64,000 nucleotides of DNA from Oligosphaera ethanolica (GTDB taxonomy: Bacteria; Verrucomicrobiota; Lentisphaeria; Oligosphaerales; Oligosphaeraceae), in contig NZ_JAUSVL010000001.1 in the NCBI RefSeq assembly GCF_030814695.1, positions 4,934,227-4,998,226 of the forward strand. The letters are read 5' to 3'. The notes beneath the pieces are model-generated. The model worked only from the letters and a program-made list of their open reading frames with translations. It made no database searches and was not told where the DNA came from. Below are positions 1-64,000 of the stretch, one piece after another. A program made the position numbers and the translations under genes. Numbering within the stretch: the stretch's first letter is position 1; each line of letters starts with the position of its first letter.

Positions 1-193
1 AAGGCAGTGGAGCGAAGGGCCGAAGAACAGGAAACGCAACGATGGACAAACTCGCCAAGGAAGCGAATAAGGAAGATGCAACCACTGAAACGGCTGGGAC
101 GACTGGCTGGGACGGCGGGCCGGTGGCGGCGAAGCAATGGATGTGTGGAACCAAGACGGGTATCAACCGTAGTTTTCGAGGCGGAGAATGAAC

Positions 194-1471
194 ATGTCAG
201 ACGTGCGTAACGAACCAATCCAAGCAACAGCACCAGGCCCGAGCCTGGAGGAGGTGTTGAACAACGAGAACGTATGGGCGGCGTGGAAGGCGGTCAAAGC
301 CAACGACGGCGCGCCCGGAGTCGATGGGATGGATGTGCAGAAGACTGCCGAACACCTGCGGAAACATGGTCAGGAGATATGGGAAAAGGTCCGACAAGGG
401 ACATACATTCCGGGAGCCATCCTGGCTGTGGAAATACCAAAGGCGAACGGCGGTACGCGCAAACTAGGCATTCCCAACGTACAGGATCGACTGATCCAAC
501 AGGCACTTCACCAAGTGCTGAGCTTACGGTGGGAACCTCTTTTCAGCAACAGCAGCTACGGCTTCCGGCCCAATCGGAGCGCGCATGACGCGATTCGCCG
601 GGCCCAGGAGATCATCATGTCAGGACGGATTTGGGTGGTGGACATCGACTTGAAGAGCTTCTTCGACGAAGTCAACCACGACATCCTGATGCGAGAGCTG
701 CGTAAAGAGGTTACCGACAAACGAATACTGAAACTGATCGGCCGATACCTGACCGCCCCGATGGTTGAAAAAGACGGCACTCGGACCAAACGAACGAAAG
801 GCACGCCGCAAGGCGGCCCTCTGTCGCCACTGCTGGCGAACATCTATCTGACCCCGTTGGACCAAGAACTGGAGAAGCGGCAGCTGCCGTTTACCCGATA
901 CGCGGACGACGTGGCCATCTATGCCGGAAGCCGCCGCGCGGCCGAACGCATTCTGTCAGATATTGTCGAGTGGATCGAGACGAAGCTGAAAATACCTGTC
1001 AATCGGGACAAGAGCAGAAGCGGGAAAAGTGATGACACGGCCTACCTGGGAATTACCATACATTCCGATGGCAAGATGGAAGTGGAGACCAAACGGCTTG
1101 AGCGCATGAAGGCCGAGGTCCGCAGGCTGTGGGACGCCAGGCAGAACCTGACGAGCGAACAGCTGCGAGGCCAATGGCGGAAATACGCCACGGGCTGGTG
1201 GAACTATTTCCAAATCGCCACGCAAAGACGCAACGTCGCCAATACGGCGGGCTGGATAAGGAGGCACATCAGAAAGTGCTTCTGGATACGCTGGCACTCA
1301 GACGCCGGTCGAAGAAAGGCGTTGGTTGCACTCGGAATAACGGGAAGGATGCTACAATGGGCAAAAACATCACGAGGAGCCTGGTGCATGGCGAAATCAC
1401 AGCTGATGCAAACGGCGCTGAGCAACAAAACCATGGACAAATACGGTCTTATTGTGCCTTGGAGCGTTTAA
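194..1471 (+). CDS. ltrA: Group II intron reverse transcriptase/maturase
   Basis: A 425-aa intron-encoded protein that assists splicing and reverse transcribes the intron at its target. RT motifs are in order: the GAPGVDG block near the N-terminus, IPKANGGTRKLGIP, the SYGFRP block, VDIDLKSFFDEVNHD, GTPQGGPLSPLLANIYL and the catalytic YADD. A maturase (X) domain with GWWNYFQ follows. No HNH endonuclease domain follows, and the protein stops where class C maturases usually stop. The ATG at 194 is preferred over 188 because GGAG at 183-186 is correctly spaced for it. The gene looks intact, so the intron may be active. Confidence 0.9.
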   Translation: MSDVRNEPIQATAPGPSLEEVLNNENVWAAWKAVKANDGAPGVDGMDVQKTAEHLRKHGQEIWEKVRQGTYIPGAILAVEIPKANGGTRKLGIPNVQDRLIQQALHQVLSLRWEPLFSNSSYGFRPNRSAHDAIRRAQEIIMSGRIWVVDIDLKSFFDEVNHDILMRELRKEVTDKRILKLIGRYLTAPMVEKDGTRTKRTKGTPQGGPLSPLLANIYLTPLDQELEKRQLPFTRYADDVAIYAGSRRAAERILSDIVEWIETKLKIPVNRDKSRSGKSDDTAYLGITIHSDGKMEVETKRLERMKAEVRRLWDARQNLTSEQLRGQWRKYATGWWNYFQIATQRRNVANTAGWIRRHIRKCFWIRWHSDAGRRKALVALGITGRMLQWAKTSRGAWCMAKSQLMQTALSNKTMDKYGLIVPWSV

Positions 1472-1500
1472 CCGGTCATAACAGAACCGGTGCTGTTCAA

Positions 1501-1532
1501 CCGCCGGATGCGGAAAACCGCATGTCCGGTGG
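1501..1532 (+). ncRNA. Group II intron domain V
   Basis: The catalytic hairpin of the intron RNA. Two GC-rich stem segments are separated by a two-base bulge and capped by a tetraloop-like AAAA. The pattern C-CGC-CGGA at the 5' strand puts CGC at the catalytic triad position. It lies 29 bases after the stop codon of the reverse transcriptase, the normal place. Confidence 0.7.
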
Positions 1533-1574
1533 TGTGGAAGGGCGCGGGGCGCAATCCCCGTTGCCCCATCCGAT

Positions 1575-1627
1575 CTGGGCTACGATGACAGCGCCCCTCC
1601 AGGGCGCTTGCCGCTTCGCGGCCAGGG
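1575..1627 (+). repeat. Hairpin repeat, 3' half (intron-interrupted copy)
   Basis: Matches the 3' half of the dispersed hairpin repeat described at 4369-4537. It begins at CTGGGCT, carries a hairpin GCGCCC-loop-GGGCGC in place of the GCGCT-TTC-AGCGC of other copies, then GCCGC-TTC-GCGGC. The upstream half is not in the window because the group II intron abuts it. The remaining intergenic sequence to 2041 shows no gene that I can support. Confidence 0.6.
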
Positions 1628-2041
1628 AAATGTTGGCCGGCGACAAGGTATGACATGATAGAGCGTTTGCACTGCAATGTGTAAACGTAATTTATGAATG
1701 GCACCTTAGTTGCGTCGCCATCCGGGCGCCTTATTCAGGTATATGCATGGTGCCCCCCTGTGCCCCCAAAATAGCTATCTTAGTGGCATGTTGGCGCTGA
1801 CAACAAAAGACTGTGGGAACGGCCAGTGGCACTAATTGAGGGGTTACGTCGACATATCAGAAAACAGGGAGGAGCACTTTCAAGACAGCTTCAGAGGTTA
1901 TATAATTGACGCAGTTTTATCAATGGCAGGCGTTCATGAAAAAGGTCTCTCCGTCAAGGTATCCCGACAGCCTTCTTGACTGCATCATACAACTGCGCGA
2001 ATTTCTGCTGCCGTTGTATGGACGAAATGAGGTACCACCGA

Positions 2042-2410
2042 CTACCAGGAAAGCTCGGGGGGCTTGGACTCCATGAAATCGTCGAGCTTCTCGGTCAGGC
2101 AATCCTGAAGCTGAGCATCCAGTATGGCCTGCCAAGTCGCGTTGAACACGGCGTTGAGGTGGTCGACCAGCGTCTGGGGCGATGACAGGCGAGGATCGCG
2201 AGGCGAGAGCAAGACATCGATCGTCTAGTACTCGCAGAAACGCTCAATGACGGCCAGCAGCTCGGCGGCGTAATCAGTCAAGTCGCTGTTGGCAGTGGTC
2301 GCAAACAACTGGTAATTCGGATAGAGAAAAGAACACATCCATGACGTTCCCCGTAATGTTTGTGCGACCTTTCGTTGCGGAATCTGATCGCGTTCAGCAT
2401 AATGTGGCAC
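2042..2410 (-). pseudogene. Decayed gene fragment with in-frame amber stop
   Basis: On the minus strand a reading frame running from 2410 to a TAG at 2225-2227 continues in the same frame, without another stop, to a TAG at 2042-2044. Both halves have protein-like composition: the first ends in TDYAAELLAVIERFCEY, the second has SSPQTLVDHLNAVFNATW. About 120 codons in all. I do not recognise the family. It looks like the end of an older gene disabled by a nonsense mutation, next to the intron. A chance open frame is the main alternative. Confidence 0.3.
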
Positions 2411-2537
2411 TTTTTCGATTTGTCTCTAGCGTGCGCGCGCAATGCTCTCGCGCGAGGCTTTTCGGACGACCTCAAACAAAATGGACTAAAAACGACAAGC
2501 GAGGCGTGGTACCAAGCGCCGCCGTTGTGGTTATAGT

Positions 2538-2579
2538 ATGGCCTTCCGGCTGTGACATGGGTTGCCGCCGGAAGGCCAT
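2538..2579 (+). terminator. Strong hairpin, possible terminator
   Basis: Inverted repeat ATGGCCTTCCGGC / GCCGGAAGGCCAT with a 16-base spacer, followed by a short T-containing tract. It lies about 80 bases before the rhamnosidase-like gene, in sequence with no other feature. Confidence 0.4.
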
Positions 2580-2659
2580 GTGCGTTTTTATGGGTGGGCG
2601 GCCAATGATGGTGCCAACCGGCTTGATGTATTGTCGAAGTTAGAAAAAGGTGGGTGGCG

Positions 2660-4246
2660 ATGACGATGTATGATGGCGTGGTGGATCCGCGGGTGCGGGA
2701 GTATGTGAGTGTGCAGCGGGTAGTTTGTTCGCAGGGCGTTGATCGGCCCGAGCAGCTGGTGGGCAATCCGGCGACGCAATGCAACATCTGGAATACGCCG
2801 GCACTAGAGATACCAACGGCCGGCAGCTATCTGGTACTGGATTTCGGGCGGGAACTCCACGGCGGCGTGAAGATAATCTCGCAGGGCAAGGAGATTGTGC
2901 GCATCCGGCTGCGTTTTGGCGAGTCGGTGAGCGAAGTCATGGCCGAGCCCAATCAGGACCATAGCATTCACGACACGGAACTGATTTTGCCAAAAATGGG
3001 CGCGCAGGAATACGGCAATACCGGCTTCCGCTTTGTGCGTGTGGATGTCCTTGAAGGCAATCTGCGCCTGCAGAACATCCAGGCGGTGGCCTTGTATCAC
3101 GACCTGGAATACGTCGGGCAGTTCGAGTGCAGTGACGAGCGTCTGAACCGGGTGTGGCAGACGGCGGCATACACCGTCCACCTGAACATGCAGGACTACA
3201 TCTACGACGGCATCAAACGCGATCGGTTGGTATGGATGGGCGACCTCAATCCGGAAGTCCGCACGATGTTGACGTTGTTCACGGATTTATCGCTGATTCC
3301 CAAGAGCCTGGACTACGTGCGGGACCAGACGCCCTTGCCGCAATTCATGCACGGCTTCAGCTCCTATTCGTTGTGGTGGATACAGAACCAGTACGACTAC
3401 TTTATGCACAGCGGCGATCTGGCTTACCTGACTAAGCAGCGTGACTACCTGCTGGGGCTGTTGCAGGTCTTTGCCGGCTGCGTGGGCGAGGATGGCAGCG
3501 AGAAGCTCACCGGCGCGCGCTTCCTCGACTGGCCGACGCGGGATAATCCCGCCGGCACTCATGCCGGCCTGCAAGGGCTGATGCTCATGACCATGATCTC
3601 GGCGGAAAAATTGCTGGTGGCCCTCGGTGAAGACGGCACGGCGCAGCGCGAGATCATCGCCAAGCTGCGGCGGCACGTACCGGATTGCGGGCAGTGCAAG
3701 CCTGCGGCGGCACTGCAGATGCTCAGCGGCTTGGCCGATCGCAGCGCGGTCATGGAAGCGAATCCCTGTGCTGGCAACAGCACTTTCATGGGCTTGTACA
3801 CGCTGTTGGCGCAGAAGAACGTCACGGCATTGCAGGTTCTGCGGACCTACTGGGGCGCCATGCTCGATTACGGCGCGACGACATTCTGGGAGGACTTCGA
3901 TCTGAGCTGGGTCGAGAATGCGTCGCGCATTGACGAACTGCCGCAGCCCGGCAAGGCGGACCTCCATGCTGATTTCGGCAACTACTGCTACAAGGGGCTG
4001 CGGCATAGTCTCTGCCATGGCTGGGCGTCCGGTCCGGCGGCGTGGCTGATGCACCGCGTGCTGGGGTTGAGCGTCCTGGAACCCGGCTGCCGACGCATGG
4101 CCTTTGCGCCGGACTTGGTGGACCTGGACTACGCCAAGGGACGCTATCCGACGCCACTCGGGCCCATCGAGGTCAGTCTCGAACGGGGCCGCCCAAGCAT
4201 CATCCACGCGCCCAAGGGCGTGGTCATTGACGGCGTCGACGCCTGA
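2660..4246 (+). CDS. Alpha-L-rhamnosidase-like (GH78-type) protein
   Basis: A 528-aa protein of the six-hairpin glycosidase type. The N-terminal ~170 residues are a beta-sandwich (YLVLDFGRELHGGVKI, FRFVRVDVLEG). The helical catalytic region opens with DGIKRDRLVWMGDLNPE, the acidic signature of GH78 rhamnosidases that carries the proposed general acid region, and includes FWEDFD and HADFGNYCYKG further on. It is short compared with multi-domain GH78 enzymes (often 900 aa). No signal peptide is visible, so it is probably cytoplasmic. AAAAGG at 2646 supports the ATG at 2660. The substrate is inferred only from the family. Confidence 0.75.
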   Translation: MTMYDGVVDPRVREYVSVQRVVCSQGVDRPEQLVGNPATQCNIWNTPALEIPTAGSYLVLDFGRELHGGVKIISQGKEIVRIRLRFGESVSEVMAEPNQDHSIHDTELILPKMGAQEYGNTGFRFVRVDVLEGNLRLQNIQAVALYHDLEYVGQFECSDERLNRVWQTAAYTVHLNMQDYIYDGIKRDRLVWMGDLNPEVRTMLTLFTDLSLIPKSLDYVRDQTPLPQFMHGFSSYSLWWIQNQYDYFMHSGDLAYLTKQRDYLLGLLQVFAGCVGEDGSEKLTGARFLDWPTRDNPAGTHAGLQGLMLMTMISAEKLLVALGEDGTAQREIIAKLRRHVPDCGQCKPAAALQMLSGLADRSAVMEANPCAGNSTFMGLYTLLAQKNVTALQVLRTYWGAMLDYGATTFWEDFDLSWVENASRIDELPQPGKADLHADFGNYCYKGLRHSLCHGWASGPAAWLMHRVLGLSVLEPGCRRMAFAPDLVDLDYAKGRYPTPLGPIEVSLERGRPSIIHAPKGVVIDGVDA

Positions 4247-4368
4247 GCCGAAACAAGGAATAGTTAGGTTTTGCGAGGGGGAGGAAAGGGCCGAGGGGCT
4301 TTTCGATAAATACCTTTCCTGCTATACCAGTCACCCTGAATGGGTGCGACAGTGCCAGCCAAAAGGTG

Positions 4369-4537
4369 GGTTCCATTGCCCATTCGGCCCCAGTCAGCTG
4401 CGCCGACTGGGGCCGAATGGGCCGAGGAACACGGCCATAATGGGCGCGCTACCCAGGGCGGCGCGCGCCTTCGGCGCCGCTTGCCCTGGGCTGGTATGTT
4501 TCGCGCTTTCAGCGCTTCTGCCGCTTCGCGGCGAGGG
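4369..4537 (+). repeat. Dispersed hairpin repeat, copy D
   Basis: The intergenic region 4247-4907 has no gene. It holds a structured repeat shared with copies at 14007-14306, 17613-17912, 38031-38155 and 38232-38396. Hairpin 1 (4379-4421) has a 17-bp perfect stem, CCCATTCGGCCCCAGTC. Hairpin 2 (4452-4490) is bounded by CCCAGGGC/GCCCTGGG. Small hairpins GCGCT-TTC-AGCGC and GCCGC-TTC-GCGGC follow. This copy has no long terminal inverted repeats. Three base pairs of hairpin 1 differ from the other copies, each on both strands. Confidence 0.85.
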
Positions 4538-4576
4538 ACAGCTGGACCAGCTGGGCCGTGGCGAGGTTCGAAAAAA

Positions 4577-4680
4577 CGTCTTTTCGGTCATCGTAGTTGG
4601 CAGCAACGCGACCATTGAGCGCCTCGTTGGTGATGGTCGTGTCGTCTTTTCGGTCATCGTAGTTGGCAGCAACGCGACCA
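4577..4680. repeat. 38-bp direct repeat pair
   Basis: Two perfect 38-bp copies at 4577-4614 and 4643-4680, starting CGTCTTTTCGGTCATCGTAG, 66 bases apart start to start. They lie just downstream of hairpin repeat D in non-coding sequence. No function is evident. Confidence 0.9.
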
Positions 4681-4907
4681 CTTATCGTGGTAGACAACAC
4701 CTTGCGGCATTCGCTTCGCGTTTGCCGCCACGCGCTGAGCGTCAGCAGCAGAGGGCTCGGGCCGGGATTTTTACCGCTGTTTTCGCAGAAGTTATGGCTA
4801 TTTTGTGGCTAAAGAAAGGTCGAAAGCACGCTTACGGCGGGGAAATATCGTTTTCGGACGACCTCTAGATAAAGATATGTGCTGAACCTTTGTCCTGCCC
4901 GTTCTAC

Positions 4908-6182
4908 TCAGGGTTTGATGCGTCGGCATGCCTCGCGGGCCTTGGCGACGATTTCGTCTTCGCCGGGCACGTGATGATTTTCCATAAGGACCCGGCCATC
5001 ACAGATGACGCTGTGGACGACGCTGGTATCGGCGGCGTACACCAGGTTGGCGACGATGTTGTAGTCGCCGACCATGGCGGGGTGGTCGAGCTCCACCAGG
5101 ATGAGATCGGCCAGTTTGCCTTCGGCGACGACGCCGGCGTCCAGCCCGAAGGCCTCGGCGGCGTTGCGGGTGGCCATGTCGTACACCAGGCCGTCTTTGG
5201 CCACGGTGGGATCGCCGGACGTGGCCTTGCCCAGAAGGGCGACCAGCTTCATTTCTTCGAGCATGGACAGATTGTTATTGGAAGCGCAGCCGTCGGTGCC
5301 GATGGTCACGCGGCAGCGGCCTTTTTCCACCACGGCCTGAAAATTGAAGTTGCCATTGCTGAGTTTCATGTTTGAGGCTGGCATGTGCGAGATGACGGCA
5401 CCGCGTTCGCGGATGATGGCGATGTCGTCCTCGCTGAGGTGGACGCAATGCGCCAGGATGGTTCGTTCGCTGAGGACACCGAGCTGGTCGAGGTAGGCGA
5501 TGGGCGAGAGGCCGCCGTGGGCGTTCTGGCAATCCTGCACTTCGCGGCGGGTTTCTGATGCGTGGATATGCACGTAGCGGCCCTGTTCGCGGGCGTCGTC
5601 GGCCAGGCGGCGCAGGGTCTTCTCGCTGACGGTGTAAACAGCATGTGGCGCGTAGGAAATGCGGATGCGCTCGGGTAAACTGTCGGCCCTTTCCAGCAGT
5701 GGGCGGCTGGCATTGAGATTGCGTGGAAGAATCTCGCCGTCCTCGCCGCAGATCATGAGCATGCCGATCATGGCGCGCATGCCCATTTCGTCTACGGCAC
5801 GCAGCGTGGCTTCCGGTAGCCAGTACATGTCGTTGTAGAAGACCGTGCCGGACTTGATCATTTCGAGGTTGGCCAAGCGGGTGCCCGCGTAGATATCTTC
5901 GGCGCTGAGGCGTTCTTCGGCTGGCCAGATGTACTTGCTCAGCCAAGTGAAGAGCTCGAGGTCGTCGGCGTAGCCGCGCAAGACCGTCATGGCTGCGTGG
6001 GTGTGGCTGTTGTAGAACGCCGGCATGACCGCCAGGCGGCCATGGCCGTCAATCACCTGATCCGCTGGTGTCGTCGTCGCTGCCGCCACTGCCGGCGCAA
6101 TGGTGGCGATGCGGTTATTGACGATGTGCACATCGCAGGGACGCTGCTCGTGGATGACATTCTTCAATAGTATGCTGGTCAT
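4908..6182 (-). CDS. Amidohydrolase, MTA/SAH deaminase-like
   Basis: A 424-aa metal-dependent deaminase of the amidohydrolase superfamily, TRZ/ATZ-MtaD branch. These deaminate 5'-methylthioadenosine, S-adenosylhomocysteine or related purines and triazines. Visible metal and substrate residues: NSHTHAAM (HxH), APHAVYTVS, HIHASET (metal His), ILAHCVHL and the GTDGCASNNNLSM block with the metal-binding Asp. The C-terminal composite beta domain GKLADLILVELDHPAM is typical. Length matches the family, and it is probably cytoplasmic. Substrate cannot be told from sequence alone. The gene stands alone, convergent with the rhamnosidase-like gene and divergent from the beta-helix gene. Confidence 0.85.
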   Translation of the reverse strand: MTSILLKNVIHEQRPCDVHIVNNRIATIAPAVAAATTTPADQVIDGHGRLAVMPAFYNSHTHAAMTVLRGYADDLELFTWLSKYIWPAEERLSAEDIYAGTRLANLEMIKSGTVFYNDMYWLPEATLRAVDEMGMRAMIGMLMICGEDGEILPRNLNASRPLLERADSLPERIRISYAPHAVYTVSEKTLRRLADDAREQGRYVHIHASETRREVQDCQNAHGGLSPIAYLDQLGVLSERTILAHCVHLSEDDIAIIRERGAVISHMPASNMKLSNGNFNFQAVVEKGRCRVTIGTDGCASNNNLSMLEEMKLVALLGKATSGDPTVAKDGLVYDMATRNAAEAFGLDAGVVAEGKLADLILVELDHPAMVGDYNIVANLVYAADTSVVHSVICDGRVLMENHHVPGEDEIVAKAREACRRIKP

Positions 6183-6397
6183 GAGGGCGTTTATTCCAGA
6201 AAATATCTGCTTGTTTTGAGGCGGCCTTAGCGTGCGCGAAAGTGTAACGCTTCCTGCGGATAATTCCAGATTGATGCTCGAAAAAGCCTGCGCGGCGGCC
6301 TACATTACTCGTTTCCGCCGATGCCCTCCGGGCGGTGGTGAAACTGCCGCCGTGAGGAGTTTTTGTGTCCACAATCTCAGCCAACGAAGGTTTTTTC

Positions 6398-8734
6398 ATG
6401 CGTACATTTTGTCTGATGGCGATGACCTCGGTCTGTTTGTCGGCCTTGCCGGCGGCGGCGGACACCAGAATCATGACGGATTTTACGGACAGCACGCAGT
6501 TCGTACTCAACAGCGAGCACAGCAAGCTTGCCGCTGACGGCAAGACGCTGCTGATAGACAGCCGGGGGCTGTCGGCTGATGCCGTGTGGACCTGGCAGTT
6601 GCGGACGACGCCGGGGTTGCTGAAACCCGGCACGAACTACGTGGTGCGCTTCCGTTGCCGGATCATTGACCCGCTGCCGGAAGAGCGCTGTTTGCATTTT
6701 CTCAGCCGGCCATTCAGCTATGAAGGCCCCGAACACGATACCTTGCGCCGGAATATCTTCGCCGCGCAGCCCGAGCAAATGCAGAAGATGGCTTTCCGCA
6801 CCGGCACGGCGATAGACGACTACGCTTTTCAGATGCACACCCTGCGACGCATCCAGGCCGAAATTAGCGATTTCAGTATTGAGGAGGGCACCGGCGAGGA
6901 CTTCACGGCGGTGACAGCCGATGCCGTGCCCTACACCGGCGACATGGGCGTGCTGCCTACTGGTGCCAAGGAGTTCACCGTGGAACGCCCGCAGCCCAAG
7001 GCCGGCGCCGCCACGGTCCGCGCCACCGATTTTGGTTTCAGCGAAGACGCCGCGGACAACACTGCCGCGCTGAACAAGGCCATCAAACACTGCCAGGAGA
7101 TTGGCGCGGCCGTGCTGGAGCTGGCGCCTGGGACCTACCGCATGACGGCTGATGAGGAAGTCGTCTTCGATAAGATGAGCGATTTCACGCTGGACGGCAA
7201 GGGCGCCAAGCTGGTCTTCCTGAAGAAGCGCGGGTCCAATTTCGTGCTGCGGTTTTGCGAGCGGGTGGTGTTGCGCGATTTCAGTTTTGACTGGGACTGG
7301 GCGGTGGACCCGCTGGCCAGCGTCGTCGAAGTGGTTGGTGTCGGCGAGAACGCCGTCGATTTCAAGTTTGTGGAGTACGAGCGTTTTCCGCGGCGCGATG
7401 TACGCGTGGCCATCGTCAGCAGCTTTGATCCGACGACGCGGTCGGTGGGCATTGAGGGTGGTTTTGATCGCGGTTTTGAGTTCATCGTCGGCCGCAATGC
7501 CAAGCCTGAGACGGCATGGCTCAGCGACAACGTGCTGCGGGTTGCCGTCAGCGGCAGTAATCCCTTTCAGCCGGGCCAGTTATTTCGTATGCAGCATTAT
7601 TACTACGATCGCAACGGCATTGCCATGAGCAGCAATCGCCATCTGACGATTGAGGACGTGCACATCTATTCTTGCACTGGCCACGCCTTCGTCGTCAGCG
7701 GCACCCAGCAGTACTGGCAGTTCCTACGTGTGCGCATTGCCGCGCCGGCAGACGACCCGCGCCGCGTGATCACCTGCACCGCCGACCATTGCCACATTGC
7801 CCAGTCGCGTGGTTTTTTCAAGATGGAAGACTGCGAGTTCAGCCTGGGTGCCGATGACTGCCTGAACGTCCATGACAACTCGGGTTTTGCGCGCAAGACT
7901 GGCACGCATACGGTCACGACGCAGAATGTGCGCGGCATTGGCGCATATTCGCCGGGGACCATCGTGGAATTGCGCCAGGGCGATTATTCGCCGTCGGGCT
8001 TCCGTTCGGCGGTCACGGGCACGAAACCAGTGGACGCCAGCAAGGGCATACACGAAATCAGCTTTGTGGATCCCGTTCCGGAGCAGCTTTTTGACGGCTT
8101 CGTGATGTTCAACTGGACCTACGACTCACGCAACGTGATCATCCGCAACTGCTTCTTTCACGACAACCGGGCACGGGGGCTGCTGCTGCTTGGGAGGGAC
8201 ATCACGGTTGAGAACAACACCTTCCGCCATAACGAGATGGGCGCGATCAAGATTGAGACCGGCTACACTTTCAACGTGTGGAGCGAGGGCTACGGCGTGT
8301 CCAACGTCGTCATTCGCAACAATCGTTTTGACACGGTCAATCCCCGGGACGTGGGCAATGACGGCAAGGCGCGCGACATCTACATCGGCGTGTACATGAA
8401 GAGCGACCCGTCGGCGGAACGCACGCTGTACCCGATACTGTCCGATCTGCTCTTTGCAGGCAACACCTTCGTGGACACGTTCGGCCTGATCGCCTTTATC
8501 AGTTCCGCCGGCAATGTGACCTTCCAGGACAACGTCTTTGTGAACAACACGCCGCGGCGCAAGCCCTTGCCGTTCCGGGCGAGCTTCTTTGTGACCCACG
8601 CTACCGATGTGCGCATTGTCAACAACCGCTATGTGGCATCGTCGCTGGTGCCGGCGCCGGGGGTGTTTAGCGATCCAGACACAGTCAAGGGCCTGGTCTT
8701 TGCGGGCAATCGCATCGTCAGCGAGAAGGACTAG
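6398..8734 (+). CDS. Secreted beta-helix enzyme, GH110-like
   Basis: A 778-aa right-handed parallel beta-helix protein with signal peptide MRTFCLMAMTSVCLSALPAAA. After a ~200-residue N-terminal domain comes a pectate-lyase-type helix (DFGFSEDAADNTAALNKAI). Motifs fit GH110 alpha-1,3-galactosidases: TADHCHI with a candidate acid Asp, GADDCLNVHD with an Asp pair matching the proposed catalytic pair, FFHDNRARGLLLLG, and WSEGYGVSNVVIRNN. It probably removes alpha-linked galactose from glycans outside the cytoplasm. The ATG at 6398 is chosen over the upstream GTG at 6365 because it gives a clean signal peptide and has GAAGG at a good distance. The FAD oxidoreductase follows on the same strand. Confidence 0.7.
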   Translation: MRTFCLMAMTSVCLSALPAAADTRIMTDFTDSTQFVLNSEHSKLAADGKTLLIDSRGLSADAVWTWQLRTTPGLLKPGTNYVVRFRCRIIDPLPEERCLHFLSRPFSYEGPEHDTLRRNIFAAQPEQMQKMAFRTGTAIDDYAFQMHTLRRIQAEISDFSIEEGTGEDFTAVTADAVPYTGDMGVLPTGAKEFTVERPQPKAGAATVRATDFGFSEDAADNTAALNKAIKHCQEIGAAVLELAPGTYRMTADEEVVFDKMSDFTLDGKGAKLVFLKKRGSNFVLRFCERVVLRDFSFDWDWAVDPLASVVEVVGVGENAVDFKFVEYERFPRRDVRVAIVSSFDPTTRSVGIEGGFDRGFEFIVGRNAKPETAWLSDNVLRVAVSGSNPFQPGQLFRMQHYYYDRNGIAMSSNRHLTIEDVHIYSCTGHAFVVSGTQQYWQFLRVRIAAPADDPRRVITCTADHCHIAQSRGFFKMEDCEFSLGADDCLNVHDNSGFARKTGTHTVTTQNVRGIGAYSPGTIVELRQGDYSPSGFRSAVTGTKPVDASKGIHEISFVDPVPEQLFDGFVMFNWTYDSRNVIIRNCFFHDNRARGLLLLGRDITVENNTFRHNEMGAIKIETGYTFNVWSEGYGVSNVVIRNNRFDTVNPRDVGNDGKARDIYIGVYMKSDPSAERTLYPILSDLLFAGNTFVDTFGLIAFISSAGNVTFQDNVFVNNTPRRKPLPFRASFFVTHATDVRIVNNRYVASSLVPAPGVFSDPDTVKGLVFAGNRIVSEKD

Positions 8735-8826
8735 GGCGCTTTCGCCGCCGGCGCGGCAAACAATGCGTAATTGGGTGCAAGCAGTCATTAACTGAGCAAT
8801 AAACAGGGTTACAAAGGATGATTTCC

Positions 8827-11800
8827 ATGACAAAAGTGATGTGTACGACCGCGTGCTGTCTGAGTGCGGGTGTTGGCTTGGTGGCGGAGAGCATTCCGCT
8901 GCAGCAACCGGCGGTGCCGCCGGTCTTTAATGCCGTGGATGTGCTGGTTCTCGGCGGCAGCAGTCGCGCCGTCGTGGCGGCCGCAGCCGCGGCGAAGCGC
9001 GGCATGCGCGTGGCCTTGATTTCCTCGCGGCCTTACGTGGGTGAGGACCTCTGCGAGACGTCCCGCTATGTCGAAATGGTCGACTACGCGCAGTCCGAGC
9101 TGCCCCTGTTGTGCGCAATGTGCCGCCCGCCGGAGCCCGTTAGCGGCCTGCTGCCGACACTGCCCTTCACCTATGCGGCCAGTATGCCCTCGGCAGCGAC
9201 TCATGCCGACACCAAGGACCAGAGCGTGCTGCGCAACCGCAAGCTCCTCGGTGCCGCGCAAGGCAGCGTGCAATACGATGGCGATGTCGATATCGATATC
9301 ACTTTGGAAAAAGAAACTGAGCTGGACAACGTCACGGTCTTCGCCTATCAGCGCGAGGACTTTATCGTCAAGACCGCCACGCTGTCAGTACGCCAGGACG
9401 ACGGCAGCTACCGCGTGGTTAGCAGCTTTGAAAACAGCCTGCTGGATGAGAAATTTTTTGACAAGCCGAAGGCGTTGCGGGTATCGGCGCCGGGGTTGCG
9501 CGCGCGTCAGCTGCGTCTGCGTTTGCAGCGGCCAGCTGGCGTCAAGCGCCTGTTGCTGAGCGAAATTTGTGTGCAGACGCCAGCGATGGCGGCCGGCGAT
9601 GAGCCCCGTCCCGAGAAGGCGTTGCCGCCGTACCCCATGCAGATCAAGCGGGCTTTGGATGCCGAGTTGCTGGACAACGGCGTGCAGTATCTGTACAACT
9701 CGCAGCTCGTGGGCGTGCTCAAAGACCAGGCAGGCGTTATCAGTGGTGCGGTTATTGCCAACCGCTCGGGGTTGCAGAGCATTGCCGCCAAGGTGCTCAT
9801 TGACGCGACGGAGAACGCCATGCTGGTGCAGCTGGCTGACGTTGCCCTGCAGCCCCTGCCGGCTGGTGATTACGAGTTCACTCGCTACGTCCTGGGCGGC
9901 AGTGGCCCGGCGCCGGCGCAAGGCAGTGTCAGGCGCTGGCCGCATGATATCCAGATTACCGGCGGCCATGGTCGTCTGGAGCCGCTGCAGCCGGTGTGGG
10001 AATACCGTTTCACACTGCCGCTCAAGGAGCTCAACGTGCAGGCCGTGATGGCCGTCGAGCAGCAGTGTCGCGACTGGAGCTGGAGCTCGAACATCGTCGA
10101 GTACACGGGCCGGCTGAAGCATCGCGTGGCGAATCGCATTTTCTCCCAGCAGGCGAATGAGCGTAAGGTGGTGGTGGACGAACTGGACCTGGCGGCGTTC
10201 CAGCCGGCGGCGCTGAGCAACGTGCTGGTGTTGAGCCACAGTGCGGACCTCTGCGATGACATGCAGGAAGCCATGCTGAATATCGAGACGTCATTGCGCA
10301 TTGGCATGCGCGTTGGCGAGCACGCAGCGACGTTGGCGAAGGGTCGGGCGCAAGCCGAGGTGCTGGCGACTGGTGCGGGCCTGCCGACGACGACGACGCG
10401 CTATCGCGTGCAGCCTTTGCGGACGCCGCATCGTTTTGGCGAAGGCGGCCCGGCCGTGGCCATGGACCTGCCGGTGCTGGGCAACTGGGACGTCGTGGTG
10501 GTTGGCGGCGGCACGGGCGGCGGGCCGGCGGCCATCGGCGCGTTGCGCCATGGCGCCAAGACGCTGCTGCTCGAATACCTCAATGAACTCGGTGGCATCA
10601 GCACGGCTGGCGGCATCACCCGCTACTACTACGGTCATATCTGCGGTTTCACGGCGGAGATGGACGCCGCCATCGGCAAAGTGCCTGGTACGCCGGACTG
10701 GAATCGCATCGACAAGGGCGAGTGGTATCGCAAGGAAATCCGCAAGCAGGGCGGCGACATCTGGACCTCGTCGCTGGTCTTCGGGGCCGTGCTGGACCCG
10801 GCTGGCAAGCTCAGCGGCGTCTGCGTGGCGACGCCATTTGGGCCCGGCATCGTCCTGGCTAACAGCGTCATTGACTCCACCGGCAACTCCGACATCGCCG
10901 CCGCGGCTGGCGCCGCATGCCAAGACCAGGAGATGGAACTCGGCGTGCAGGGCACGGGCCTGTCGCCCCTCAAACCCGGCGAGCACTACGTCAATACCGA
11001 CTACATGTTCAGTGACGACAGCGATATCATCGACCTCTGGCGGACCTTCATTCTCGGCCGCGAGCGCTTCAAGCACGCCTATGATCTTGGGCAGCTCATC
11101 GCGACCCGGGAGCGCCGGCGCATCGTCGGCGACTTCATCGTCTCGCCGCTGGACATCTTCAACCAGCGGACCTATCCCGACACCATTTGCGTCTCGCGCA
11201 GTAACTTCGACTCGCACGGCTACACCGTCCACCCTCTGTTCACCATCAAGGGGCCGGATCATGACGCAGTCTTCGCGGACCTGCCTTTCCGGTCGCTGTT
11301 GCCGCGTGGGGTCGACGGCTTGTTGGTGACCGGCCTGGGCATCAGCGGCCACCGCGATGCCATGCCGATCTTGCGCATGCAGCCCGACGTGCAGAACCAC
11401 GGCTACGCCGCCGGTGTAGCCGCCGCCATGGCCGCAGCCAGCAAGAAGTCTCTACGGGATATTGACCTCAAGGCTCTGCAGCGGCATTTGGTCGACATCG
11501 GCAATCTGCCGGAACGCGTGCTGACGGACGTGGATAACTATCCGTTGCCGCAGGCGACGCTCACCGCCGCCATCGAACAGCTTGATGACGACTGGCGCCG
11601 GCTGAGCGTTGTGCTGGCTGAGCCCGAACGCTCGTTGCCGCTTTTGCGCGATGCCTGGCGCAGCGCCGAACTGCCCGAGCAGAAGCTGCGCTATGCGCAC
11701 ATGCTGGGCATGCTGGGCGATAACACCGGCTTCGATACGCTACTGGCTGCCGTGCAAGCCGCTACCGACTGGGATGACGGCTGGAATTACCGCGGCATGG

Positions 11801-12240
11801 GCCAATTCGGCCCGAGTTTATCCTTGCAAGACAGTATGATCATCGCTCTGGGGCGCATTGGCGATCGTCGTGCGCAGGACGCCATCCTTGCCAAGACGAA
11901 GAAGCTTACGACCAGCCACAAGTTCTCGCACTTCCGGGCGGTGTCTCTAGCCTTGACGCAGGTCGGCGACCACCGCGCGGCGGCCGTGCTGGCCGAGCTG
12001 CTCAAGCAGCCTGACATGAGTGGACACGATCAGCCGATCACATCCGATCCTCGCAGCTTCGCCGAAATGGCCAATCCCGACTACCGTCGGACCGAAGAAC
12101 TCCGCGAGATTTTCCTCGCGGCGGCACTCTATCGCTGTGGCGATGTGGACGGCATGGGCAAGGCCATCCTCGAACGCTATGCCCAGGACGGCCGTGGTAT
12201 CTACGCTCGCCACGCCAAGTACGTGCTCGCAAATCCCTGA
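8827..12240 (+). CDS. Tandem FAD-dependent oxidoreductase, secreted
   Basis: A 1137-aa protein with two FAD-binding halves. The first has a dinucleotide fold near residue 30 (VDVLVLGGSSRAVVAAAAAAKRG). The second, near residue 555, has WDVVVVGGGTGGGPAAIGALRHG followed by GGISTAGGITRYYYG, as in the FAD_oxidored family common in Lentisphaerota and Planctomycetes. A beta-sandwich-like insert lies between about residues 130 and 260, and the C-terminal ~250 residues are helical. An N-terminal signal-like segment suggests export. Start chosen at 8827, nine bases after AAAGGA. It may form an operon with the GH110-like gene 92 bases upstream. Substrate unknown. Confidence 0.75.
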   Translation: MTKVMCTTACCLSAGVGLVAESIPLQQPAVPPVFNAVDVLVLGGSSRAVVAAAAAAKRGMRVALISSRPYVGEDLCETSRYVEMVDYAQSELPLLCAMCRPPEPVSGLLPTLPFTYAASMPSAATHADTKDQSVLRNRKLLGAAQGSVQYDGDVDIDITLEKETELDNVTVFAYQREDFIVKTATLSVRQDDGSYRVVSSFENSLLDEKFFDKPKALRVSAPGLRARQLRLRLQRPAGVKRLLLSEICVQTPAMAAGDEPRPEKALPPYPMQIKRALDAELLDNGVQYLYNSQLVGVLKDQAGVISGAVIANRSGLQSIAAKVLIDATENAMLVQLADVALQPLPAGDYEFTRYVLGGSGPAPAQGSVRRWPHDIQITGGHGRLEPLQPVWEYRFTLPLKELNVQAVMAVEQQCRDWSWSSNIVEYTGRLKHRVANRIFSQQANERKVVVDELDLAAFQPAALSNVLVLSHSADLCDDMQEAMLNIETSLRIGMRVGEHAATLAKGRAQAEVLATGAGLPTTTTRYRVQPLRTPHRFGEGGPAVAMDLPVLGNWDVVVVGGGTGGGPAAIGALRHGAKTLLLEYLNELGGISTAGGITRYYYGHICGFTAEMDAAIGKVPGTPDWNRIDKGEWYRKEIRKQGGDIWTSSLVFGAVLDPAGKLSGVCVATPFGPGIVLANSVIDSTGNSDIAAAAGAACQDQEMELGVQGTGLSPLKPGEHYVNTDYMFSDDSDIIDLWRTFILGRERFKHAYDLGQLIATRERRRIVGDFIVSPLDIFNQRTYPDTICVSRSNFDSHGYTVHPLFTIKGPDHDAVFADLPFRSLLPRGVDGLLVTGLGISGHRDAMPILRMQPDVQNHGYAAGVAAAMAAASKKSLRDIDLKALQRHLVDIGNLPERVLTDVDNYPLPQATLTAAIEQLDDDWRRLSVVLAEPERSLPLLRDAWRSAELPEQKLRYAHMLGMLGDNTGFDTLLAAVQAATDWDDGWNYRGMGQFGPSLSLQDSMIIALGRIGDRRAQDAILAKTKKLTTSHKFSHFRAVSLALTQVGDHRAAAVLAELLKQPDMSGHDQPITSDPRSFAEMANPDYRRTEELREIFLAAALYRCGDVDGMGKAILERYAQDGRGIYARHAKYVLANP

Positions 12241-12282
12241 GGGCGCGTTCAGCCAAAGGGACAACAGGAGGTCGGTGACAAC

Positions 12283-13620
12283 ATGGCGCATCTCATTCAT
12301 GCTCTGTGGCTGTTACCGGCGTTGTTTCTTGGGCTGAGCGTCAGCAGCGGTCGCTTCATCTACCTGGCCGGCTTTACGCCGTCGCTGCTGCTGGTCGGTC
12401 TGGCGATGGCCTTTGGACGGCGGCCGGTGCCGCGTGGCTGGGGCCTGGCCTTTGGTGGCTTGGCGGCGACCATGATCGGCGACTACTTCCTGGCCTATCG
12501 CGGTGCGCGTCTGGACTCCGTGCAGTTCATCTTTGGCATCTGCGGGTTTTCGCTGGCGCAGTGCTGCTGGATTGGCTTCTTTCGCGCTCATGGCCGCATA
12601 TCGTGGAAATGCGCGTTGGGCCTGGCGCTGGGCATCGGTCTGCTCTATATCGCGCGGCTAGTGCCGGCGACGCCCGGGGCGCTGCTGGTATTTTTCATTG
12701 GTCTGTATTCGCTGCTGTCGATCGTCAGCTTCAGCAGTGCCTGCGGGTTGAGCGATCGCCTGTCCGGTAAGAGCGCGTGGATCGTGGGTATTGGCGCGCT
12801 GCTGTTTTCCGATGTGATGATTGGCCTGGGCGCCATTCTCAAGATCCGCTATTGGGGGCGCTGGATTGGCGGTACGTACCTGCTGGCGCTGGTGGCCGTC
12901 ACGTTGGCCCTAGTGCAGGGTGCGCGTGGGACATCCTGTGGCCATGCCCGTCGGCGTCGCTACTTATGCTGGAGTCCCTATGTGATCTTCGCGGGTGCGC
13001 TGGGCGCGCTGGCCTGCTTTGTCGCCGCTGCCTGGCGTATGCCCGGTGGGCCCTATCAGCCGACTCGTCGCATGCTGAGCTATTTGGGACGGATTACCCT
13101 CAATGGCCAGCACTACGCACCCAGCCATTTTCTTTTCGGCTTTGGCCTAATTATCGCTGTGCTGGCCGTCGCGATCTTTTATCCGGCGCTGGGCGTGTTG
13201 GTGCGGCGACGCTGGCAGAAGGAGCTGATCAGCTGGTCTGGCGCAGTGCACTGCGCGGGCTTGCTGATCATCTTTTTTGTGCCGGAAGACCTGTCCATGC
13301 TCCAGCATAATGCCGGCTGCAGTCTGGCGGTCGCCGGCGCGGCCGTCACCGCATTGGTCATCTGCCGCTACAGTCGACGATTGGGCGTGAAAGTGCGCGT
13401 TGGCGCTTGTGCCTGGATGCTGGCGCTGACCGACGTATTCTGCACGTTCCTCCTCTTGCATAAACTGCGCGTCTGCCCTTTCGCGCCCTACGTGCCCACT
13501 TGCCAGAAGCTGCTCATCGTTACCTACCTGGCCTGGCTTGCCTGTCTCGCCGCCGCATTGGGGGCCACACGCAAAAAAGGCTTTGTTTCTCACGCGAAAA
13601 AGCAAAGCCGCGAGGGGTAG
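12283..13620 (+). CDS. YhhN/lysoplasmalogenase-like membrane fusion protein
   Basis: A 445-aa polytopic membrane protein. Residues 1-215 have about eight membrane segments and YhhN/TMEM86 features (MIGDYFLAY, FIFGICGFSLAQCCWIGFF, LLFSDVMIGLGAI). Members of that family include lysoplasmalogenases that cleave vinyl-ether lysophospholipids. Residues 230-435 form a second membrane module resembling DUF998/Frag1-type proteins (RRMLSYLGRITLNGQHYAPSHFLFGFG, HNAGCSLAVAGAAV). YhhN proteins are normally ~210 aa and stand alone, so this is a fusion. A strong AGGAGG precedes the ATG, 43 bases after the FAD oxidoreductase stop. Confidence 0.6.
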   Translation: MAHLIHALWLLPALFLGLSVSSGRFIYLAGFTPSLLLVGLAMAFGRRPVPRGWGLAFGGLAATMIGDYFLAYRGARLDSVQFIFGICGFSLAQCCWIGFFRAHGRISWKCALGLALGIGLLYIARLVPATPGALLVFFIGLYSLLSIVSFSSACGLSDRLSGKSAWIVGIGALLFSDVMIGLGAILKIRYWGRWIGGTYLLALVAVTLALVQGARGTSCGHARRRRYLCWSPYVIFAGALGALACFVAAAWRMPGGPYQPTRRMLSYLGRITLNGQHYAPSHFLFGFGLIIAVLAVAIFYPALGVLVRRRWQKELISWSGAVHCAGLLIIFFVPEDLSMLQHNAGCSLAVAGAAVTALVICRYSRRLGVKVRVGACAWMLALTDVFCTFLLLHKLRVCPFAPYVPTCQKLLIVTYLAWLACLAAALGATRKKGFVSHAKKQSREG

Positions 13621-13680
13621 GGGCGGACTGGTGTGTCGGCCCCCCTGATGAAGATCTCCGTAGCCGCACGGCATGCCGTG

Positions 13681-13851
13681 GTAATCGGTCAGTAACCATC
13701 CCGGTGGGGAAAACACCGGGGTGGTTACTCCTATGAAACACGCTGCCGCAAAGGTCGGCGGAAATCAAGGTCGGATGGCTGGGCGGCGACTGGCCGTGGG
13801 TTTCCTGCAAATTGTCCCAGCGAAGCGCCGGGGTGGTTACTGACCGATTAC
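13681..13851. repeat. Small element with 24-bp terminal inverted repeats (A)
   Basis: A 171-bp non-coding element. Its ends read GTAATCGGTCAGTAACCA... and the complement, matching over 24 bp with one mismatch. Next to the left end a second hairpin (13691-13728) pairs AGTAACCATCCCGGTG with CACCGGGGTGGTTACT. The first 11 bases, GTAATCGGTCA, are shared with elements at 14007, 17613 and 37635. No reading frame is present. Confidence 0.8.
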
Positions 13852-13860
13852 GACGGAGCG

Positions 13861-13972
13861 GACCGATCGGACCGATCGGACCGATCAATCGTCGGAGCAG
13901 TCGGAGCAGTCGGAGCAGTCGGAGCAGTCGGAGCAGTCGGAGCAGTCGGAGCAGTCGGAGCAGTCGGAGCGG
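13861..13972. repeat. 9-bp tandem repeats (GACCGATCG)3 and (TCGGAGCAG)9
   Basis: Three units of GACCGATCG (last base varied) at 13861-13887, then eight perfect TCGGAGCAG units and one variant at 13892-13972. A small hairpin GCGGAC-taat-GTCCGC follows directly (13970-13985). The same sequence type occurs at 30412-30528. Confidence 0.95.
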
Positions 13973-14006
13973 ACTAATGTCCGCCATCGCCAGTTTGACG
14001 GGCAAG

Positions 14007-14306
14007 GTAATCGGTCACCCATTGAGAATTAAGCCACAGAGCTTCTGGCTGAGTCAAACGCGCCCGTTTCCCTGGCCGCGAAGCGGCAGAAGCGCTGAAA
14101 GCGCGAAACATACCAGCCCAGGGCAAGCAGCGCTGAAAGCGCGCGCCGCCCTGGATACAACGGCGACTACGTCCGTGTTCCTCGGCCTCTTTGGCCCCAG
14201 TCGGCGCAGCTGACTGGGGCCAAAGAGGCAATGGAACTCACTTACATACCCGGGGTTGACGTCGGCGATATGTCTGTGCGTCCGTTCTCAATGGGTGACC
14301 GATTAC
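14007..14306 (-). mobile_element. MITE-like 300-bp element B
   Basis: Exactly 300 bp bounded by a perfect 22-bp terminal inverted repeat starting GTAATCGGTCACCCATTG. It has no coding capacity. The interior contains a full hairpin repeat in the minus orientation, with hairpin 1 at 14186-14228. It differs from the inverted copy at 17613-17912 at about five positions. No clear target-site duplication is visible. It would need a transposase supplied elsewhere. Confidence 0.75.
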
Positions 14307-14415
14307 GGGCGCAGCATCCCAGGTGACCAAAAACATCAGTGATTGCGCCGGAGGCATGACACGTCGCATCCCGCCTCACCAGGGTGAGGCGGGAAAGCCT
14401 GCTGAGCTCGTCTGA

Positions 14416-14467
14416 CCAGGGCTGGTATGCTTCGCGCTTTCAGCGCTTCTGCCGCTTCGCAGCGAGG
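14416..14467 (+). repeat. Partial hairpin repeat (copy G)
   Basis: Matches the 3' half of the dispersed repeat, from CCAGGGCTGGTATG through GCGCT-TTC-AGCGC to a slightly altered GCCGCTTCGCAGC. The sequence from 14307 to the next gene at 14670 holds nothing else recognisable. Confidence 0.75.
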
Positions 14468-14669
14468 TGAATGTTAGTCGACGACGAGGTCTCGCATAAA
14501 AGTGTGCTGGTGACGCGTAATGTTTTTGTGAGCTGGTCCTGGTATCAATGAGTAAGGGATTGCCACAAGCAACCTTCGGCTCGACAAGCAACGCTTGATA
14601 CCCAATATTAAATCGTAATGCTAAAACGTTCAAACGGCAATGTCGATTCCCCCGCCCCCTGAGGACACC

Positions 14670-16418
14670 ATGACTGGATACAATCCATCGCTACCCCTAT
14701 TGGTTGCACTGCTTGGTTGCTGCCATATAACAGCCCTTGCCGAACAAGTCACAACTTTAGGAAAGCTCCCTGGAATGAGGATGATCACAGTGGCCGCAAA
14801 CCAGGCACAAATGGCCGATGCCGATTATTATGGCCTATCCGGCCTGCAAAAAGCCATCCGGGACCTGCCTGAATTGTTGCCGGACAATCCTGCCGAAATC
14901 AGGCTCTGCGGAATGTTCCACGCCACGCTGGCTGATTACCTTCCCTGCGGAATCAATTCGGACAAAACGATCATTCCGCCCAAAAAACACCTCGTCATCA
15001 GCGGCACTGATCCGGATAAAGACGGCATTGTCGCAGTGCTGCCTGACGACCTCGATATTGCCTATCAGCAGTACTGCGTACTGACCACGCGCGTGTCCAT
15101 GACGCTGAAGGACCTCACCTTCACAGCCAAAAACATCCGCTACGTGCTCCATGTGTACGGCGGTAGCGCCACCAATGCCCACATCGTCATTGACGGCTGC
15201 ATGCTTCGCCACAACGGCAGCTCAGGCCTATCGTGGAAACGCTGGCCCCATCCGCGCCCCCTCGGCGTGGGCCTCTCAAGCGGCATGACTTTCATGGTCA
15301 AAAATTCTACGTTGTACAGCCACAACCTCGTGCCGATCACTCACGGTTCGAACCACCGTTTTACCAAACCAGCCTACGTTCTCTATGAGAATGTGGCCGT
15401 TAGCGCTGGCCCAGCAGTCAGTGACCTGGTCTACCTCTACTCGCAGGGATCCGCCACCATCAACACCATTGAGCTCAAAGGCGTCAGTGGCAAAGGCATG
15501 GTCCGCATCGGCGAGGGACAATGGACGCTCAGCAAAATCAGCGAGCAGCCGGCTTGTCACAATGAATTCCGGCTGATCATGCGAGACACGCCACCACGCC
15601 CATACCTGTATAACGCCAAGGGAACGGCGCTGAAAATTACGTCCAAAACCACCGGCCCTGGCTCATCAGTCCGCTTCGATGAGACATCCTCGGCCTTCCA
15701 CTGCCTGATAGCCAACGGCGAACAAACGGACTACGACTATCGCGACGGCGGTAACGCCCTCCCAGGCTACGCCGTCGGCCTCTGTTCCATCCAGGAAAAT
15801 CCCTACAGCTACCATAAGGGCAAAGTCATCACCGCCCTCGGCAAAAGACTCGGCGACTGCTCGCAAAACCACAAGGCGCTGGGCGTCACCATCAACGGCA
15901 AACACCATGACATCATTTTCGCAAAAAACTACGATGGCACAGACCCATTTCATCCCCCCGCATACGACAACGCCGCCATCATTGCCGATATGAACGCCGC
16001 TATCGGCAAGGTCGCCGAGGTGGCCACCTGCAACCCCGGCAGCGACTATTACCCCGAATTCGCCGGTCTGACCACGAAAATAAACCGCGACGACTCGGAG
16101 GTCCTCGCCGGCATGGGCGTGGTCTTCATGGGCCCCAACGGCTTCCGTAAAGCACGAGCCAGCGATGGCAAAATCGACGCCGTGGTCCTGGACAACGGCC
16201 GCGCCGGCGATCCCTGCAGAATCATCACCAGCGGCGAATTATGGGCCGAAGCCACCGGCCAGCGCTTCGCCGCCAAAGAACTTCACGCCGCCAAAAGAAG
16301 CCCCGGCGAAAAACTCGGCATTGCCAGCAAACACCCCGGTTACTTCGAACTCAACACCAACCCACCATGCCTGGAAGCCACAGCCGAAAATGTCCTCCAC
16401 ATCATCCCCCAACCGTGA
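14670..16418 (+). CDS. Secreted beta-helix-like protein of unknown function
   Basis: A 582-aa protein with signal peptide MTGYNPSLPLLVALLGCCHITALA. Residues ~60-330 have short hydrophobic beta repeats (MTLKDLTFTAKNIRYVLHVYG, HIVIDGCMLRHNGSSGL) suggesting a parallel beta-helix. The C-terminal ~120 residues (FRKARASDGKIDAVVLDNGR, RIITSGELWAEATG, KRSPGEKLGIASKHPGYFE) resemble small beta-rich decoration or tail-type modules. I do not recognise a named family. ATG 14670 is preferred over 14640 for its signal peptide and GAGGA, although the spacing is short. Codon use is more AC-rich than in the neighbouring genes. Confidence 0.55.
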   Translation: MTGYNPSLPLLVALLGCCHITALAEQVTTLGKLPGMRMITVAANQAQMADADYYGLSGLQKAIRDLPELLPDNPAEIRLCGMFHATLADYLPCGINSDKTIIPPKKHLVISGTDPDKDGIVAVLPDDLDIAYQQYCVLTTRVSMTLKDLTFTAKNIRYVLHVYGGSATNAHIVIDGCMLRHNGSSGLSWKRWPHPRPLGVGLSSGMTFMVKNSTLYSHNLVPITHGSNHRFTKPAYVLYENVAVSAGPAVSDLVYLYSQGSATINTIELKGVSGKGMVRIGEGQWTLSKISEQPACHNEFRLIMRDTPPRPYLYNAKGTALKITSKTTGPGSSVRFDETSSAFHCLIANGEQTDYDYRDGGNALPGYAVGLCSIQENPYSYHKGKVITALGKRLGDCSQNHKALGVTINGKHHDIIFAKNYDGTDPFHPPAYDNAAIIADMNAAIGKVAEVATCNPGSDYYPEFAGLTTKINRDDSEVLAGMGVVFMGPNGFRKARASDGKIDAVVLDNGRAGDPCRIITSGELWAEATGQRFAAKELHAAKRSPGEKLGIASKHPGYFELNTNPPCLEATAENVLHIIPQP

Positions 16419-16492
16419 GTCAGTAACAGCATGCAGAACCTTATCGGGCTCTTCTGCATCTTTCCGATCTCACGTCTTTACAGACAGGTAAT

Positions 16493-17296
16493 ATGCTAAG
16501 AATAACCTTCAAAACGCTTTGGGCCAGATGGTATTTCAGATGCCTCTGTTACGTCCTGATTATTGTTCCTGTCTTTACCATTATAGCCATTATCAACATG
16601 GACAAGCTCTTGTTTCCAATTCCCGATGCCACCTCAGCATCTGGTAATTGCCAACTTCGTTCAGAGACTGCAGTACTTGATGCCCTGTGGCTGGAAGGAA
16701 AAAAGGACTATCCAGTTATCCTCTACAGTCATGGCAATTATGAAACGCTTAAAGATATACGGCCTCTTTGTTATGAGTTCCGCTTACAGGGATATGGCGT
16801 TTTGGCGTATGATTATGCCGGATACGGTTCTTCTTCGGGAAAACCGTCGGCAAAGCAGGCATATAGCGATATTGAGTCGGCTTATGATTTTTTGATACAC
16901 GAGAAAGGAGTGCCGCCTGCAAATATCCTCATTGTCGGCTATTCTGTTGGCAGTGGCCCAAGCTGCCACTTGGCGTCAATGCACGACGCAAAGGCCCTTG
17001 TGCTATGCGCGCCACTTGCTTCAGCTATACGCGTGGTACTGCCATTTTCACTCCCGGGAGACAAATTCAAAAACATCGACAAGCTATCCACCCAAAAAAT
17101 ACCGGTGCTGATTTTTCATGGCGAAAAAGACGATGTCATTCCATATCGGAATGGCAAACTGCTGTATGACAACTCCCTTGGGCCCAAACACCTGGTGACA
17201 GTTCCAAATGCAAGCCATAACGATTTGTTTGACTGCCTCGGAGATGATTTCTGGAGCGAAATCAAATCCTTCCTTGCAGAAATCCGCCAATTGTAG
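16493..17296 (+). CDS. Alpha/beta hydrolase, BEM46/ABHD-like, membrane-anchored
   Basis: A 267-aa serine hydrolase with one N-terminal membrane anchor (YVLIIVPVFTIIAIIN). Catalytic features: the oxyanion HGN in YSHGNYET, nucleophile elbow GYSVGS, acid HGEKDDVIP and the His of NASHND. Such proteins are esterases, thioesterases or depalmitoylase-like enzymes; the substrate is unknown. The gene is visibly more AT-rich than its surroundings, suggesting transfer or relaxed composition. It starts 74 bases after the preceding gene. Confidence 0.75.
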   Translation: MLRITFKTLWARWYFRCLCYVLIIVPVFTIIAIINMDKLLFPIPDATSASGNCQLRSETAVLDALWLEGKKDYPVILYSHGNYETLKDIRPLCYEFRLQGYGVLAYDYAGYGSSSGKPSAKQAYSDIESAYDFLIHEKGVPPANILIVGYSVGSGPSCHLASMHDAKALVLCAPLASAIRVVLPFSLPGDKFKNIDKLSTQKIPVLIFHGEKDDVIPYRNGKLLYDNSLGPKHLVTVPNASHNDLFDCLGDDFWSEIKSFLAEIRQL

Positions 17297-17406
17297 GCCT
17301 TGCCAGAAGAAGCATCAAGGCATAAGCAAGGCACGTTTTGGGCACTTTCGCAGAGCCGGGCAGGATAGCGGGCTCAGGCATCTTGTTTCGCGACACTAGC
17401 GCATAT

Positions 17407-17444
17407 AAAAAAACAAGCCTGCCAGCAATAACTGACAGGCTTGT
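17407..17444 (-). terminator. Rho-independent terminator of tRNA-Ala
   Basis: On the minus strand ACAAGCCTGTCAG pairs with CTGGCAGGCTTGT (one G-T pair) around a TTATTG loop, followed by seven T. It lies 12 bases past the CCA end of the tRNA. Confidence 0.85.
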
Positions 17445-17456
17445 GATTTTGGTAAC

Positions 17457-17533
17457 TGGTGGAGCTAAGGGGATTCGAACCCCTGGCCTATACGTTGCGA
17501 ACGTATCGCTCTAGCCAACTGAGCTATAGCCCC
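17457..17533 (-). tRNA. tRNA-Ala (anticodon CGC)
   Basis: A 77-nt cloverleaf read on the minus strand. The acceptor stem GGGGCTA pairs with TAGCTCC, and its third pair is G-T, the G3:U70 identity element of alanine tRNAs. The anticodon loop TTCGCAA gives CGC, which reads GCG. The T-loop has GGTTCGAATCC. The 3' CCA is encoded, with discriminator A. Confidence 0.95.
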
Positions 17534-17612
17534 GGCGTATCTGAAAACGTGTTTAAATTACCCGCCACGGTCGCTTTTGCAAGCAGCGGCAGGCGAAAAA
17601 AACGCTTGCCCG

Positions 17613-17912
17613 GTAATCGGTCACCCATTGAGAACGGACGCACAGACATATCGCCGACGTCAACCCCGGGGATGTAAGTGAGTTCCATTGCCTCTTTGGC
17701 CCCAGTCAGCTGCGCCGACTGGGGCCAAAGAGGCCGAGGAACACGGACGTAGTCGCCGTTGTACCCAGGGCGGCGCGCGCTTTCAGCGCTGCTTGCCCTG
17801 GGCTGGTATGTTTCGCGCTTTCAGCGCTTCTGCCGCTTTGCGGCCGGGGAAACGGGCGCGTTTGACTCAGCCAGAAGCTCTGTGGCTTAATTATCAATGG
17901 GTGACCGATTAC
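17613..17912 (+). mobile_element. MITE-like 300-bp element C
   Basis: A second 300-bp copy of element B, in inverted orientation, with about five base differences. The terminal inverted repeats start GTAATCGGTCACCCATTG and match the opposite end over 19 bases. It contains hairpin 1 (17691-17733, 17-bp stem CCTCTTTGGCCCCAGTC), hairpin 2 (17764-17802) and the two small hairpins. It lies between the tRNA and the GNAT gene and may carry that gene's upstream sequence. It has no gene of its own; a frame running through it is a shadow. Confidence 0.75.
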
Positions 17913-18043
17913 CTGCGCCCTTGCATATTTCGTTTGTAGACGTTGTGCGCCGGCGGCCGTGCTATATTTTGCCGCGTTACTGGATGGCGGCGGCAGGTTT
18001 TCCGCCGCGGCACGATGAAACCCTAGCAATAGGACAAACGAGC

Positions 18044-18580
18044 ATGGCAGCACGGCAGTTGATGATGCGTTATCCCGTTGAACGCCTAGAGGCCCTGAGT
18101 GATCCGGTCTTTGCGCCTGACTTTGTGCTCAGGCCCTTTCGCGATGGCGACGAGGCCGGGTATCTCGCCTTGATGCGCGCAGCAGGCTTTCCTTGGGCTG
18201 ATGACATGATACAGACGGTGCAAGGCAAGGCCATGCCCGGTGGCATTCTCTTTGCCTGCGACGCCAAGACGGGACGGATCGCCGCTACGGCCATGGCCAA
18301 CAAATTCCGCCCGGAAACACCCGATGACTACGAATTGGGGTGGGTCGCGGCCCATCCCGACTACCGCGGCAAACAACTCGGCACGAAAATCTGCGCCGCG
18401 GTGCTGATCTTCTACCGCCAGGCCGGCGTCCGACACGTCGCCCTGCACACGGATGACTTCCGCAAGCCGGCGCTGGTGACCTATCTGCGGCAGGGATGGC
18501 AGCCCGTCATTGATGACGAGGAAATGGCCGCCCGCTGGCAGGCCGTCCGCGAAGAACTGGGGATACCAGCAGCGCCATAA
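18044..18580 (+). CDS. GNAT-family N-acetyltransferase
   Basis: A 178-aa acyltransferase. The N-terminal strand FVLRPFRDGDEAGYLALMR and the acetyl-CoA pocket VAAHPDYRGKQLGTKICAAVL (motif A, R-G-x-x-L-G) are clear, followed by VALHTDDFRKPALVTYLRQGW. The substrate is unknown. Start at 18044 with AGGA nine bases upstream; the longer frame reaches back into the repeat element and is not credible. A strong terminator follows. Confidence 0.85.
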   Translation: MAARQLMMRYPVERLEALSDPVFAPDFVLRPFRDGDEAGYLALMRAAGFPWADDMIQTVQGKAMPGGILFACDAKTGRIAATAMANKFRPETPDDYELGWVAAHPDYRGKQLGTKICAAVLIFYRQAGVRHVALHTDDFRKPALVTYLRQGWQPVIDDEEMAARWQAVREELGIPAAP

Positions 18581-18619
18581 AGTCAGAGTATTACCTCATG
18601 GCAGGCCATGAGGAAACGC

Positions 18620-18667
18620 AAACGCCCGGGGCGGGTAAGTGCAAGCTGAGCCCGTCCCGGGCGTTTT
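18620..18667 (+). terminator. Rho-independent terminator
   Basis: ACGCCCGGGGCGGG pairs with CCCGTCCCGGGCGT, followed by TTTTT. It lies between the GNAT gene and the convergent AhpD-like gene and probably ends the GNAT transcript. Confidence 0.85.
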
Positions 18668-18692
18668 TCGCTATTTAAGATCTTCGTTGAAC

Positions 18693-19064
18693 TTATTTGA
18701 TGTCGATAGTGAGGCCAATGGCCTTGTTGAAGTTGTTGAAAGCGCTCATCGCGGCGGCGACTTCAACGGCGGCGGTGATTTCCTCGTCCGTGGCGCCGGC
18801 GCCCTTGGCGATGGCGCGGTGAGCGCTGAGGCAGTATTCACAGCCATTGACGGCCGAGACCGCAATGCAGATAAGCTCTTTGGTCTTGGGGTCGAGGCCC
18901 TTGCCAGCCACATCCGACAGCTGCATCAAGGAGCCAAGAAAATCGCCATTGCGGCCCATGGCCTGAAAGACTTCCGGGACAAAGCCGAATTTCTTCTCGA
19001 CGTTTTCTTGGATTTGCTGGGCTTTGGCGTCGCCAGTTTTGTTGTAGAGTTTTACGCTTGCCAT
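18693..19064 (-). CDS. AhpD/carboxymuconolactone decarboxylase-like protein
   Basis: A 123-aa all-helical protein of the AhpD-like superfamily. The redox motif CEYC followed by a His (CEYCLSAHRAI) is the thiol-disulfide and peroxidase centre of this family. Other marks are KTKELICIAVSAVNG and AAVEVAAAMSAFNNF. It probably acts in the cytoplasm in peroxide or thiol stress. A GAGGAG ribosome site precedes the ATG. The 243 bases upstream of it, shared with the divergent gene at 19308, hold no other gene. Confidence 0.85.
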   Translation of the reverse strand: MASVKLYNKTGDAKAQQIQENVEKKFGFVPEVFQAMGRNGDFLGSLMQLSDVAGKGLDPKTKELICIAVSAVNGCEYCLSAHRAIAKGAGATDEEITAAVEVAAAMSAFNNFNKAIGLTIDIK

Positions 19065-19307
19065 AGTTATACTCTCCTCAGGTATTGTGGCCGGATTGGC
19101 GGCCGTTTTTTTCGTTATGCCTTGGCGCCGTGGCTATTGTTTTCATGGCGTCAAAAACTACTGTAAAGACATTGACTGGTCGCACATGTTCCCAGCGAGG
19201 CCGTAAATTGCCGCATCGGCGTCGCCCGCCGCTGACAAGCCCAGCCATGCTTCCGCCTCTTCCGCCTGTGATCTGATTGTTGCCACGCAAAGTGGGGAAA
19301 GTCCGTT

Positions 19308-21086
19308 ATGAACATCGTGTCTGTGCTTGCTTCGTATCACGATCGGCTTTTGGAGCGGCTAAGTCCGGCGCGGTTTTATCCGCTGTTGCTGGCCGTGTTG
19401 TGCGTTGCTGGCCTTCTACCCTTACTGATGCCGGGCTTGCCGATGGGGCACGACATGTACTATCATTTTTCGCGTCTTCACGCCATGTGCGAGGGATTGC
19501 GGCATGGCGTGTTCCCGGTGATGATCAACGCGTCGGCTCTGCAGGGCTATGGCTATGCCAGTGGCTTGTTTTATCCCGATTTCTTTTTGTATCCCGTGGC
19601 GTTGCTGGGCGTCTGCGGCATGAGTTTGGTCAACGCGTACAAAGTCTTCCTGATCGTGTTGGTCTTGGCCAATGCTTTCAGTGCCTATGCGGTGGCGTGG
19701 AAGATTGGCCGTGATCACTTTGTGGCTTTTGCTGCCGGGTTGCTCTACACCTGGAGCAGCTACTTTGTGGTGGATGTCTTTCTACGTGCGGCGGTGGGCG
19801 AGATGACCGCTTTTCCGTTCTTTCCGTGGATACTGCTGGGGCTTTACGAGATCGTCTATCGCGACTGGCGCAAATTTTACTATCTCGCATTGGGTTTTGC
19901 GGGCCTGACGCTGTCGCACAATCTGTCGTTGGTCATTATGGCGTTGGTGACCGCCGCGCTGCTGGCTTTTTGGCATGTGCGACTCTTGTGCGAGCCGCGC
20001 CGTATCGCCGCGGTGCTTGGGGCGGTGTTGCTCACCTGGCTACTGAGCGGTTTTTATCTGGTGACGTTGCTGGAGCAAATGGCGTCAAACACGTTTATTC
20101 TGAGTAATGTAGCCACGGGGTCGATTGCGGATCGCGCCGTGGCGTTTCCGCGTCTTTTTCTAGAATTCCCTTTTATGAAACTTGAGCATTGGATACCGCC
20201 GGGCATTGGCGTGATCCTGCTGGTGGTGCTTTGCCAGCGACTGCGTTTTCGTGGTGGCGACAGCAACGCCCAGCATTTTCGTGACGCACTGTTGCTTATG
20301 GGCGTAGTCTGCCTCTTGTGCGCCAGCCATTTTGTGCCCTGGGAGGGAGCCCTGCGCACTCTTGCGGTTATTCAGTTCCCCTGGCGGTTTTACTTGCCGG
20401 CGACAGCTGGCTTGGCGCTCGGCGGGGCCCTGACTTTGGGGACGATTGTGAACGGCACGGCGTCTGCCCGCCGGCGTTGGCTGTGGCTACTCATTGTCGG
20501 CTGCGCCTCGCCATGGTGGCTGAATATTTGCTACCAGTATGCGGCGAAGATCCACGAAAAGAACATCTTCCGCACATTCACGCCCGGGGTCAAGCAGGAG
20601 GCCAGTGGCTTGGTCTATTTGCCGAAGGGCGTGTTGCCCGAAGACCTCGCCGAACGTGGCGAGAAGCTGCTGGCTGTGCCGGAAATACCGCTGAGTTTCA
20701 CGCGGCCGCGGCCGGGCATGATTGAGCTGACCTACGAGGGCAACCGCAGTGACTGTGAGGTGGAATTGCCGCTGGTGTGGTACAAGGGCTTTGGCGCGGA
20801 ACTCAAGGACCAGCGTGGTAAACGCACCACCCAGGTCAGCAGTAGTTCACGCCATTGCGTGACGGTACTCATTCCTGAAGACAGCGGTGCAGGGGTCATT
20901 CGGGTGTGGTATCGCGGCACGGCTCTGCAGCGACTGACGCGTTGGGTATCACTGATCAGCGCCATCGTCATGGTCGGTCTGTGGTGGCAGCAACGCAGCC
21001 GCCGCAAGGTCAGTGATCAGCAGGCGGTGGCGCAGGCCGAGGCCGAGGCGCTGGCCGAAGCGGACGGCGGCAACACCCAGGCGTGA
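19308..21086 (+). CDS. GT-C-like membrane protein (PTPS-related family)
   Basis: A 592-aa protein with about eleven membrane segments. The first external loop has GHDMYYHFSRLHAMCEGLRHG followed by an aromatic-rich GYGYASGLFYPDFFLYP. The Asp in this loop is typical of GT-C glycosyltransferases using lipid-linked sugars. This matches the uncharacterised 6-pyruvoyl-tetrahydropterin synthase-related membrane family, whose name is misleading. A C-terminal ~130-residue soluble beta domain precedes a last membrane segment and an Ala/Glu-rich tail. It is probably involved in surface glycan assembly; the substrate is unknown. Confidence 0.6.
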   Translation: MNIVSVLASYHDRLLERLSPARFYPLLLAVLCVAGLLPLLMPGLPMGHDMYYHFSRLHAMCEGLRHGVFPVMINASALQGYGYASGLFYPDFFLYPVALLGVCGMSLVNAYKVFLIVLVLANAFSAYAVAWKIGRDHFVAFAAGLLYTWSSYFVVDVFLRAAVGEMTAFPFFPWILLGLYEIVYRDWRKFYYLALGFAGLTLSHNLSLVIMALVTAALLAFWHVRLLCEPRRIAAVLGAVLLTWLLSGFYLVTLLEQMASNTFILSNVATGSIADRAVAFPRLFLEFPFMKLEHWIPPGIGVILLVVLCQRLRFRGGDSNAQHFRDALLLMGVVCLLCASHFVPWEGALRTLAVIQFPWRFYLPATAGLALGGALTLGTIVNGTASARRRWLWLLIVGCASPWWLNICYQYAAKIHEKNIFRTFTPGVKQEASGLVYLPKGVLPEDLAERGEKLLAVPEIPLSFTRPRPGMIELTYEGNRSDCEVELPLVWYKGFGAELKDQRGKRTTQVSSSSRHCVTVLIPEDSGAGVIRVWYRGTALQRLTRWVSLISAIVMVGLWWQQRSRRKVSDQQAVAQAEAEALAEADGGNTQA

Positions 21087-21106
21087 CGCCGCGCCAGACC
21101 TCGACC

Positions 21107-22204
21107 TCAAAGCAGTTCGGCGACGAGGTCGTCGTTGAAGAGTAGCCCCTGGCGGGTTGGTCGGGCGCCATTGGCGTCTAGGGTAATCAGGCCGAGTTTT
21201 TGCAGGCGGCGCAGAGCGTCGCCGCGAAATGCCATGGGTTCGCGCTGGCAGCGCTGGCGGTATTCATCCCACTGCCAGCCGGTGACGCAGCGCATGCCGA
21301 AGGCGAGGATTTCGGCGGCACGGGCGTCGGCGTCAATGTGGTCGACTTCGGGGGGTCGGCCATTGAGCCACTGCTGGAATTGGGCCGGGTTGGTCCAGCG
21401 GTCCTGACCGTCGAAAGACGTCGCGGCCGGTCCGCAGCCCAAGTAGCTGGCGCCATGCCAGATGCGTTGATTGTGGCGACATTCGTCTCCGGGACGGGCA
21501 AAATTGGATATCTCGTAACGACGCAGGCCCTGTTGGCCGAGTAGTTCGTCACTGGTGTCCCAGAACGCAACGAAGTCGTCGTCGTACAGGTCGTTTTGCA
21601 GCGATTGCGCCAGGGCCGTGCCTTCTTCGAGTGTCAGCGCGTATGCCGAGAGATGGGATGGCTGCCAGGACAGGGCTTGGGCGAGGTCGTCGCGCCAGTC
21701 AGCGAGCGTCTGGCCGGGGATGGCGAAGATCAGATCGAAGTTGATGCGCGAGATGCCGGCATCGCGTGCCGCGCGCATGATCGCCGGCAACTGTGCCAGG
21801 CTGCCACGGCGGCCGATGCGTTCGCGCAGTTGCGCCTTGAAGCTTTGAATGCCGATGCTCAGGCGATTGACGCCGGCGGCGGCGAGAAGGGCGATTTTTT
21901 CCGGCGTCAACGACTCCGGGTTGGCCTCGACGGTCCATTCGCAGTCTGCTGCGAGGACGAAGTTGTTGCCAATGATTGCAAGAAACTCTTGCAGTTCATC
22001 TGGTGACAGAATGTTCGGAGTGCCACCGCCCACGAAGATCGTTTGCAGTGGTTCGCAATTTGGCGCCCGGCGACGGCATTCAGCCGCCAGTGCCGTCAAG
22101 TAGCAGCGGTGCTGTGCCGGCGTGGCTGCGCCCAGCGAAAAGAAGGCGCAGTAGGCGCATTTGCCGGCGCAGAAGGGCACGTGGATATAGAGAGAGTCAA
22201 ACAT
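21107..22204 (-). CDS. hemW: HemW-like radical SAM protein
   Basis: A 365-aa radical SAM protein, heme chaperone HemW family, often mis-annotated as oxygen-independent coproporphyrinogen oxidase. The FeS/SAM motif is Cys12-x3-Cys16-x2-Cys19 (YIHVPFCAGKCAYCAFFS). Other marks are VGGGTPNILS, VEANPESLTPEK, NRLSIGIQSF and FDLIFAIPGQ. The C-terminal winged-helix part includes HNQRIWHGASYLGCGPAA. The ATG at 22204 overlaps the yraN stop by eight bases, which suggests translational coupling. The longer frame to 22285 lies wholly within yraN. Confidence 0.88.
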   Translation of the reverse strand: MFDSLYIHVPFCAGKCAYCAFFSLGAATPAQHRCYLTALAAECRRRAPNCEPLQTIFVGGGTPNILSPDELQEFLAIIGNNFVLAADCEWTVEANPESLTPEKIALLAAAGVNRLSIGIQSFKAQLRERIGRRGSLAQLPAIMRAARDAGISRINFDLIFAIPGQTLADWRDDLAQALSWQPSHLSAYALTLEEGTALAQSLQNDLYDDDFVAFWDTSDELLGQQGLRRYEISNFARPGDECRHNQRIWHGASYLGCGPAATSFDGQDRWTNPAQFQQWLNGRPPEVDHIDADARAAEILAFGMRCVTGWQWDEYRQRCQREPMAFRGDALRRLQKLGLITLDANGARPTRQGLLFNDDLVAELL

Positions 22205-22721
22205 GACGGGGAATATACAGCGGCTTGGCGTCGTTGGCATCGCGTGCGGCGCGGCCGCTGGCGACGGCGACGCTGCGTTCGTCAAAGACTGCCGGCCAAT
22301 AGCGGATTTCGGTCAAGCGCCAGGAGCTGAAAATGACCTCGACGATGCCGAACGTGTAGTGCAGGGGCGGTTGGCCGATACCGCGCAGGTACTGCTGTGC
22401 CGCTCGGATCAGCCGTTGGCGTTTGCGGTTGTTGACGGCGTCGGCCGGGCGTGAAAAGGGGCGTTTGTGGCGCGTTTTGACTTCGACGAAACAGAGATTG
22501 CAGCCGTCCCGGGCGACGATGTCGATTTCGCCGCTGGTGACGCGGTAGTTGCGGCAGATGATATCCAGGCCGATCTCCTGCAGAGCACGGCAGGCCATGT
22601 TTTCGCCACGGGCGCCGAAGCGAAGGTGTTTGGCGCGGCGTTTGGCGAAGCGACCGATGTTTTTCGGCAGCAGCGCCGTCAAGGCGTTCTGGAGAGTATT
22701 TTGGAGACGTGCATGCGTCAT
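22197..22721 (-). CDS. yraN: YraN-like endonuclease-fold protein (UPF0102)
   Basis: A 174-aa protein of the YraN/UPF0102 family, which has a Holliday-resolvase-like nuclease fold. Core motifs: LRFGARGENMACRALQEIG, NYRVTSGEIDIVARDGCNLCFVEVKTR (the E-D-EVK active-site pattern) and RKRQRLIRAAQQYL. It carries a ~30-residue extension at each end compared with the usual 120 aa. The ATG at 22721 has GAGGT upstream. It begins seven bases after the hydrogenase-like small subunit and runs into hemW, so it is part of the same transcription unit. Confidence 0.85.
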   Translation of the reverse strand: MTHARLQNTLQNALTALLPKNIGRFAKRRAKHLRFGARGENMACRALQEIGLDIICRNYRVTSGEIDIVARDGCNLCFVEVKTRHKRPFSRPADAVNNRKRQRLIRAAQQYLRGIGQPPLHYTFGIVEVIFSSWRLTEIRYWPAVFDERSVAVASGRAARDANDAKPLYIPRHV

Positions 22722-22728
22722 GCTGACC

Positions 22729-23490
22729 TCAGCTGCGGCCCATGAGTCGGAGTAGGCCTTCGAGGATGGTCGTGGGGTGTGGCGGGCAGCCGGGAATGTA
22801 CAGGTCTGGCTTGAAGATAGCCTCCAGGCCGCCGTGGGTCTCGGGGCTGTCGGCAAAGACGCCGCCGGAGATGGCGCAGGCGCCGCAGGCGATGACCCAG
22901 GCCGGGCGGGGCATGGCATCGTGGGTCTTCCGCAGGGCCAGCAGCATATTACGCGTGACGGGGCCGGTGACTAGGATGCAGTCGGCGTGTCGCGGCGATG
23001 CCACGACTTGGATGCCGAAGCGGCCCATGTCCCAGGCAAGGGTGCCCAATACGTTGAAATCCAGTTCACAGGCCGCACAGCCGCCAGCGGATACCTGGCG
23101 GATTTTCAGCGACTGGCCGCAGAAATCGCGGCATTGGGCGTTGCCGGCAGTGGGCGGCGCCCAGGCCGCAGCGCTGGCGCCCGCTACGAGCTGCTCACGC
23201 GCGAAGGCGGCCAGGCGGTACTCCTGGCCGAAGGCAATGGCCTGGCGTGGGCAGATGGCGGCGCATTTGCCGCAGAAGAGACAGCGGCCAGTGTCGATCT
23301 GCGGGCCGTTGGCGCTGACGCTGACGGCCTTGGCGGGGCAGATGTCCAGGCAGGCTGAGCAGTCCTTGGGGCAGGGGCCGGCGAGGAGTTGCGGCCGGCC
23401 CTGGAAATGATCTGGTAGCGTAGGTGCCACAGCGGGAAAACGGCCCGTGCGATGACCCTGGAACAGCCTTGCCTTGAGTGCCTTGTACAT
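22729..23490 (-). CDS. Ehr complex small subunit fused to ferredoxin domain
   Basis: A 253-aa fusion. Residues ~40-95 are a 2x[4Fe-4S] ferredoxin (CPKDCSACLDICP and CLFCGKCAAICP), corresponding to HyfH/HycF. Residues ~115-250 are a NuoB/HyfI-type small subunit with the four proximal cluster cysteines kept (GGCAACELDF, CGACAISGG, GCPPHPTT). It would carry electrons to the large subunit on the cytoplasmic face of the membrane. Last gene of the six-gene complex. A strong AAGGAGGAG precedes the ATG. Confidence 0.85.
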   Translation of the reverse strand: MYKALKARLFQGHRTGRFPAVAPTLPDHFQGRPQLLAGPCPKDCSACLDICPAKAVSVSANGPQIDTGRCLFCGKCAAICPRQAIAFGQEYRLAAFAREQLVAGASAAAWAPPTAGNAQCRDFCGQSLKIRQVSAGGCAACELDFNVLGTLAWDMGRFGIQVVASPRHADCILVTGPVTRNMLLALRKTHDAMPRPAWVIACGACAISGGVFADSPETHGGLEAIFKPDLYIPGCPPHPTTILEGLLRLMGRS

Positions 23491-23505
23491 GACGTGGGCT
23501 CCTCC

Positions 23506-25050
23506 TTACAGATCATGTCCGCAGTAGGACAGATTGAAACTCTTGTTGCAGATCGGAAAATGCGATATCTGTTCACCACGCAGAGTCAGCGCCAGGCCGT
23601 ACCAGTTGTGGAAGGATGGATCGACGATCTTGTAGTGGCGGAAACGGCCGTGACTGTCCGTCAGGGCGACATGACAGAGTTCGCCGCGCCAGGCTTCCTG
23701 CAGGGACACCGCGATCATTGATGGCGCCAGTGCTCTTGCCGGGGAGTGTTGCGAGGACAGTGCGGACGTCTGTTCGTCAGCACTAAGCTCGGTGGCGGCA
23801 TTCAGCGCCTCATTGAGCCATTGGTTGGAGGCGTCGAGTTCGCGGCGGCGGACCATCGCCCGCGCGAGAACATCGCCGGCGCCTTCGGCGCAGAGGGACA
23901 GCGGCCGGTCGGTGTAAGGGCCGTAGGGATGGCTGAGGCGGATGTCGTTGTTTAGCCCCGAGGCACGTCCCGCCACGCCGACAATGCCCACTGCGGCCGC
24001 ATCGGCCGGGGCGAGTACGCCGGTGTTCTCAAAGCGGTCCAGCACGGACGGGGTGTCGAAGAGCAGATCGAGGGCGTTAGTCAGGTCGGCGTGGACGCGT
24101 TTGCGCCAGGCCTGCAGGTCGGCGACCTTCTTGTTGTCGGCGAGGTAGCGCAGACCACCGGGCAGCACATAACCGCGGCCAAAGCGATTGCCGCAGAGCG
24201 CGGCGGTCATATTGAGGTACTCGCCGCGAATCCGGCCGCAGAACGACTGTGTGGGTAGGAAGGCGACGTCGCCAGCCAAGGCGCCGAGGTCACCGGTGTG
24301 GTTGGCACTACGTTCGAACTCCAGGGCGATGCCCCGCCAGAGCTCGGCAGCCGGACTGGCCTGGCAGGCCGGCGACAGGGCCGCCAGCAAGCGCGCATAG
24401 CACCACGCCGATGCGATGGATGTGTCGCCCGCCGCGCACTCAATGAGCTGGGCGCTGCGGACATCAGGGCCGCCCACGAGCATCTTCTCAATACCCCGAT
24501 GCTGGTAGCCCAGGGAAATTTCCAGGAAGATCACTTCTTCGCCCAGGCATTGGAAACGGAAATGGCCCGGCTCGATGACGCCGGCGTGTACGGGGCCGAC
24601 GGCGACCTCGTGGGCGGCTTCGTCCGCAATGCGCAGGTAGTCGGTAACGCCGGGCAGGACATCGGCGCCTTTGCCGACCGGTGGCCGGGTGAAGCGTATG
24701 GGCTTGGGCCATGGGTGGTTTTCGCAGACCAGGCCGGTGACTTCGGCGATTTCGCGTTCAAACCAGTGAAAGGCCGGGCAGTCCGCACTTAGCGCCAAGT
24801 AGCTTTTGCTGACGCGGCTGGCGGCGAGTCGGAGTAGATGCGCGCGGTCGTCGGCGAGGACGGCGATGAGCTCGAAGTCACCAGGCTGATTGTCTGCGGG
24901 CGTAGCGAAGAAACTTGACACGCGCAGGCCGTCTTGCATGACGGCTTGGATGAGCTGCGCGCGGAAGTCGTCAAAGGGCAGCACCGGTAGGTCGGCGATG
25001 GGCGCGGCGGCGCCGTTGGGCAGTGCCAGGAATGTTGTGTCCATGTTCAT
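23506..25050 (-). CDS. Ehr complex large subunit (HyfG-like, no NiFe ligands)
   Basis: A 514-aa fusion of a NuoC-like N-terminal domain (~1-150, including CPAFHWFEREIAEVTGL) and a NuoD/hydrogenase large-subunit domain (SLGYQHRGIEKML, FERSANHTGDLG). At the first Ni-binding site true group 4 hydrogenases have RxCGxC; here it reads IECAAGDTSIASAW with one Cys. At the C-terminus DPCxxC is replaced by NLSYCGHDL. The NiFe centre therefore cannot form in the usual way. This pattern is that of energy-converting hydrogenase-related (Ehr) complexes. The reaction is unknown. It overlaps the upstream antiporter-like gene by four bases. Confidence 0.85.
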   Translation of the reverse strand: MNMDTTFLALPNGAAAPIADLPVLPFDDFRAQLIQAVMQDGLRVSSFFATPADNQPGDFELIAVLADDRAHLLRLAASRVSKSYLALSADCPAFHWFEREIAEVTGLVCENHPWPKPIRFTRPPVGKGADVLPGVTDYLRIADEAAHEVAVGPVHAGVIEPGHFRFQCLGEEVIFLEISLGYQHRGIEKMLVGGPDVRSAQLIECAAGDTSIASAWCYARLLAALSPACQASPAAELWRGIALEFERSANHTGDLGALAGDVAFLPTQSFCGRIRGEYLNMTAALCGNRFGRGYVLPGGLRYLADNKKVADLQAWRKRVHADLTNALDLLFDTPSVLDRFENTGVLAPADAAAVGIVGVAGRASGLNNDIRLSHPYGPYTDRPLSLCAEGAGDVLARAMVRRRELDASNQWLNEALNAATELSADEQTSALSSQHSPARALAPSMIAVSLQEAWRGELCHVALTDSHGRFRHYKIVDPSFHNWYGLALTLRGEQISHFPICNKSFNLSYCGHDL

Positions 25051-26489
25051 ACCCACTGACTGCTTTCGATGAAGAAGATTAGTGCTGTACCCATGGCCAG
25101 CACGGTGACTACTGCCAAGGCGGGAATGCTACAGAGTGACTCAGCGGCCTTGACGGCTTCGCTGTCGGGTGGTGTTTCAGGCCGTGGGCCCATGACCATG
25201 TCCAGGCAGATGCTGGCCATGCCGCAGAAGACGACAAAGAGCAGCGTCAGCACAGTGGCGCCTAGCCACAGTGGGGCCTGCGTCACGAGCAGAAGCTCGG
25301 TGATGAAGAGCGGCGATGGTGGCGTGCCGCAGATCAGCAACACCCCGATCACCCACAGCGTCGCTGTTCGTGGGATGGCGCCGAACATGCCTTTGATGTC
25401 GTGGACAACCCGGGTGTCGTAGGTCAGGTAAATATTGCCGGCGACGAGGAAGAGCATCATCTTGGTGAGGGAATGGCCGCAGAGGTGCACGTAGGCCACG
25501 TTGTTCATGCCCAGGCCGAGGATGATCGTAGCCAGGCCCATGTGCTCGACGCTGGAAAACGCCAGCATGCGCTTGTAGTCGCGCTGGCGGATGATAAAGA
25601 AGGCCGCGACCACGAGCGAGCAGAGGCCAAGGGCAATCAGCAAAGTCCGGCAAAACCCGGTCAGTTCCGGCGGCGCGATCTGCACAAAACGGAAGATGCC
25701 GAGGAATGAGCAGTTCAGCAACGCGGCCGACAAGAGGGCTGAGACGGTCGCTGGCGCTTCGCTGTGTGCGTCCGGCAACCAGGTGTGGAAGGGGGCTAAG
25801 CCCATTTTGGTGCCGTAGCCGGCGAGGATGAAGATGAACGCGGCCTTGAACCAGGTGCTGTTGAGCTCATGACGTGCGGCCATGAGGGCGCTGAGGTTGA
25901 GGCCGGGCGATAGCTCGTGCGCGCCGGTGAAGGCACTTGCCAGCAGGAGGGTACCGAAGAGCGCCAGGCCAATGCCCACGGAGCAAATCAGCAGGTATTT
26001 CCACATGGCCTCCAGCGAGCGCGGTCCTTGGTGGAAGATGATCAGCGGTGCGCTGGCCAGCGTTGTCGCCTCGACGGCAATCCACAACACCCCGAGATTG
26101 CGGGCTACCAGTACCATGCTCATCATGCTGAGGAAAGACAACATACAGGCGACAAAGAGCCCCGGCCGCAAGGAATGGCCGTGTCCGCGCTTCATGCCCA
26201 AAAGCCGGTCGGCTGGGTACCACCGGGCGCTATGGGCGGCGACACAGGCGAAGAGCAGTGAGGTGAGGGTGAGCAGCAGCCTACTGACGTGGTCAAGGCC
26301 AAAGAGGTCAATGCCGTGGAAACTGACGAGGTCGGGTGCACGCCCCGGGAGCGTCACATAACATACCAGTAAGAGATGACAGACCGCGCCCAGCTGCAAC
26401 AACCGCAGGGGCCACTGGCCGTGGCGGCAAAGACCGAGCGCCAGGACGGCAAACAGTAGCGGCAGTAAAATGATCAGCACTAGTTCCAT
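25047..26489 (-). CDS. HyfF/NuoN-like proton-translocating membrane subunit
   Basis: A 480-aa protein with about fourteen membrane segments, of the complex I/Mrp antiporter-like family. Signature TKMGLAPFHTWLPDAHSEAPATVSALLS includes the channel Lys and broken-helix region. The conserved Glu is in WIAVEATTLASAPL, and HSLTKMMLF carries a second Lys. It is expected to move H+ or Na+ across the membrane when the peripheral arm is oxidised or reduced. It lies between the HyfE- and HyfG-like genes. Confidence 0.88.
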   Translation of the reverse strand: MELVLIILLPLLFAVLALGLCRHGQWPLRLLQLGAVCHLLLVCYVTLPGRAPDLVSFHGIDLFGLDHVSRLLLTLTSLLFACVAAHSARWYPADRLLGMKRGHGHSLRPGLFVACMLSFLSMMSMVLVARNLGVLWIAVEATTLASAPLIIFHQGPRSLEAMWKYLLICSVGIGLALFGTLLLASAFTGAHELSPGLNLSALMAARHELNSTWFKAAFIFILAGYGTKMGLAPFHTWLPDAHSEAPATVSALLSAALLNCSFLGIFRFVQIAPPELTGFCRTLLIALGLCSLVVAAFFIIRQRDYKRMLAFSSVEHMGLATIILGLGMNNVAYVHLCGHSLTKMMLFLVAGNIYLTYDTRVVHDIKGMFGAIPRTATLWVIGVLLICGTPPSPLFITELLLVTQAPLWLGATVLTLLFVVFCGMASICLDMVMGPRPETPPDSEAVKAAESLCSIPALAVVTVLAMGTALIFFIESSQWV

Positions 26490-26561
26490 GATGGCTCCAT
26501 GCGTGTTTCTGGTAGGCGACCGGAGGCGGTCGCTCGGAGTACCGGTGCAGACTTACGGTAG

Positions 26562-27266
26562 TTATTCCCCTGTATATCCCGCCGGCGTCGCCGGGCTTTC
26601 TGGGTCGCGGCGGTCGCGGAGGGTGTTGAGGCGGTCGGCGTCAATGTGCTGAAATTCCCGACTGATTTTGAAGACGGCGATGCCCATGATAAAGACAAGG
26701 GCGAAGACATCGAGAAGAATGCCCAGTTCGACGATGGCGCCGTGGTGGACCATCAGGCCGCTGGCGAAGACCGCGATGCCATTTTCGAAGACCAGGAAGC
26801 CGATCACCTGAGTGATGGCCTTGCGGCGGGCAATGATGACGAAAAGGCCAATGAGCATGGTTGCGGCCGCCACCGGTATGGCCAGCAGCGCGGAATTGGT
26901 GGCGGCGGCGCCAATGAGATGGCGATAGCCCGCGAAACAGCCGGCGATGATCAGCATGGCGATGAGCTGTGATAATGCGTAACCCACCAGTGGTTCGAGC
27001 TCGCGGCGGACCTGCGCCCGGCGCATGGCCAAAATCAGCAGCATGGGCAAGGCAACGCCTTTGACGGCGATGTTCACGATCGCGAGGAACACTAGTTCGC
27101 CGTGGGGGGCCGAGCTCTGCCAATCCCAGAAGATCAGCGGCATGATGCCCAACAACACGCCCTGCAGGGCCACCAGCTGGATGCAGTGCACGAGCCGGCT
27201 TGACGACACCAGCACGATGCTGCTGAGCAGAAACATAATCAAGATGATTTCAGGCAGAGATGACAT
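26562..27266 (-). CDS. HyfE/NuoK-like membrane subunit
   Basis: A 234-aa protein with about seven membrane segments. Its second half matches NuoK/MrpC-type subunits as in HyfE (GFLVFENGIAVFASGLMVHHGAIVELGILLDVFALVFIMG), with the buried acidic residues of the channel. It is a membrane-arm subunit of the Ehr complex. A 72-base gap separates it from the next gene. Confidence 0.85.
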   Translation of the reverse strand: MSSLPEIILIMFLLSSIVLVSSSRLVHCIQLVALQGVLLGIMPLIFWDWQSSAPHGELVFLAIVNIAVKGVALPMLLILAMRRAQVRRELEPLVGYALSQLIAMLIIAGCFAGYRHLIGAAATNSALLAIPVAAATMLIGLFVIIARRKAITQVIGFLVFENGIAVFASGLMVHHGAIVELGILLDVFALVFIMGIAVFKISREFQHIDADRLNTLRDRRDPESPATPAGYTGE

Positions 27267-27299
27267 GAGGGCAGGTCCTTTCGTTCCGAACCGCGACCA

Positions 27300-28229
27300 C
27301 TAGAAAAAAAGAAGCAGCAGGACTGCCGTGAGGACGGCGGCTAGTGAACCAACCAGTAGATGCGGCACTTTCAGGAAGCGATAGCGGGCCATGATGGACT
27401 CGACCACGCCAATGCCGACTGCAAAGACCATGATTAGGGCCAGGTACAGCAGCATGCCGGTGAGCGGGCCAGCGACGCGTTGTGGCAGCAGCAGCAGGGT
27501 CAGCACGGCGCAGAAGGACCACAGCTTCAGGCTGGCAGTGTAGTGGATCATGGCCAGTTCGGGGCCGGCATAGTCGAGAATCATGGCCTCGTGGATCATG
27601 GTGAGTTCCAGGTGGGTCTCGGGATCGTCGAAGGGTAGACGGCAGTTCTCCACCAGGATGACAATGAAAAAAGCGCCGGCGACCAGCAAGACGGCCGGCA
27701 CGCTAATGCCCGGAGTGACCAGGCTCAGTGGGCTGAGCAGGTCCGACAGGCAGATGCTGCGGGCGACGATCGCCAGGAAGATCACGATGGCAAACAACAC
27801 GGCCTCGGCCAGCACCGAGAAATGCGCCTCGCGACTGGCGCCCATGCCGGCGAAACTGGAGCCGGTGTCCATGGCGGCGAGGATGGTCAGCATGCGGGAC
27901 AAGCCCAGCAGGTAGCAGAAGAAGATGACGTCGCCGCCAAAGGCCAGCGGCGAGCGGAAGAGCCCACCGGGAACGAAGAGCATCGCCATGATCGTGGCTA
28001 GCAACGACATAATGGGCGCCAGTTGTAGCACGCCGGAGGTCGTGCGGCTGAAGATGCCGGCCTTACGGCTGAGCTTGAACATGTCGTAATACAGCTGCAG
28101 AAGCCGCGGTCCGCGTCGGCCCGCAAAGAAGGCCTTGACCTTATTGATAATGCCGAAGAGTAACGGTGCCAGCAACAGCGACGCCAAGAACATCGCCCAC
28201 CAGAAGCCGTGATTGACGTTGTACATCAT
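27300..28229 (-). CDS. HyfC/NuoH-like membrane subunit
   Basis: A 309-aa protein with about eight membrane segments, of the NuoH/HycD/HyfC family that couples the soluble arm to the antiporter-like subunits. Marks: RRGPRLLQLYYDMFKLSRKAGI (quinone or substrate-site loop), GASREAHFSVLAEAV, and NCRLPFDDPETHLELTMIHEAMILDYAGPELAMI with conserved acids. The ATG at 28229 overlaps the stop of the upstream gene in ATGATG, which fixes the start; the frame open to 28415 lies within that gene. Confidence 0.88.
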   Translation of the reverse strand: MMYNVNHGFWWAMFLASLLLAPLLFGIINKVKAFFAGRRGPRLLQLYYDMFKLSRKAGIFSRTTSGVLQLAPIMSLLATIMAMLFVPGGLFRSPLAFGGDVIFFCYLLGLSRMLTILAAMDTGSSFAGMGASREAHFSVLAEAVLFAIVIFLAIVARSICLSDLLSPLSLVTPGISVPAVLLVAGAFFIVILVENCRLPFDDPETHLELTMIHEAMILDYAGPELAMIHYTASLKLWSFCAVLTLLLLPQRVAGPLTGMLLYLALIMVFAVGIGVVESIMARYRFLKVPHLLVGSLAAVLTAVLLLLFF

Positions 28230-30223
28230 TTGCTGATCTCCTCCGTGACGGCTGTTGGCGGCGTCGGCCGGTCCACGCGATGGCAGAACATTCCCCAGAC
28301 GAGCATGACCACCAGCGCCAGTACCATGGTCAGGATGTAGGCGTGGAGGAAGCCCGACTGCATGCTGTGCGTCTTGATCGCCAGGCGACCGAAACGCCCG
28401 AAGAGCGGTTGCCAAACGCTGCTTAGCGCCCGGTCCTGCGAGTTCAAGTCCGCACGGATTTCACGGGGGAAGAGCGCTTCTGGCCGCTGCAGTTGCCGGC
28501 GCAACTTGAGGACGCTGGCAAAGGCGTCGAGCAGTGGCTGGGCGAAGGCCGTGCCGGTGTACTCCATACGTGCGGAAGGCGCTGCGTAGCCGCAGTCCCA
28601 CGTCACGCCTTCGACGTCCTGCCGGCGTGCACCCAGTCGTTGCCGCCAGCGGATGGCCGTAGCTGACACGCCGATCAAAAATAGCGACAGGATGCTCGGC
28701 ATGCTTAGCAGCAAGGCGATGTCAGGCACCGTGAAGCCGGCAGCACTTTCGCCCGCCAGACGTGTGAGCAGCGGCGTAAACATCGGCAGGATGTACGGTG
28801 CCAGGAAGAGTAAGCACAGATTGACGAGCAGGAGCGCGAGGGTGCAGCCGCACATCGTCCAGCTGACTTCGCGGGCTTTTGCTGCGCAGTCGCTGCGGGG
28901 CTCGCCCAAAAACACGGCCGAGATGACTTTGGCATAGGCGGCGACGGCCAGGCCGCCGACGGTGGCCAGGGTGATGATGCACAGCAACGACAGTGCCCGC
29001 AGCGGGCCGTGGCCGTTGATGACGCCATTGAAGGCCGCTGCGTAGATGAGGAATTCGCCGAGGAAGGCGTTGCCCGGCGGCAAGCCGCTCAACGATAGCG
29101 CGTTGGCGGCGAAAGCACCGCCGGTCCACGGCATGCGTTTCATCAGCCCGCCGAGTTTTTCCATGTTAAGCGTGCCGGTAGCGCGATAGACGGCGCCGGC
29201 GCCAAGGAAGAGGGCGCCCTTGAGGGCCGCGTGGTTGAACATGTGCAGCAATGCGCCGGAGAAGCCCAGTATGGCCATGCCGGGGACGTCGTATGCTACG
29301 CCGAGCACGCCCAGGCCGTAGGCCATGGTCATAATGCCAATGTTCTCAATGCTTGAATAGGCCAGGAGGGTCTTGATGTTGCGCTGGGGTAGGGCGAGGA
29401 CGATGCCCAGGAGGGCACCAATAAGGCCGAGTATGGCCAGCAACCAGCCGCAGAGAAGCAGCGTGTCACCCGAAAACAGCACAAAACGCAGGATGCCATA
29501 GAGGCCCAGTTTGATCATGGCCCCGGACATGACTGCCGACACCGGCGCCGGCGCTGCCGGGTGAGCCGACGGCAGCCATACATGCAGCAGCGGAAAACCG
29601 GCCTTTAGGCCAAAGCCGATAATGCCCAGCACCGCTGGCAACCATAGCATGCCCGGGCTGAGGGGGCTGCTGTCGGCAACGAACATCATGATGAGAAAGG
29701 CCGCCCCGGCGTGGCAAGCGAGGAGGTATATCCAGCCCGCGCGACGGCTGGCGGCGGCGTCCCAGTCGAAGATCACCAGCGCGAAACTGGCGATGCCCAT
29801 GACTTCCCAGGTCAGCAGAAAGAGCGGCGCGGAGCGCATTAGGGGGACCATGAGCATGGCCGCCAGCGTCAGGTTGTAGAAGAACCAGTAGAGGCCGCTG
29901 CGGGCGGCGCCGTGGCCATGCAGATAGCCAATGCTGTGTATCGCCGCAACTAACCCCAGTAAGGCCACCGGCAACAGAAACAAGAGGGATAAGAGGTCGT
30001 ACGCAACACCGATGCCATGAAATAGCAGCTGAGTTTCATCCCAGGGGCCACCCGTAAACCCCATCGTCCGCACTAGCACCAGCAGAGTCAACAACAGAGC
30101 CGACATGCTTACGATTGCACTGCAGCTGCCGATCTTCATCGCCAGAGAAGGCCGCGAGGATAACAACAGGGATAATAAGCCACCAAAAAGCAATAGCGCT
30201 AAGCAAGCAAAAAGGTGTGTCAC
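28226..30223 (-). CDS. HyfB/NuoL-like membrane subunit, first gene of Ehr operon
   Basis: A 665-aa antiporter-like protein with about sixteen membrane segments. Core signature GLKAGFPLLHVWLPSAHPAAPAPVSAVMSGAM, the Glu in TWEVMGIASFALV, and HAALKGALF. The C-terminal extension DVEGVTWDCGYAAPSARMEYTGTAFAQP is typical of HyfB/HycC. GTG 30223 is chosen because GGAG lies just upstream and the residues before it look unlike a protein N-terminus. It starts the operon B-C-E-F-G-I-yraN-hemW. Confidence 0.87.
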   Translation of the reverse strand: MTHLFACLALLLFGGLLSLLLSSRPSLAMKIGSCSAIVSMSALLLTLLVLVRTMGFTGGPWDETQLLFHGIGVAYDLLSLLFLLPVALLGLVAAIHSIGYLHGHGAARSGLYWFFYNLTLAAMLMVPLMRSAPLFLLTWEVMGIASFALVIFDWDAAASRRAGWIYLLACHAGAAFLIMMFVADSSPLSPGMLWLPAVLGIIGFGLKAGFPLLHVWLPSAHPAAPAPVSAVMSGAMIKLGLYGILRFVLFSGDTLLLCGWLLAILGLIGALLGIVLALPQRNIKTLLAYSSIENIGIMTMAYGLGVLGVAYDVPGMAILGFSGALLHMFNHAALKGALFLGAGAVYRATGTLNMEKLGGLMKRMPWTGGAFAANALSLSGLPPGNAFLGEFLIYAAAFNGVINGHGPLRALSLLCIITLATVGGLAVAAYAKVISAVFLGEPRSDCAAKAREVSWTMCGCTLALLLVNLCLLFLAPYILPMFTPLLTRLAGESAAGFTVPDIALLLSMPSILSLFLIGVSATAIRWRQRLGARRQDVEGVTWDCGYAAPSARMEYTGTAFAQPLLDAFASVLKLRRQLQRPEALFPREIRADLNSQDRALSSVWQPLFGRFGRLAIKTHSMQSGFLHAYILTMVLALVVMLVWGMFCHRVDRPTPPTAVTEEISK

Positions 30224-30411
30224 GGGCTTCTCCGCCGAAAGGTGAACGAGTAGACAATAGGGCACCGATCAAATCGACGAGCTCGTAATGTATTGCTTGA
30301 TGCCGTATTTGAAAGATTAATAATGACAAATTATGACAAGACTGGCAATGTTTGGTAATTTGGGGGAGCGGACCGATCGGATTAGGGCGGACACATAGGT
30401 CCGCCACTACG

Positions 30412-30528
30412 CGGTCTGATCGGTCTGATCTTTTTGGTTATCGCGGACGGATCGGACGGATCGGACGGATCGGACGGATCGGACGACTTGATCGGTCTGA
30501 TCGGTCTGATCGGTCTGATCGGTCTGAT
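30412..30528. repeat. 9-bp tandem repeats (CGGTCTGAT) and (CGGACGGAT)
   Basis: In the 473-base gap between the Ehr operon and uppP. Two CGGTCTGAT units at 30412-30429, four CGGACGGAT units plus a variant at 30444-30488, and four CGGTCTGAT units at 30493-30528. Just upstream, GGAGCGGACCGATCGGA (from 30365) also occurs at 13855, and a hairpin GGCGGAC-acatag-GTCCGCC lies at 30386-30404. The rest of the gap is AT-rich towards 30300 and has no gene. Confidence 0.95.
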
Positions 30529-30646
30529 CATGTCCTACGCGCACTTACTGTCGGGTGAATGCCGGTGACATTGCAGAATGGGGTCGGGTGCTTAGATTAA
30601 AGGCCGGTTAACGGCAGCCTGCCACATTTATGGCCTGCCGGATTGC

Positions 30647-30669
30647 GGCCGTGTTGTCACGGCCTTTTT
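30647..30669 (+). terminator. Intrinsic terminator-like hairpin in uppP leader
   Basis: GGCCGTG-TTGT-CACGGCC followed by TTTTT, ending 28 bases before the uppP start codon. No upstream plus-strand gene needs it. It could end a small RNA, act as an attenuator, or precede the real uppP promoter. Confidence 0.7.
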
Positions 30670-30696
30670 CATTTTTCCTACGTATATGGAGCGTTC

Positions 30697-31509
30697 ATGT
30701 TATTGTCACTCAAGACGGCCCTGCTGGGCATCATCCAGGGAATCACGGAATTTCTGCCCATCAGCAGCACTGGCCACATGATATTGGTCGACGAGTTCAT
30801 GCAGATCGACTCGGTCTTCAAGGAGTCTTTTTTTGTCATTGTGCAGCTGGGTTCCATCTTGGCGGTGCTGGTGTATTTTCACCGGAAACTCCTGCCGGTA
30901 GCCGCATTGCGTGACCGTGAGCTGCGGTGCCAGACTTTCTTTCTGTGGCTGAAGACGGCGGTGGGCGTCATACCCGCGATTGTGGTCGGGGGACTTTGGG
31001 GCAGTTGGATCAAAAGCCAGCTGTATGATTCGGCGATCGGCGTGGGCATCGCCTTGTTTTTGGGCGGCATTGCGCTGCTGGCGATCGAAAGCCGGCGTTT
31101 GCAGGTGAAGGTCGAGAGCATTGACGCCTTGTCCTATGCCCGGGCCTTCGCGATTGGTTGCATCCAGTGCCTGGCGATGATACCGGGCGTATCGCGTTCG
31201 GCGTCGACTATTTTAGGGTCGTTGTTGCTGGGGACATCGCGCAGCGTGGCCGTCGAGTACTCGTTTTTGCTGTCGATACCGACCATGTTTGCGGCATCGG
31301 CCTACAGCATACTGAAGGAAGGGGCGTCGCTGACGGGTGAGCAATGGCTGGCCACGGCGGTGGGTTTCGTGGTGGCCTTCTTAGTGTCCTGGGCGGTGAT
31401 CGCCTTCTTGATGGATTACATCCGCCGCCGGGATTTCAAGGTCTTTGGCTGGTACCGCATCGTCCTGGGCGTGCTCATCATTCTGTGGTTTGCGGTGCTA
31501 GGAAACTAA
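30697..31509 (+). CDS. uppP: Undecaprenyl-diphosphatase
   Basis: A 270-aa integral membrane phosphatase that converts undecaprenyl pyrophosphate to the monophosphate, recycling the carrier for peptidoglycan and surface glycans. Both family signatures are present: GITEFLPISSTGH near residue 20 and MIPGVSRSASTILGSLLLG near residue 165. Length is typical. ATG 30697 has GGAG five bases upstream. Its stop codon overlaps that of the convergent M20 gene. Confidence 0.95.
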   Translation: MLLSLKTALLGIIQGITEFLPISSTGHMILVDEFMQIDSVFKESFFVIVQLGSILAVLVYFHRKLLPVAALRDRELRCQTFFLWLKTAVGVIPAIVVGGLWGSWIKSQLYDSAIGVGIALFLGGIALLAIESRRLQVKVESIDALSYARAFAIGCIQCLAMIPGVSRSASTILGSLLLGTSRSVAVEYSFLLSIPTMFAASAYSILKEGASLTGEQWLATAVGFVVAFLVSWAVIAFLMDYIRRRDFKVFGWYRIVLGVLIILWFAVLGN

Positions 31510-32699
31510 TTCGAGCCGGGCGGGGGGGAGTGCTGCGGGCCTTGTTTGGCAAATTCAGTGGCGACATCGACATAGAGCTCGTAGGCCTGCTGGAACTGAT
31601 CCAGTTCCAGGTACTCCACTGCACTGTGGGCTACGGCGATGTCGCCCGGTCCCATAACCACGCAGGGGAAGCCCATGGCTGAGAGCTGGCCACCATCGGT
31701 GCAGTAGGCTACGCCGCTGGGCGTGTCGTCCAGCCCGTGTTGGCGTAGAGTCGTGCGGATGCTTGCCGGCAGGGGATGTTCTGCGGCGGTGTGCATGGCC
31801 GGCGAGATGTCCACCACCTGTAATTCCACTGTGAAACCCAGCGCTGCCGATGCGCGCGCAGTCATATCCGCAAAGAACTCATTGGGCGCAGTGACGCATG
31901 GCACCAGGCGAAAATCGCAAACCAGCCGGCAAAAATCCGGTACGATATTGTTCTTGACGCCGCCGGCGATGATACCGACTGACAGCGTGCAACCGTCGCG
32001 GAAGACCTCGTCTTTGATGCGCGCCAGCTCAGGGATGGTGACCGTTTCTAGGTAGTTGAGCAGGTGTCCGGCCTTGTAAATGGCGTTGTCGCCCAGGTGT
32101 GGACGTGAGCCGTGAGCGGCCTTGCCGCGGCAATGGAGTTCGATCGTGGCGTGGCATTTGTGGGCGACCACCAGATGATTCCGCGTCGGCTCGCCAACAA
32201 TGACGCCGTCGACCGTATAGCCACTGAGGTCGAGCAGAGCCGAGCCCTGGCAGCCCGTTTCTTCGGCGCAGGTGGCGATGTAGAGCAAGTTAATAGGCGT
32301 CTTGGTGGCGATGAGCGTTTCGCAGGCGGTGAGCATGGCAGCGAGGCTGCCCTTGGTATCGCAGGAGCCGCGGCCGTACAGGCGCCCGTCGCGGACTTGC
32401 GGATCGAAGGGATCTATACTCATGCCGGCGGTGCCGACCGTGTCCATGTGGGCATTGAAGGCCAGTGTGGGCAAACCGTCGTCAACGTGATGTCTGGCAA
32501 TCAAATTCGGGCGCTTCGGCGCCGGGTACTGCCGCGCGACACTGAATCCCAGCGCATTCAGCTTGCCGGTCAGGTAGTCCGCCATGTCCTCTTCATTCGC
32601 TTCCCGGAGGCCTGGCGCGCCAAGCGCGAGGGTGTTGCGGCTATCGATGCGAATCATGTCCGATAAATAAGTAATGCTTGTTGCCAAACGCGTGTCCAT
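31506..32699 (-). CDS. M20 family metallopeptidase, ArgE/DapE-like
   Basis: A 397-aa two-zinc amidohydrolase related to acetylornithine deacetylase and succinyl-diaminopimelate desuccinylase. Zinc and catalytic motifs: AFNAHMDTV, GRGSCDTKGS (bridging Asp), CAEETGCQGS (catalytic Glu and zinc Glu), VGEPT, and a late His in VAHSAVEY. The dimerisation domain carries KAAHGSRPHLGDNAI. No arg or dap gene is adjacent, so the substrate is open. Start at 32699 follows GGAGG. Confidence 0.85.
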   Translation of the reverse strand: MDTRLATSITYLSDMIRIDSRNTLALGAPGLREANEEDMADYLTGKLNALGFSVARQYPAPKRPNLIARHHVDDGLPTLAFNAHMDTVGTAGMSIDPFDPQVRDGRLYGRGSCDTKGSLAAMLTACETLIATKTPINLLYIATCAEETGCQGSALLDLSGYTVDGVIVGEPTRNHLVVAHKCHATIELHCRGKAAHGSRPHLGDNAIYKAGHLLNYLETVTIPELARIKDEVFRDGCTLSVGIIAGGVKNNIVPDFCRLVCDFRLVPCVTAPNEFFADMTARASAALGFTVELQVVDISPAMHTAAEHPLPASIRTTLRQHGLDDTPSGVAYCTDGGQLSAMGFPCVVMGPGDIAVAHSAVEYLELDQFQQAYELYVDVATEFAKQGPQHSPPPGSN

Positions 32700-32882
32700 G
32701 GTCCTCCAGCTGATGTGAGCGCGGAAATGTGAAGGCCAATACACTACCACGTCTTGCCTGCTTGGCAATCGCGGGAACGGGGCGAACGAAATGCGATGTT
32801 GCCTGCTTGTAAAAGGCGGTCGCTGTAGCACATTCACGGCTTGATCATCCCGTTCCCTATTATCCATTCATGGAGTTACGAC

Positions 32883-34196
32883 ATGTTCAACCTGAACAGC
32901 GCGCCGGTTGAGCCAACGCCGGCCTTGCGGCGCCGCGCTGAGCACAAGGCAACAGGCTCGGCGGTATTTGGGGCCATGGGCGATGTCACCTTGACCGACA
33001 GCGCCATCATCATTCTGTTTGCCCAGATGATCGGTGCCGGCGACATGTTTTCCATGTTGACGACATCATTGATGCCGCTATTCAATGGTCTGTGCGTGAT
33101 CCTGATGGCGTGGTTGGCGGAGCGCATGGGCTACCGCCGGCTGATCATCCGCTCCTGCTCCTTGAGCGTCATCGCCTACATCCTGGTGGTCTTCACGCCG
33201 TTTTTTGGCAGTGGCTCGGTACCGGTAGTCATGTTGATCGGCCTGCTGTTGATATTTTCGGTGCTGCACACGGCCTATGTGGCGGGGTGGTTTCCGCTGC
33301 TTGACACCTTTCTCACCAAAGAACGTCGCGGGCCTTACCTGAGCACGATGCGTTTCTCGTGGCAGCTATCGGCCGCCACATTTTTGTTTTTGGCGGGGCT
33401 ATTCATCGGCAAAGAGCCGCCCTTGTGGAAACTGCAGGTCGTGCTGTTATGCGGAGCGCTGGTTTTTGCCGGCCGCATTTTTTTCATTGCCGCCATCCCG
33501 GAATTCGTGGTCCAGCGCAAGGACAGTTTTGGTTTTGCCGATGGCTTGCGCCGGGCACTGGCCAACAAGCCACTAGTGGGATTCTCGGTATATCTTTTCG
33601 TGCTTAATCTGGCGGCATACGGGACCTTGCCCCTGACGACGATTTATCTCAAGAAGTATTTGATAGCGCCTGATAACGTCATTGTGATGATTTCAGCGGT
33701 GACTTTGGTGGGCATGCTGTTGGGGTCATTGGTTGCCGGTCGGGTGATTAAGCGCTGGGGCATCAAGAACACCCTGTTATTCATCCACATTACCTATGCG
33801 TTTGTGAACGGGGCCCTGTTTTTCATCAGCGAAGGGCGGCCGGTGACCTTTGCGCTGGTGACGCTGCTGCTGCTGCTTTACAGCGTCACCTTCGCGATGG
33901 CGTCCATTGCCACGACCTACGAGATGCTAGCTTTGGCTACACCCGGCAACAAGGCGATGGCCATGGCCTTTTGCGTGACCTTTTACTCCAGCGGCTCAGG
34001 CCTGTCGCGACTCTTTTCGTCGCTGTTGCTGGGGTCGGGCATTTTGGCGCCGAGTTGGTATATCGGCAGTATGCATGTCTGCCACTACCAGAGCCTCTTT
34101 CTACTCTATGCGGTGGCGATTGCCTTCGCCGCCATGTTCCTGGTCGTCGTGCCGGCAATCTTCCCACGCGGCGAATATCTCTACGACGTGCACTAA
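32883..34196 (+). CDS. MFS transporter
   Basis: A 437-aa protein with about twelve membrane segments of the major facilitator superfamily. The loop between segments 2 and 3 has AERMGYRRLIIRS, and the loop in the second half has RVIKRWGIKNTLLF. The family is close to those seen beside sugar-catabolism genes in Lentisphaerota. The substrate is unknown. The ATG at 32883 has GGAG upstream. It is divergent from the M20 gene. Confidence 0.8.
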   Translation: MFNLNSAPVEPTPALRRRAEHKATGSAVFGAMGDVTLTDSAIIILFAQMIGAGDMFSMLTTSLMPLFNGLCVILMAWLAERMGYRRLIIRSCSLSVIAYILVVFTPFFGSGSVPVVMLIGLLLIFSVLHTAYVAGWFPLLDTFLTKERRGPYLSTMRFSWQLSAATFLFLAGLFIGKEPPLWKLQVVLLCGALVFAGRIFFIAAIPEFVVQRKDSFGFADGLRRALANKPLVGFSVYLFVLNLAAYGTLPLTTIYLKKYLIAPDNVIVMISAVTLVGMLLGSLVAGRVIKRWGIKNTLLFIHITYAFVNGALFFISEGRPVTFALVTLLLLLYSVTFAMASIATTYEMLALATPGNKAMAMAFCVTFYSSGSGLSRLFSSLLLGSGILAPSWYIGSMHVCHYQSLFLLYAVAIAFAAMFLVVVPAIFPRGEYLYDVH

Positions 34197-34217
34197 GCGA
34201 GTGGTCTGGGGAATGTC

Positions 34218-34352
34218 TTACGCCGGGATGGCCAGCAGCGCCAGGGGATTGCGCTGCGTTATCTGTTCGATGTCGTCTGCTGTAGCGCCACGAGCCAGCA
34301 GGGCCGGGATGACCAGGTCGTGCACCACGCAGAGGCGCCCGGCGGCCGCTTG
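34218..34352 (-). pseudogene. C-terminal remnant of phosphotriesterase-like gene
   Basis: On the minus strand a short frame reads RLCVVHDLVIPALLARGATADDI...QRNPLALLAIPA and stops with TAA at 34218-34220. This matches the last helix and C-terminus of phosphotriesterase-family hydrolases (LRxxGVxxEDIxxIxxxNP). It breaks off upstream into a degenerate hairpin repeat near 34341-34395, so only the tail of the gene survives. It could also be the end of another amidohydrolase. Confidence 0.45.
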
Positions 34353-34395
34353 CCATGGGCACTTAGGTCGCGCCTTAGGCGCTGAATACTTGGCC
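34341..34395 (+). repeat. Degenerate hairpin repeat copy
   Basis: Resembles the 3' half of the dispersed repeat: CGGCCGCTTGCCATGGGCAC, then GCGCC-TTA-GGCGC in place of GCGCT-TTC-AGCGC. It borders the truncated gene remnant. The following 34400-34650 is AT-rich and probably contains the promoter of the Sel1-repeat gene. Confidence 0.4.
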
Positions 34396-34654
34396 CGCTG
34401 TCACGAGGATGGAAATAATATCTGCTCTCGACTACCAGCGTGGGTAATGGCACCCACCGCTGAACGAAAGAATCTGTAAGCATGAAAAATAACGCGCGCC
34501 GAATAGCAAAGAACGCCAATGCATAATATGTCATAATTTGCTATCATTCAGATAATTACACATTGAATATAAGCGTTTTCCCCGCTAGTTTTATGGCGGA
34601 TTCCGGCAGGTGTCGGGACCGCACTGATGATGTCTGTACGCGAGGAGGACACGG

Positions 34655-36556
34655 ATGAACAAATGGTCGCCGGCAAAGAAATTTTCGTTGCGTCGGGCTA
34701 TGCGCCTGGCTATGCGTTTCAGGGACGAGGTAAAGCGGCAAGAATCCCAGCGGCCTGCGCCGATGAAGGGCATGTTGTGCGTAGCCGTGACACTTGAAGA
34801 TCGTCTTTATGGCGATCTGTTGACGCGTTATTGCGAGCACTGGCTGGAAATTGGCGCCGACGCGGACAATGAGCGCGAGTGTCTGCGCAGCGGTCTGCGC
34901 CGGAGTTGGGAGCAGGCTGCTGCTGGCGATGCCGATCGGCTCTTTGAAATCGCCTTGCTTTTTTTCTCCAGTTCGCATCGTCCCGACCATGACTTGGCGC
35001 AGGAATGGTGCCGGGAATGCGCTGACCATTACGAAAACCGGCAGGATGTCGAGGCGCTGTTCAGAATGGCTTTGCTGTGCCAGGCGGGCTGGGGGCGGCA
35101 GGCCGACAGTGGCCATGCCGTCACCCGTCTGCGTGCCGCCGCCGAAGCCGGTCACGCCGATGCGGCCTACGAAATGGGCGTGTTCTGCTGGGAAGGCCAT
35201 GAACTACCGCAAAGCGACAGCGAAGCCGAAAAGTGGTTCCGGCTGGCGGCCGAATGGGGCTCGCCGCTCGTTTTGCAGTACATCTACTCGCTGGGCGTGC
35301 GCTACCTGATGGGGCACGGAGTCGAAAAGGATCATTCCCGCTCGCGGCGGTGGTTCGATCTGGCTGCACAATTGGGCCATCCCGAGGCTGCAGAAGTCAT
35401 GGCGATGCACGACTATCCTGATTGCTCACTGACGGCAGCGGAGCAGGAACGGCAGCGTTATTGGGAGAAACACCGGCTGCATGACGAGGAAGATCGCGCC
35501 CAAAGTGGCGATGCCGACGCTCAATTACTCCTGGCTTTGCGCTACGAACGGGGCGAGGGCGTCGAGGCTGATGCCGCCATGGCAGCCAAGTGGTTTGAGG
35601 AGTCCTTCCGCGGCTTCTTGTTCAAGGCGCAGCATGACGATCCCGAAGGCGATGCCGCGCACAGCCTGGCGCAGTGCTATCTCTTTGGCCAGGGCACGGC
35701 CAAGGACTACGCCAAGGCCGCTGAGTGGTTCGCCAAGGCCGGCGAGGCGGGCAATTTTATGGCCTTCACCGACCTTGCGCTCCTGCTGCTGGATCACGAC
35801 CGCGTGACGGGCATGACGCCGCTGCAAGTCGCTATCTGGATCGACCGCGCTGGTAAACTCCACAATTTTGACGCCGTCGACATGCTCTGTGACTACGCGA
35901 TTCGGCGCGGAGCTGACTACGAATGGCGCAAAGAGGTCACCGAGGAAAGCTGCCGGCTGGCGATCGAATGGTACAGCGTCGCGGCCAATGCGGATGACGT
36001 CTCGGCCCAGGTCAGTCTGGCCCAGCTGTATGAGTCCGGCCATTGTGGTACGCCAGATTTGGCGCTGGCCGAGTTCTGGTATAGCAAGGCCGCCATTCAG
36101 AATCAACGCCTTGCCAACGGTGGCAACCCCTACGCCCAGCGTGATCTGGCGTGCCTCTACGAAGATGGCAAAGGCGTCAGACAGGATGACGCCATGGCCA
36201 AAATGTGGTTCAAAAAAGCCGCCGCGACTTTTCGTGAACGCGCCGAAAAAGGTGATGCGGCCGCCCAATGCGAATTGGCCGACATGTTCTGCTGCGGCGC
36301 CGGCGTTGATTTTGATCCTGAAGAAGCCGAAAAGTGGTACCAGTCAGCTTGTGCCAAAGGCTCGGAACAGGCGGAAAAACACTACGGGAACTTCTGCATG
36401 AAGATGGGCTGCATCTGCCTCGGGCTTGATGATCCCGACAGCAACTCCGTTGACCGCCATGCCGCCGTAAAATGGCTGCAAAAGGGGGCCAAACTTGGCA
36501 ATACCCACGCCATAGACGCTCTCGACTACCTGCAACAGCAAGATATCGGCGACTGA
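34655..36556 (+). CDS. Sel1-repeat (TPR-like) protein
   Basis: A 633-aa helical repeat protein. At least six Sel1-like units are visible, e.g. YEMGVFCWEGHELPQSDSEA, SLGVRYLMGHGVEKDHSRSR, SLAQCYLFGQGTAKDYAKAA, and DLACLYEDGKGVRQDDAMAK. Such proteins are scaffolds for protein-protein contacts. No signal peptide is visible; the first 35 residues are basic. A strong GAGGAGG precedes the ATG. It stands alone, so its partner cannot be inferred. Confidence 0.85.
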   Translation: MNKWSPAKKFSLRRAMRLAMRFRDEVKRQESQRPAPMKGMLCVAVTLEDRLYGDLLTRYCEHWLEIGADADNERECLRSGLRRSWEQAAAGDADRLFEIALLFFSSSHRPDHDLAQEWCRECADHYENRQDVEALFRMALLCQAGWGRQADSGHAVTRLRAAAEAGHADAAYEMGVFCWEGHELPQSDSEAEKWFRLAAEWGSPLVLQYIYSLGVRYLMGHGVEKDHSRSRRWFDLAAQLGHPEAAEVMAMHDYPDCSLTAAEQERQRYWEKHRLHDEEDRAQSGDADAQLLLALRYERGEGVEADAAMAAKWFEESFRGFLFKAQHDDPEGDAAHSLAQCYLFGQGTAKDYAKAAEWFAKAGEAGNFMAFTDLALLLLDHDRVTGMTPLQVAIWIDRAGKLHNFDAVDMLCDYAIRRGADYEWRKEVTEESCRLAIEWYSVAANADDVSAQVSLAQLYESGHCGTPDLALAEFWYSKAAIQNQRLANGGNPYAQRDLACLYEDGKGVRQDDAMAKMWFKKAAATFRERAEKGDAAAQCELADMFCCGAGVDFDPEEAEKWYQSACAKGSEQAEKHYGNFCMKMGCICLGLDDPDSNSVDRHAAVKWLQKGAKLGNTHAIDALDYLQQQDIGD

Positions 36557-36658
36557 ATTGGCGGGCGAAGGGCGGCGGGCACATCTCGTCCAGGCGACAG
36601 GAATGTCGCGCCACAGAGACGGGAAATGAGCCGGCACTGGCGTTTCCGCCGGCTGCTG

Positions 36659-37516
36659 TCAGCAGTCGGCGCTGTCGGGTACGGCGCCGGTGTCGCTGAC
36701 GGCACCGGCGGCGAGGCGTTGGCGGAGGACTTCGTAGAGCATGATGGTCGTGGCGGTGGCGACGTTGAGTGAGTCGGCCTCGCCCATCATGGGCAGCCTG
36801 GCGCAGACATCAGCGGCATTCAGCCAAAAGTCGCTGAGGCCGAATTCCTCGGCGCCGACGACGATGGCGACTGGCCCGGTCATGGCCACGGCGGTGTAGA
36901 TCGTGTCGACGTGGGGCGACGACGCGATGACACTGACGCCGCGTTGCTTTAGCCACGCGGCGGCAGCGGCCGACGTCGTTTCCGCAATGGGCATGGTAAA
37001 GAGATTGCCGGTGCTGGCGCGCACGACGTTGGGGTTGAAGAGGTCCGTGCGCGAATCGCAGAGAATGATGGCGCTGACGCCGGCCGCATCTGCCGAACGG
37101 AGGATGGTGCCGAGATTACCGGGTTTTTCGATCTGTTCGCAAACCAGGTAGAATTCCGGCCGGTCGCTGCGAACAATTGCCTCAAGGTCGGCTAGTCCGC
37201 GATGACGTTGCGGACCGATGCCGAGGAGCCCCTCGGGTCTGTCGCGATAGGCCATTTTGTGGAAGGCCGGCGCCGAGACCTCGTAGGCCGTCGCCCCACG
37301 CTGTTCGAGTTCGGCGATCAGCGTGCCTTCATTTTTACCCTGGAAGAGCTCGGGGCAGACGTAGAGTTCGTCAATGGGGTAATTGCCGGCGATGGCGCGG
37401 GTGAGGGCACGATAGCCTTCAACCAGCACCTTCTGATCGCGGTCACGATCACGGCGATCGCGCCATTTGACGATCTGCTTGATCTTGGGATTCTGGACGC
37501 TGCTGATTTGGATCAT
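36659..37516 (-). CDS. TrmH/SpoU family RNA 2'-O-methyltransferase
   Basis: A 285-aa SPOUT methyltransferase acting on rRNA or tRNA with SAM. The N-terminal substrate-binding domain includes KVLVEGYRALTRA. Then come motif 1 QIEKPGNLGTILRSADAAG, motif 2 VVGAEEFGLSD and motif 3 LPMMGEADSLNVATATTIMLYE with the knot. The Arg of motif 1 and Asn of motif 3 are present. The target nucleotide cannot be told. It lies convergent with the Sel1-repeat gene. Confidence 0.92.
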   Translation of the reverse strand: MIQISSVQNPKIKQIVKWRDRRDRDRDQKVLVEGYRALTRAIAGNYPIDELYVCPELFQGKNEGTLIAELEQRGATAYEVSAPAFHKMAYRDRPEGLLGIGPQRHRGLADLEAIVRSDRPEFYLVCEQIEKPGNLGTILRSADAAGVSAIILCDSRTDLFNPNVVRASTGNLFTMPIAETTSAAAAAWLKQRGVSVIASSPHVDTIYTAVAMTGPVAIVVGAEEFGLSDFWLNAADVCARLPMMGEADSLNVATATTIMLYEVLRQRLAAGAVSDTGAVPDSADC

Positions 37517-37646
37517 GATTGGACCTGGGGGGATAACGGCGGAATTTTCTGCTTAACGCGGACGGTCTTGCGCCTTAATGTAACGCCAGGACCGCACCGC
37601 GACGGCCGCAGCGACGCGAAAAGTCGAGACGGCAAGTAATCGGTCA

Positions 37647-37716
37647 GCCATAGATAATAGCCGGGACCGTGGTGACGCCTGGGACCGATGGACTAATTGG
37701 CGACTGTGCGCTGGGG
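37647..37716. repeat. 70-bp direct repeat, copy 1
   Basis: Begins GCCATAGATAATAGCCGGGA and is identical over 70 bases to 38482-38551. It is preceded by GTAATCGGTCA (37635), the terminal motif of the inverted-repeat elements. The following 37717-37850 is a degenerate GGACT/GGGACTGTGG-type simple sequence, and 37850-38030 shows no feature. The whole gap 37517-38710 lacks genes. Confidence 0.95.
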
Positions 37717-38030
37717 TGAGGACTCGTGGACTCATGAGGCATGATCCCATGGATTGGACTGTGGGGACTTTTGGGACTGTGGGGAATGACGCCTTGGACG
37801 CCGGGGACTGCTTGAGGACCTCTTGGACTCTTGGGAGCGCCGCCGGCCCTGGGTTACTGATCCGGGCCGAAAACCGCTGCCATGCGATGGCGATGTTTTT
37901 GCGCCGTAGGCGCTTAACCATGCTTAACCCCAGGCTTCAGCCCATATGCGTTAAGTTGTTCTTTTTTTTCGATTTTTTATCCAAAAGTCCCCTTTTCAAA
38001 GCGACAAAGGCGGCCTGACATGTCTTTCCC

Positions 38031-38155
38031 GTAATTGGTCAGCCATTGATACCAGCCATTCCTGCGGCCTTTGGTTTTCAGCACCGAAGGTGCGCCCTAA
38101 GATAGCCCAGGGCAAGCGCCCGCAGGGCGCGTCGCCCTGGGTAAGGTGCCCCATC
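38031..38155 (-). repeat. Hairpin repeat, copy F (minus orientation)
   Basis: Starts with GTAATTGGTCAGCCATTGAT, close to the terminal motif of the MITE-like elements. It holds hairpin GCACC-GAA-GGTGC (38081-38093) and hairpin 2 (38106-38141), bounded by CCCAGGGC/GCCCTGGG with an inner GCGCCC/GGGCGC stem. Hairpin 1 is absent. It faces copy E across about 75 bases. Confidence 0.7.
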
Positions 38156-38231
38156 CCAAAAGAGCCCTGAAGGGGCGGCCTAAAAGACCTGCGACGAAGG
38201 GTCACAGCGCAAAATTGCCGCAGCAATCAAT

Positions 38232-38396
38232 GAGTTCCATTGCCTCTTTGGCTCCAGTCAGCTTCGCCGACTGAAGCCAAAGAGGCTGAGGAACACGGAC
38301 CAATATGGCGCGCTACCCAGGGCGGCGCGCGCCTTCGGCGCCGCTTGCCCTGGGCTATCTTAGGCCGCGCTTTCAGCGCTTCTGCCGCTTCGCGGC
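38232..38396 (+). repeat. Hairpin repeat, copy E
   Basis: A full copy of the core repeat. Hairpin 1 (38243-38285) has stem CCTCTTTGGCTCCAGTC with one uncompensated mismatch. Hairpin 2 (38316-38354) has an inner GCGCC-TTC-GGCGC. GCGCT-TTC-AGCGC and GCCGC-TTC-GCGGC follow. The connector after hairpin 2 is CTATCTTAGG, also found inverted in copy F, instead of CTGGTATG. Confidence 0.85.
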
Positions 38397-38481
38397 GGAA
38401 ATGCACGACGAGAAAAGGCTGCTTGGTTGAAACAACAAGTGCCATGGATACCGTTAAATGAAGGGCATCGGTTTCATAGGA

Positions 38482-38551
38482 GCCATAGATAATAGCCGGG
38501 ACCGTGGTGACGCCTGGGACCGATGGACTAATTGGCGACTGTGCGCTGGGG
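38482..38551. repeat. 70-bp direct repeat, copy 2
   Basis: Identical to 37647-37716. The two copies bracket repeats F and E and about 765 bases of non-coding DNA. The frame of the following PLD gene can be extended back into it, which is why a later start is chosen for that gene. Confidence 0.95.
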
Positions 38552-38710
38552 CGAGGCCTCGTGGGCAAGCGAGTGCAATCGAGTGCAATCGACGGAGGCC
38601 TTCCGGCGAACGCCGGGTTATCTTCTCTTCACAAACGCGTTTTCGGGCGCTACATTTTTGGCGTTACTAGTGTTGTGAGCAGCCAGTCTCGTCCAGTGCC
38701 GGGAGCCGCC

Positions 38711-39247
38711 GTGATAGAGTTCATTGCCGACAGCGACATCTATGAGAAGGTGATCTGTGGGATCGTGCCGCAGAGCCGGCGGCGCTTATGGCTGGCGACG
38801 GCGGACCTCAAGGACCTCTATGTGTCAACATCCGGTGCGAGCCGCCGGGACATGATACCGTTTTTGGCGGTGCTGGCGGGGTTGCTTGATCGCGGCGTCG
38901 AGCTGCGGCTCATCCACGCGAAGGAACCCGGGCCAAATTTTCGTCAGGACTTTGATCGTTATCCTGGCCTGTGGGCGGGTCTGGAACGGGTACTTTGCCC
39001 GCGCGTGCATTTCAAATGCGTGATCAGCGACGGCCGCATCGCCTACATGGGCAGCGCCAATCTGACCGGCGCCGGCATGGGCGCCAAAAGCGCGCGCCGG
39101 CGCAACTTTGAGAATGGCATCATCAGTGATGAGCCGGCTATCTTGGCGCCGTTGGCCGAGCAATTTGACCGCGTCTGGCGCGGCGCCCACTGCGGTGCCT
39201 GCGGTCGCCGGGAGTTCTGTGCTGACTGCCCCCTGGAAGACGGCTGA
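38711..39247 (+). CDS. Phospholipase D-like protein with C-terminal Cys cluster
   Basis: A 178-aa protein with a single HKD motif (HFKCVISDGRIAYMGSANLTGAG), as in PLD-like nucleases that work as dimers. The C-terminal tail HCGACGRREFCADCPLEDG has two CxxC-type pairs and may bind zinc. GTG 38711 is preferred, with GGGAG five bases before it; a GTG at about 38675 is possible. It precedes the convergent umuDC operon, so a role in DNA processing is plausible but only inferred. Confidence 0.7.
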   Translation: MIEFIADSDIYEKVICGIVPQSRRRLWLATADLKDLYVSTSGASRRDMIPFLAVLAGLLDRGVELRLIHAKEPGPNFRQDFDRYPGLWAGLERVLCPRVHFKCVISDGRIAYMGSANLTGAGMGAKSARRRNFENGIISDEPAILAPLAEQFDRVWRGAHCGACGRREFCADCPLEDG

Positions 39248-39299
39248 CGCTGCGCGCCAAGGCCGCGCCAAGGTCGTGTTGCCATGGTTGTTCTGGCAG

Positions 39300-40556
39300 C
39301 TACTTCACCTGCAGGAGCTGTTCCCAGCTGGTGGTATAGCTCGGGGTGAGGCGTTCACGTTTCATACTCCAGGGGCGATTGATGCCCTCGGCGAGATTGA
39401 AGAGTGTGCCATGGCCGTAGTGGCGGTTGATGTCGTCCATGGCGGCGGCTAGGCGTTCTTTGCGGGAGTCGTCCTGGTGGCTGCTGAAAAGTTGCAGCTG
39501 CTGGTGGCTGGTGCTTTCCAGGCCGAAGAAGACCACGCCGCTCTTCTTGTAGCGGCGGCCGGGGATGAACATGGCGGGCAGCTTGGGCGAAATGGCCTTG
39601 ATGATATCCCCGGTGCTGGCTGTCGGTGTTGGGAAGGTCAGCGTCGTGCCGGTGAAGCCGCCATCGCGTGGCGGCGGGCCCTGTTCGGGGTGGTACTGGA
39701 AGTAGACGTTGGCACCGGCGGCTACCAAGCCGTCCCGCCGCAGGTGTTCTGCGGCCTGCGCCGCGTAGTGCGCGACGGATTCGGCCAGATCGGTAAAATC
39801 CACGACGGGGTGGCCGAAGGAGCGTGAGCAGGTCACGCTCTGGGCAATGTCGTGGAGAGTGTCGGCAGCGACGGCTGGTATGCCGCGTAGTTCCAAGGCC
39901 GTCCTGGCAAGCATGATGCTAAAGCGCTTCAGAAGGAAGTCGTCGTCTTTTTCTGCCAGTTGTTGGGCGTTGCGGATGCCCAGCCGTTCCAGTTTTGGCG
40001 CTAGACGCCGGCCAACGCCCCAGACCTCGGCCACCGGTACCGTGGCCAAGACAGTCGACGGGTCGGCGGGCATGACAAAGACGCCGTCGGGGCGTTTTTT
40101 GCCGATGTGATTGGCGATTTTGGCCAGGGTTTTGGTCTTGGCGAAGCCCACACCGCAGGGAATGCCCACCCAGCGCAGCACCCGCTGGCGCAAGGACAGG
40201 CCGAAGCGGTGGCATTCCTCCAGATCGTCCAGCGGCACCTGGACAAAGGCCTCGTCAATGGAGTACTGCTCGACGTCCTGGGAAAACTCCTGCAAGACCG
40301 CAATGACCCGGCGCGAGATGTCGCCGTAGAGTTCGTAATTGCTGGAGCGGAAAATCAGCCCGTAGTACTTTTCGGCTTCGCGCAGCTGAAAATAGGGCGT
40401 ACCCATGGGAATCTGCAGATTCTTGAACTCCTGGGAGCGGGAAATGACGCAGCCATCGTTGTTTGACAGCACCGCCACGGGCTTGCCTTCAAGCGACGGG
40501 TCAAAAATCCGCTCGCAGGATACGTAGAAATTATTGCCGTCAACGAGGCCAATCAT
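39300..40556 (-). CDS. umuC: DNA polymerase V catalytic subunit UmuC-like
   Basis: A 418-aa Y-family translesion polymerase. Palm motifs with catalytic acids: IGLVDGNNFYVSCERIF and YSIDEAFV. Also present: GKPVAVLSNNDGCVISRSQEFK, GVGFAKTKTLAKIANHIGK and the helix-hairpin-helix VWGVGRRLAPKLERLG. It copies damaged DNA together with processed UmuD. ATG 40556 follows GGGTGAG; a GTG at 40577 overlapping the umuD stop is the alternative. It forms an operon with umuD. Confidence 0.93.
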   Translation of the reverse strand: MIGLVDGNNFYVSCERIFDPSLEGKPVAVLSNNDGCVISRSQEFKNLQIPMGTPYFQLREAEKYYGLIFRSSNYELYGDISRRVIAVLQEFSQDVEQYSIDEAFVQVPLDDLEECHRFGLSLRQRVLRWVGIPCGVGFAKTKTLAKIANHIGKKRPDGVFVMPADPSTVLATVPVAEVWGVGRRLAPKLERLGIRNAQQLAEKDDDFLLKRFSIMLARTALELRGIPAVAADTLHDIAQSVTCSRSFGHPVVDFTDLAESVAHYAAQAAEHLRRDGLVAAGANVYFQYHPEQGPPPRDGGFTGTTLTFPTPTASTGDIIKAISPKLPAMFIPGRRYKKSGVVFFGLESTSHQQLQLFSSHQDDSRKERLAAAMDDINRHYGHGTLFNLAEGINRPWSMKRERLTPSYTTSWEQLLQVK

Positions 40557-40573
40557 GCTGCGCTCACCCGAAA

Positions 40574-41002
40574 TCACGTTCTGACAAACTGGTGGATGAC
40601 CGCCGTGACGACGCCGAAGATGCGCGTGTCCATGTCGTCCTGCAGAAAGATAGGGCGATACGCGGGGTTGGCGGCCTCAAGCCGGACGCCGCGCTGGTCG
40701 CGACGAAGGAACTTCACCGTGAGCTCGCCATTGACGGCTGCAATGACTATCGCGCGGTCGGTGGCTTCAAGACTGCGATCGACCACCAGGACGTCGCCCG
40801 GGCGAATGCCGGCGCCGACCATCGAATCACCAATGGCGCGCACGAAAAAAGTTGCCGCCGGCCGGTGCACCAGCAGTTCATTGAGGTCAAGCGGGCCTTC
40901 GACATACTGTTCGGCAGGCGAGGGAAAGCCTGCTGCGACCGCATCGCTCATCAACGGCGGCAGGGCATTGTCCGGCGTTTCGGCTGGCTGATGGTCGGAC
41001 AT
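40574..41002 (-). CDS. umuD: UmuD-like S24 self-cleaving peptidase
   Basis: A 142-aa LexA/UmuD family protein. Self-cleavage is expected between Ala24 and Gly25 (VAAGFPSPA). The catalytic dyad is Ser60 (AIGDSM) and Lys97 (GELTVKFL), the same numbers as in E. coli UmuD. After RecA-stimulated cleavage, UmuD' joins UmuC. A LexA box could not be recognised in the upstream 100 bases, but SOS operators differ in this phylum. AGGAG precedes the start. Confidence 0.93.
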   Translation of the reverse strand: MSDHQPAETPDNALPPLMSDAVAAGFPSPAEQYVEGPLDLNELLVHRPAATFFVRAIGDSMVGAGIRPGDVLVVDRSLEATDRAIVIAAVNGELTVKFLRRDQRGVRLEAANPAYRPIFLQDDMDTRIFGVVTAVIHQFVRT

Positions 41003-41101
41003 GGCGTCACGCTCCTGGCTAAAAGTGTTGAAGGTGGCGCATACGAGCTGTGCTGGACGTCACTGCTGCGGCTGTTTGCAGTGAAACGTGCGCATGGGGG
41101 A

Positions 41102-41779
41102 TCAGGACTCGGGTGGCGTCGCCGTGCCACTGCTGACACAACAGCTTTTATTCGTCACCAACGCGTTGTTCTGCACGAGGTTGCTGATGCCGTTCAGAAA
41201 GAACAGCAGTGACATCACGAGGCTGATGAAAAGCAGTACGCGCATAGTCAGAAGGACTTGCCGACCATGCTCTTGGAGGCGAATGGCGTTGTGCTGCAGT
41301 TCGAGGATAGTGTTGTCTATCGCATCAAGCACCTGCTGGTGCGCATTGACATCGAAGGCGCCGAGGGCTTTGTCGGCGGCGGCCATGGTCGACAAATTGT
41401 CTTTGGCCAGTTCCTTCAGGCGCTGGGCGGGCGTTGCCAAGGAGGCGAATGGTGCTACATCCACCAGCGGCAATTGCAGTTTGCTGATACCGAGGAGATT
41501 GTCGGCAAGTTTGTCTATGTCCGCTGAGAAAGCGCCGATGCTCTGGAGGTTATTGCGCAAGGGCGGCAGGACTTCATAGAAGCCCTCATAGACCTTCCGT
41601 TGCGTTTTCAGGACGCCGGCGTAGTGATTGAGGAGGGCTGCGGACGATTCAAAGACGTCCGATTTTGTCGCCCGCCGGTTCAGTAGGTAGATGTAGATGG
41701 CCGCAATGGCCAGAAAGACGGCCAAAATAACTTGCGCCCAGGCCGAAAATTTGATGAATGAGGTTGAGCAGCAGGGCAT
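41102..41779 (-). CDS. Two-TM membrane protein, unknown function
   Basis: A 225-aa protein with membrane segments at about residues 12-33 (AWAQVILAVFLAIAAIYIYLL) and 178-200 (VLLFISLVMSLLFFLNGI). About 140 mostly helical, Leu-rich residues lie between them, probably a coiled domain. The topology resembles methyl-accepting sensor periplasmic regions without the signalling part. No family recognised. Clear AAAGGTAA site before the ATG. It lies 40 bases downstream of cysNC on the same strand. Confidence 0.7.
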   Translation of the reverse strand: MPCCSTSFIKFSAWAQVILAVFLAIAAIYIYLLNRRATKSDVFESSAALLNHYAGVLKTQRKVYEGFYEVLPPLRNNLQSIGAFSADIDKLADNLLGISKLQLPLVDVAPFASLATPAQRLKELAKDNLSTMAAADKALGAFDVNAHQQVLDAIDNTILELQHNAIRLQEHGRQVLLTMRVLLFISLVMSLLFFLNGISNLVQNNALVTNKSCCVSSGTATPPES

Positions 41780-41819
41780 GGGCGTTACCTTTCCTGGAAC
41801 GGACAGTTACGGTTGCGCC

Positions 41820-43823
41820 TCATTTTTTGGCGCGGGTGCTTTCACGGGCTTTCATAAAAGCCATGATTTTGTCGACACAAGTTTCGGGCGTATCTTGGGC
41901 GGTTTCGACGACGAAGGCGGGTTCCTTGGGCGCTTCGTATGGCGCGTCGATGCCAGTGAAATCGGTGATTTGACCGAGGCGGGCTTTTTTATAGAGACCT
42001 TTCGGGTCGCGCGCTTCGCAGACTTCGACCGGCGTATTGACGTAGAGTTCGCTGAAGCTGTCGATGCCGATGATGTCGCGCGCCATGGCGCGGTCGTTGC
42101 GGTAGGGCGAAATGAAGGCCGTGATGACGATGACGCCGGCGTCATTGAGCAGTCGCGCCACCTCGGCAATGCGGCGGATGTTCTCCTTACGGTCATCAGC
42201 GGAGAAGCCCAGGTCGCGGTTCAGGCCGTGGCGGATATTGTCGCCGTCGAGGATATAGCAGAGCCTGCCGTCGTCGGTCAGTTCGCGTTCGAGGAGTTTG
42301 GCGATGGTGGATTTGCCCGAGCCGCTGAGGCCGGTGAACCACAGCGTCTGGGCGCGTTGGCCGAGCAGCAGTTCCCGTTCATGACGGCTGACCAGTGACG
42401 ACTCGCGGGTGATGTTGGCGGCGTGGTCACTGCTGGGTGCCGCGCTGTCCGCACTATCGGCGGCGCTAGTGCGGTCGAGGATCATGCCGGCGGCGACGGT
42501 GGCGTTGCTCATGCGGTCGATGAGGATGAACGAGCCGGTGTCGTGATTGCGTTCGTAGGCGTCGAAGATGAGCGGCCGGTGTAACACCATGCGTACCCGG
42601 CTGATGCTGTTGAGGTTGAGGACGGTTGCGCCCTGTTCGTCGCAGGCGGGGTCTTTTTTGCGCATGCTGTTGATGTCCACCTCGTAGCGGACTTTTTCCA
42701 GCGTGCCAGGCAATTGCGCGCAGGCGTGCTTGACCAGGTATTTCTTGCCCTCGCGGCCGGCGCTTTCATTCATCCACACCAGCATGGCGTCGAATTCGCT
42801 TTCGACGCGGGGGATGTTATTGACCGGCACGATCATGTCGCCGCGGGAGGCGTCCACTTCGTCTTGGAGTCTGACGACGACAGACATGGGGGGAAACGCG
42901 TGGTTAAGGGGGCCGTCCCAGCTGACGATTTCGGCGATCTTCGTCGTCGTCCGCGCCGGCAGCACCATCACCTCGTCACCGGGACGCATGACGCCGGAGG
43001 CGACAGTGCCCGCAAAGCCACGGAAATTCAGGTCTGGGCGCAGGACATACTGCACCGGGAAACGCATATCGATGAGATTGCGGTTGCTGGTGATGGTGAC
43101 GTTTTCCAGGTGGTGCAGGAGCGTCGGGCCTTTGTACCACGGTGAATGCGGGCTGCTGTCGACCACGTTGTCGCCATGTAGCGCCGACATGGGGATGAAA
43201 TGGACGTCCTTGAAGGCCAGGCGCGCGCAGACTGCATTGTAGGCCTGGCGGATATCCTCATAGACCTTTTCAGACCAGTCGGCCAAGTCCATTTTATTGA
43301 CGGCGACGACCACGTGGCTGATGCCCAGCAGGGACGCGATGAAGCTGTGGCGTTTGGTTTGAACGGTGACGCCGTGTCGCGCGTCAATGAGGATGATCGC
43401 CAGCTGGCAGTTGGACGCGCCCGTGGCCATGTTGCGCGTGTATTGCTCGTGGCCGGGCGTATCGGCAATGATGAATTTGCGCTTGCTGGTGGAAAAATAA
43501 CGGTAGGCGACATCAATGGTGATGCCCTGCTCGCGTTCGGCCTTGAGGCCGTCGGTGAGCAGCGCCGGGTCGAAGTCGTCGCCCGTGGTGCCGTGAATGC
43601 GTGAGTCGCGGTGGACGGCGGCGAGCTGGTCTTCGTAGATCATCTTGGCGTCGTAGAGCAGTCGGCCGATGAGGGTGGACTTGCCGTCGTCGACGCTGCC
43701 GCAGGTGAGGAGGCGCAGCAGGTCCTTGTGTTTGTGTTGCTCCAGATAGGCTTCGACATCCCGGGCGATAAGCTCTTCATCGGGAATGATCATGGATGGT
43801 TTCTTGCTGCTGCTCATGGTCAT
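41820..43823 (-). CDS. cysNC: Bifunctional sulfate adenylyltransferase subunit 1/APS kinase
   Basis: A 667-aa CysN-CysC fusion. CysN part: GTPase motifs GSVDDGKSTL, DTPGHEQY and NKMD, followed by translation-factor-like beta barrels. CysC part from about residue 470: P-loop FTGLSGSGKSTIAK and LDGDNIRHGLNRDLGFS, phosphorylating APS to PAPS. With CysD it activates sulfate. It starts after cysD on the same strand; several ATGs (43823, 43817, 43793) are possible, and none has a strong ribosome site. Confidence 0.92.
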   Translation of the reverse strand: MTMSSSKKPSMIIPDEELIARDVEAYLEQHKHKDLLRLLTCGSVDDGKSTLIGRLLYDAKMIYEDQLAAVHRDSRIHGTTGDDFDPALLTDGLKAEREQGITIDVAYRYFSTSKRKFIIADTPGHEQYTRNMATGASNCQLAIILIDARHGVTVQTKRHSFIASLLGISHVVVAVNKMDLADWSEKVYEDIRQAYNAVCARLAFKDVHFIPMSALHGDNVVDSSPHSPWYKGPTLLHHLENVTITSNRNLIDMRFPVQYVLRPDLNFRGFAGTVASGVMRPGDEVMVLPARTTTKIAEIVSWDGPLNHAFPPMSVVVRLQDEVDASRGDMIVPVNNIPRVESEFDAMLVWMNESAGREGKKYLVKHACAQLPGTLEKVRYEVDINSMRKKDPACDEQGATVLNLNSISRVRMVLHRPLIFDAYERNHDTGSFILIDRMSNATVAAGMILDRTSAADSADSAAPSSDHAANITRESSLVSRHERELLLGQRAQTLWFTGLSGSGKSTIAKLLERELTDDGRLCYILDGDNIRHGLNRDLGFSADDRKENIRRIAEVARLLNDAGVIVITAFISPYRNDRAMARDIIGIDSFSELYVNTPVEVCEARDPKGLYKKARLGQITDFTGIDAPYEAPKEPAFVVETAQDTPETCVDKIMAFMKARESTRAKK

Positions 43824-43904
43824 GCTATTCGTGGGTGATGGGGACACTGGCTGAGGCGGTGAACGGTGGCGTGGCAACGTATGCCACGCGTGGCGAATGA
43901 GCGC

Positions 43905-44813
43905 CTAGAAATAGCCGTCTTTCTTTTTCTCTTCCATAGATGCGGCGCCGTCGTAGTCAATAACGCGGCCTTGGCGTTCGGAACTGGTGGCCAAGAGCAT
44001 CTCCTGGACGATCTTTTCGAGGGTGTCGGCCTCAGACTCGATGGCGCCGGTCAGCGGGTAGCAGCCCAGCGTGCGGAAACGGACCTTCTTTAGCAGCGGT
44101 TTTTCGCCGGGCAGCATGGGCAGGCGCTCGTCATCTACCAGAATGAGGTTCCCCGAGCGTTCGACCACGGGACGCTCCTTGGCATAATACAGCGGGACGA
44201 TGGGAATCTTCTCCAGGCGGATGTAGAGCCAGATATCCAGCTCAGTCCAGTTCGAGAGGGGGAAGACGCGAATGGACTCGCCGGGATTGACGCGGCTGTT
44301 GTAGATGTTCCACAGCTCGGGACGCTGGTTCTTGGGGTCCCACTGATGATAGCGATTGCGGAAGCTGTAGATGCGTTCCTTGGCGCGTGACTTCTCTTCG
44401 TCGCGGCGGGCGCCGCCGAAAGCCGCGTCGAAGTGGTAGTGGTCCAACGCCTGTTTGAGTGCGTCGGTCTTCATAATCTGGGTGTGTTTTTCCGACCCGT
44501 GGATGATGGGGCTGATATCCTGGGCGATGCCGTCGGGATTAGTCCACACCAGCAACTGGAAGCCGATTTCCTTCGCCATGCGTTCGCGGAAGCTGATCAT
44601 CTCGCGGAATTTCCAGCGCGTATCGACGTGCATGAGCGGGAAGGGGATCTTTCCCGGGTAGAATGCTTTTTGGGCCAAGCGCAGCATCACCGACGAATCC
44701 TTGCCAATGGAATACAGCATGACTGGATGCTGGAATTCAGCGGCGACTTCGCGGATGATGTGGATGCTCTCGGCTTCGAGCTGTTGCAGGTGTGTTAAGA
44801 GGTAGCTTTCCAT
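43905..44813 (-). CDS. cysD: Sulfate adenylyltransferase subunit 2
   Basis: A 302-aa ATP sulfurylase small subunit of the PP-loop family. Motifs: [18 protein letters not shown] (PP-loop), [32 protein letters not shown] and [16 protein letters not shown]. It makes APS from sulfate and ATP with CysN. Its ATG overlaps the TGA of cysQ by one base (TGATG), a sign of coupling. Confidence 0.96.
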
Positions 44814-45709
44814 CAGATCGATTCCGTTGTGGGCCGCGGCCAGCTTGGGCCGTAGACGACAAAAAAGGGATTGGTGAGGTTCACTTTGTTATAGCGCAAT
44901 GGCTCGTCGCTGCCGAAATCCACCACGCGGCAGCCGGCGGCGACGGCGACGGCCTGCGCGGCGGCGGTATCCCACTCCATAGTCGGCGCGATGCGCGGAT
45001 AGACATCCGCAGAGCCGTCGGCTACCAAACAGAGCTTTAGGGAGCTGCCGATGGACAAGAGCTCCACGCGGCCATAGCGTTTCTCGAGGTCGGCGATGAA
45101 CGCCTCCGTGGCGTTATTGCTGTGTGAGCGGGACGCGACCACGCTCAGCGGGCGGCCGGGCGCTGGCGGCAGCGGCAGTGCTGGGAGCGCGCTGGCGGTG
45201 GCCAAAGCGTGGACAAGATCGTCGCGGTCCTGGAAATGCTCGCCGCGGCGGAGCATGCGGGCGCCAGCGCCTTCGGCGCCGAGGTAGAAGAGCCCAAGGG
45301 CAGGGCTGTAAACGATGCCCAGCACGGGCCGACCGTCGTGAATCAGGGCGATGTTTACGGTGAACTCGCCGTTGTGTTTGATGAATTCCTTGGTGCCGTC
45401 GAGGGGATCGACGAGCCAGAAGTCCTGCCAGTCGCGGCGGGTGTCGTAGGGCACTTCACGGCTTTCCTCGGAAAGTACTGGTAGATCCCAATGTGCCTGC
45501 AAGCGGGCCATGATGAGCTCGTGAGACGCCTTGTCGGCGGCCGTCAGCGGCGACTGGTCGGCCTTGTACTCGATGTCGAGATCGCCGTCGTAGATGGCCA
45601 TGATGGCCTCGCCGGCATCATAGGCGGCCAGGACGGCCGCCGGACAGTAGTCGGGCAGGAGATCGCGGTAGTCGTTGTGCATGGCTGAACTGGGTTGAGA
45701 ATGGGTCAT
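44813..45709 (-). CDS. cysQ: 3'(2'),5'-bisphosphate nucleotidase CysQ
   Basis: A 298-aa inositol-monophosphatase-fold phosphatase that removes PAP, the by-product of PAPS use. Metal-binding motifs: [20 protein letters not shown] and [14 protein letters not shown]. First gene of a cysQ-cysD-cysNC operon. There are no PAPS reductase or sulfite reductase genes in the window, so the pathway may feed either assimilation encoded elsewhere or sulfation of glycans. Confidence 0.92.
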
Positions 45710-45808
45710 GTTAGGGGAGCAAGCGACACATCAGGAAGAAGAAGCGCTCAATATAGCCCCCCGAGACCAAAAAACGCATCGCTGACGTGATGAAAGTGCG
45801 CAGGCGTC

Positions 45809-45837
45809 TTGTCAGTCGCGCGCAAAATCGCTATACT
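45809..45837 (+). promoter_or_regulatory. Sigma70-type promoter of pseudopilin 1
   Basis: TTGTCA at 45809-45814, a 17-base spacer and TATACT at 45832-45837, each one base from consensus. Transcription would start about 60 bases before the pseudopilin ATG. The 196 bases between this gene and the divergent cysQ have no other feature. Confidence 0.75.
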
Positions 45838-45905
45838 AGCAGCAAACAGTGTTATGAAGTGCGTGCCGATGTTTTTTAAGCTCTTGTTTAGAGGAGAGTA
45901 CGGTC

Positions 45906-46613
45906 ATGAAATCGCGTTTGTTCACCTTGATTGAATTGCTGGTCGTGATTGCCATCATTGCCATTCTGGCTGCCATGTTATTGCCGGCCCTGGCAAAGGC
46001 GCGGGAGAAGGCCCGAGCGATCTCCTGCGCGTCGAATGCCAAGCAGATCCTTCTGGCAGCGGCGCTGTATGGCGACGAAAATGAGAGCTATTGGGTGGGT
46101 ATGGCTCAAGACGCTGTGACCACCTACAGTGCTTACACCATGTACGTGACCCGCGGTAAGTACATCAGCAAGGAAGTGTTCTTCTGCCCGTCGCACGAAC
46201 TAGTGAACTACAGCTCATCCTATACCTACGGCGTCATCCGTCCAGATATGCAGTACACGCTGAGCTCTTTCTATACCAAGCGGGATACCTGGGGCGACTT
46301 TACCGTGCGTGACGCGGATTGCGGCAAGGCCAGCAAAGACAACGCCTACTTCATTGTCAACGCCTGCAAGATGCCGTCGTCGGTGCCTTACTGCGGCGAC
46401 AGCATTTCCTTGGCCAATACCACCTACAGCCGCTGGACTTTCAATATCGGCCACGCGGAAGGCAACGAGTACTCCGCATCGGCGCACCACGGTGGCCGGT
46501 CGAACGTGGGTTTCTTCGATGGCCATGTGCAGTCCTGCGGCAAGGGCGAGTTGTCCGCCGCGGGCTATACGTCCTGTTCCTTCGATGGCCTGAACATCGT
46601 GACCAAGTTCTGA
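45906..46613 (+). CDS. Pseudopilin-like protein 1 (H-X9-DG type)
   Basis: A 235-aa exported protein. A short basic leader MKSRL is followed by [18 protein letters not shown], the type IV pilin/pseudopilin N-terminal helix with Glu5. The residue before the cleavage point is Leu, not Gly. The globular part has paired cysteines and ends with an H-X9-DG signature ([12 protein letters not shown]), typical of the prepilin-type family expanded in Lentisphaerota and Planctomycetes. It is presumably processed by a prepilin peptidase and works with a secretion or pilus system. A hairpin terminator follows. Confidence 0.88.
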
Positions 46614-46650
46614 GCGTTGACCGTCTTCGTTGTCTACCTGCCCTGATATC

Positions 46651-46677
46651 GCGCCCGGCGGCAAATGCGCCGGGCGC
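46651..46677 (+). terminator. Hairpin terminator after pseudopilin 1
   Basis: GCGCCCGGCG pairs with CGCCGGGCGC around a GCAAATG loop, followed by ATTTGCGTTT. It lies 37 bases past the stop codon. Confidence 0.65.
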
Positions 46678-46816
46678 ATTTGCGTTTACGGAGTGATTTG
46701 TGGCCGCCGCCGGCTTGGATAGTCGTATGTTTGGTGACGTATGGATGGTCAATTTTCCGGTACGGACGATCAGGCGGATGTAATACTGGGCATAATTAAG
46801 CTGACGGAGTGGTGTT

Positions 46817-47644
46817 ATGGCAAAGTCCTTGAGTGGTCGGAAGGCGTGGGTGACGGGGTCGTCCCGTGGCATTGGCCGATGCATTGCCGAGCAGCTGGCA
46901 CAGGCGGGCTGCGACGTGACGATACACGGGCGCAATCGCAGCAATCTACGCAGTTCGGGCGAGGGCGATGACCTCGTGGAGGTCGCGAGCGAGATGGCGC
47001 ATCGGCATGGCGTGAAGGTCGTGGCGATTTGCGGCGAACTGACCGATGAGGGCGAGGTGAAGCGCTGCTGCGAAGAAGTCGTTTCGCAGCTTGGCGGCTT
47101 AGACATTCTGGTCTGTAATGCTGGCGGCGCCAATCTCACTGGCGAGCTCGACATGAACGCGGGCAGGGATACGGCGAGCAACTTCGACTTGGAGTCCTTG
47201 GAGAAGCGCCTTCAGCATAATCTGGCGACGACGGCGTTATGCTGTCGCGAGGCCGTGCCGTTGCTGAAGCAATCATCGGCGCCGCGCATTGTCACCATTG
47301 GCTCAATAGCGGGTTGCGGCGGCAATAAGACTGGCGGGCATTTTGCGCCGTACTCCCTGGCCAAAGCCGCTGTGCACCAGTACACGCGGCTTTTGGCGGC
47401 GGAATTGCGCCACGACGGCATTCCAGTGAACTGCGTCATTCCAGGCAACATCCACACGCCGTCGACGGCCATCCGTTTTCATTATGGCCAGGGGCTGACA
47501 AAGCCCGGGCAGAGTCGCCTGGAGGGCCTTGGCGTGCCGGCTGACATCGCTGGGCTGGTCAGTTTCCTCTGTGGGCCTGGCGGAGCATACATCTCTGGTC
47601 AGTGCATTCGCGTCGATGGCGGCGAGCAGCTGTCGCCCTGCTGA
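46817..47644 (+). CDS. SDR family oxidoreductase
   Basis: A 275-aa short-chain dehydrogenase. Cofactor motif TGSSRGIG, HGRNRSN after the second strand (suggesting NADP use), NAGG, a catalytic Ser in IVTIGSIAG and the YSLAK active site, and the C-terminal GGAYISGQCIRVDGGE. The 3' end overlaps the convergent MscS gene by 46 bases. The substrate is unknown. Confidence 0.9.
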   Translation: MAKSLSGRKAWVTGSSRGIGRCIAEQLAQAGCDVTIHGRNRSNLRSSGEGDDLVEVASEMAHRHGVKVVAICGELTDEGEVKRCCEEVVSQLGGLDILVCNAGGANLTGELDMNAGRDTASNFDLESLEKRLQHNLATTALCCREAVPLLKQSSAPRIVTIGSIAGCGGNKTGGHFAPYSLAKAAVHQYTRLLAAELRHDGIPVNCVIPGNIHTPSTAIRFHYGQGLTKPGQSRLEGLGVPADIAGLVSFLCGPGGAYISGQCIRVDGGEQLSPC

Positions 47645-48936
47645 GCACCACCAGGCGGCGTTGTTATTGCAGTTCCGGCTAGGGGCAGGCTGGCATTGGC
47701 GTTGGCGATGACTAGTCCGGATGTATCGCTGCATTGCTGGAAGACGCGCAGGTCGAAAGCGGGCAGGATGGCCAGCAGGTGGTCGAAGATGTCGGCCTGA
47801 ATTGCTTCGTAGATGACCCAGCGGGTGTCGTTGGTGAAGCAGTAGATTTGCAGTGGCAGGCCGGTGACGCCAGGCTGCAACTGCCGTACCATAATGATCA
47901 TGTCCTGATTGATGCGCGGATTGTGTCGCAGGTATTGCTCGATATAGGCGCGGAAAGTACCGATGTTGGTTACCCGGCGGGCGTTAATGGGTTTGGCGCC
48001 GCGCTCGGCCAGGCGGGCATTCCATTCGGCCAGCTCCCGCCGCTTTTCCTCGAGGTAGTCGTCGAGAATAACGAAGTCCTTGAGCTTTTCGACATCGTCG
48101 TCATTGAGGAAGCGCACACTGCGTTGGTCGAGGTAGAGTGAGCGCATGATGCGGCGGCCGCCCCATTCGGTCATACCGCGCCAGTTTTTGAACGAGTCAG
48201 TGATGAGTTTCCGCGTGGGCAGAGTGGTGATGGTCTTGTCCCAGTTCTGGACTTTGACGGTATGCAAGGCGATGTCAATGACGTCGCCGTCGGCATTTTG
48301 GCTGGGCATTTCGATCCAGTCGCCGACGCGGACCATGTCGTTGCTGCTCAACTGCACACTGGCGACCAGCGACAGGATGGTGTCCTGAAAGACCAGCATT
48401 AGCACGGCCGCCATGGCGCCAAGGCCGGAAAGCAGCATCAGCGGGCTGCGGTCTACCAGCGATGCAATCATCAGGATCAAGGCCACTACGCCGATAACGA
48501 TTTTCAGGACCTGCACATAGCCCTTAATGGGCTTGGTCTTCGCAGCGGGGCGGCGGCGATAGGAACATTCGAGGAGGTCGAGGGCCTTGACAAGAGCCAT
48601 GGCAATGGTCAGAACAATCCAGGCACGACAGCAGTTGCTGACCAGTACAATCATGGCGTCTGGCAAGCCGGGGATGATCTGTACGCCCCAGGTCAAAACC
48701 AGCGCCGGAATGATGTGCGCCAGCAGCGGAATCACTTCCATACGCACGGCTTTGTCTTCCGGCGCGGCCATGGTGACGGCGGTAAGGAGCCGCTGAGCGT
48801 TGCGCAGCAACACATTCTTGGTCAGCCAGTTGGCCAACCAGGCAAGCAGCGCCAGAAAAACGAAAACAACCAGTGCGTAACTGCCGGGATAGGGCTCAAG
48901 AGCGGTCTGCAGAATCTCAAAATACTTCACCATCAA
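47599..48936 (-). CDS. MscS-family mechanosensitive channel (YbdG-like)
   Basis: A 445-aa membrane protein with five predicted membrane segments. The pore-lining helix region reads LLSGLGAMAAVLMLVFQDTILSLVASVQL, and the beta domain MVRVGDWIEMPSQNADGDVIDIALHTVKVQNWDKTITTLPTRKLI. The long C-terminal domain (LYLDQRSVRFLNDDDVEKL, QLQPGVTGLPLQIYCF) matches the YbdG/MscM type. It protects against osmotic shock in the inner membrane. Its last 46 bases overlap the SDR gene on the other strand. Confidence 0.9.
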   Translation of the reverse strand: MMVKYFEILQTALEPYPGSYALVVFVFLALLAWLANWLTKNVLLRNAQRLLTAVTMAAPEDKAVRMEVIPLLAHIIPALVLTWGVQIIPGLPDAMIVLVSNCCRAWIVLTIAMALVKALDLLECSYRRRPAAKTKPIKGYVQVLKIVIGVVALILMIASLVDRSPLMLLSGLGAMAAVLMLVFQDTILSLVASVQLSSNDMVRVGDWIEMPSQNADGDVIDIALHTVKVQNWDKTITTLPTRKLITDSFKNWRGMTEWGGRRIMRSLYLDQRSVRFLNDDDVEKLKDFVILDDYLEEKRRELAEWNARLAERGAKPINARRVTNIGTFRAYIEQYLRHNPRINQDMIIMVRQLQPGVTGLPLQIYCFTNDTRWVIYEAIQADIFDHLLAILPAFDLRVFQQCSDTSGLVIANANASLPLAGTAITTPPGGAQQGDSCSPPSTRMH

Positions 48937-49090
48937 TCGTTATCTCCTTGGTTGGTTACTACAGGAGGTAACGCAGGAGATCCGCTTCTATTGCCCGGCG
49001 CGGCCGTTTTGTCCATCTCGGTGCGCAGAAGCCTGCCCCAGCGAGCTGGGTTATTGGCGTTTGGCGATATTTGCTGGCGTTCTTGCTGGC

Positions 49091-50860
49091 TCAGAGCATC
49101 AATGCCTGTGGTGGTGCGAAGTCCGGATGGTCGATGCATTCGACGACGGCTTCGCGGAGGCCGGCCAGTTCGAGGATAACGATGTCGTTGTCGCCTTGGT
49201 GGAGCAGTGGCGCCGGCAGGTAAAGTGCGAATTGCGGGCCGATATGCCAGTAGCGGCCGAGGTTGAAGCCGTTGACCCAGACGATGCCCTTGCTGCCGTA
49301 AGGCACGCGCAGATAGGTATCGGCGGGGCTGTCGATCTTGAGACGGCCGCGATAGAAGGTCGGGGCGCTGCAGGTCGGCGCACCGGGACGGAAGACCAGG
49401 CCGCTAAGGTCGTCCAGGGGCAGGGGATAGACGTCCCAGTGGTAGAGCCGGCGGGCCTGCACGTGGGCGCCAGTCATGCCCTTGCGCCAGTCGTTCTGCA
49501 GGCCCATGCCGGTATTCACGCGGCCGAGATTTTCCACCAGAATATCGATTTGCCCGGGATGGACCTGCGCGGTCTGGTCGCTGTCGTTGCGGAAGAAGTC
49601 CCCGCAGAATTGGCCATTGCTGTAGACCTGTGCGCGGTCGCCAAGCTTTTCAATGCGCAGGGGATAGACGCCGCGCGGCAAGTCCAGCTGCGTGCGGTAG
49701 AGGATGAGGCCATAGCTTTGGCCGTAGTGCTCCATGCTTTCGGCGGTCACTGACTCATGACGGCTGGACAGGGCGGGCAGGGTGTCCCACAAGGACGCGT
49801 GCTCGCTGAGCTGCACCCGGCCGAAATCGCGCGCAGGGTGGACGATCGGTTCGCCGACCTCGGCGTCTGGGCAGTATTTTTTGATAAGGTCGCGAATCAT
49901 GGCGTATTTGGGCGTGGGATTGCCGGCCTCGTCCATGGGCGCATCGACCTCATAGCTGTTCAGGTAGGGATAGTACTCCTTCTCGCTGGCCATTTTGGCG
50001 CCGGGCATGAAGCCGAACGAGGTCCCGCCGTGGAACATGTAGAAATTGAATGACGAGCGGCGTTTGAGCAGGGACTCGACATCAGCGGCGACTTCCGCAA
50101 CGGCGTGCTTGTGGTATGGCTCGCCCCAGCGGTGCGATACGCCGGACCATAGTTCCATGACGAAGTCCGGGTTATCCGGCCGCAGTCGCTGCACCAGGTC
50201 CAGGCCGTGACAGGGGTGATTGCGGCAGTTGACGGTGAGGAGCGTCGAGGGCAGGGCCCCGCAGCGATAGATGGCCTCGGAGGGGCTGTCAGAGATGAAG
50301 AGCGGCACGGTGACGCCCTGCTGGCGGAAGAGATCGTAAAGATGCTGCAGGTACTCGCTGTCGTTGCCGACGCTGCCGTATTCGTTGTCGATCTGCATCA
50401 TGATGACGGGCCCGCCGGCGGGCCATTGCAGCGGCGTTAGGATGTCAAGGGCGTTTTCGAGGAAGCGGTCGGCGGCGGTGAGAAAGTCTTTGTTCATGCA
50501 GCGGATGCGCATGTCGGGCTTGGTGAGCAGCCATGCCGGCAGGCCGCCAAAATCCCATTCCGAGCAGATGAAGGGGCCGGGGCGGACAATCGCCATAAGC
50601 CCCAGCGCTTGTGCTTCGCGGAGGAATGCCGCCACGTCCCAGCGGCCGCTGAAGTCGTAGTGGCCTTCCCGGGGTTCGTGGACATTCCAGGCCAGATAGG
50701 TCTCGACGGTATTGAGGCCGCAGCGCTTGAGATTCAGCAGGCGGTCGTGCCATTGTTCCGGCAGACTCCGGAAGTAATGCATAGCGCCGGAACGTATCTG
50801 TGTCGGTTGGCCATTGATGACGATGTCTTTACCACGAATGACAATGGACTGACTGGACAT
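49091..50860 (-). CDS. GH35 beta-galactosidase
   Basis: A 589-aa glycoside hydrolase family 35 enzyme removing terminal beta-galactose. Marks: GAMHYFRSLPEQWHDRLLNLKRCGLNTVETYLAWNVHEP, RPGPFICSEWDFGGLPAWLL, acid/base Glu in MMQIDNEYGS, nucleophile Glu in FVMELWSG, and FYMFHGGTSFGFM. C-terminal jelly-roll domains follow (WVNGFNLGRYWHIGPQ). There is no signal peptide at ATG 50860, so it is probably cytoplasmic and acts on imported oligosaccharides. GGGGAG lies upstream of the start. Confidence 0.93.
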   Translation of the reverse strand: MSSQSIVIRGKDIVINGQPTQIRSGAMHYFRSLPEQWHDRLLNLKRCGLNTVETYLAWNVHEPREGHYDFSGRWDVAAFLREAQALGLMAIVRPGPFICSEWDFGGLPAWLLTKPDMRIRCMNKDFLTAADRFLENALDILTPLQWPAGGPVIMMQIDNEYGSVGNDSEYLQHLYDLFRQQGVTVPLFISDSPSEAIYRCGALPSTLLTVNCRNHPCHGLDLVQRLRPDNPDFVMELWSGVSHRWGEPYHKHAVAEVAADVESLLKRRSSFNFYMFHGGTSFGFMPGAKMASEKEYYPYLNSYEVDAPMDEAGNPTPKYAMIRDLIKKYCPDAEVGEPIVHPARDFGRVQLSEHASLWDTLPALSSRHESVTAESMEHYGQSYGLILYRTQLDLPRGVYPLRIEKLGDRAQVYSNGQFCGDFFRNDSDQTAQVHPGQIDILVENLGRVNTGMGLQNDWRKGMTGAHVQARRLYHWDVYPLPLDDLSGLVFRPGAPTCSAPTFYRGRLKIDSPADTYLRVPYGSKGIVWVNGFNLGRYWHIGPQFALYLPAPLLHQGDNDIVILELAGLREAVVECIDHPDFAPPQALML

Positions 50861-50929
50861 TGCTGCTGCTCCCCTGCTGCTGCTCTCCGTCACCTATGCG
50901 ACCGCATTTGGCCGCATCTTTGCATCATG

Positions 50930-50967
50930 AAAAAACGGGGAAAGGCGCGTGTGCTGCCTTTCCCCGT
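50930..50967 (-). terminator. Rho-independent terminator of Gfo/Idh gene
   Basis: On the minus strand ACGGGGAAAGGC pairs with GCCTTTCCCCGT around a 9-base loop, followed by six T. It lies 20 bases after the oxidoreductase stop and so separates it from the GH35 gene. Confidence 0.9.
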
Positions 50968-50988
50968 AACAAGCTCATTTACATAATT

Positions 50989-52047
50989 TTAGACATCGAC
51001 TTCCTGGTTGTTGGCGCAGGACTTGTAGATGGCGTCGAGCAGGCGCATGACGATGACGCCCTGGTCGCCGGTGGCCGGGATTTGTCCCTCGCCGTTGATG
51101 GCGGCGACGAACTTGGTCAATTCGACGGCGAAGCCATCATTCTTCTTTTCGTAGTCGAGTTTGATGTCGGCGAGGCGGTTGTCGAATTCGGTGAGCAGGA
51201 CGGTATCGGCGCCGGCGAGTTTGACGCCGCCCTTGGTGCCGAGGATTTCGACGTAGTTTTCGGGTTGGGCGTTGGCGGCCCAGGCGACTTCAAAGACCAT
51301 GGTAGCCTGGTTGCCGAAGCGGACCATGCCGGTGGCGTAGTCATCGACGTTGAAGGTGCCGTCGTATTTTGGTGGGCCGGCCCACATGCTGACGTAGTGG
51401 TAATCTTTCATGGGCGAGCCGAATTTCGAGTAAGTCTTGGCGCTGGCCTTGGTGGGATTCCAGAGGTTGGTGACCCACATGGCCAAGTCCAGCGAATGCA
51501 CGGCGATGTCGATCAGGCAGCCGCCGCCAGACTGTTCCTTGGTGGTGAACCAGCCGCCCATGCCGGGAATGCCGCGGCGACGGATCTGCTTGATGCCGAT
51601 GTGGTAGATTTCGCCCAAACGGCCGCTGTCGATGAGCTCGCGGACCAGCTCGGCGTCGGGACTTTGACGGCGGACCATGCCCATTTGTAGGAGCTTGCCG
51701 GACTTGTCCCGCGCGGCGCAGATGTCCATGCCGAGCTTGGCGTTGAGCGCCATGGGTTTTTCCAGCATGACGTTTTTGCCGGCGTTAAGGGCGTCAATGG
51801 CGATGGGCGCGTGCATGGCGTTGGGCACGCAGATGCTCACGGCGTCGATTTCCGGATCGGCGAGCAGTTCCTGGTGGGTGGCGTAGGTCTTGGCGACGTG
51901 GTGCCGAGCGGCCTTCTCCTTCAGGCGGTCCGGCAGGATATCACAGAGTGCAACCAGTTCCGCGTCAGCAACTTTGGTGTAGGCCTCCGCGTGAACGGAG
52001 CCGATGGTACCAGCACCGATAATGCCGATTTTGATCTTCTTTCCCAT
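50989..52047 (-). CDS. Gfo/Idh/MocA family oxidoreductase 1
   Basis: A 352-aa NAD(P)-dependent sugar or inositol dehydrogenase-like enzyme. Rossmann start KIGIIGAGTIGSVHAEAY, cofactor and catalytic motif MLEKPMALN, and the CLIDIAVHSLDLAMW region with the catalytic His. The ATG at 52047 follows AAAGGAAG. Likely role is oxidation of a sugar released by the nearby glycosidases, which is inference from position. Confidence 0.9.
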   Translation of the reverse strand: MGKKIKIGIIGAGTIGSVHAEAYTKVADAELVALCDILPDRLKEKAARHHVAKTYATHQELLADPEIDAVSICVPNAMHAPIAIDALNAGKNVMLEKPMALNAKLGMDICAARDKSGKLLQMGMVRRQSPDAELVRELIDSGRLGEIYHIGIKQIRRRGIPGMGGWFTTKEQSGGGCLIDIAVHSLDLAMWVTNLWNPTKASAKTYSKFGSPMKDYHYVSMWAGPPKYDGTFNVDDYATGMVRFGNQATMVFEVAWAANAQPENYVEILGTKGGVKLAGADTVLLTEFDNRLADIKLDYEKKNDGFAVELTKFVAAINGEGQIPATGDQGVIVMRLLDAIYKSCANNQEVDV

Positions 52048-52259
52048 GATGCGCTTCCTTTGTTGGGGTGGACTCATGCCTGGTAGAGGCAATGCAAACG
52101 ACTATTGTCGTCCAGGAACCTACGAGGCGGCGCCTACGGCAGCAGGCGCCAGATGCAAGTTTGCGCACCTGGCGTTGGTGCCTGGCTATGTACAAGGGGA
52201 TAGTGTATTATGCTTTCCGCGAAAAAAAAGCCGGCGCCGGCCACTATTGTTGGGCCGTT

Positions 52260-55200
52260 TTAGCGGAAGACGATGGGCACGGCTATGCGTTCATTGGGTG
52301 GCACGCGAATGCCGTCGGCGTAGGCCCAGGTTGGCGGCTGGCTGAAGATGGCCGTGGACAGCCATGATGAGAGTTTTCGGCCATCGGCGAGCTCCAGTTC
52401 CAGGCGGAAGTTGCATAACTTGCAGCAATCGACATCGCGATTGTTGATGGCGAAGGTGTTGATGGCGCTGATGGAACGGATGGCGGCGGGAGAGTTGATG
52501 GGCACGCGGACTTCGTCGGACCAGATATTTTTGCTTTCGTTACCGCCGGCGCCGATGAGCAGACCGATGTCCTCGCCATTGAGGATGCCGTAGCTAGGCA
52601 TGCGTTCGGCGTTGCTGCTGAAGCCCTGCGCTTGGTAGCAGAGCCAGGCCTTGGCAATGCGCCCGACGGTATCCTCCGCCCACGGCGCGCTGTCGGTGGT
52701 CTTTGTGAAGGCGTAGCGTTCGCGAATGGGGTCAAGCGTGAAGAAGAAGTGGCTTTGGCGCGTTTCCAGGCGCAGGTCGGCCAGCGCTGACCAGTCGCCA
52801 TAGGAATTGTCATCGGGGCCAATGTCGGAGATGATTTTGAGGCCGATGTCCTGTCCGGCCCAGGGTGCCAGATCGGCTTCGATGTCGTACCACTGGTACT
52901 TGACTGCGGCTTGCTCGGCCAGCTGGTGTTCTTTGCCGTCGCCGTCGATGACGACGATTTTGAAGACCGTGCCGTCGCCGTAGGCGCTGGCGTCGATTTT
53001 GCCGACGCGGGCGCGGAAGGCCACATCGTCGCTTGGTGGTACGGCCAGGGAGTAGAGCATAAAGACATTGCCGGTGCCGTCTTTCCACGGCGGATGGACG
53101 AAGAAGCCATCTTTTTCGACGCCGGCGCAACTGACGGCCTGTGCTTTGCTTACGGCGCCGCTGCCGCCGAGTTCGAAGGTGGGCTCCTGGCCGCGCAACT
53201 GCATACCCACGCGGAAGTTCTTGCTGAAATCGCAGGCGTATGGTCGTGGTTTGAGTTCGGCAATGATGCCGCTGCTCCAGACGCGGTCACCGAAGCGCGT
53301 GTAGTGAATGTCGAAAGGGTACATGCCAGGGCGGTCCATGGCTGTCGGCACCGCGAAGCTGACGAACTGGCGCAGGCCCTTACTGAAATCGACCGACTGT
53401 TCTTGCCCCCATGCCGTGAAGACGCAGAGCTTGTCCAGGTCGTAGGGCACGGTCGTGATCTCCAGCTGGAGGCGATCGCCATCAATGCGGCCGATAATGT
53501 CCAGCGGTTCGCAGATATCGAAATCAAGCCAAGTGCCATCGGCGATTTGCTGCCAGTAGCGGCTGTTGCAGTGCGTGTCCATGGGTATGCTGATGTCTTG
53601 TTCGCCGACGCGAAGCGTCTGGCCGGGAAAAGCGTCGCGGGGCTGCTCGCTGGCGACGCCGGCGATGGGCTTGGTGCCGGCGGGAACGCTGAGGTAGTAG
53701 CTGAAGGCGCCGGCGACGGGCATGACCGTGGTCAGGCCGCGGGCGTGGCGGAGTTCGGCCGGCCCCATGTCCTTGCCGTCGAAGTCGATGGCACGGGCGC
53801 TGGTCGCATTGATGGCGAAGGCGCAGTCGGCGTTATCGTAGGGTATGACTTCCCAGCGAGTGTCGTCAAGGCGCCGGCAAAGCGCAGCGCCGTTGACGGC
53901 GACCATGGGCGAGCGCACGAAGCCGTTGTTGCGCGAGTCCATGAAGATGTATTCCGGGGTCACGGCGGCATCGCAGCGCTTGCCGTCAACAAGTGTGCTG
54001 CTAACCTCGATGCTGCCGTCTTCGGTCCAACCGGCGTAGCCGTGGGGCGGGAGGCTGATTTCGCGGCCGGCGAAACGGATGCAGAGCGGTTCGTCGCGAT
54101 GGCCATTGACGACCACGCAGCTGCCATCCTGGTAGCGCAGTGCGAGTTGATTGCGCTCGTAAGCGCGATTGAGCAGCGCCGCCGAGATGTCCCAGAGCTG
54201 ACCGTCGGCATCGACGTAGTTGATTTCAGCGATGCTGGCCTGGGTATAGCGCGCGTGGAGTTGCTGCAGCATGAAGTAGCCGCGGATGGTTCGGCGCATA
54301 CCGCCGACATTGAGCAGGAAGGACGGGTGGCCGAAGGCCAACGTCGCGCAGAAAAAGCGGTCGGTACTCGTGTCAATTTCGTCGTCGGTGCTACCGAGCG
54401 AGACGCTGCGGCCGTAGAACATGTCTGGCCGGCCGACCCCGAAATTGCATTCGAGGTCGTGCATGCGGCGCAGATCAAAATCGACGATCCAGGGATTGTG
54501 ATTGAGGTCGTAGCGTTGGTCCTGCGCGTAATTGCCGTCAGTGAGGCCGCTGTAGAAACAGTGCTGGCCGCCTTCGGAATAGACCGGCCCGCCCCAGGCT
54601 TTTTTCTGATGGAGCATGATTTCACCGAAGGCGTAGTAGGTCTGGGCGAAGGTGCCGGCGCCGGGCACACGGTGGTCGAAGTCGCAGCGGTCTGACGGTG
54701 TGACGCAGGTGTGTACATCGCAATAGCCAGCGCTGAAGCCGAAGCTCTGCTGGTTGCGGGGCGCTTGCTTTGCGCAGAATTCGACTGCGCGGAGGGGCTT
54801 GGGCGCGTAGCAGCGCATCCAGGAGCGCAGCAGCTGGTTGCTGCGACTGCGGGTGATCAGGTCGGTGCTCCAGAACTCATTGACTGGGGCAAAATCGGTG
54901 AAGTTGTTGTAGGGGCCATAGACAATGCCGAGGGTGTCCTGCATATAGCGCGAGTACTTGCGCCAGGCGTCGTCGCCGCCTTTGCCGGGTGCCGAGCGGG
55001 TACGGAAGGTGAAGCTTTCGCCGCCGTCGCGCCAGCCGACTTCGTGGTCAGTGACCAGTAGTTCGGTCATGCCATGCCGAGTGATGTTGTACCAGTACTT
55101 GTAATCGCGATCGCGGTCGGCGCTGGCGCCGTGTGAGCGCCACACCTTGGTGCCAGTGATAGGCTTGTGCGGCGATGGTGGATTGGCGATGGTCGGTAGG

Positions 55201-56625
55201 TGATCTTCAACGCGTGGCGACACGGTGATGAAAAAGCGCTCAAAGCAGTCATTGCGCCGGCCATCGGTCTTGGAGATGTAGTTGACGCCGCCATTGGCCG
55301 CGGCCGTGCCGTCCGGGACGGCGCCAATGCCGTAGAGCTCGCTGCCGTTGGAGCGGTACCAGTCCGTATGCGCGGAGACAAAGAGGCGATTAGCAGCGGT
55401 GCTGCCGGCAACGACCAGCGCCGGTCGGCTTTTGCCGTAGTCGTAATAGGGCATGGTTACGGAGCGGGCGCCAGCGAGGCCACTGACCTGGCCATAGACC
55501 ACGGCGGCGACCGCGCCGCCAGGGGCCACGCTGTCCAGCACCAGGCTCTTGCCCCACAGGCGCAGCACGTAGGTCGCCTCCACGGTTACGTCGCCCCGGC
55601 GCAGGTGCCAGCGGGCGGTGACGGCGTCAGCCGTGTGGTCGCAGCTGATCAGGTCGGCCTGCTCGGGGACCTCACCAGCGGAAGCGCCGTTGCTGGCGAG
55701 GCGCAGGCCGCCGTCTTCCAGAGGACGAATAGCGGGTCGGCCCTGCCAATGGGCGCTGATGTCGTTCCACGTGCCGGTCGCGGGCGTGTAGCGGTATTCC
55801 AGCACGCCGTCCAACCCGTCGTAACGGAAGGTGTAGACGCCGGCAGTCTCGCTGATGGTGGTTTTGGCTCCGGGAGCGGCGTTGTCGGGCCAGATGGTTT
55901 CTTCTCTGGTGGGGAAGGGCAGCCGACCGGGGCCGCGATTGGCGCCGGGATCCTGTCCTGGGAATAGCGTCAAGTTGCGTTCCGGCCGGGGCTCAAAGCT
56001 GAGCGGTTTGAGTTCGTCCGAGAAGACCTGCAGGTTGTCAAAATAGAGCACGCGTTCGGCGGTGTTGCTGCAGTTGCTGATCTCGAAACCGGCGAAGCAG
56101 GCGCCCGGGCAGATTGAGCTTGCCGATTTCATCGGGAGTGAGGCGGAGCAATGGCAGAAACCACTCTTTCCAGTTGACGGTGATCAGGGGTAGGGCGAGA
56201 GTTTCGCCCTCGGCGGTCTGAAAGAGCAGCTTGATCTGCACCTGCGGCGTGGTCTTGTCGCGTGACCAACCCCAGTTGTTGCCATAGATCCAGCAGCCGG
56301 CCATATCGAAGGCGGCTGGCAGCGGCACCGGCTGCGGTGGCGCCAGCGTGATTTTCGGCGCGGCTTCGCCCGTGCCCTGGTAGCTGAGCTTGTACACGTA
56401 GTCGCCCCAGAGTTGCTGTTCGCGGCTGCGTGTGAAGGTCGCCTTGACGTGATGGGTGGTGACAATCCACGCCTCATCGCGCTCAAAATCGATCAGCGGC
56501 GCGTGGTCGTCCGCCACGCGCCCCGCCCAGTCCAATTCATATGGCCGTTTGCCGACAGCCTCAGCGCTGACCATGCCGGATAACAGGACCGTGGTTAGCA
56601 AACTCCAGCATAGGGCACGAACCAT
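52260..56625 (-). pseudogene. Giant secreted protein, frameshifted near 56105
   Basis: Two overlapping frames form one protein of about 1,450 aa. The 5' part (56625 to ~56105) has signal peptide MVRALCWSLLTTVLLSGMVSAEA and a beta-sandwich domain. The 3' part continues from ~56105 to 52260. The joint reads DEIGKLNLPG then ACFAGFEISNC, across a CCCGGGC run where one extra base would explain the shift. The middle (e.g. YGPYNNFTDFAPVNEFW, VYSEGGQHCFY) looks like a glycosidase-type barrel. The C-terminus has further beta-sandwich domains. I recognise no named family. A sequencing error or recoding is possible instead of a true mutation. AGGAGA precedes the start. Confidence 0.7.
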
Positions 56626-56867
56626 GATCGCTTCTCCTAAATATGGGGGGCAAGACACATGACGATAAAGGACTGCTGGCTGGTCGGGGATTGCCGGGGA
56701 AATCCGGCCGGGCCACCGCTTGGTGAGTACGGCGGGTATAGTGTAACACTCGGCGGTGATCTTTACACCGGCAGAACGCAAAACGCTATCGGCTTCTTGG
56801 CAGAAGCACGCTAAGCCCATGCGGAACCCTGTCCGTGGCGAAAAGCGCCGTCGCCGGAAATGACGAA

Positions 56868-56901
56868 GGCCGCCGATGCGTATGGTGACGCGTCGGCGGC
56901 C
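56868..56901 (-). terminator. Hairpin after pseudopilin 2
   Basis: On the minus strand GGCCGCCGACGCG pairs with CGCATCGGCGGCC (one mismatch) with an 8-base loop. It is followed by a T-poor tract, so it may be a weak terminator or a processing hairpin. It lies 34 bases past the pseudopilin stop. Confidence 0.45.
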
Positions 56902-56934
56902 CGGAGATGTCTGTTTGCGTTGCGGGTAGCGTGG

Positions 56935-57603
56935 TCAGTTGGTGACCACGGCATCGGCACCATTGTGCAGCCATCTGGTATTGCGTGATCCGAGGCGCTT
57001 GGGTGTGCCAAAGATATTTTCTTTCTTCATCGACTCGACGTGGCCGTCGTAGAAATAGAAGTTCACCACCGTCTGGGAGTTATGAGCGCGGCGCATACGG
57101 CCGTAGTTGCTGTAGGAGTCCCAGATCCAGCTGCCGTCGCCGCCTTGAATCGTGTAAGACGGATCGACAACCGAGGTCAGCTTGGTTTCGCTGCCAGACG
57201 CATAGAGCCACGTGTTGTAGCCGTATTCATCAAAAGCGCTGGTGTAGACAGCAGATGGACAGTCGAACGTCTTGATGTCGCCGACATAATCCATGATGTG
57301 ATAAAAGTAGGGTCGCTGATTGCTGCTGATGGTGCTACCGTTGATATTTTTGAATGGATAGGTGATGGTCGTACCAGAGCCGGAAGCATACCATGCGTTG
57401 AGCGGTAGTGTGTCGTCGTTGTCGCCGGAGTACATGGTACAGCCCAGGGCGATCTGCTTGAGATTGCTGGCGCAGGAGATCTGCCGGGCTTTCTCGCGGG
57501 CCTTACTTAAAGCCGGGAGGAGCATGGCGGCCAAAATGGCTATGATGGCAATCACCACGAGCAACTCAATGAGGGTGAAAGTGAGAATTCTGTTGATTTT
57601 CAT
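56935..57603 (-). CDS. Pseudopilin-like protein 2
   Basis: A 222-aa exported protein with leader MKINRILT and [18 protein letters not shown], then [26 protein letters not shown]. The residue before the cleavage point is Thr, not Gly. Near the C-terminus [21 protein letters not shown] is a variant of the H-X9-DG signature. AGGAGA lies before the ATG. It is transcribed toward the giant secreted protein gene, whose start is 310 bases downstream on the same strand. Confidence 0.88.
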
Positions 57604-57736
57604 GGGTGTTGTCTCCTTTTAGTGCCTTTGTTTTAAAGCAACAAAAAGCACTGATTGTTTTATTCTTTGCGAACCACGCTTCTCATAGCCTGTGAGGTCC
57701 CGCTTGGTGTCGTGCTAAAAATCTGTCAATAGTGCC

Positions 57737-57765
57737 ATTATACACGTTTGTCAGATAAAAAACAA
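57737..57765 (-). promoter_or_regulatory. Sigma70-type promoter of pseudopilin 2
   Basis: On the minus strand TTGTTT (57760-57765), a 17-base spacer and a perfect TATAAT (57737-57742). It lies in an AT-rich 328-base gap (57604-57931) that has no gene, and gives a leader of about 125 bases before the pseudopilin ATG. Confidence 0.75.
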
Positions 57766-57931
57766 GAAAGTAAACGAATGCAGGATAAGATTGTATTCTG
57801 CTGTTAATGCAACTGTGCTACTATGGTGTTGTGTCCGTGTATGAGGGATTTTGGGGGGATTGGCCACTATCCGGCAAGTCACTGGAGTTATGCTTGCCGG
57901 GCACGTGGCCCCATGCGTAGATGTAGCTGGA

Positions 57932-59248
57932 TCAGAGCGCCAGAGTGATGTGTTTGTCGGCGTGCTTGCTGAGGGTGAGGGCGGTCTTGACGGTGCCGGC
58001 GTCGGTGCTTATTTCCGCGTCGTAGTCGCCGTAGAAGCCGCGGAAGACGTTATCGGCGCCGTGTTCATATTCGATGCTGGTGGTGGTGCGCCACTCGTGA
58101 TTAATGAGGCGATCGAGGGCTGTGAAGGCAGGTTTGGGGCTCATATCGTAGTTGACGAGGCCGGCGCGGAGGGCATTTTCGCCTTGTTCGCTGCCCATTG
58201 GCGCGTAGGCGGCGGTGCCATCGACCATGTTCCACCAGACGATGGACTCGGTGGCGGGGTGGCTGAACCAAATGCGGTAGAGGCGTTCGGTTACCAGCTC
58301 CTGGAAGCGGTCGCCATCGCCGAGGTCACGGCGGCTAATGATGCTGACTTCGCTGAAATTGACTGGCACGGCGAGTTTTTGGTACTGATCCAGCACGGCG
58401 TAAAGTACGCTGGGATTCATGAAGAGGGACGCTTCCTTGAGCAGGTTTGAGAACATGTGATACTGCAGGCCTAGGCCGCCGAGGCGACAGCCGTGTTCGA
58501 TGAGGCGGCTGGCGAGGAGATATACCGGCGAGTAATCGCCCTGGGCGTTCCACCAACGATTATCGTCGTTGTAGATGAGCTGCGCTTGGGGCAGGAGGCG
58601 CTCGGCCATCCGAAAGACCTGTTCGACGTGGTCAGCCGGGTAGGCCGGTGGATTGTTGCGGGTAAGGGGATTGCGGCTCTGCGCTTCGTTGACGCAGTCC
58701 CAAATGAAAATGTCTTTGCCATAGCGGTCGGCAATTTCAGCGATGCGCTGTTCAAGGCGGCGCATCATGGCGACGCGGTTGTTTGGCGCCCACGACGGCA
58801 CGAAGAGGTGCCAGCAGAGCGGATGGCCCTTCGGCGTGATGCCGTAGCGCTTGCAGAAGGCGAGGACGTCGTCAGTGGGTGGCCGGCGATAGAGGTCTGG
58901 CTTGGCGCCATGTGCGAAGCGCGGCTTGCCGTCTTCGGGTTCGAGGTCGGACCAGTAGAAGGGGACGACGGCCTCATTGAAGAGACTGGCGAAAGCCTCT
59001 TCGTATTGGCGGTTCTGTTCCTCGCTGGGGAACTGTCCCTGCATAAAGGCATTGCACCCGAAGAGGTATTCGTGGCTTTTCTGCTTTAAGCGGATAGTCG
59101 CGCGCTGGACGGGCTTACCGTCGCGATCCTTCAGTTGCAGGTGTCCAAAGCCCTTGCGGTACATTTCCGTGCCGTATTCAATGCGAAAATCTGTCTCGGC
59201 GTCCTTGGCGAGGAGGTATTTGCACAGTTCTTTGGCTTGGTCGTTCAT
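57932..59248 (-). CDS. GH10 endo-beta-xylanase-like protein
   Basis: A 438-aa family 10 glycoside hydrolase. Marks: HEYLFGCNAFM, KGHPLCWHLFVPSW, acid/base Glu in FIWDCVNEAQSRN, nucleophile Glu in VNFSEVSII, and SIVWWNMVDG. A small N-terminal beta domain (KDRDGKPVQRATIRLKQK) and a C-terminal beta domain flank the barrel. No signal peptide is visible, so action on imported xylo-oligosaccharides is likely. The 312 bases upstream (59249-59560) are AT-rich with no gene. Confidence 0.88.
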   Translation of the reverse strand: MNDQAKELCKYLLAKDAETDFRIEYGTEMYRKGFGHLQLKDRDGKPVQRATIRLKQKSHEYLFGCNAFMQGQFPSEEQNRQYEEAFASLFNEAVVPFYWSDLEPEDGKPRFAHGAKPDLYRRPPTDDVLAFCKRYGITPKGHPLCWHLFVPSWAPNNRVAMMRRLEQRIAEIADRYGKDIFIWDCVNEAQSRNPLTRNNPPAYPADHVEQVFRMAERLLPQAQLIYNDDNRWWNAQGDYSPVYLLASRLIEHGCRLGGLGLQYHMFSNLLKEASLFMNPSVLYAVLDQYQKLAVPVNFSEVSIISRRDLGDGDRFQELVTERLYRIWFSHPATESIVWWNMVDGTAAYAPMGSEQGENALRAGLVNYDMSPKPAFTALDRLINHEWRTTTSIEYEHGADNVFRGFYGDYDAEISTDAGTVKTALTLSKHADKHITLAL

Positions 59249-59560
59249 GGTGATCCTTGTTCTCGTAAGTTGTTATGATATGGGATAAATGAACGCTCCT
59301 GTGCGTGTTGGCACTGATGGCAGCGTTCCACTGGGGTGAATTAGTGGTAATGTGCGAAATCTTGTGATAGAAAGAGAAACTTGACTCAGTGGTTCTGAAT
59401 CCTTTGTCTGCCCCTACGGGGCAAATTCACGCACAAATGCTTGACAAGCAGGTTATTGTAAAAAGTTCTTTTTGCATAAGAAGAGTTTAGATCATATTTG
59501 CACCAGGAATCATTGATTGGCAACTACAGGTTTCATCACAAAACTTCGCACATTAACGTA

Positions 59561-60739
59561 TTAGAATTGGAAGGCGCGGTCGCGTTCGGGGCCGCCGGCG
59601 CCGATGCGGAAGAACATCATGGCGCGCTGGGCCGGTTTGATGGCGACCATATCGACCAGCATGCTTTGCGTGCGGTTTACTGGCGTGACGTAGTCCACGT
59701 TGTCGGGCAGGTCCTTGGTGGAGACCGTACCGTAGCCCTGCGTGATGATAAAATGGATATCGTGATACAGCGCTTGGTTGTTGAAATGGCTGTCGCCGGA
59801 TATGGAACCTGCCAGGCTGCAATCGCGGTTGCTCGTGAAATCCCATTGCACGCCGTCGGCCTCGCCTTTTTCGCCGGTGCGGAAGGCTGCGAGGACCTTG
59901 ATGGCCAGTTCGCCGTTTTTGATGCTGCCCGGTTTGTTGCCACGCCATTTACCGATGGTCGGATGGATGCAGCGGTGTTGCAGCACGACCGCGCAGGTGC
60001 CGGGGGGCAGGCGCAAATTGTCGGCCAGAAATTGTACTTGCGGTACTGAGAAGCCGGCTTCGGACGCGTCGCTGGAATTGAGGAAGAACACGCGGCATTT
60101 CTTGCCGGGCAGGTCGTAGTAGCCGTAGTCTTCGCCAGGACTGGTAACCAGCGGCACGCCCTTCTTTTTGGTCATGCCGTTGAACATGGTACCGTATTCC
60201 TTCGGGGTGAGGCGGAGTTCGGAGCAGAGGGCGCCGTTGGCGCGGCCATTGTCGTGATTGCCCATGCAGAAAAGCGCGGGCAAGGCAAAATCCTTGAAGA
60301 GATTGCGCTGAGCTTCCAGGCGCAATTCGGCGTCTGCCTTTATGGACGGCTGCCATTTGAGGTCGCGATCAAAGCCGATGTCGCCCAGCTCGGCCAAGAA
60401 ATCAGCCTGGAAGGCATGTGCTGCGCGCTGGGCGAAGAGCACGTGGTGCTTGGTATCGCGGAAATCCGGTGGGTTGGCGAACAGCGGCCTGGCGGCGTGG
60501 ATGTCGGTGACGATGGGAAAAACCACGACCTCGTCGTCGCCTCGCCAGGCGTCAAAGCGGGCGCGGGCCTCGCCGATCTGTTGGTCCACCCAGGCAGGCA
60601 CGGCGAACTCCGGAATCGTCGTCGATGGCGGTGCGGTGGCAGTCTGCGCCATGGCTGTGCCGGCGGTCATGGCCAGGGCCAGTAGCGTTGCGCTGGTATT
60701 GGCATTGCTGAGGCTGCAGAGTGATCCGATAAGGTGCAT
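59561..60739 (-). CDS. Secreted calcineurin-like phosphoesterase
   Basis: A 392-aa metallophosphoesterase with signal peptide ending TAMAQ. Two-metal motifs in order: FPIVTDIHAA, LAELGDIGFD, FCMGNHDN, VVLQHRCIHP and ISGDSHFN. Such proteins hydrolyse phosphomonoesters or diesters in the periplasm or outside the cell. It is the gene directly downstream of pseudopilin 3, on the same strand. Confidence 0.87.
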   Translation of the reverse strand: MHLIGSLCSLSNANTSATLLALAMTAGTAMAQTATAPPSTTIPEFAVPAWVDQQIGEARARFDAWRGDDEVVVFPIVTDIHAARPLFANPPDFRDTKHHVLFAQRAAHAFQADFLAELGDIGFDRDLKWQPSIKADAELRLEAQRNLFKDFALPALFCMGNHDNGRANGALCSELRLTPKEYGTMFNGMTKKKGVPLVTSPGEDYGYYDLPGKKCRVFFLNSSDASEAGFSVPQVQFLADNLRLPPGTCAVVLQHRCIHPTIGKWRGNKPGSIKNGELAIKVLAAFRTGEKGEADGVQWDFTSNRDCSLAGSISGDSHFNNQALYHDIHFIITQGYGTVSTKDLPDNVDYVTPVNRTQSMLVDMVAIKPAQRAMMFFRIGAGGPERDRAFQF

Positions 60740-60770
60740 GCTTACCTCACGATTTGTACCATAAACAGCA

Positions 60771-60796
60771 AGGGCCTGTCACGGATGACAAGCCCT
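60771..60796 (-). terminator. Hairpin after pseudopilin 3
   Basis: On the minus strand AGGGCTTGTCA pairs with TGACAGGCCCT (one G-T pair) around a TCCG loop, followed by TGCTGTTTATGG. It lies 40 bases past the pseudopilin stop and about 30 bases before the phosphoesterase start. Partial read-through could link the two genes. Confidence 0.5.
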
Positions 60797-60836
60797 GCTA
60801 CGCAAGCATATATGGCGTACGGTCAAAGGTGGCTGA

Positions 60837-61502
60837 TTAGTCGGTGACAACAGCAGCCACCGCATCTTTCTTCCACGTCGCGCAATTTGGGCTGAAGCGG
60901 TTCCGTGGTGAGTCAGCGAAGATAACCTCTTTTTTGAGGGATTCAACGTGCCCGTCGGGCGTGTAGAAATTGCAGGTGGTGGTGCTGTTGTGACGACGGG
61001 CGATACGTGAATAGCACGCGTAGTCGTCCCAATAGAACCAGGTGCCATCGCCACCGAGCATATATTGAGTCGGCTTGTCTACGGAGGTCATGACTTTGAA
61101 GTAGCTGGAGAGCATGACGCTATAGCCATATTGAGCGTTGATGGCCGGTGAATGGGTGGTGCTTTGGGATGGGCAGACGAAAGTCTTCACGTCGCCGACA
61201 TATTCATAAATGGGATAGTGGTAGGGGCGGTCAGTACGGGTCATGGTGGCGCCGTTGATATCCTTGTAGGGGAACGTCACCGACGGCTGGCCAGTCCAGT
61301 AGGTCGCCGGGAAGGAATCGGTGTTGTCACCGGCGTACATGATAACCCCCAGCGCAATCTGCTTGAGATTGCTGGTGCAGGATATTTGCCGGGCTTTCTC
61401 CCGCGCTTTACTCAATGCCGGCAAAAGCATGGCGGCGAGAATGGCGATGATGGCAATGACAACCAACAACTCGATCAAGGTGAAGCGAAGCAGCATTTTC
61501 AT
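60837..61502 (-). CDS. Pseudopilin-like protein 3
   Basis: A 221-aa exported protein with leader MKMLLR and [18 protein letters not shown], then [26 protein letters not shown], almost identical to pseudopilin 2 in this part. The residue before the cleavage point is Arg. The C-terminal [21 protein letters not shown] is a variant H-X9-DG signature. ATG 61502 follows AGGAGG and is preferred to 61526. Confidence 0.88.
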
Positions 61503-61697
61503 GGTGGACCTCCTAGTGAATAACAATCCAAATACGCATCAAGCATGCGCAGATGACAAGGAAAGTTTCTGCAACAAATATAATAACAGATGCCAATAAT
61601 TGCTACTTTTCTGCAAGATGCATGCCGAGATGCTGCTTGCCGTCGCCAAGGCCGGAGAAGCCCTGGCCTAGCGACGGCGACAACAGAGTGATAATCG

Positions 61698-62765
61698 TCA
61701 GAATTTTCGTGGCATGGGGTTTTGGCGGTGGCATTCTTCGATGACGGCGATTTGCTGGAGCACCTGTTCGGGCGGGATGGCCAGAGCGGTGCCGGCGGTG
61801 AGGGCGTCATAGAAGTTGTTGTAGAAGCGCCGGGCCATGGAGTTGAAGAGGTTCTTGTCTTCTTCGGGGACGGTCCATTTTTCTTCATGGAAGACGAGTT
61901 TTTCAGAGCAATAGGACGGTCCGGGGAGGGGCTCTTTGATGAGGCGGATTGGCGGGGCTTCTTCGGGGAGGTAGTATTTCCAGTCGAGCTGGGTTTGGGT
62001 GCCGGCGAGGCTGCCGTAGGTGCCGTAGACCTGATAGGTGAAAGGATTGAAGTGGTTGTTGGAGCAGATTTCCAGGTCAATGACCGGCCGGCCGGGATAG
62101 GACAGCAAGACCTTGCAGAAGTCCTCGGCGTCGCCTTGGGCGTTGACCAGGTCCATGCGGCACCACACGTCCGGCATGACATCGCGGCCGATGAAGCCCA
62201 GCGCCTGGTCCAGCGGATGGGGGCCGGTGTTGTAGAGATTGCCGGCGTTGTAGGACTGGAGAGTCTGCCAGTCATAACGGCGGGCAAAGCCATTGAAGGC
62301 GATTTTGACCATGCGGATCGGGCCGAGAACGCCGGAAAGAAGCACGTCGTTGACCTTGCGGTAGTAGGGGGCAAAACGGGATTGTTGGTAGACGGCCAGC
62401 ATCCGGCCGGTGCGTTTGGCAACGCCGATGAGCTCGCGGACCTCGTCGGCAGTTTTGGCAAAGGGCTTTTCGCTGAGGACGTTGTGGCCGGCGAGCATGA
62501 TCTCTTTGCTGATGGGCGCGTGGAGATGGCTGAAGCTGGAGTTGACGACGAAGTCCAGCTGCAGACTCTTGTCGTTGATCATCTCGCGGTAGTCTTGGTA
62601 GGTCGCGCAGCCGTATTCCTTCTCAGCCCGTTCGCAGCGGTCTTGGAGCAGATCGCAGACGGCGACGATTTTATATTGTTCCGGACAGGTCTTGAGATAT
62701 TCCGCATGGATGTCCCGCCCGCTGCGGCCCTGACCGATGATCCCTACGCGTAACGTCTTCATCAT
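61698..62765 (-). CDS. Gfo/Idh/MocA family oxidoreductase 2
   Basis: A 355-aa NAD(P)-dependent oxidoreductase. Rossmann start RVGIIGQGRSGRDIHAEYL, catalytic motif VLSEKPFAKT, and YNTGPHPLDQALGF with the catalytic His. It is only distantly similar to the protein at 50989. AAAGG precedes the ATG pair at 62765/62762. It lies 39 bases downstream of the ABC-F gene on the same strand. Confidence 0.9.
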   Translation of the reverse strand: MMKTLRVGIIGQGRSGRDIHAEYLKTCPEQYKIVAVCDLLQDRCERAEKEYGCATYQDYREMINDKSLQLDFVVNSSFSHLHAPISKEIMLAGHNVLSEKPFAKTADEVRELIGVAKRTGRMLAVYQQSRFAPYYRKVNDVLLSGVLGPIRMVKIAFNGFARRYDWQTLQSYNAGNLYNTGPHPLDQALGFIGRDVMPDVWCRMDLVNAQGDAEDFCKVLLSYPGRPVIDLEICSNNHFNPFTYQVYGTYGSLAGTQTQLDWKYYLPEEAPPIRLIKEPLPGPSYCSEKLVFHEEKWTVPEEDKNLFNSMARRFYNNFYDALTAGTALAIPPEQVLQQIAVIEECHRQNPMPRKF

Positions 62766-62804
62766 GGTGCCTTTCTGTTAACTGACACGATTGCCGGGCC
62801 GGGG

Positions 62805-64000
62805 TTATTGTCCCTGGCTGAGCTCTTCAAGTTCCGCCCAGCGGGCGTAGAGTCGCTCGACTTCTGCTCGCTGGGCATCCAATTTAGCAGTGATGTCGAC
62901 ACTTTGCCGCCCGTGGCGGGCATGAAAATTTGGGTCCGCAAACAGCGCTTCGGTTTCGGCGACGGCCGCTTCGGCGGCGGCGATGGCCGCTTCCATGGCG
63001 TCGAGCTCGCGCTGTTCGGCCCACTTGAGCTTGCGCGGGCGGGCCGCAGCGTTGTCGCCCGCGTTGTCGCTGGCAGCAACGGTAGCAGTGCTGGCCGGTT
63101 TGTTTTCAGCGGCCTGCGCGGCTTGTGCGGCTAGAATGGCCTGGAGCTTCTCGGCGCGTTTTTCGGCGTAGTAGCTGAAATTGCCGGGTTGGAAAAAGAG
63201 CTCGCCGTCGTCCTGAAAGGCCAGAACATGGGTACAGACGCGATTGAGAAAGTAACGGTCATGGCTGACGACGGCGACGCAGCCGGCGAAGTCATTGATG
63301 GCCTCTTCGAGGACGCGCAGCGTCGGCAGATCGAGGTCGTTGGTGGGCTCGTCCATAAGCAGGAAATTCCCGCCTTTTTTGATGATTTGGGCGAGGACCA
63401 GGCGATTGCGTTCACCGCCGGAGAGCTTGCCGACCTGGGTGTTGATCTCCTCGTCCTGGAAGAGGAAGTTGTGCAGGTAGGTCCAGATGTTGATTTTGCG
63501 GCCGTTGAAGAGGACGAATTCGTTGCCTTCGCCGATTTCCTCGAAGACGGTCTTGTCGTCATGGAGGGTAATGCGGTGCTGGGCGATGTAGTTGAACTGC
63601 GTGCGTTCGCCGCTGCGGACGGTACCAGTGCTTGGCTGGAGCTCGCCCAAGATGAGCCGCAGCAGGCTGGTCTTGCCCAGGCCGTTGCGCCCGACGATGC
63701 CCAGGCGCATGCCGGGTTCGAAATCCAGGTTGAGGTGCGCAAAGAGCTGGCGTTCACCGAGGGTCAGCGACACGTCCTTGAGCGACACGACGATGTTGCC
63801 CATGGGCGGCGCCGGCGGGATGAGCAGGGCGATATCGCGCTCGGCAGCGATGCCCTCTTGGTTGGCAGCGTTGTTGAAGCGCTGGATACGGCTCCATGAC
63901 TTGGTGCTGCGGGCCTGCGGGCCGCGGCGGATCCAGTCGATCTCGCGGCGGATGAAGGCCAGGCGGCGTTGATCGTTGGCTTCGGCATCGGCCTCGCGTT
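62805..64000 (-). CDS. uup: ABC-F ATPase, Uup-like (5' end outside window)
   Basis: The C-terminal ~398 residues of an ABC-F protein; the gene runs off the right edge. The frame is open through the start of the second ABC domain and includes the inter-domain linker FIRREIDWIRRGPQARSTKSWSRIQ, characteristic of Uup. ABC2 has Walker A GRNGLGKTS, signature LSGGERNR, Walker B LLMDEPTNDLD and the His switch VVSHDRYF. An Ala/Glu-rich C-terminal coiled coil (AEQRELDAMEAAIAAAEAAV) follows. Members act on ribosomes or DNA intermediates in the cytoplasm. The ATG at 63803 is internal. Confidence 0.92.
   Translation of the reverse strand, partial: READAEANDQRRLAFIRREIDWIRRGPQARSTKSWSRIQRFNNAANQEGIAAERDIALLIPPAPPMGNIVVSLKDVSLTLGERQLFAHLNLDFEPGMRLGIVGRNGLGKTSLLRLILGELQPSTGTVRSGERTQFNYIAQHRITLHDDKTVFEEIGEGNEFVLFNGRKINIWTYLHNFLFQDEEINTQVGKLSGGERNRLVLAQIIKKGGNFLLMDEPTNDLDLPTLRVLEEAINDFAGCVAVVSHDRYFLNRVCTHVLAFQDDGELFFQPGNFSYYAEKRAEKLQAILAAQAAQAAENKPASTATVAASDNAGDNAAARPRKLKWAEQRELDAMEAAIAAAEAAVAETEALFADPNFHARHGRQSVDITAKLDAQRAEVERLYARWAELEELSQGQ

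Follow-up and report, generated by a model that had tools for sequence, protein, structure and literature searches.

The dispersed hairpin repeats in the window, a 64,000-nucleotide stretch of the Oligosphaera ethanolica genome, contain a motif that an Rfam model search identifies as Acido-Lenti-1 (AL-1; RF01687). AL-1 is catalogued as a candidate small RNA, but the present data suggest a mobile DNA hairpin that also serves as an intron target. Based on sequence comparison, we assign a probability of roughly 0.7 to the reading that AL-1 moves as a REP-like DNA hairpin and is used as a target by an intron, and that it is not an RNA gene. In related genomes, short genes for Y1 (HUH) transposases of ~150 aa have AL-1-like hairpins on their flanks, in inverted more than in direct orientation, as REPs flank RAYT genes. 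The AL-1 unit also sits in ~300-bp elements that have IS66-like ends and 7–9 bp target duplications, and a group IIC intron occupies AL-1 at one fixed point, where its EBS1 matches in four of five copies. AL-1 would be mobilized by the Y1 transposase, and the intron appears to have been retargeted to AL-1 by a change of EBS1.

AL-1 copies in the window and across the genome

The genome-wide search proposed in the preliminary description of this DNA, performed with the Rfam model, recovered at least 146 AL-1 matches (E ≤ 0.001) in the 5.7 Mb genome and none in 14 control genomes. The value of 146 is a lower bound obtained from 150 scored sequences among 2280 first-look candidates. The RF01687 gathering cut-off of 37 is exceeded by 64 of the 146 matches and is reached by three window copies with scores of 39.4–45 bits. 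For the analysis of individual copies, 100 of 104 AL-1 clusters were retrieved, and the resulting set comprises 131 copies.

All copies and fragments named in the preliminary description were found in the window. The core unit, with hairpins H1-H2-H3-H4, is present at 4370..4537 (+ strand; AL-1 at 4452-4516), where terminal repeats were not detected. The copies located inside 14007-14306 and 17613-17912 turned out to be entire elements of ~300 bp, bounded by 19-nt terminal inverted repeats. A 3' fragment of the AL-1 unit lies at 14416..14467 (+) and a degenerate 3' half at 34341..34395 (+). A second backbone type spans 38031..38500 (+; right end provisional) and carries the left terminal repeat GTAATTGGTCAGCCATTGA, an inverted AL-1 at 38080-38112 (−) and a core unit with AL-1 inside at 38316-38380 (+). 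Five substantial copies had originally been counted; all of them exist, but 38031-38155 and 38232-38396 are probably not independent and represent two inverted AL-1 halves, a layout that recurs genome-wide. Similarly, the hairpin GCACC-GAA-GGTGC exists but was misplaced with hairpin 2, since it belongs to the inverted half, reads GCACC-TTC-GGTGC on its own strand and takes the place of hairpin 3. AL-1 neighbours less than 400 bp apart follow the order − then + in 28 of 31 cases, with a spacing of 217–270 bp in 23 of these 28; the other five pairs, spaced 26 or 58 bp, may each be a single palindrome matched on both strands.

Elements with IS66-like ends

The elements at 14007..14306 (−) and 17613..17912 (+; AL-1 at 17764-17828) both contain the core unit. 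Elements of this kind resemble IS66-family MITEs in their GTAA-type ends, their ~8-bp target duplications and a length of ~300 bp that is too short for a transposase. The IS66 elements of this genome share the ends GTAA.CG.TC.CCC, but a pattern scan showed the MITEs' own ends to be absent from all nine genomic IS66 matches. The terminal repeat pattern, with up to two mismatches allowed, has 238 matches in the genome, compared to 0 for a reversed-pattern control. It flanks AL-1 on both sides in 30 of the 131 copies, and an exact 7–9 bp target duplication is observed in 17 of these 30. No terminal repeat is present in 55 of the 131 copies within flanks of up to ~480 bp, full flanks being available for 58 of the 131. 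Among 30 loci tested, inverted ends with 7–9 bp duplications surround AL-1 in three (L164, L166 and L182), such that L164, from the same-genus genome G002, carries the MITE's own ends, and L166 and L182 have unrelated arms.

A group IIC intron inserted in AL-1

The left end of the window holds the 3' part (1..1574, +) of a 1,930-nt group IIC intron, which starts with GTGTG at genome position 4933871, 356 bases left of the window, and ends with CCCCATCCGAT. Its domains D5/D6 lie at 1499-1574 (+; RF00029), and it encodes a 427-aa reverse transcriptase/maturase at 188..1471 (+; TIGR04416) whose closest solved structure by sequence is the GsI-IIC RT 6ar1 (E 6.5e-100). The 3' half of an AL-1 unit, from CTGGGCT onward, occupies 1575..1627 (+). 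This sequence had been described as a fragment of the repeat, and it is indeed present; however, it begins exactly past the intron end at 1574 and is therefore the 3' exon of the intron.

In this genome, the 5' exon of all five full-length intron copies is an AL-1 ending in GCC, and when the exons are rejoined, four of the five match intron-free AL-1 copies with 94–100% identity over 81–91 bases. EBS1 reads GGC in four of the five, whereas TAG, GAG, CGT and TGG occur in the relatives examined. The exception, L047, has the EBS1 TGG, which cannot pair with the GCC of its 5' exon, and the sequence that follows this intron is unrelated to the AL-1 3' half. Pairing between EBS1 and the exon also fails in the relative L294, and the fragment L051 is located outside AL-1. 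EBS1 was located by pattern, solely in introns close to the window intron, and 15 of 16 introns entered the pairing test, L292 being dropped as it shares a contig with L052. EBS1 pairs with the exon over 3–4 contiguous bases in 13 of these 15 introns, a total reached by 2 of 100000 shuffles, and by 10 of 720 when one intron per pairing type is retained.

Targets of group IIC introns are described as a hairpin (terminator or attC) plus a short IBS1 (PMC3898094, PMC7923331). The window intron agrees with this description in its IIC-type protein, upstream hairpin and 3–4 bp IBS1 (pairing of which fails in L047), and differs in that the target is the AL-1 repeat, read with an EBS1 of GGC in all copies but one. 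None of the readable junctions in other genomes (26 of 80 loci, and 28 loci) lies in AL-1, and for this reason the link between intron and AL-1 rests on one genome. CTGGG follows D5 in none of 29 D5 loci of relatives. Similar hairpins are seen within ~90 bases downstream of the intron D5 at L143, where a model scan gave no RF01687 match, and at L160.

Y1 transposase genes flanked by AL-1-like hairpins

Which enzyme would have mobilized the AL-1 unit? In a set of 40 genomes, RF01687 matches (E ≤ 0.05) are present at 10 of 20 Y1 loci (17 matches in 55.5 kb) and at none of 20 group II intron loci (46.7 kb). The scanned Y1 loci were 20 of 34 and favoured the short single-gene type, with IS200-like and long proteins mostly excluded, so that the fraction of 10 of 20 does not apply to Y1 genes in general. 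Moreover, the best score at these loci is 36.2, below the gathering score of 37, and the hairpins are thus AL-1-like rather than certified AL-1. A weaker count, based on the stem pattern, gave 29 occurrences in 95 kb of Y1 loci versus 1 in 204 kb of controls that came partly from more distant genomes.

When the two flanks of each Y1 gene were compared, with the 95th percentile of cross pairs as threshold, 17 of 27 loci exceeded it for inverted likeness and 8 of 27 for direct likeness. The median scores are 56 (inverted), 23 (direct) and 21 (cross), three short-flank loci having been skipped, and the paired difference between inverted and direct scores is not significant (Wilcoxon p = 0.086). 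Between genomes, Y1 similarity correlates with flank similarity (rho 0.59; 28 loci, 371 pairs; reached by 0 of 2000 permutations), and the median number of AL-1 per genome is 7 with such a Y1 (n = 23) versus 2 without (n = 17; p = 0.0096). A Y1 of this type was not detected in the drafts G002 (at least 112 AL-1) and G036 (32 AL-1).

The 30 Y1 matches show the HUH motif in 28, WQ..YG in 23 and Y---Q--HH in 27, and in the three proteins lacking the last motif the matched stretch stops before or within it. TnpA_Y1 subclass 1.2 is defined by ~148 aa, DH[IV]H, WQ and Y---Q--HH, and is listed without REPs (PMC6006769). In this genome, the Y1 gene nearest AL-1 (L332) encodes a protein of 150 aa with DHVH, WQ and YIDGQMEHH, in agreement with subclass 1.2. 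Two AL-1-like hairpins lie beside this gene, both on the same side and with E values above 0.05 under the Rfam model, and the two flanks of the gene are unlike each other (inverted score 18); this genome's own Y1 gene is thus weakly linked to AL-1.

The arrangement is similar to that of REPtrons (TnpA_REP, RAYT) in its high-copy hairpins, its inverted pairs and the position of hairpins beside a low-copy Y1 gene. However, the Y1 proteins carry the subclass 1.2 signature instead of Y---NP, the motif of the class 2 proteins of REPtrons, and the flanking hairpins fall below the Rfam gathering score in relatives and lie on a single side of L332 here. In an unsystematic reading of the Y1 flanks inspected, neither a GTAG nor a CGTC tag was seen at the hairpin foot. 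Going by their published description, TIRtrons (TIRYT) are also similar to the loci flanked by AL-1-like hairpins; these are systems that include an Acidobacteria group and consist of Y1 genes between long inverted repeats, some of them genome-repeated (PMC3733652).

An alternative hypothesis is that the repeat is merely a MITE with a captured hairpin, and that the Y1 link in relatives reflects coincidence or a common taste for intergenic hairpins. The best-kept copies in this genome are MITEs with duplications, which would fit this explanation, as would the weak link to the resident Y1 gene and the plentiful AL-1 of G002, where one copy (L164) has MITE ends and no Y1 was detected. However, MITE ends were not found around AL-1 in the 27 other-genus loci among the 30 tested, the AL-1-like hairpins occur at Y1 genes and are absent from the intron loci scanned, and the correlation of Y1 and flank similarity argues against coincidence, which makes this hypothesis unlikely.

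Covariation of hairpin 1 and the nature of the fold

The compensating changes in hairpin 1 that had been noted between a few copies are borne out in the larger set. Parsing of 119 of the 131 copies (12 left out) yielded 49 distinct stems, in which 96.6% of cells are Watson-Crick paired, compared to a mean of 86.2% and a maximum of 88.5% in 500 shuffles of the 3' arm. Compensated cells number 56, versus a shuffle mean of 11.5 and a maximum of 20 (n = 500), and the second control, four versions of slid pairings, gave just 26–39% paired. Recent duplication of one unit, which would have deprived these changes of their meaning, applies to part of the material: 14 listed copies are 95–100% identical, query included, but the wider set has diverged and still covaries. 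The uncompensated cells comprise 12 G·T and 14 A·C, and this near-equality fits a hairpin in DNA better than a strand-specific RNA.

Covariation of this strength could also be produced by selection on a genuine structured non-coding RNA, and such an interpretation would agree with the typing of RF01687 as sRNA in Rfam and with a 2010 table that marks AL-1 'y', probably an RNA (PMC2864571). In addition to the G·T and A·C counts, this interpretation is weakened by the number of matches in a single genome, the inverted order of close pairs, the location of many copies within transposable elements with target duplications or at intron target sites, and the transposase genes flanked by similar hairpins, and we consider it quite improbable. 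A terminator family is a very unlikely identity for the hairpins: they are intergenic and GC-rich, and IIC introns often follow terminators (PMC3898094), as also seen in relatives, but a T run is absent after the stems in the copies read, and a scan of 13500-18500 called 8 terminator-like sites, none of them a MITE hairpin, so that this identity fails for the two MITEs. Among the three options initially left open (structured RNA, terminator, REP-like element), the REP-like element is best supported, given the hairpins of this type that are found on the flanks of Y1 transposase genes in related genomes.

A model for the spread of AL-1

In the proposed model, a Y1 transposase would first have spread the AL-1 unit by acting on its folded single strand, and an IS66-type transposase would later have spread those copies caught between IS66-like ends. 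The arms would stay matched despite sequence drift because the folded single strand is either selected for or repaired. The intron would recognize the AL-1 inner hairpin plus GCC in DNA, much as other IIC introns recognize the hairpins of terminators or attC sites. More specifically, we hypothesize, with an even chance of being right, that AL-1 acts as REP in a REPtron class that has so far gone unrecognised and is based on TnpA_Y1 subclass 1.2, and that in one lineage a single DNA hairpin is common to three unrelated mobile systems, namely Y1, IS66-type MITEs and an IIC intron that switched its EBS1 and thereby lands outside genes in a repeat present throughout the genome. The AL-1 motif is sometimes located near group II introns, for reasons that have been unexplained, and if the hypothesis holds, this nearness is accounted for by a mechanism. 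Under the model, an entry catalogued as a small RNA would also become a mobile DNA element open to testing, subclass 1.2, for which no partner DNA has been described, would gain a candidate, and a further example of an IIC intron apparently retargeted via EBS1 would be added. Proposals of a regulatory RNA function for AL-1, such as the protease regulation suggested in PMC13298647, would need to be re-examined.

A probable inversion between two elements in the window

The MITE at 14007..14306 is flanked by CGGGCAAG and GGGCGCAG, and the one at 17613..17912 by CTTGCCCG and CTGCGCCC. At both ends, these 8-bp flanks are exchanged reverse complements between the two elements. The rationale for proposing an inversion is based on this exchange, which suggests that the 3.3-kb segment between the MITEs (14307..17612; no strand assigned) was probably inverted by recombination between them.

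Organization and conservation of the AL-1 core

The Acido-Lenti-1 motif (AL-1; Rfam RF01687) was placed by Rfam scan at 4452-4516, 17764-17828 and 38316-38380 of the window, together with a group II intron domain 5 (D5) at 1499-1574. Across the genome, a single contig of 5,729,305 bases, at least 146 AL-1 matches were recovered at E≤0.001, 64 of them above the gathering cut-off, the total being a lower bound because scoring took in 150 of 2280 candidates; the same search returned no AL-1 match in 14 control genomes. The unit observed here exceeds the Rfam model in extent and comprises four successive hairpins: H1, with a 17-bp stem and closing GTTCC/GGAAC; H2, formed by CCCAGGGC...GCCCTGGG with an inner stem; H3, of the GCGC-TTTCA-GCGC type; and H4. 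Among the genome stretches examined there are 131 core copies, and the predicted single-stranded DNA fold of H2-H3-H4 gives the same hairpins in three window copies. Several different backbones carry the same core, so the core is modular. AL-1 is treated in PMC2864571 and PMC13298647, and the novelty of this picture is provisional since the search reached part of the literature.

H1 could be parsed in 119 of the 131 core copies (49 distinct). Watson-Crick pairs account for 96.6% of H1 cells and compensated double changes for 56 cells, where 500 shuffles of the 3' arm reached at most 88.5% and 20, respectively; because many copies are related, these cells are non-independent events. The compensated change from CCTCTTTGG to CCCATTCGG in hairpin 1, pointed out in the preliminary description, is borne out as one among several. 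Among the uncompensated cells, 12 are G·T and 14 are A·C, with 2 of other kinds. On the transcribed strand, an RNA would be expected to tolerate G·U more readily than A·C, and the near equality of G·T and A·C fits a DNA hairpin or the correction of one arm by the other.

Mobile elements carrying the core

Two of the window copies are ~300-bp MITEs at 14007-14306 (minus strand) and 17613-17912 (plus strand), each bounded by GTAATCGGTCACCCATTGA inverted repeats. With up to two mismatches, this terminal repeat pattern has 238 matches in the genome and its reversed control has none. It lies on both sides of 30 of the 131 core copies, 17 of which show exact 7-9 bp duplications at or beside the ends, and is absent around 55 of the 131 (flanks of up to ~480 bp were covered, in full for 58 of the copies). 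The IS66 elements of this genome end in GTAAGCG(C/T)TCGCCCAGCCC; by eye, the MITE ends agree with this sequence at 11 of 14 positions. Two IS66 copies (L038 and L042), their ends likewise read by eye, have 8-bp duplications. An IS66 transposase would have moved the MITEs.

The two window MITEs are flanked by CGGGCAAG/GGGCGCAG and CTTGCCCG/CTGCGCCC, which are exact reverse complements crosswise; the flanks have been exchanged. The simplest reading has each MITE inserting with an 8-bp duplication, after which 14307-17612 was inverted; this segment appears to have turned by recombination between the MITEs. These 3.3 kb contain an alpha/beta hydrolase, a 592-aa ORF without a Pfam match and a tRNA. 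Directly upstream of the first MITE, 13900-13970 holds tandem GTCGGAGCA 9-mers. In some copies in the genome (for example L007, L008, L018 and window 38470-38485) the usual repeat gives way to another recurring end, GTTTCATAGGAG(C)CAT, which often has the same outer flank (GCGGCAGCG) and so may belong to a larger repeat.

Group IIC introns within AL-1

Reading the sequence upstream of the window places a 1,930-nt intron between genome position 4933871 and window position 1574. Six D5 matches occur in the genome, one below cut-off. Five of the six lie in full-length introns, each exactly 1,930 nt long, and the sixth (L051) in a 5'-truncated piece outside AL-1. All five full-length introns follow a 5' exon made of AL-1 sequence with GCC as its last bases, and in four the 3' exon, CTGGG..., is the remainder of the AL-1 stem, the intron at L047 having a different 3' exon. 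When the exons of these four are joined, they agree with AL-1 copies that lack an intron at 94-100% across 81-91 bases; the insertion point lies within AL-1. At L050 the intron inserted into the other strand of the hairpin. By sequence, the closest solved structure to the intron protein is the GsI-IIC RT. IIC introns recognize their DNA target by a hairpin together with short IBS1 and IBS3 sequences (PMC3898094, PMC7923331); here the intron would read the inner hairpin and GCC. REPs, used as group II intron sites in two of nine cases in Pseudomonas putida, offer a precedent for occasional use (PMC1525189). At L049 the D5 match of the intron runs at its end into an AL-1 match that scores 35.8 bits, below the threshold; such an overlap would explain an association between the motif and group II introns.

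EBS1 reads GGC in four of the introns and TGG in L047. Its pattern was usable in ten distinct close relatives, with loops TAG, GAG and CGT, and TGG in L294; nine of their upstream exons, most visibly hairpins, end in CTA or CTC, and that of L059 ends in GCG. An unbroken run of 3-4 base pairs joins exon and EBS1 in 13 of the 15 introns compared, the exceptions being L294 and L047. More distant relatives often have their introns after T-run terminators. At L134 and L154 (both in genome G018), introns of another group II class stop directly ahead of hairpins of the CCCCAG...CTGGGG type, which may be a second link between introns and hairpins.

Y1 transposases and AL-1-like hairpins

Five Y1 matches occur in the O. 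ethanolica genome, one of which (L332) has two AL-1-like hairpins within ~320 bp upstream, and the ~150-aa Y1 genes of relatives commonly have such hairpins on both sides (e.g. L352, L353, L350, L355). At E≤0.05, RF01687 gave 17 matches, every one below the gathering score, at 10 of 20 Y1 loci, and none at 20 intron loci drawn from the same set of genomes. Flank similarity exceeded the 95th percentile of cross pairs at 17 of 27 Y1 loci when inverted and at 8 of 27 when direct; a paired comparison of the two orientations was not significant (p=0.086). Protein and flank similarity between genomes correlate (rho 0.59; 0 of 2000 permutations), although flanks may be passed on together with the gene for causes unrelated to hairpin recognition. 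The closest solved structures by sequence include the ISHp608 transposase, a member of the IS200/IS605 family. Y---Q--HH, present in 27 of 30 Y1 proteins, is the hallmark of TnpA_Y1 subclass 1.2; PMC6006769 lists this subclass as having no REP and, in general, no IS200 end structures. Y1 genes flanked by TIRs have been described in Acidobacteria and elsewhere (PMC3733652). In the present reading, Y1 would act on AL-1. Another Y1 type (MSYT/MSHT...) lies near different GC-rich hairpins at L333, L348 and L361, the first being GCGCCCGGAGGGCGCC with CCCCGGG, which suggests that additional Y1-hairpin pairs exist.

Follow-up and report, generated by a model that had tools for sequence, protein, structure and literature searches.

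Inverted 300-bp MITEs, probably with IS66-type ends, carry an Acido-Lenti-1 motif and bracket a segment that appears to have flipped in Oligosphaera ethanolica

The 64,000-nucleotide stretch of the Oligosphaera ethanolica genome analyzed here (the window) holds two 300-bp elements that belong to a genuine MITE family. The ends of this family are probably of IS66 type, and its members carry a known structured motif and have left a readable inversion. In the history that we favor, to which we assign a probability of about 0.8, a MITE with IS66-type ends and a structured-repeat interior inserted twice in trans, duplicating 8 bp each time, and recombination between the inverted copies then flipped the segment between them. 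Neither MITEs nor inversions mediated by repeats are new as such; what is new is the link to IS66, the presence of Acido-Lenti-1 as cargo, and a scar that could be resolved.

Copy 1 (positions 14007 to 14306, forward strand) and copy 2 (17613 to 17912, reverse strand) are each 300 bp long and mutually inverted; over a full alignment they differ at 5 of 300 positions (sites 20, 67, 74, 149, and 242), giving 98.3% identity. Both are bounded by the 22-bp terminal inverted repeat (TIR) GTAATCGGTCACCCATTGAGAA, which is perfect in copy 1 (14007 to 14028, forward; 14285 to 14306, reverse) and matches at 21 of 22 positions in copy 2 (inner end at 17613 to 17634, forward; outer end at 17891 to 17912, reverse). 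With up to two mismatches allowed, the TIR has about 170 matches in the genome versus none for the reversed control pattern and is therefore far more frequent than expected by chance. Compared with shuffled sequences, the element folds much more strongly (z of -11 as DNA and -13 as RNA). An ORF check found no plausible gene within the 300 bp, the overlapping ORFs entering from flanking DNA. The first-pass annotation of this DNA, made from the letters and their ORFs, had described two inverted elements of about 98% identity, with inverted-repeat ends and no coding capacity, and was accurate on each of these points.

A search for the terminal repeat across the genome (5.73 Mb in a single contig), one of the checks that the annotation had proposed, returned many further copies with these ends. 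About 25 copies, the window pair among them, are near full length, with 84 to 100% identity. In the 20 copies that retain both ends, the 8-bp target site duplications (TSDs) match at 8/8 positions in 10 cases, at 7/8 in 3, and at 6/8 in 2; one more has a TSD match shifted by one base, two lack a TSD, and the window pair, whose halves are swapped, completes the set. Our element catalogue, which is confined to 444 kb surrounding known ends and so is not complete, contains 32 rows that correspond to 31 distinct TIR-bounded elements (two rows are nested at 1995 kb). These have the outer bases GTAATCGGTCA in common, 8-bp duplications that match at 7/8 positions or better, and sizes from 168 to 2826 bp; they include mosaics, in which one end is that of this MITE and the other is of a second type (GTGTACACCCCGG or GTAACCACCCCGG). 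Within the class, the TIR is present in 6 of 198 genomes, which represent two genera.

The family thus displays the hallmarks of MITEs, namely, a length below about 600 bp with no transposase gene, TIRs, TSDs, dispersed copies, empty sites, and ends in common with an autonomous element. It resembles the bacterial MITEs described in a review (PMC10969869) and MITEPsy1 (PMC3189936) in being short, non-coding, TIR bounded, TSD making, multicopy, and a substrate for recombination, with movement in trans being probable. It differs from them in its interior, where an Rfam RNA motif lies that also occurs as a dispersed repeat in its own right, and in its ends, which are probably of IS66 type, a family that the review does not mention. 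There is a hint that the flanks of RNA genes are preferred: three copies (L003, L004, and L020) have a tRNA gene no more than about 105 bp away, and a fourth (L006) is equally close to the RNase P RNA gene. A smaller element of 124 bp, with the same TIR and 8-bp TSDs, is carried by contigs of genome G022 (L119 and L240).

Several other repeats lie in the window. Beside copy 1 stands a second element type of about 171 bp (13681 to 13851), with ends GTAATCGGTCAGTAACCA, which has a 12-bp outer TIR in common with the MITE; this end type is also found in TSD-flanked composites. At the site of this element, a second species of the genus (G002) has a 300-bp MITE instead (L142, about 2242 to 2537). 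A GTCGGAGCA minisatellite (13891 to 13970) adjoins copy 1, and the same array occurs in G002 with GTCGGATCA units (L208, 10 to 90). Positions 37636 to 38564 hold a cluster of Acido-Lenti-1 repeats with partial GTAATCGGTCAG ends, an 84-nt direct repeat whose copies are 835 bp apart, and the alternative end GTTTCATAGGAG.

The flanks of the window pair bear on what happened between the copies. Copy 1 (E) is found as CGGGCAAG-E-GGGCGCAG and copy 2 (E') as CTTGCCCG-E'-CTGCGCCC, all read on the forward strand. The outer left flank CGGGCAAG (13999 to 14006) finds its partner not at 14307 but just before copy 2, as its reverse complement CTTGCCCG (17605 to 17612), and the outer right flank CTGCGCCC (17913 to 17920) pairs with its reverse complement GGGCGCAG just after copy 1 (14307 to 14314). 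Since the outer flanks are reverse complements of the inner ones, the pair carries two 8-bp duplications with their inner halves exchanged. Among 217 element ends, exact long-distance TSD matches number two, both from the window pair; shuffling the letters of the ends gave, on average, 0.82 exact matches across all pairs of ends. Composite transposition via the outer ends was rejected, as the outer 8-mers differ. The segment that would have been inverted is 3.3 kb long (14307 to 17612) and contains a 592-aa ORF, an alpha/beta hydrolase gene, and a tRNA-Ala (CGC) gene (17457 to 17533, reverse strand). Of the genes that the first-pass annotation had placed between the copies, the hydrolase and the tRNA-Ala are correct, whereas the label "beta-helix gene" is unsupported; the 592-aa ORF (14640 to 16418) has no Pfam match.

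Relatives of the same genus were searched with a reconstructed pre-inversion, pre-insertion sequence, built from both flanks. The empty site of copy 1 was found in G002 contig 69, where an unbroken match (254/267 identity) runs from the GTCGGA minisatellite through GACGGGTAAG to the tRNA-Ala gene. Therefore, the tRNA-Ala end, now at the far end of the segment, adjoined the left flank before copy 1 was present. A second exact empty site, that of the copy at 5220391, lies in G002 contig 308, so that the proposed search for empty sites in relatives yielded two precise ones; a third insertion, at 2248921, is common to both species. The ancestral junction of copy 2 is not recoverable in G002, which has a different element end and unrelated sequence there. 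Because of this element end, and because the two species differ downstream of the tRNA, the ancestral order is directly documented on the left side only. Judging from the swapped scars and the empty site in G002, the 3.3-kb segment between the copies appears to have flipped; what had been suggested as a capacity of the inverted pair would be recorded here as a past event. Correia repeat enclosed elements of Neisseria offer a parallel, being small, bounded by TIRs, and reported to undergo inversion (cited in PMC10969869). However, according to that review, it is the Correia element itself that inverts, while here we infer the inversion of a 3.3-kb segment between two separate copies.

We propose that an IS66-family transposase acting in trans would have inserted copy 1 next to the tRNA-Ala gene, with CGGGCAAG as the target and with duplication of 8 bp. 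Copy 2 would have inserted at CTGCGCCC, 3.3 kb away and in the opposite orientation, again with duplication of 8 bp. Later recombination between the inverted copies would have flipped the intervening segment, exchanging the inner TSD halves and leaving the tRNA-Ala gene, the hydrolase gene, and the 592-aa ORF in reverse order. Homologous recombination between two independent inverted insertions, which is how we interpret the exchange, accounts for all of the data. At sites 20 and 74, where the copies differ, each allele is present in other members of the family, which suggests two separate insertions.

The same flanks could have arisen in one step, if a single MITE at the tRNA-Ala site had undergone intramolecular replicative transposition into the CTGCGCCC target, generating the second copy together with the inversion. 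Such an event predicts the arrangement seen here, x-E-rc(t) for the left copy and rc(x)-E'-t for the right one, and both copies do fall within the same subgroup of the family. However, they are not mutual closest relatives: they differ from each other at 5 positions and from L002 at 4 and 3, although tree support is weak. The alleles at sites 20 and 74 also speak against a one-step origin, even though homoplasy or conversion could account for their presence elsewhere in the family, and no other pair with the swapped pattern was seen in the 444 kb examined. On balance, we consider replicative transposition unlikely. A further possibility concerns the assembly: an error at the 300-bp repeats, or the capture of one state of a mixed population joined there, would also produce swapped flanks around a repeat-bounded segment, and G002 does have the other order on the left side. 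Against this, the single 5.73-Mb contig suggests that long reads were used, the whole span is just 3.9 kb, and no other swapped pair was found among the 217 ends. We therefore take the assembled order to be real and its being an artifact or a mixed state to be quite improbable. Finally, an origin of the pair in one inverted segmental duplication, the outcome that would have spoken against transposition in the first-pass annotation, might be suggested by the 98% identity and proximity of the copies but is refuted, since the homology ends exactly at the TIRs, the flanks are unrelated except for the 8-bp halves, members of the family are spread across the genome, and one of the two sites is found empty in G002.

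The likely mobilizer of the MITE is an IS66-type transposase, as judged from comparisons of ends. In Lentisphaerae bacterium ADurb.Bin082, a MAG (G005) from a sister genus in the same family, a 2566-bp element with TIR GTAATCGGTCACCGATTG is flanked on both sides by the 8-bp TSD TTTTTCGC and encodes a 591-aa DDE_Tnp_IS66 (PF03050) transposase along with a 140-aa DUF6788 ORF. When its left end is compared with the initial 36 bp of the MITE, the best agreement, 34/36 positions, is with the subfamily of L019 and L138; in copies 1 and 2, the same 36 bp align with lower scores. IS66 elements generate 8-bp repeats (PMC3281130), and the GTAA-ended IS66 copies of the source genome are likewise flanked by 8-bp TSDs. 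The MITE has both GTAA termini and 8-bp TSDs, and its ends are nearly identical to those of the sister-genus PF03050 element; unlike members of the IS66 family, it has no internal transposase, and the source genome yielded none whose ends match.

The resident IS66 copies were considered as direct parents. PF03050 has six near-full matches in the source genome, besides fragments, and the ends that could be recovered read GTAAGCGCTCGCCCAGCC or a one-base variant; direct parentage was rejected, as GTAAGCGCTCGCCCAGCC has only about 12 of its first 15 bases in common with the MITE TIR. In neither the source genome nor two same-genus relatives (both incomplete drafts) did we find a PF03050 transposase flanked by matching ends, and at E<=1e-20 the L114 transposase had no relatives in the source genome. 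The check proposed in the first-pass annotation, a search for a transposase gene bounded by the same ends, thus came back negative for the source genome and gave a close match in the sister genus only. Two other candidates for an autonomous partner were discarded: a 2.2-kb stretch at genome positions 2696320 to 2698529 proved to be two unrelated elements around ordinary genes, and a 2826-bp TSD-flanked element at 269706 (L087, 3207 to 6032) is a MITE mosaic broken up by the gene for a DDE_Tnp_1 (PF01609) transposase. In G002, an 85%-complete draft, we counted 148 exact TIR matches and no PF03050 match, that is, many MITE ends without a visible mobilizer. The MITEs look like passengers of an IS66-type transposon. 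Since no matching transposase was found in the source genome or the two same-genus relatives, the family may be stranded, or it may be moved by the resident IS66 copies, whose ends resemble those of the MITE without being the same, such cross-mobilization being possible.

The interior of the MITE (positions ~67 to 232 of the element) is a unit of about 165 bp that combines a long hairpin with a match to the Rfam motif Acido-Lenti-1 (RF01687). In copy 2, the RNA match (17764 to 17828, forward strand) scores 40.3 bits, above the gathering score of 37; in copy 1, the corresponding structured repeat (14091 to 14156, reverse strand) is degenerate and scores 26.7 bits, below that threshold. The long hairpin lies at 14177 to 14237 in copy 1 and at 17682 to 17742 in copy 2. 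All 20 near-full MITE copies scanned contain the RF01687 motif, 14 of them above the gathering score. The unit also occurs without both MITE ends, at 4452 to 4516 and 38316 to 38380 of the window and at sampled loci elsewhere in the genome, with about 84 to 91% identity; some of these end-less copies are in or near other TIR-bearing elements. The first-pass view of the hairpin repeat as cargo, with other copies lacking these ends, is therefore borne out, and its wider reading of a non-autonomous element that captured, or spreads, a structured repeat is largely supported by the family-wide ends, the empty sites, and the end-less copies.

Weinberg et al. (2010, PMC2864571) listed RF01687 as a probable RNA that is probably not cis-regulatory. 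A 2026 paper (PMC13298647) states that little is known of the function of Acido-Lenti-1 and suggests a regulatory role near protease genes. Matches to RF01687 occur in 74 of 198 genomes of the class; in several genomes they number up to the 29 candidates scored per genome and form clusters. Rfam classes the motif as an sRNA gene, whereas in the source genome it belongs to a repeat unit that is mobile and present in many copies. Because the motif is also found outside the MITE ends, Acido-Lenti-1 acts in this lineage as a partly mobile, dispersed repeat. More tentatively, Acido-Lenti-1 in Lentisphaeria might be a structured module of mobile repeats, spread partly inside IS66-type MITEs, as opposed to an sRNA gene of the conventional kind. 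The scatter of the motif across the phylogeny and the apparent conservation of its structure could then reflect element propagation instead of sRNA function, a proposal that we put forward with some doubt.

The pair described here is an unusually clean natural record of chromosome rearrangement by small non-coding transposons, in which the empty site, the insertion scars, and the inversion are all legible in the sequence. In addition, it connects an RNA motif listed in Rfam with a mobile element, a point to bear in mind when RF01687 matches are annotated as regulatory RNAs.
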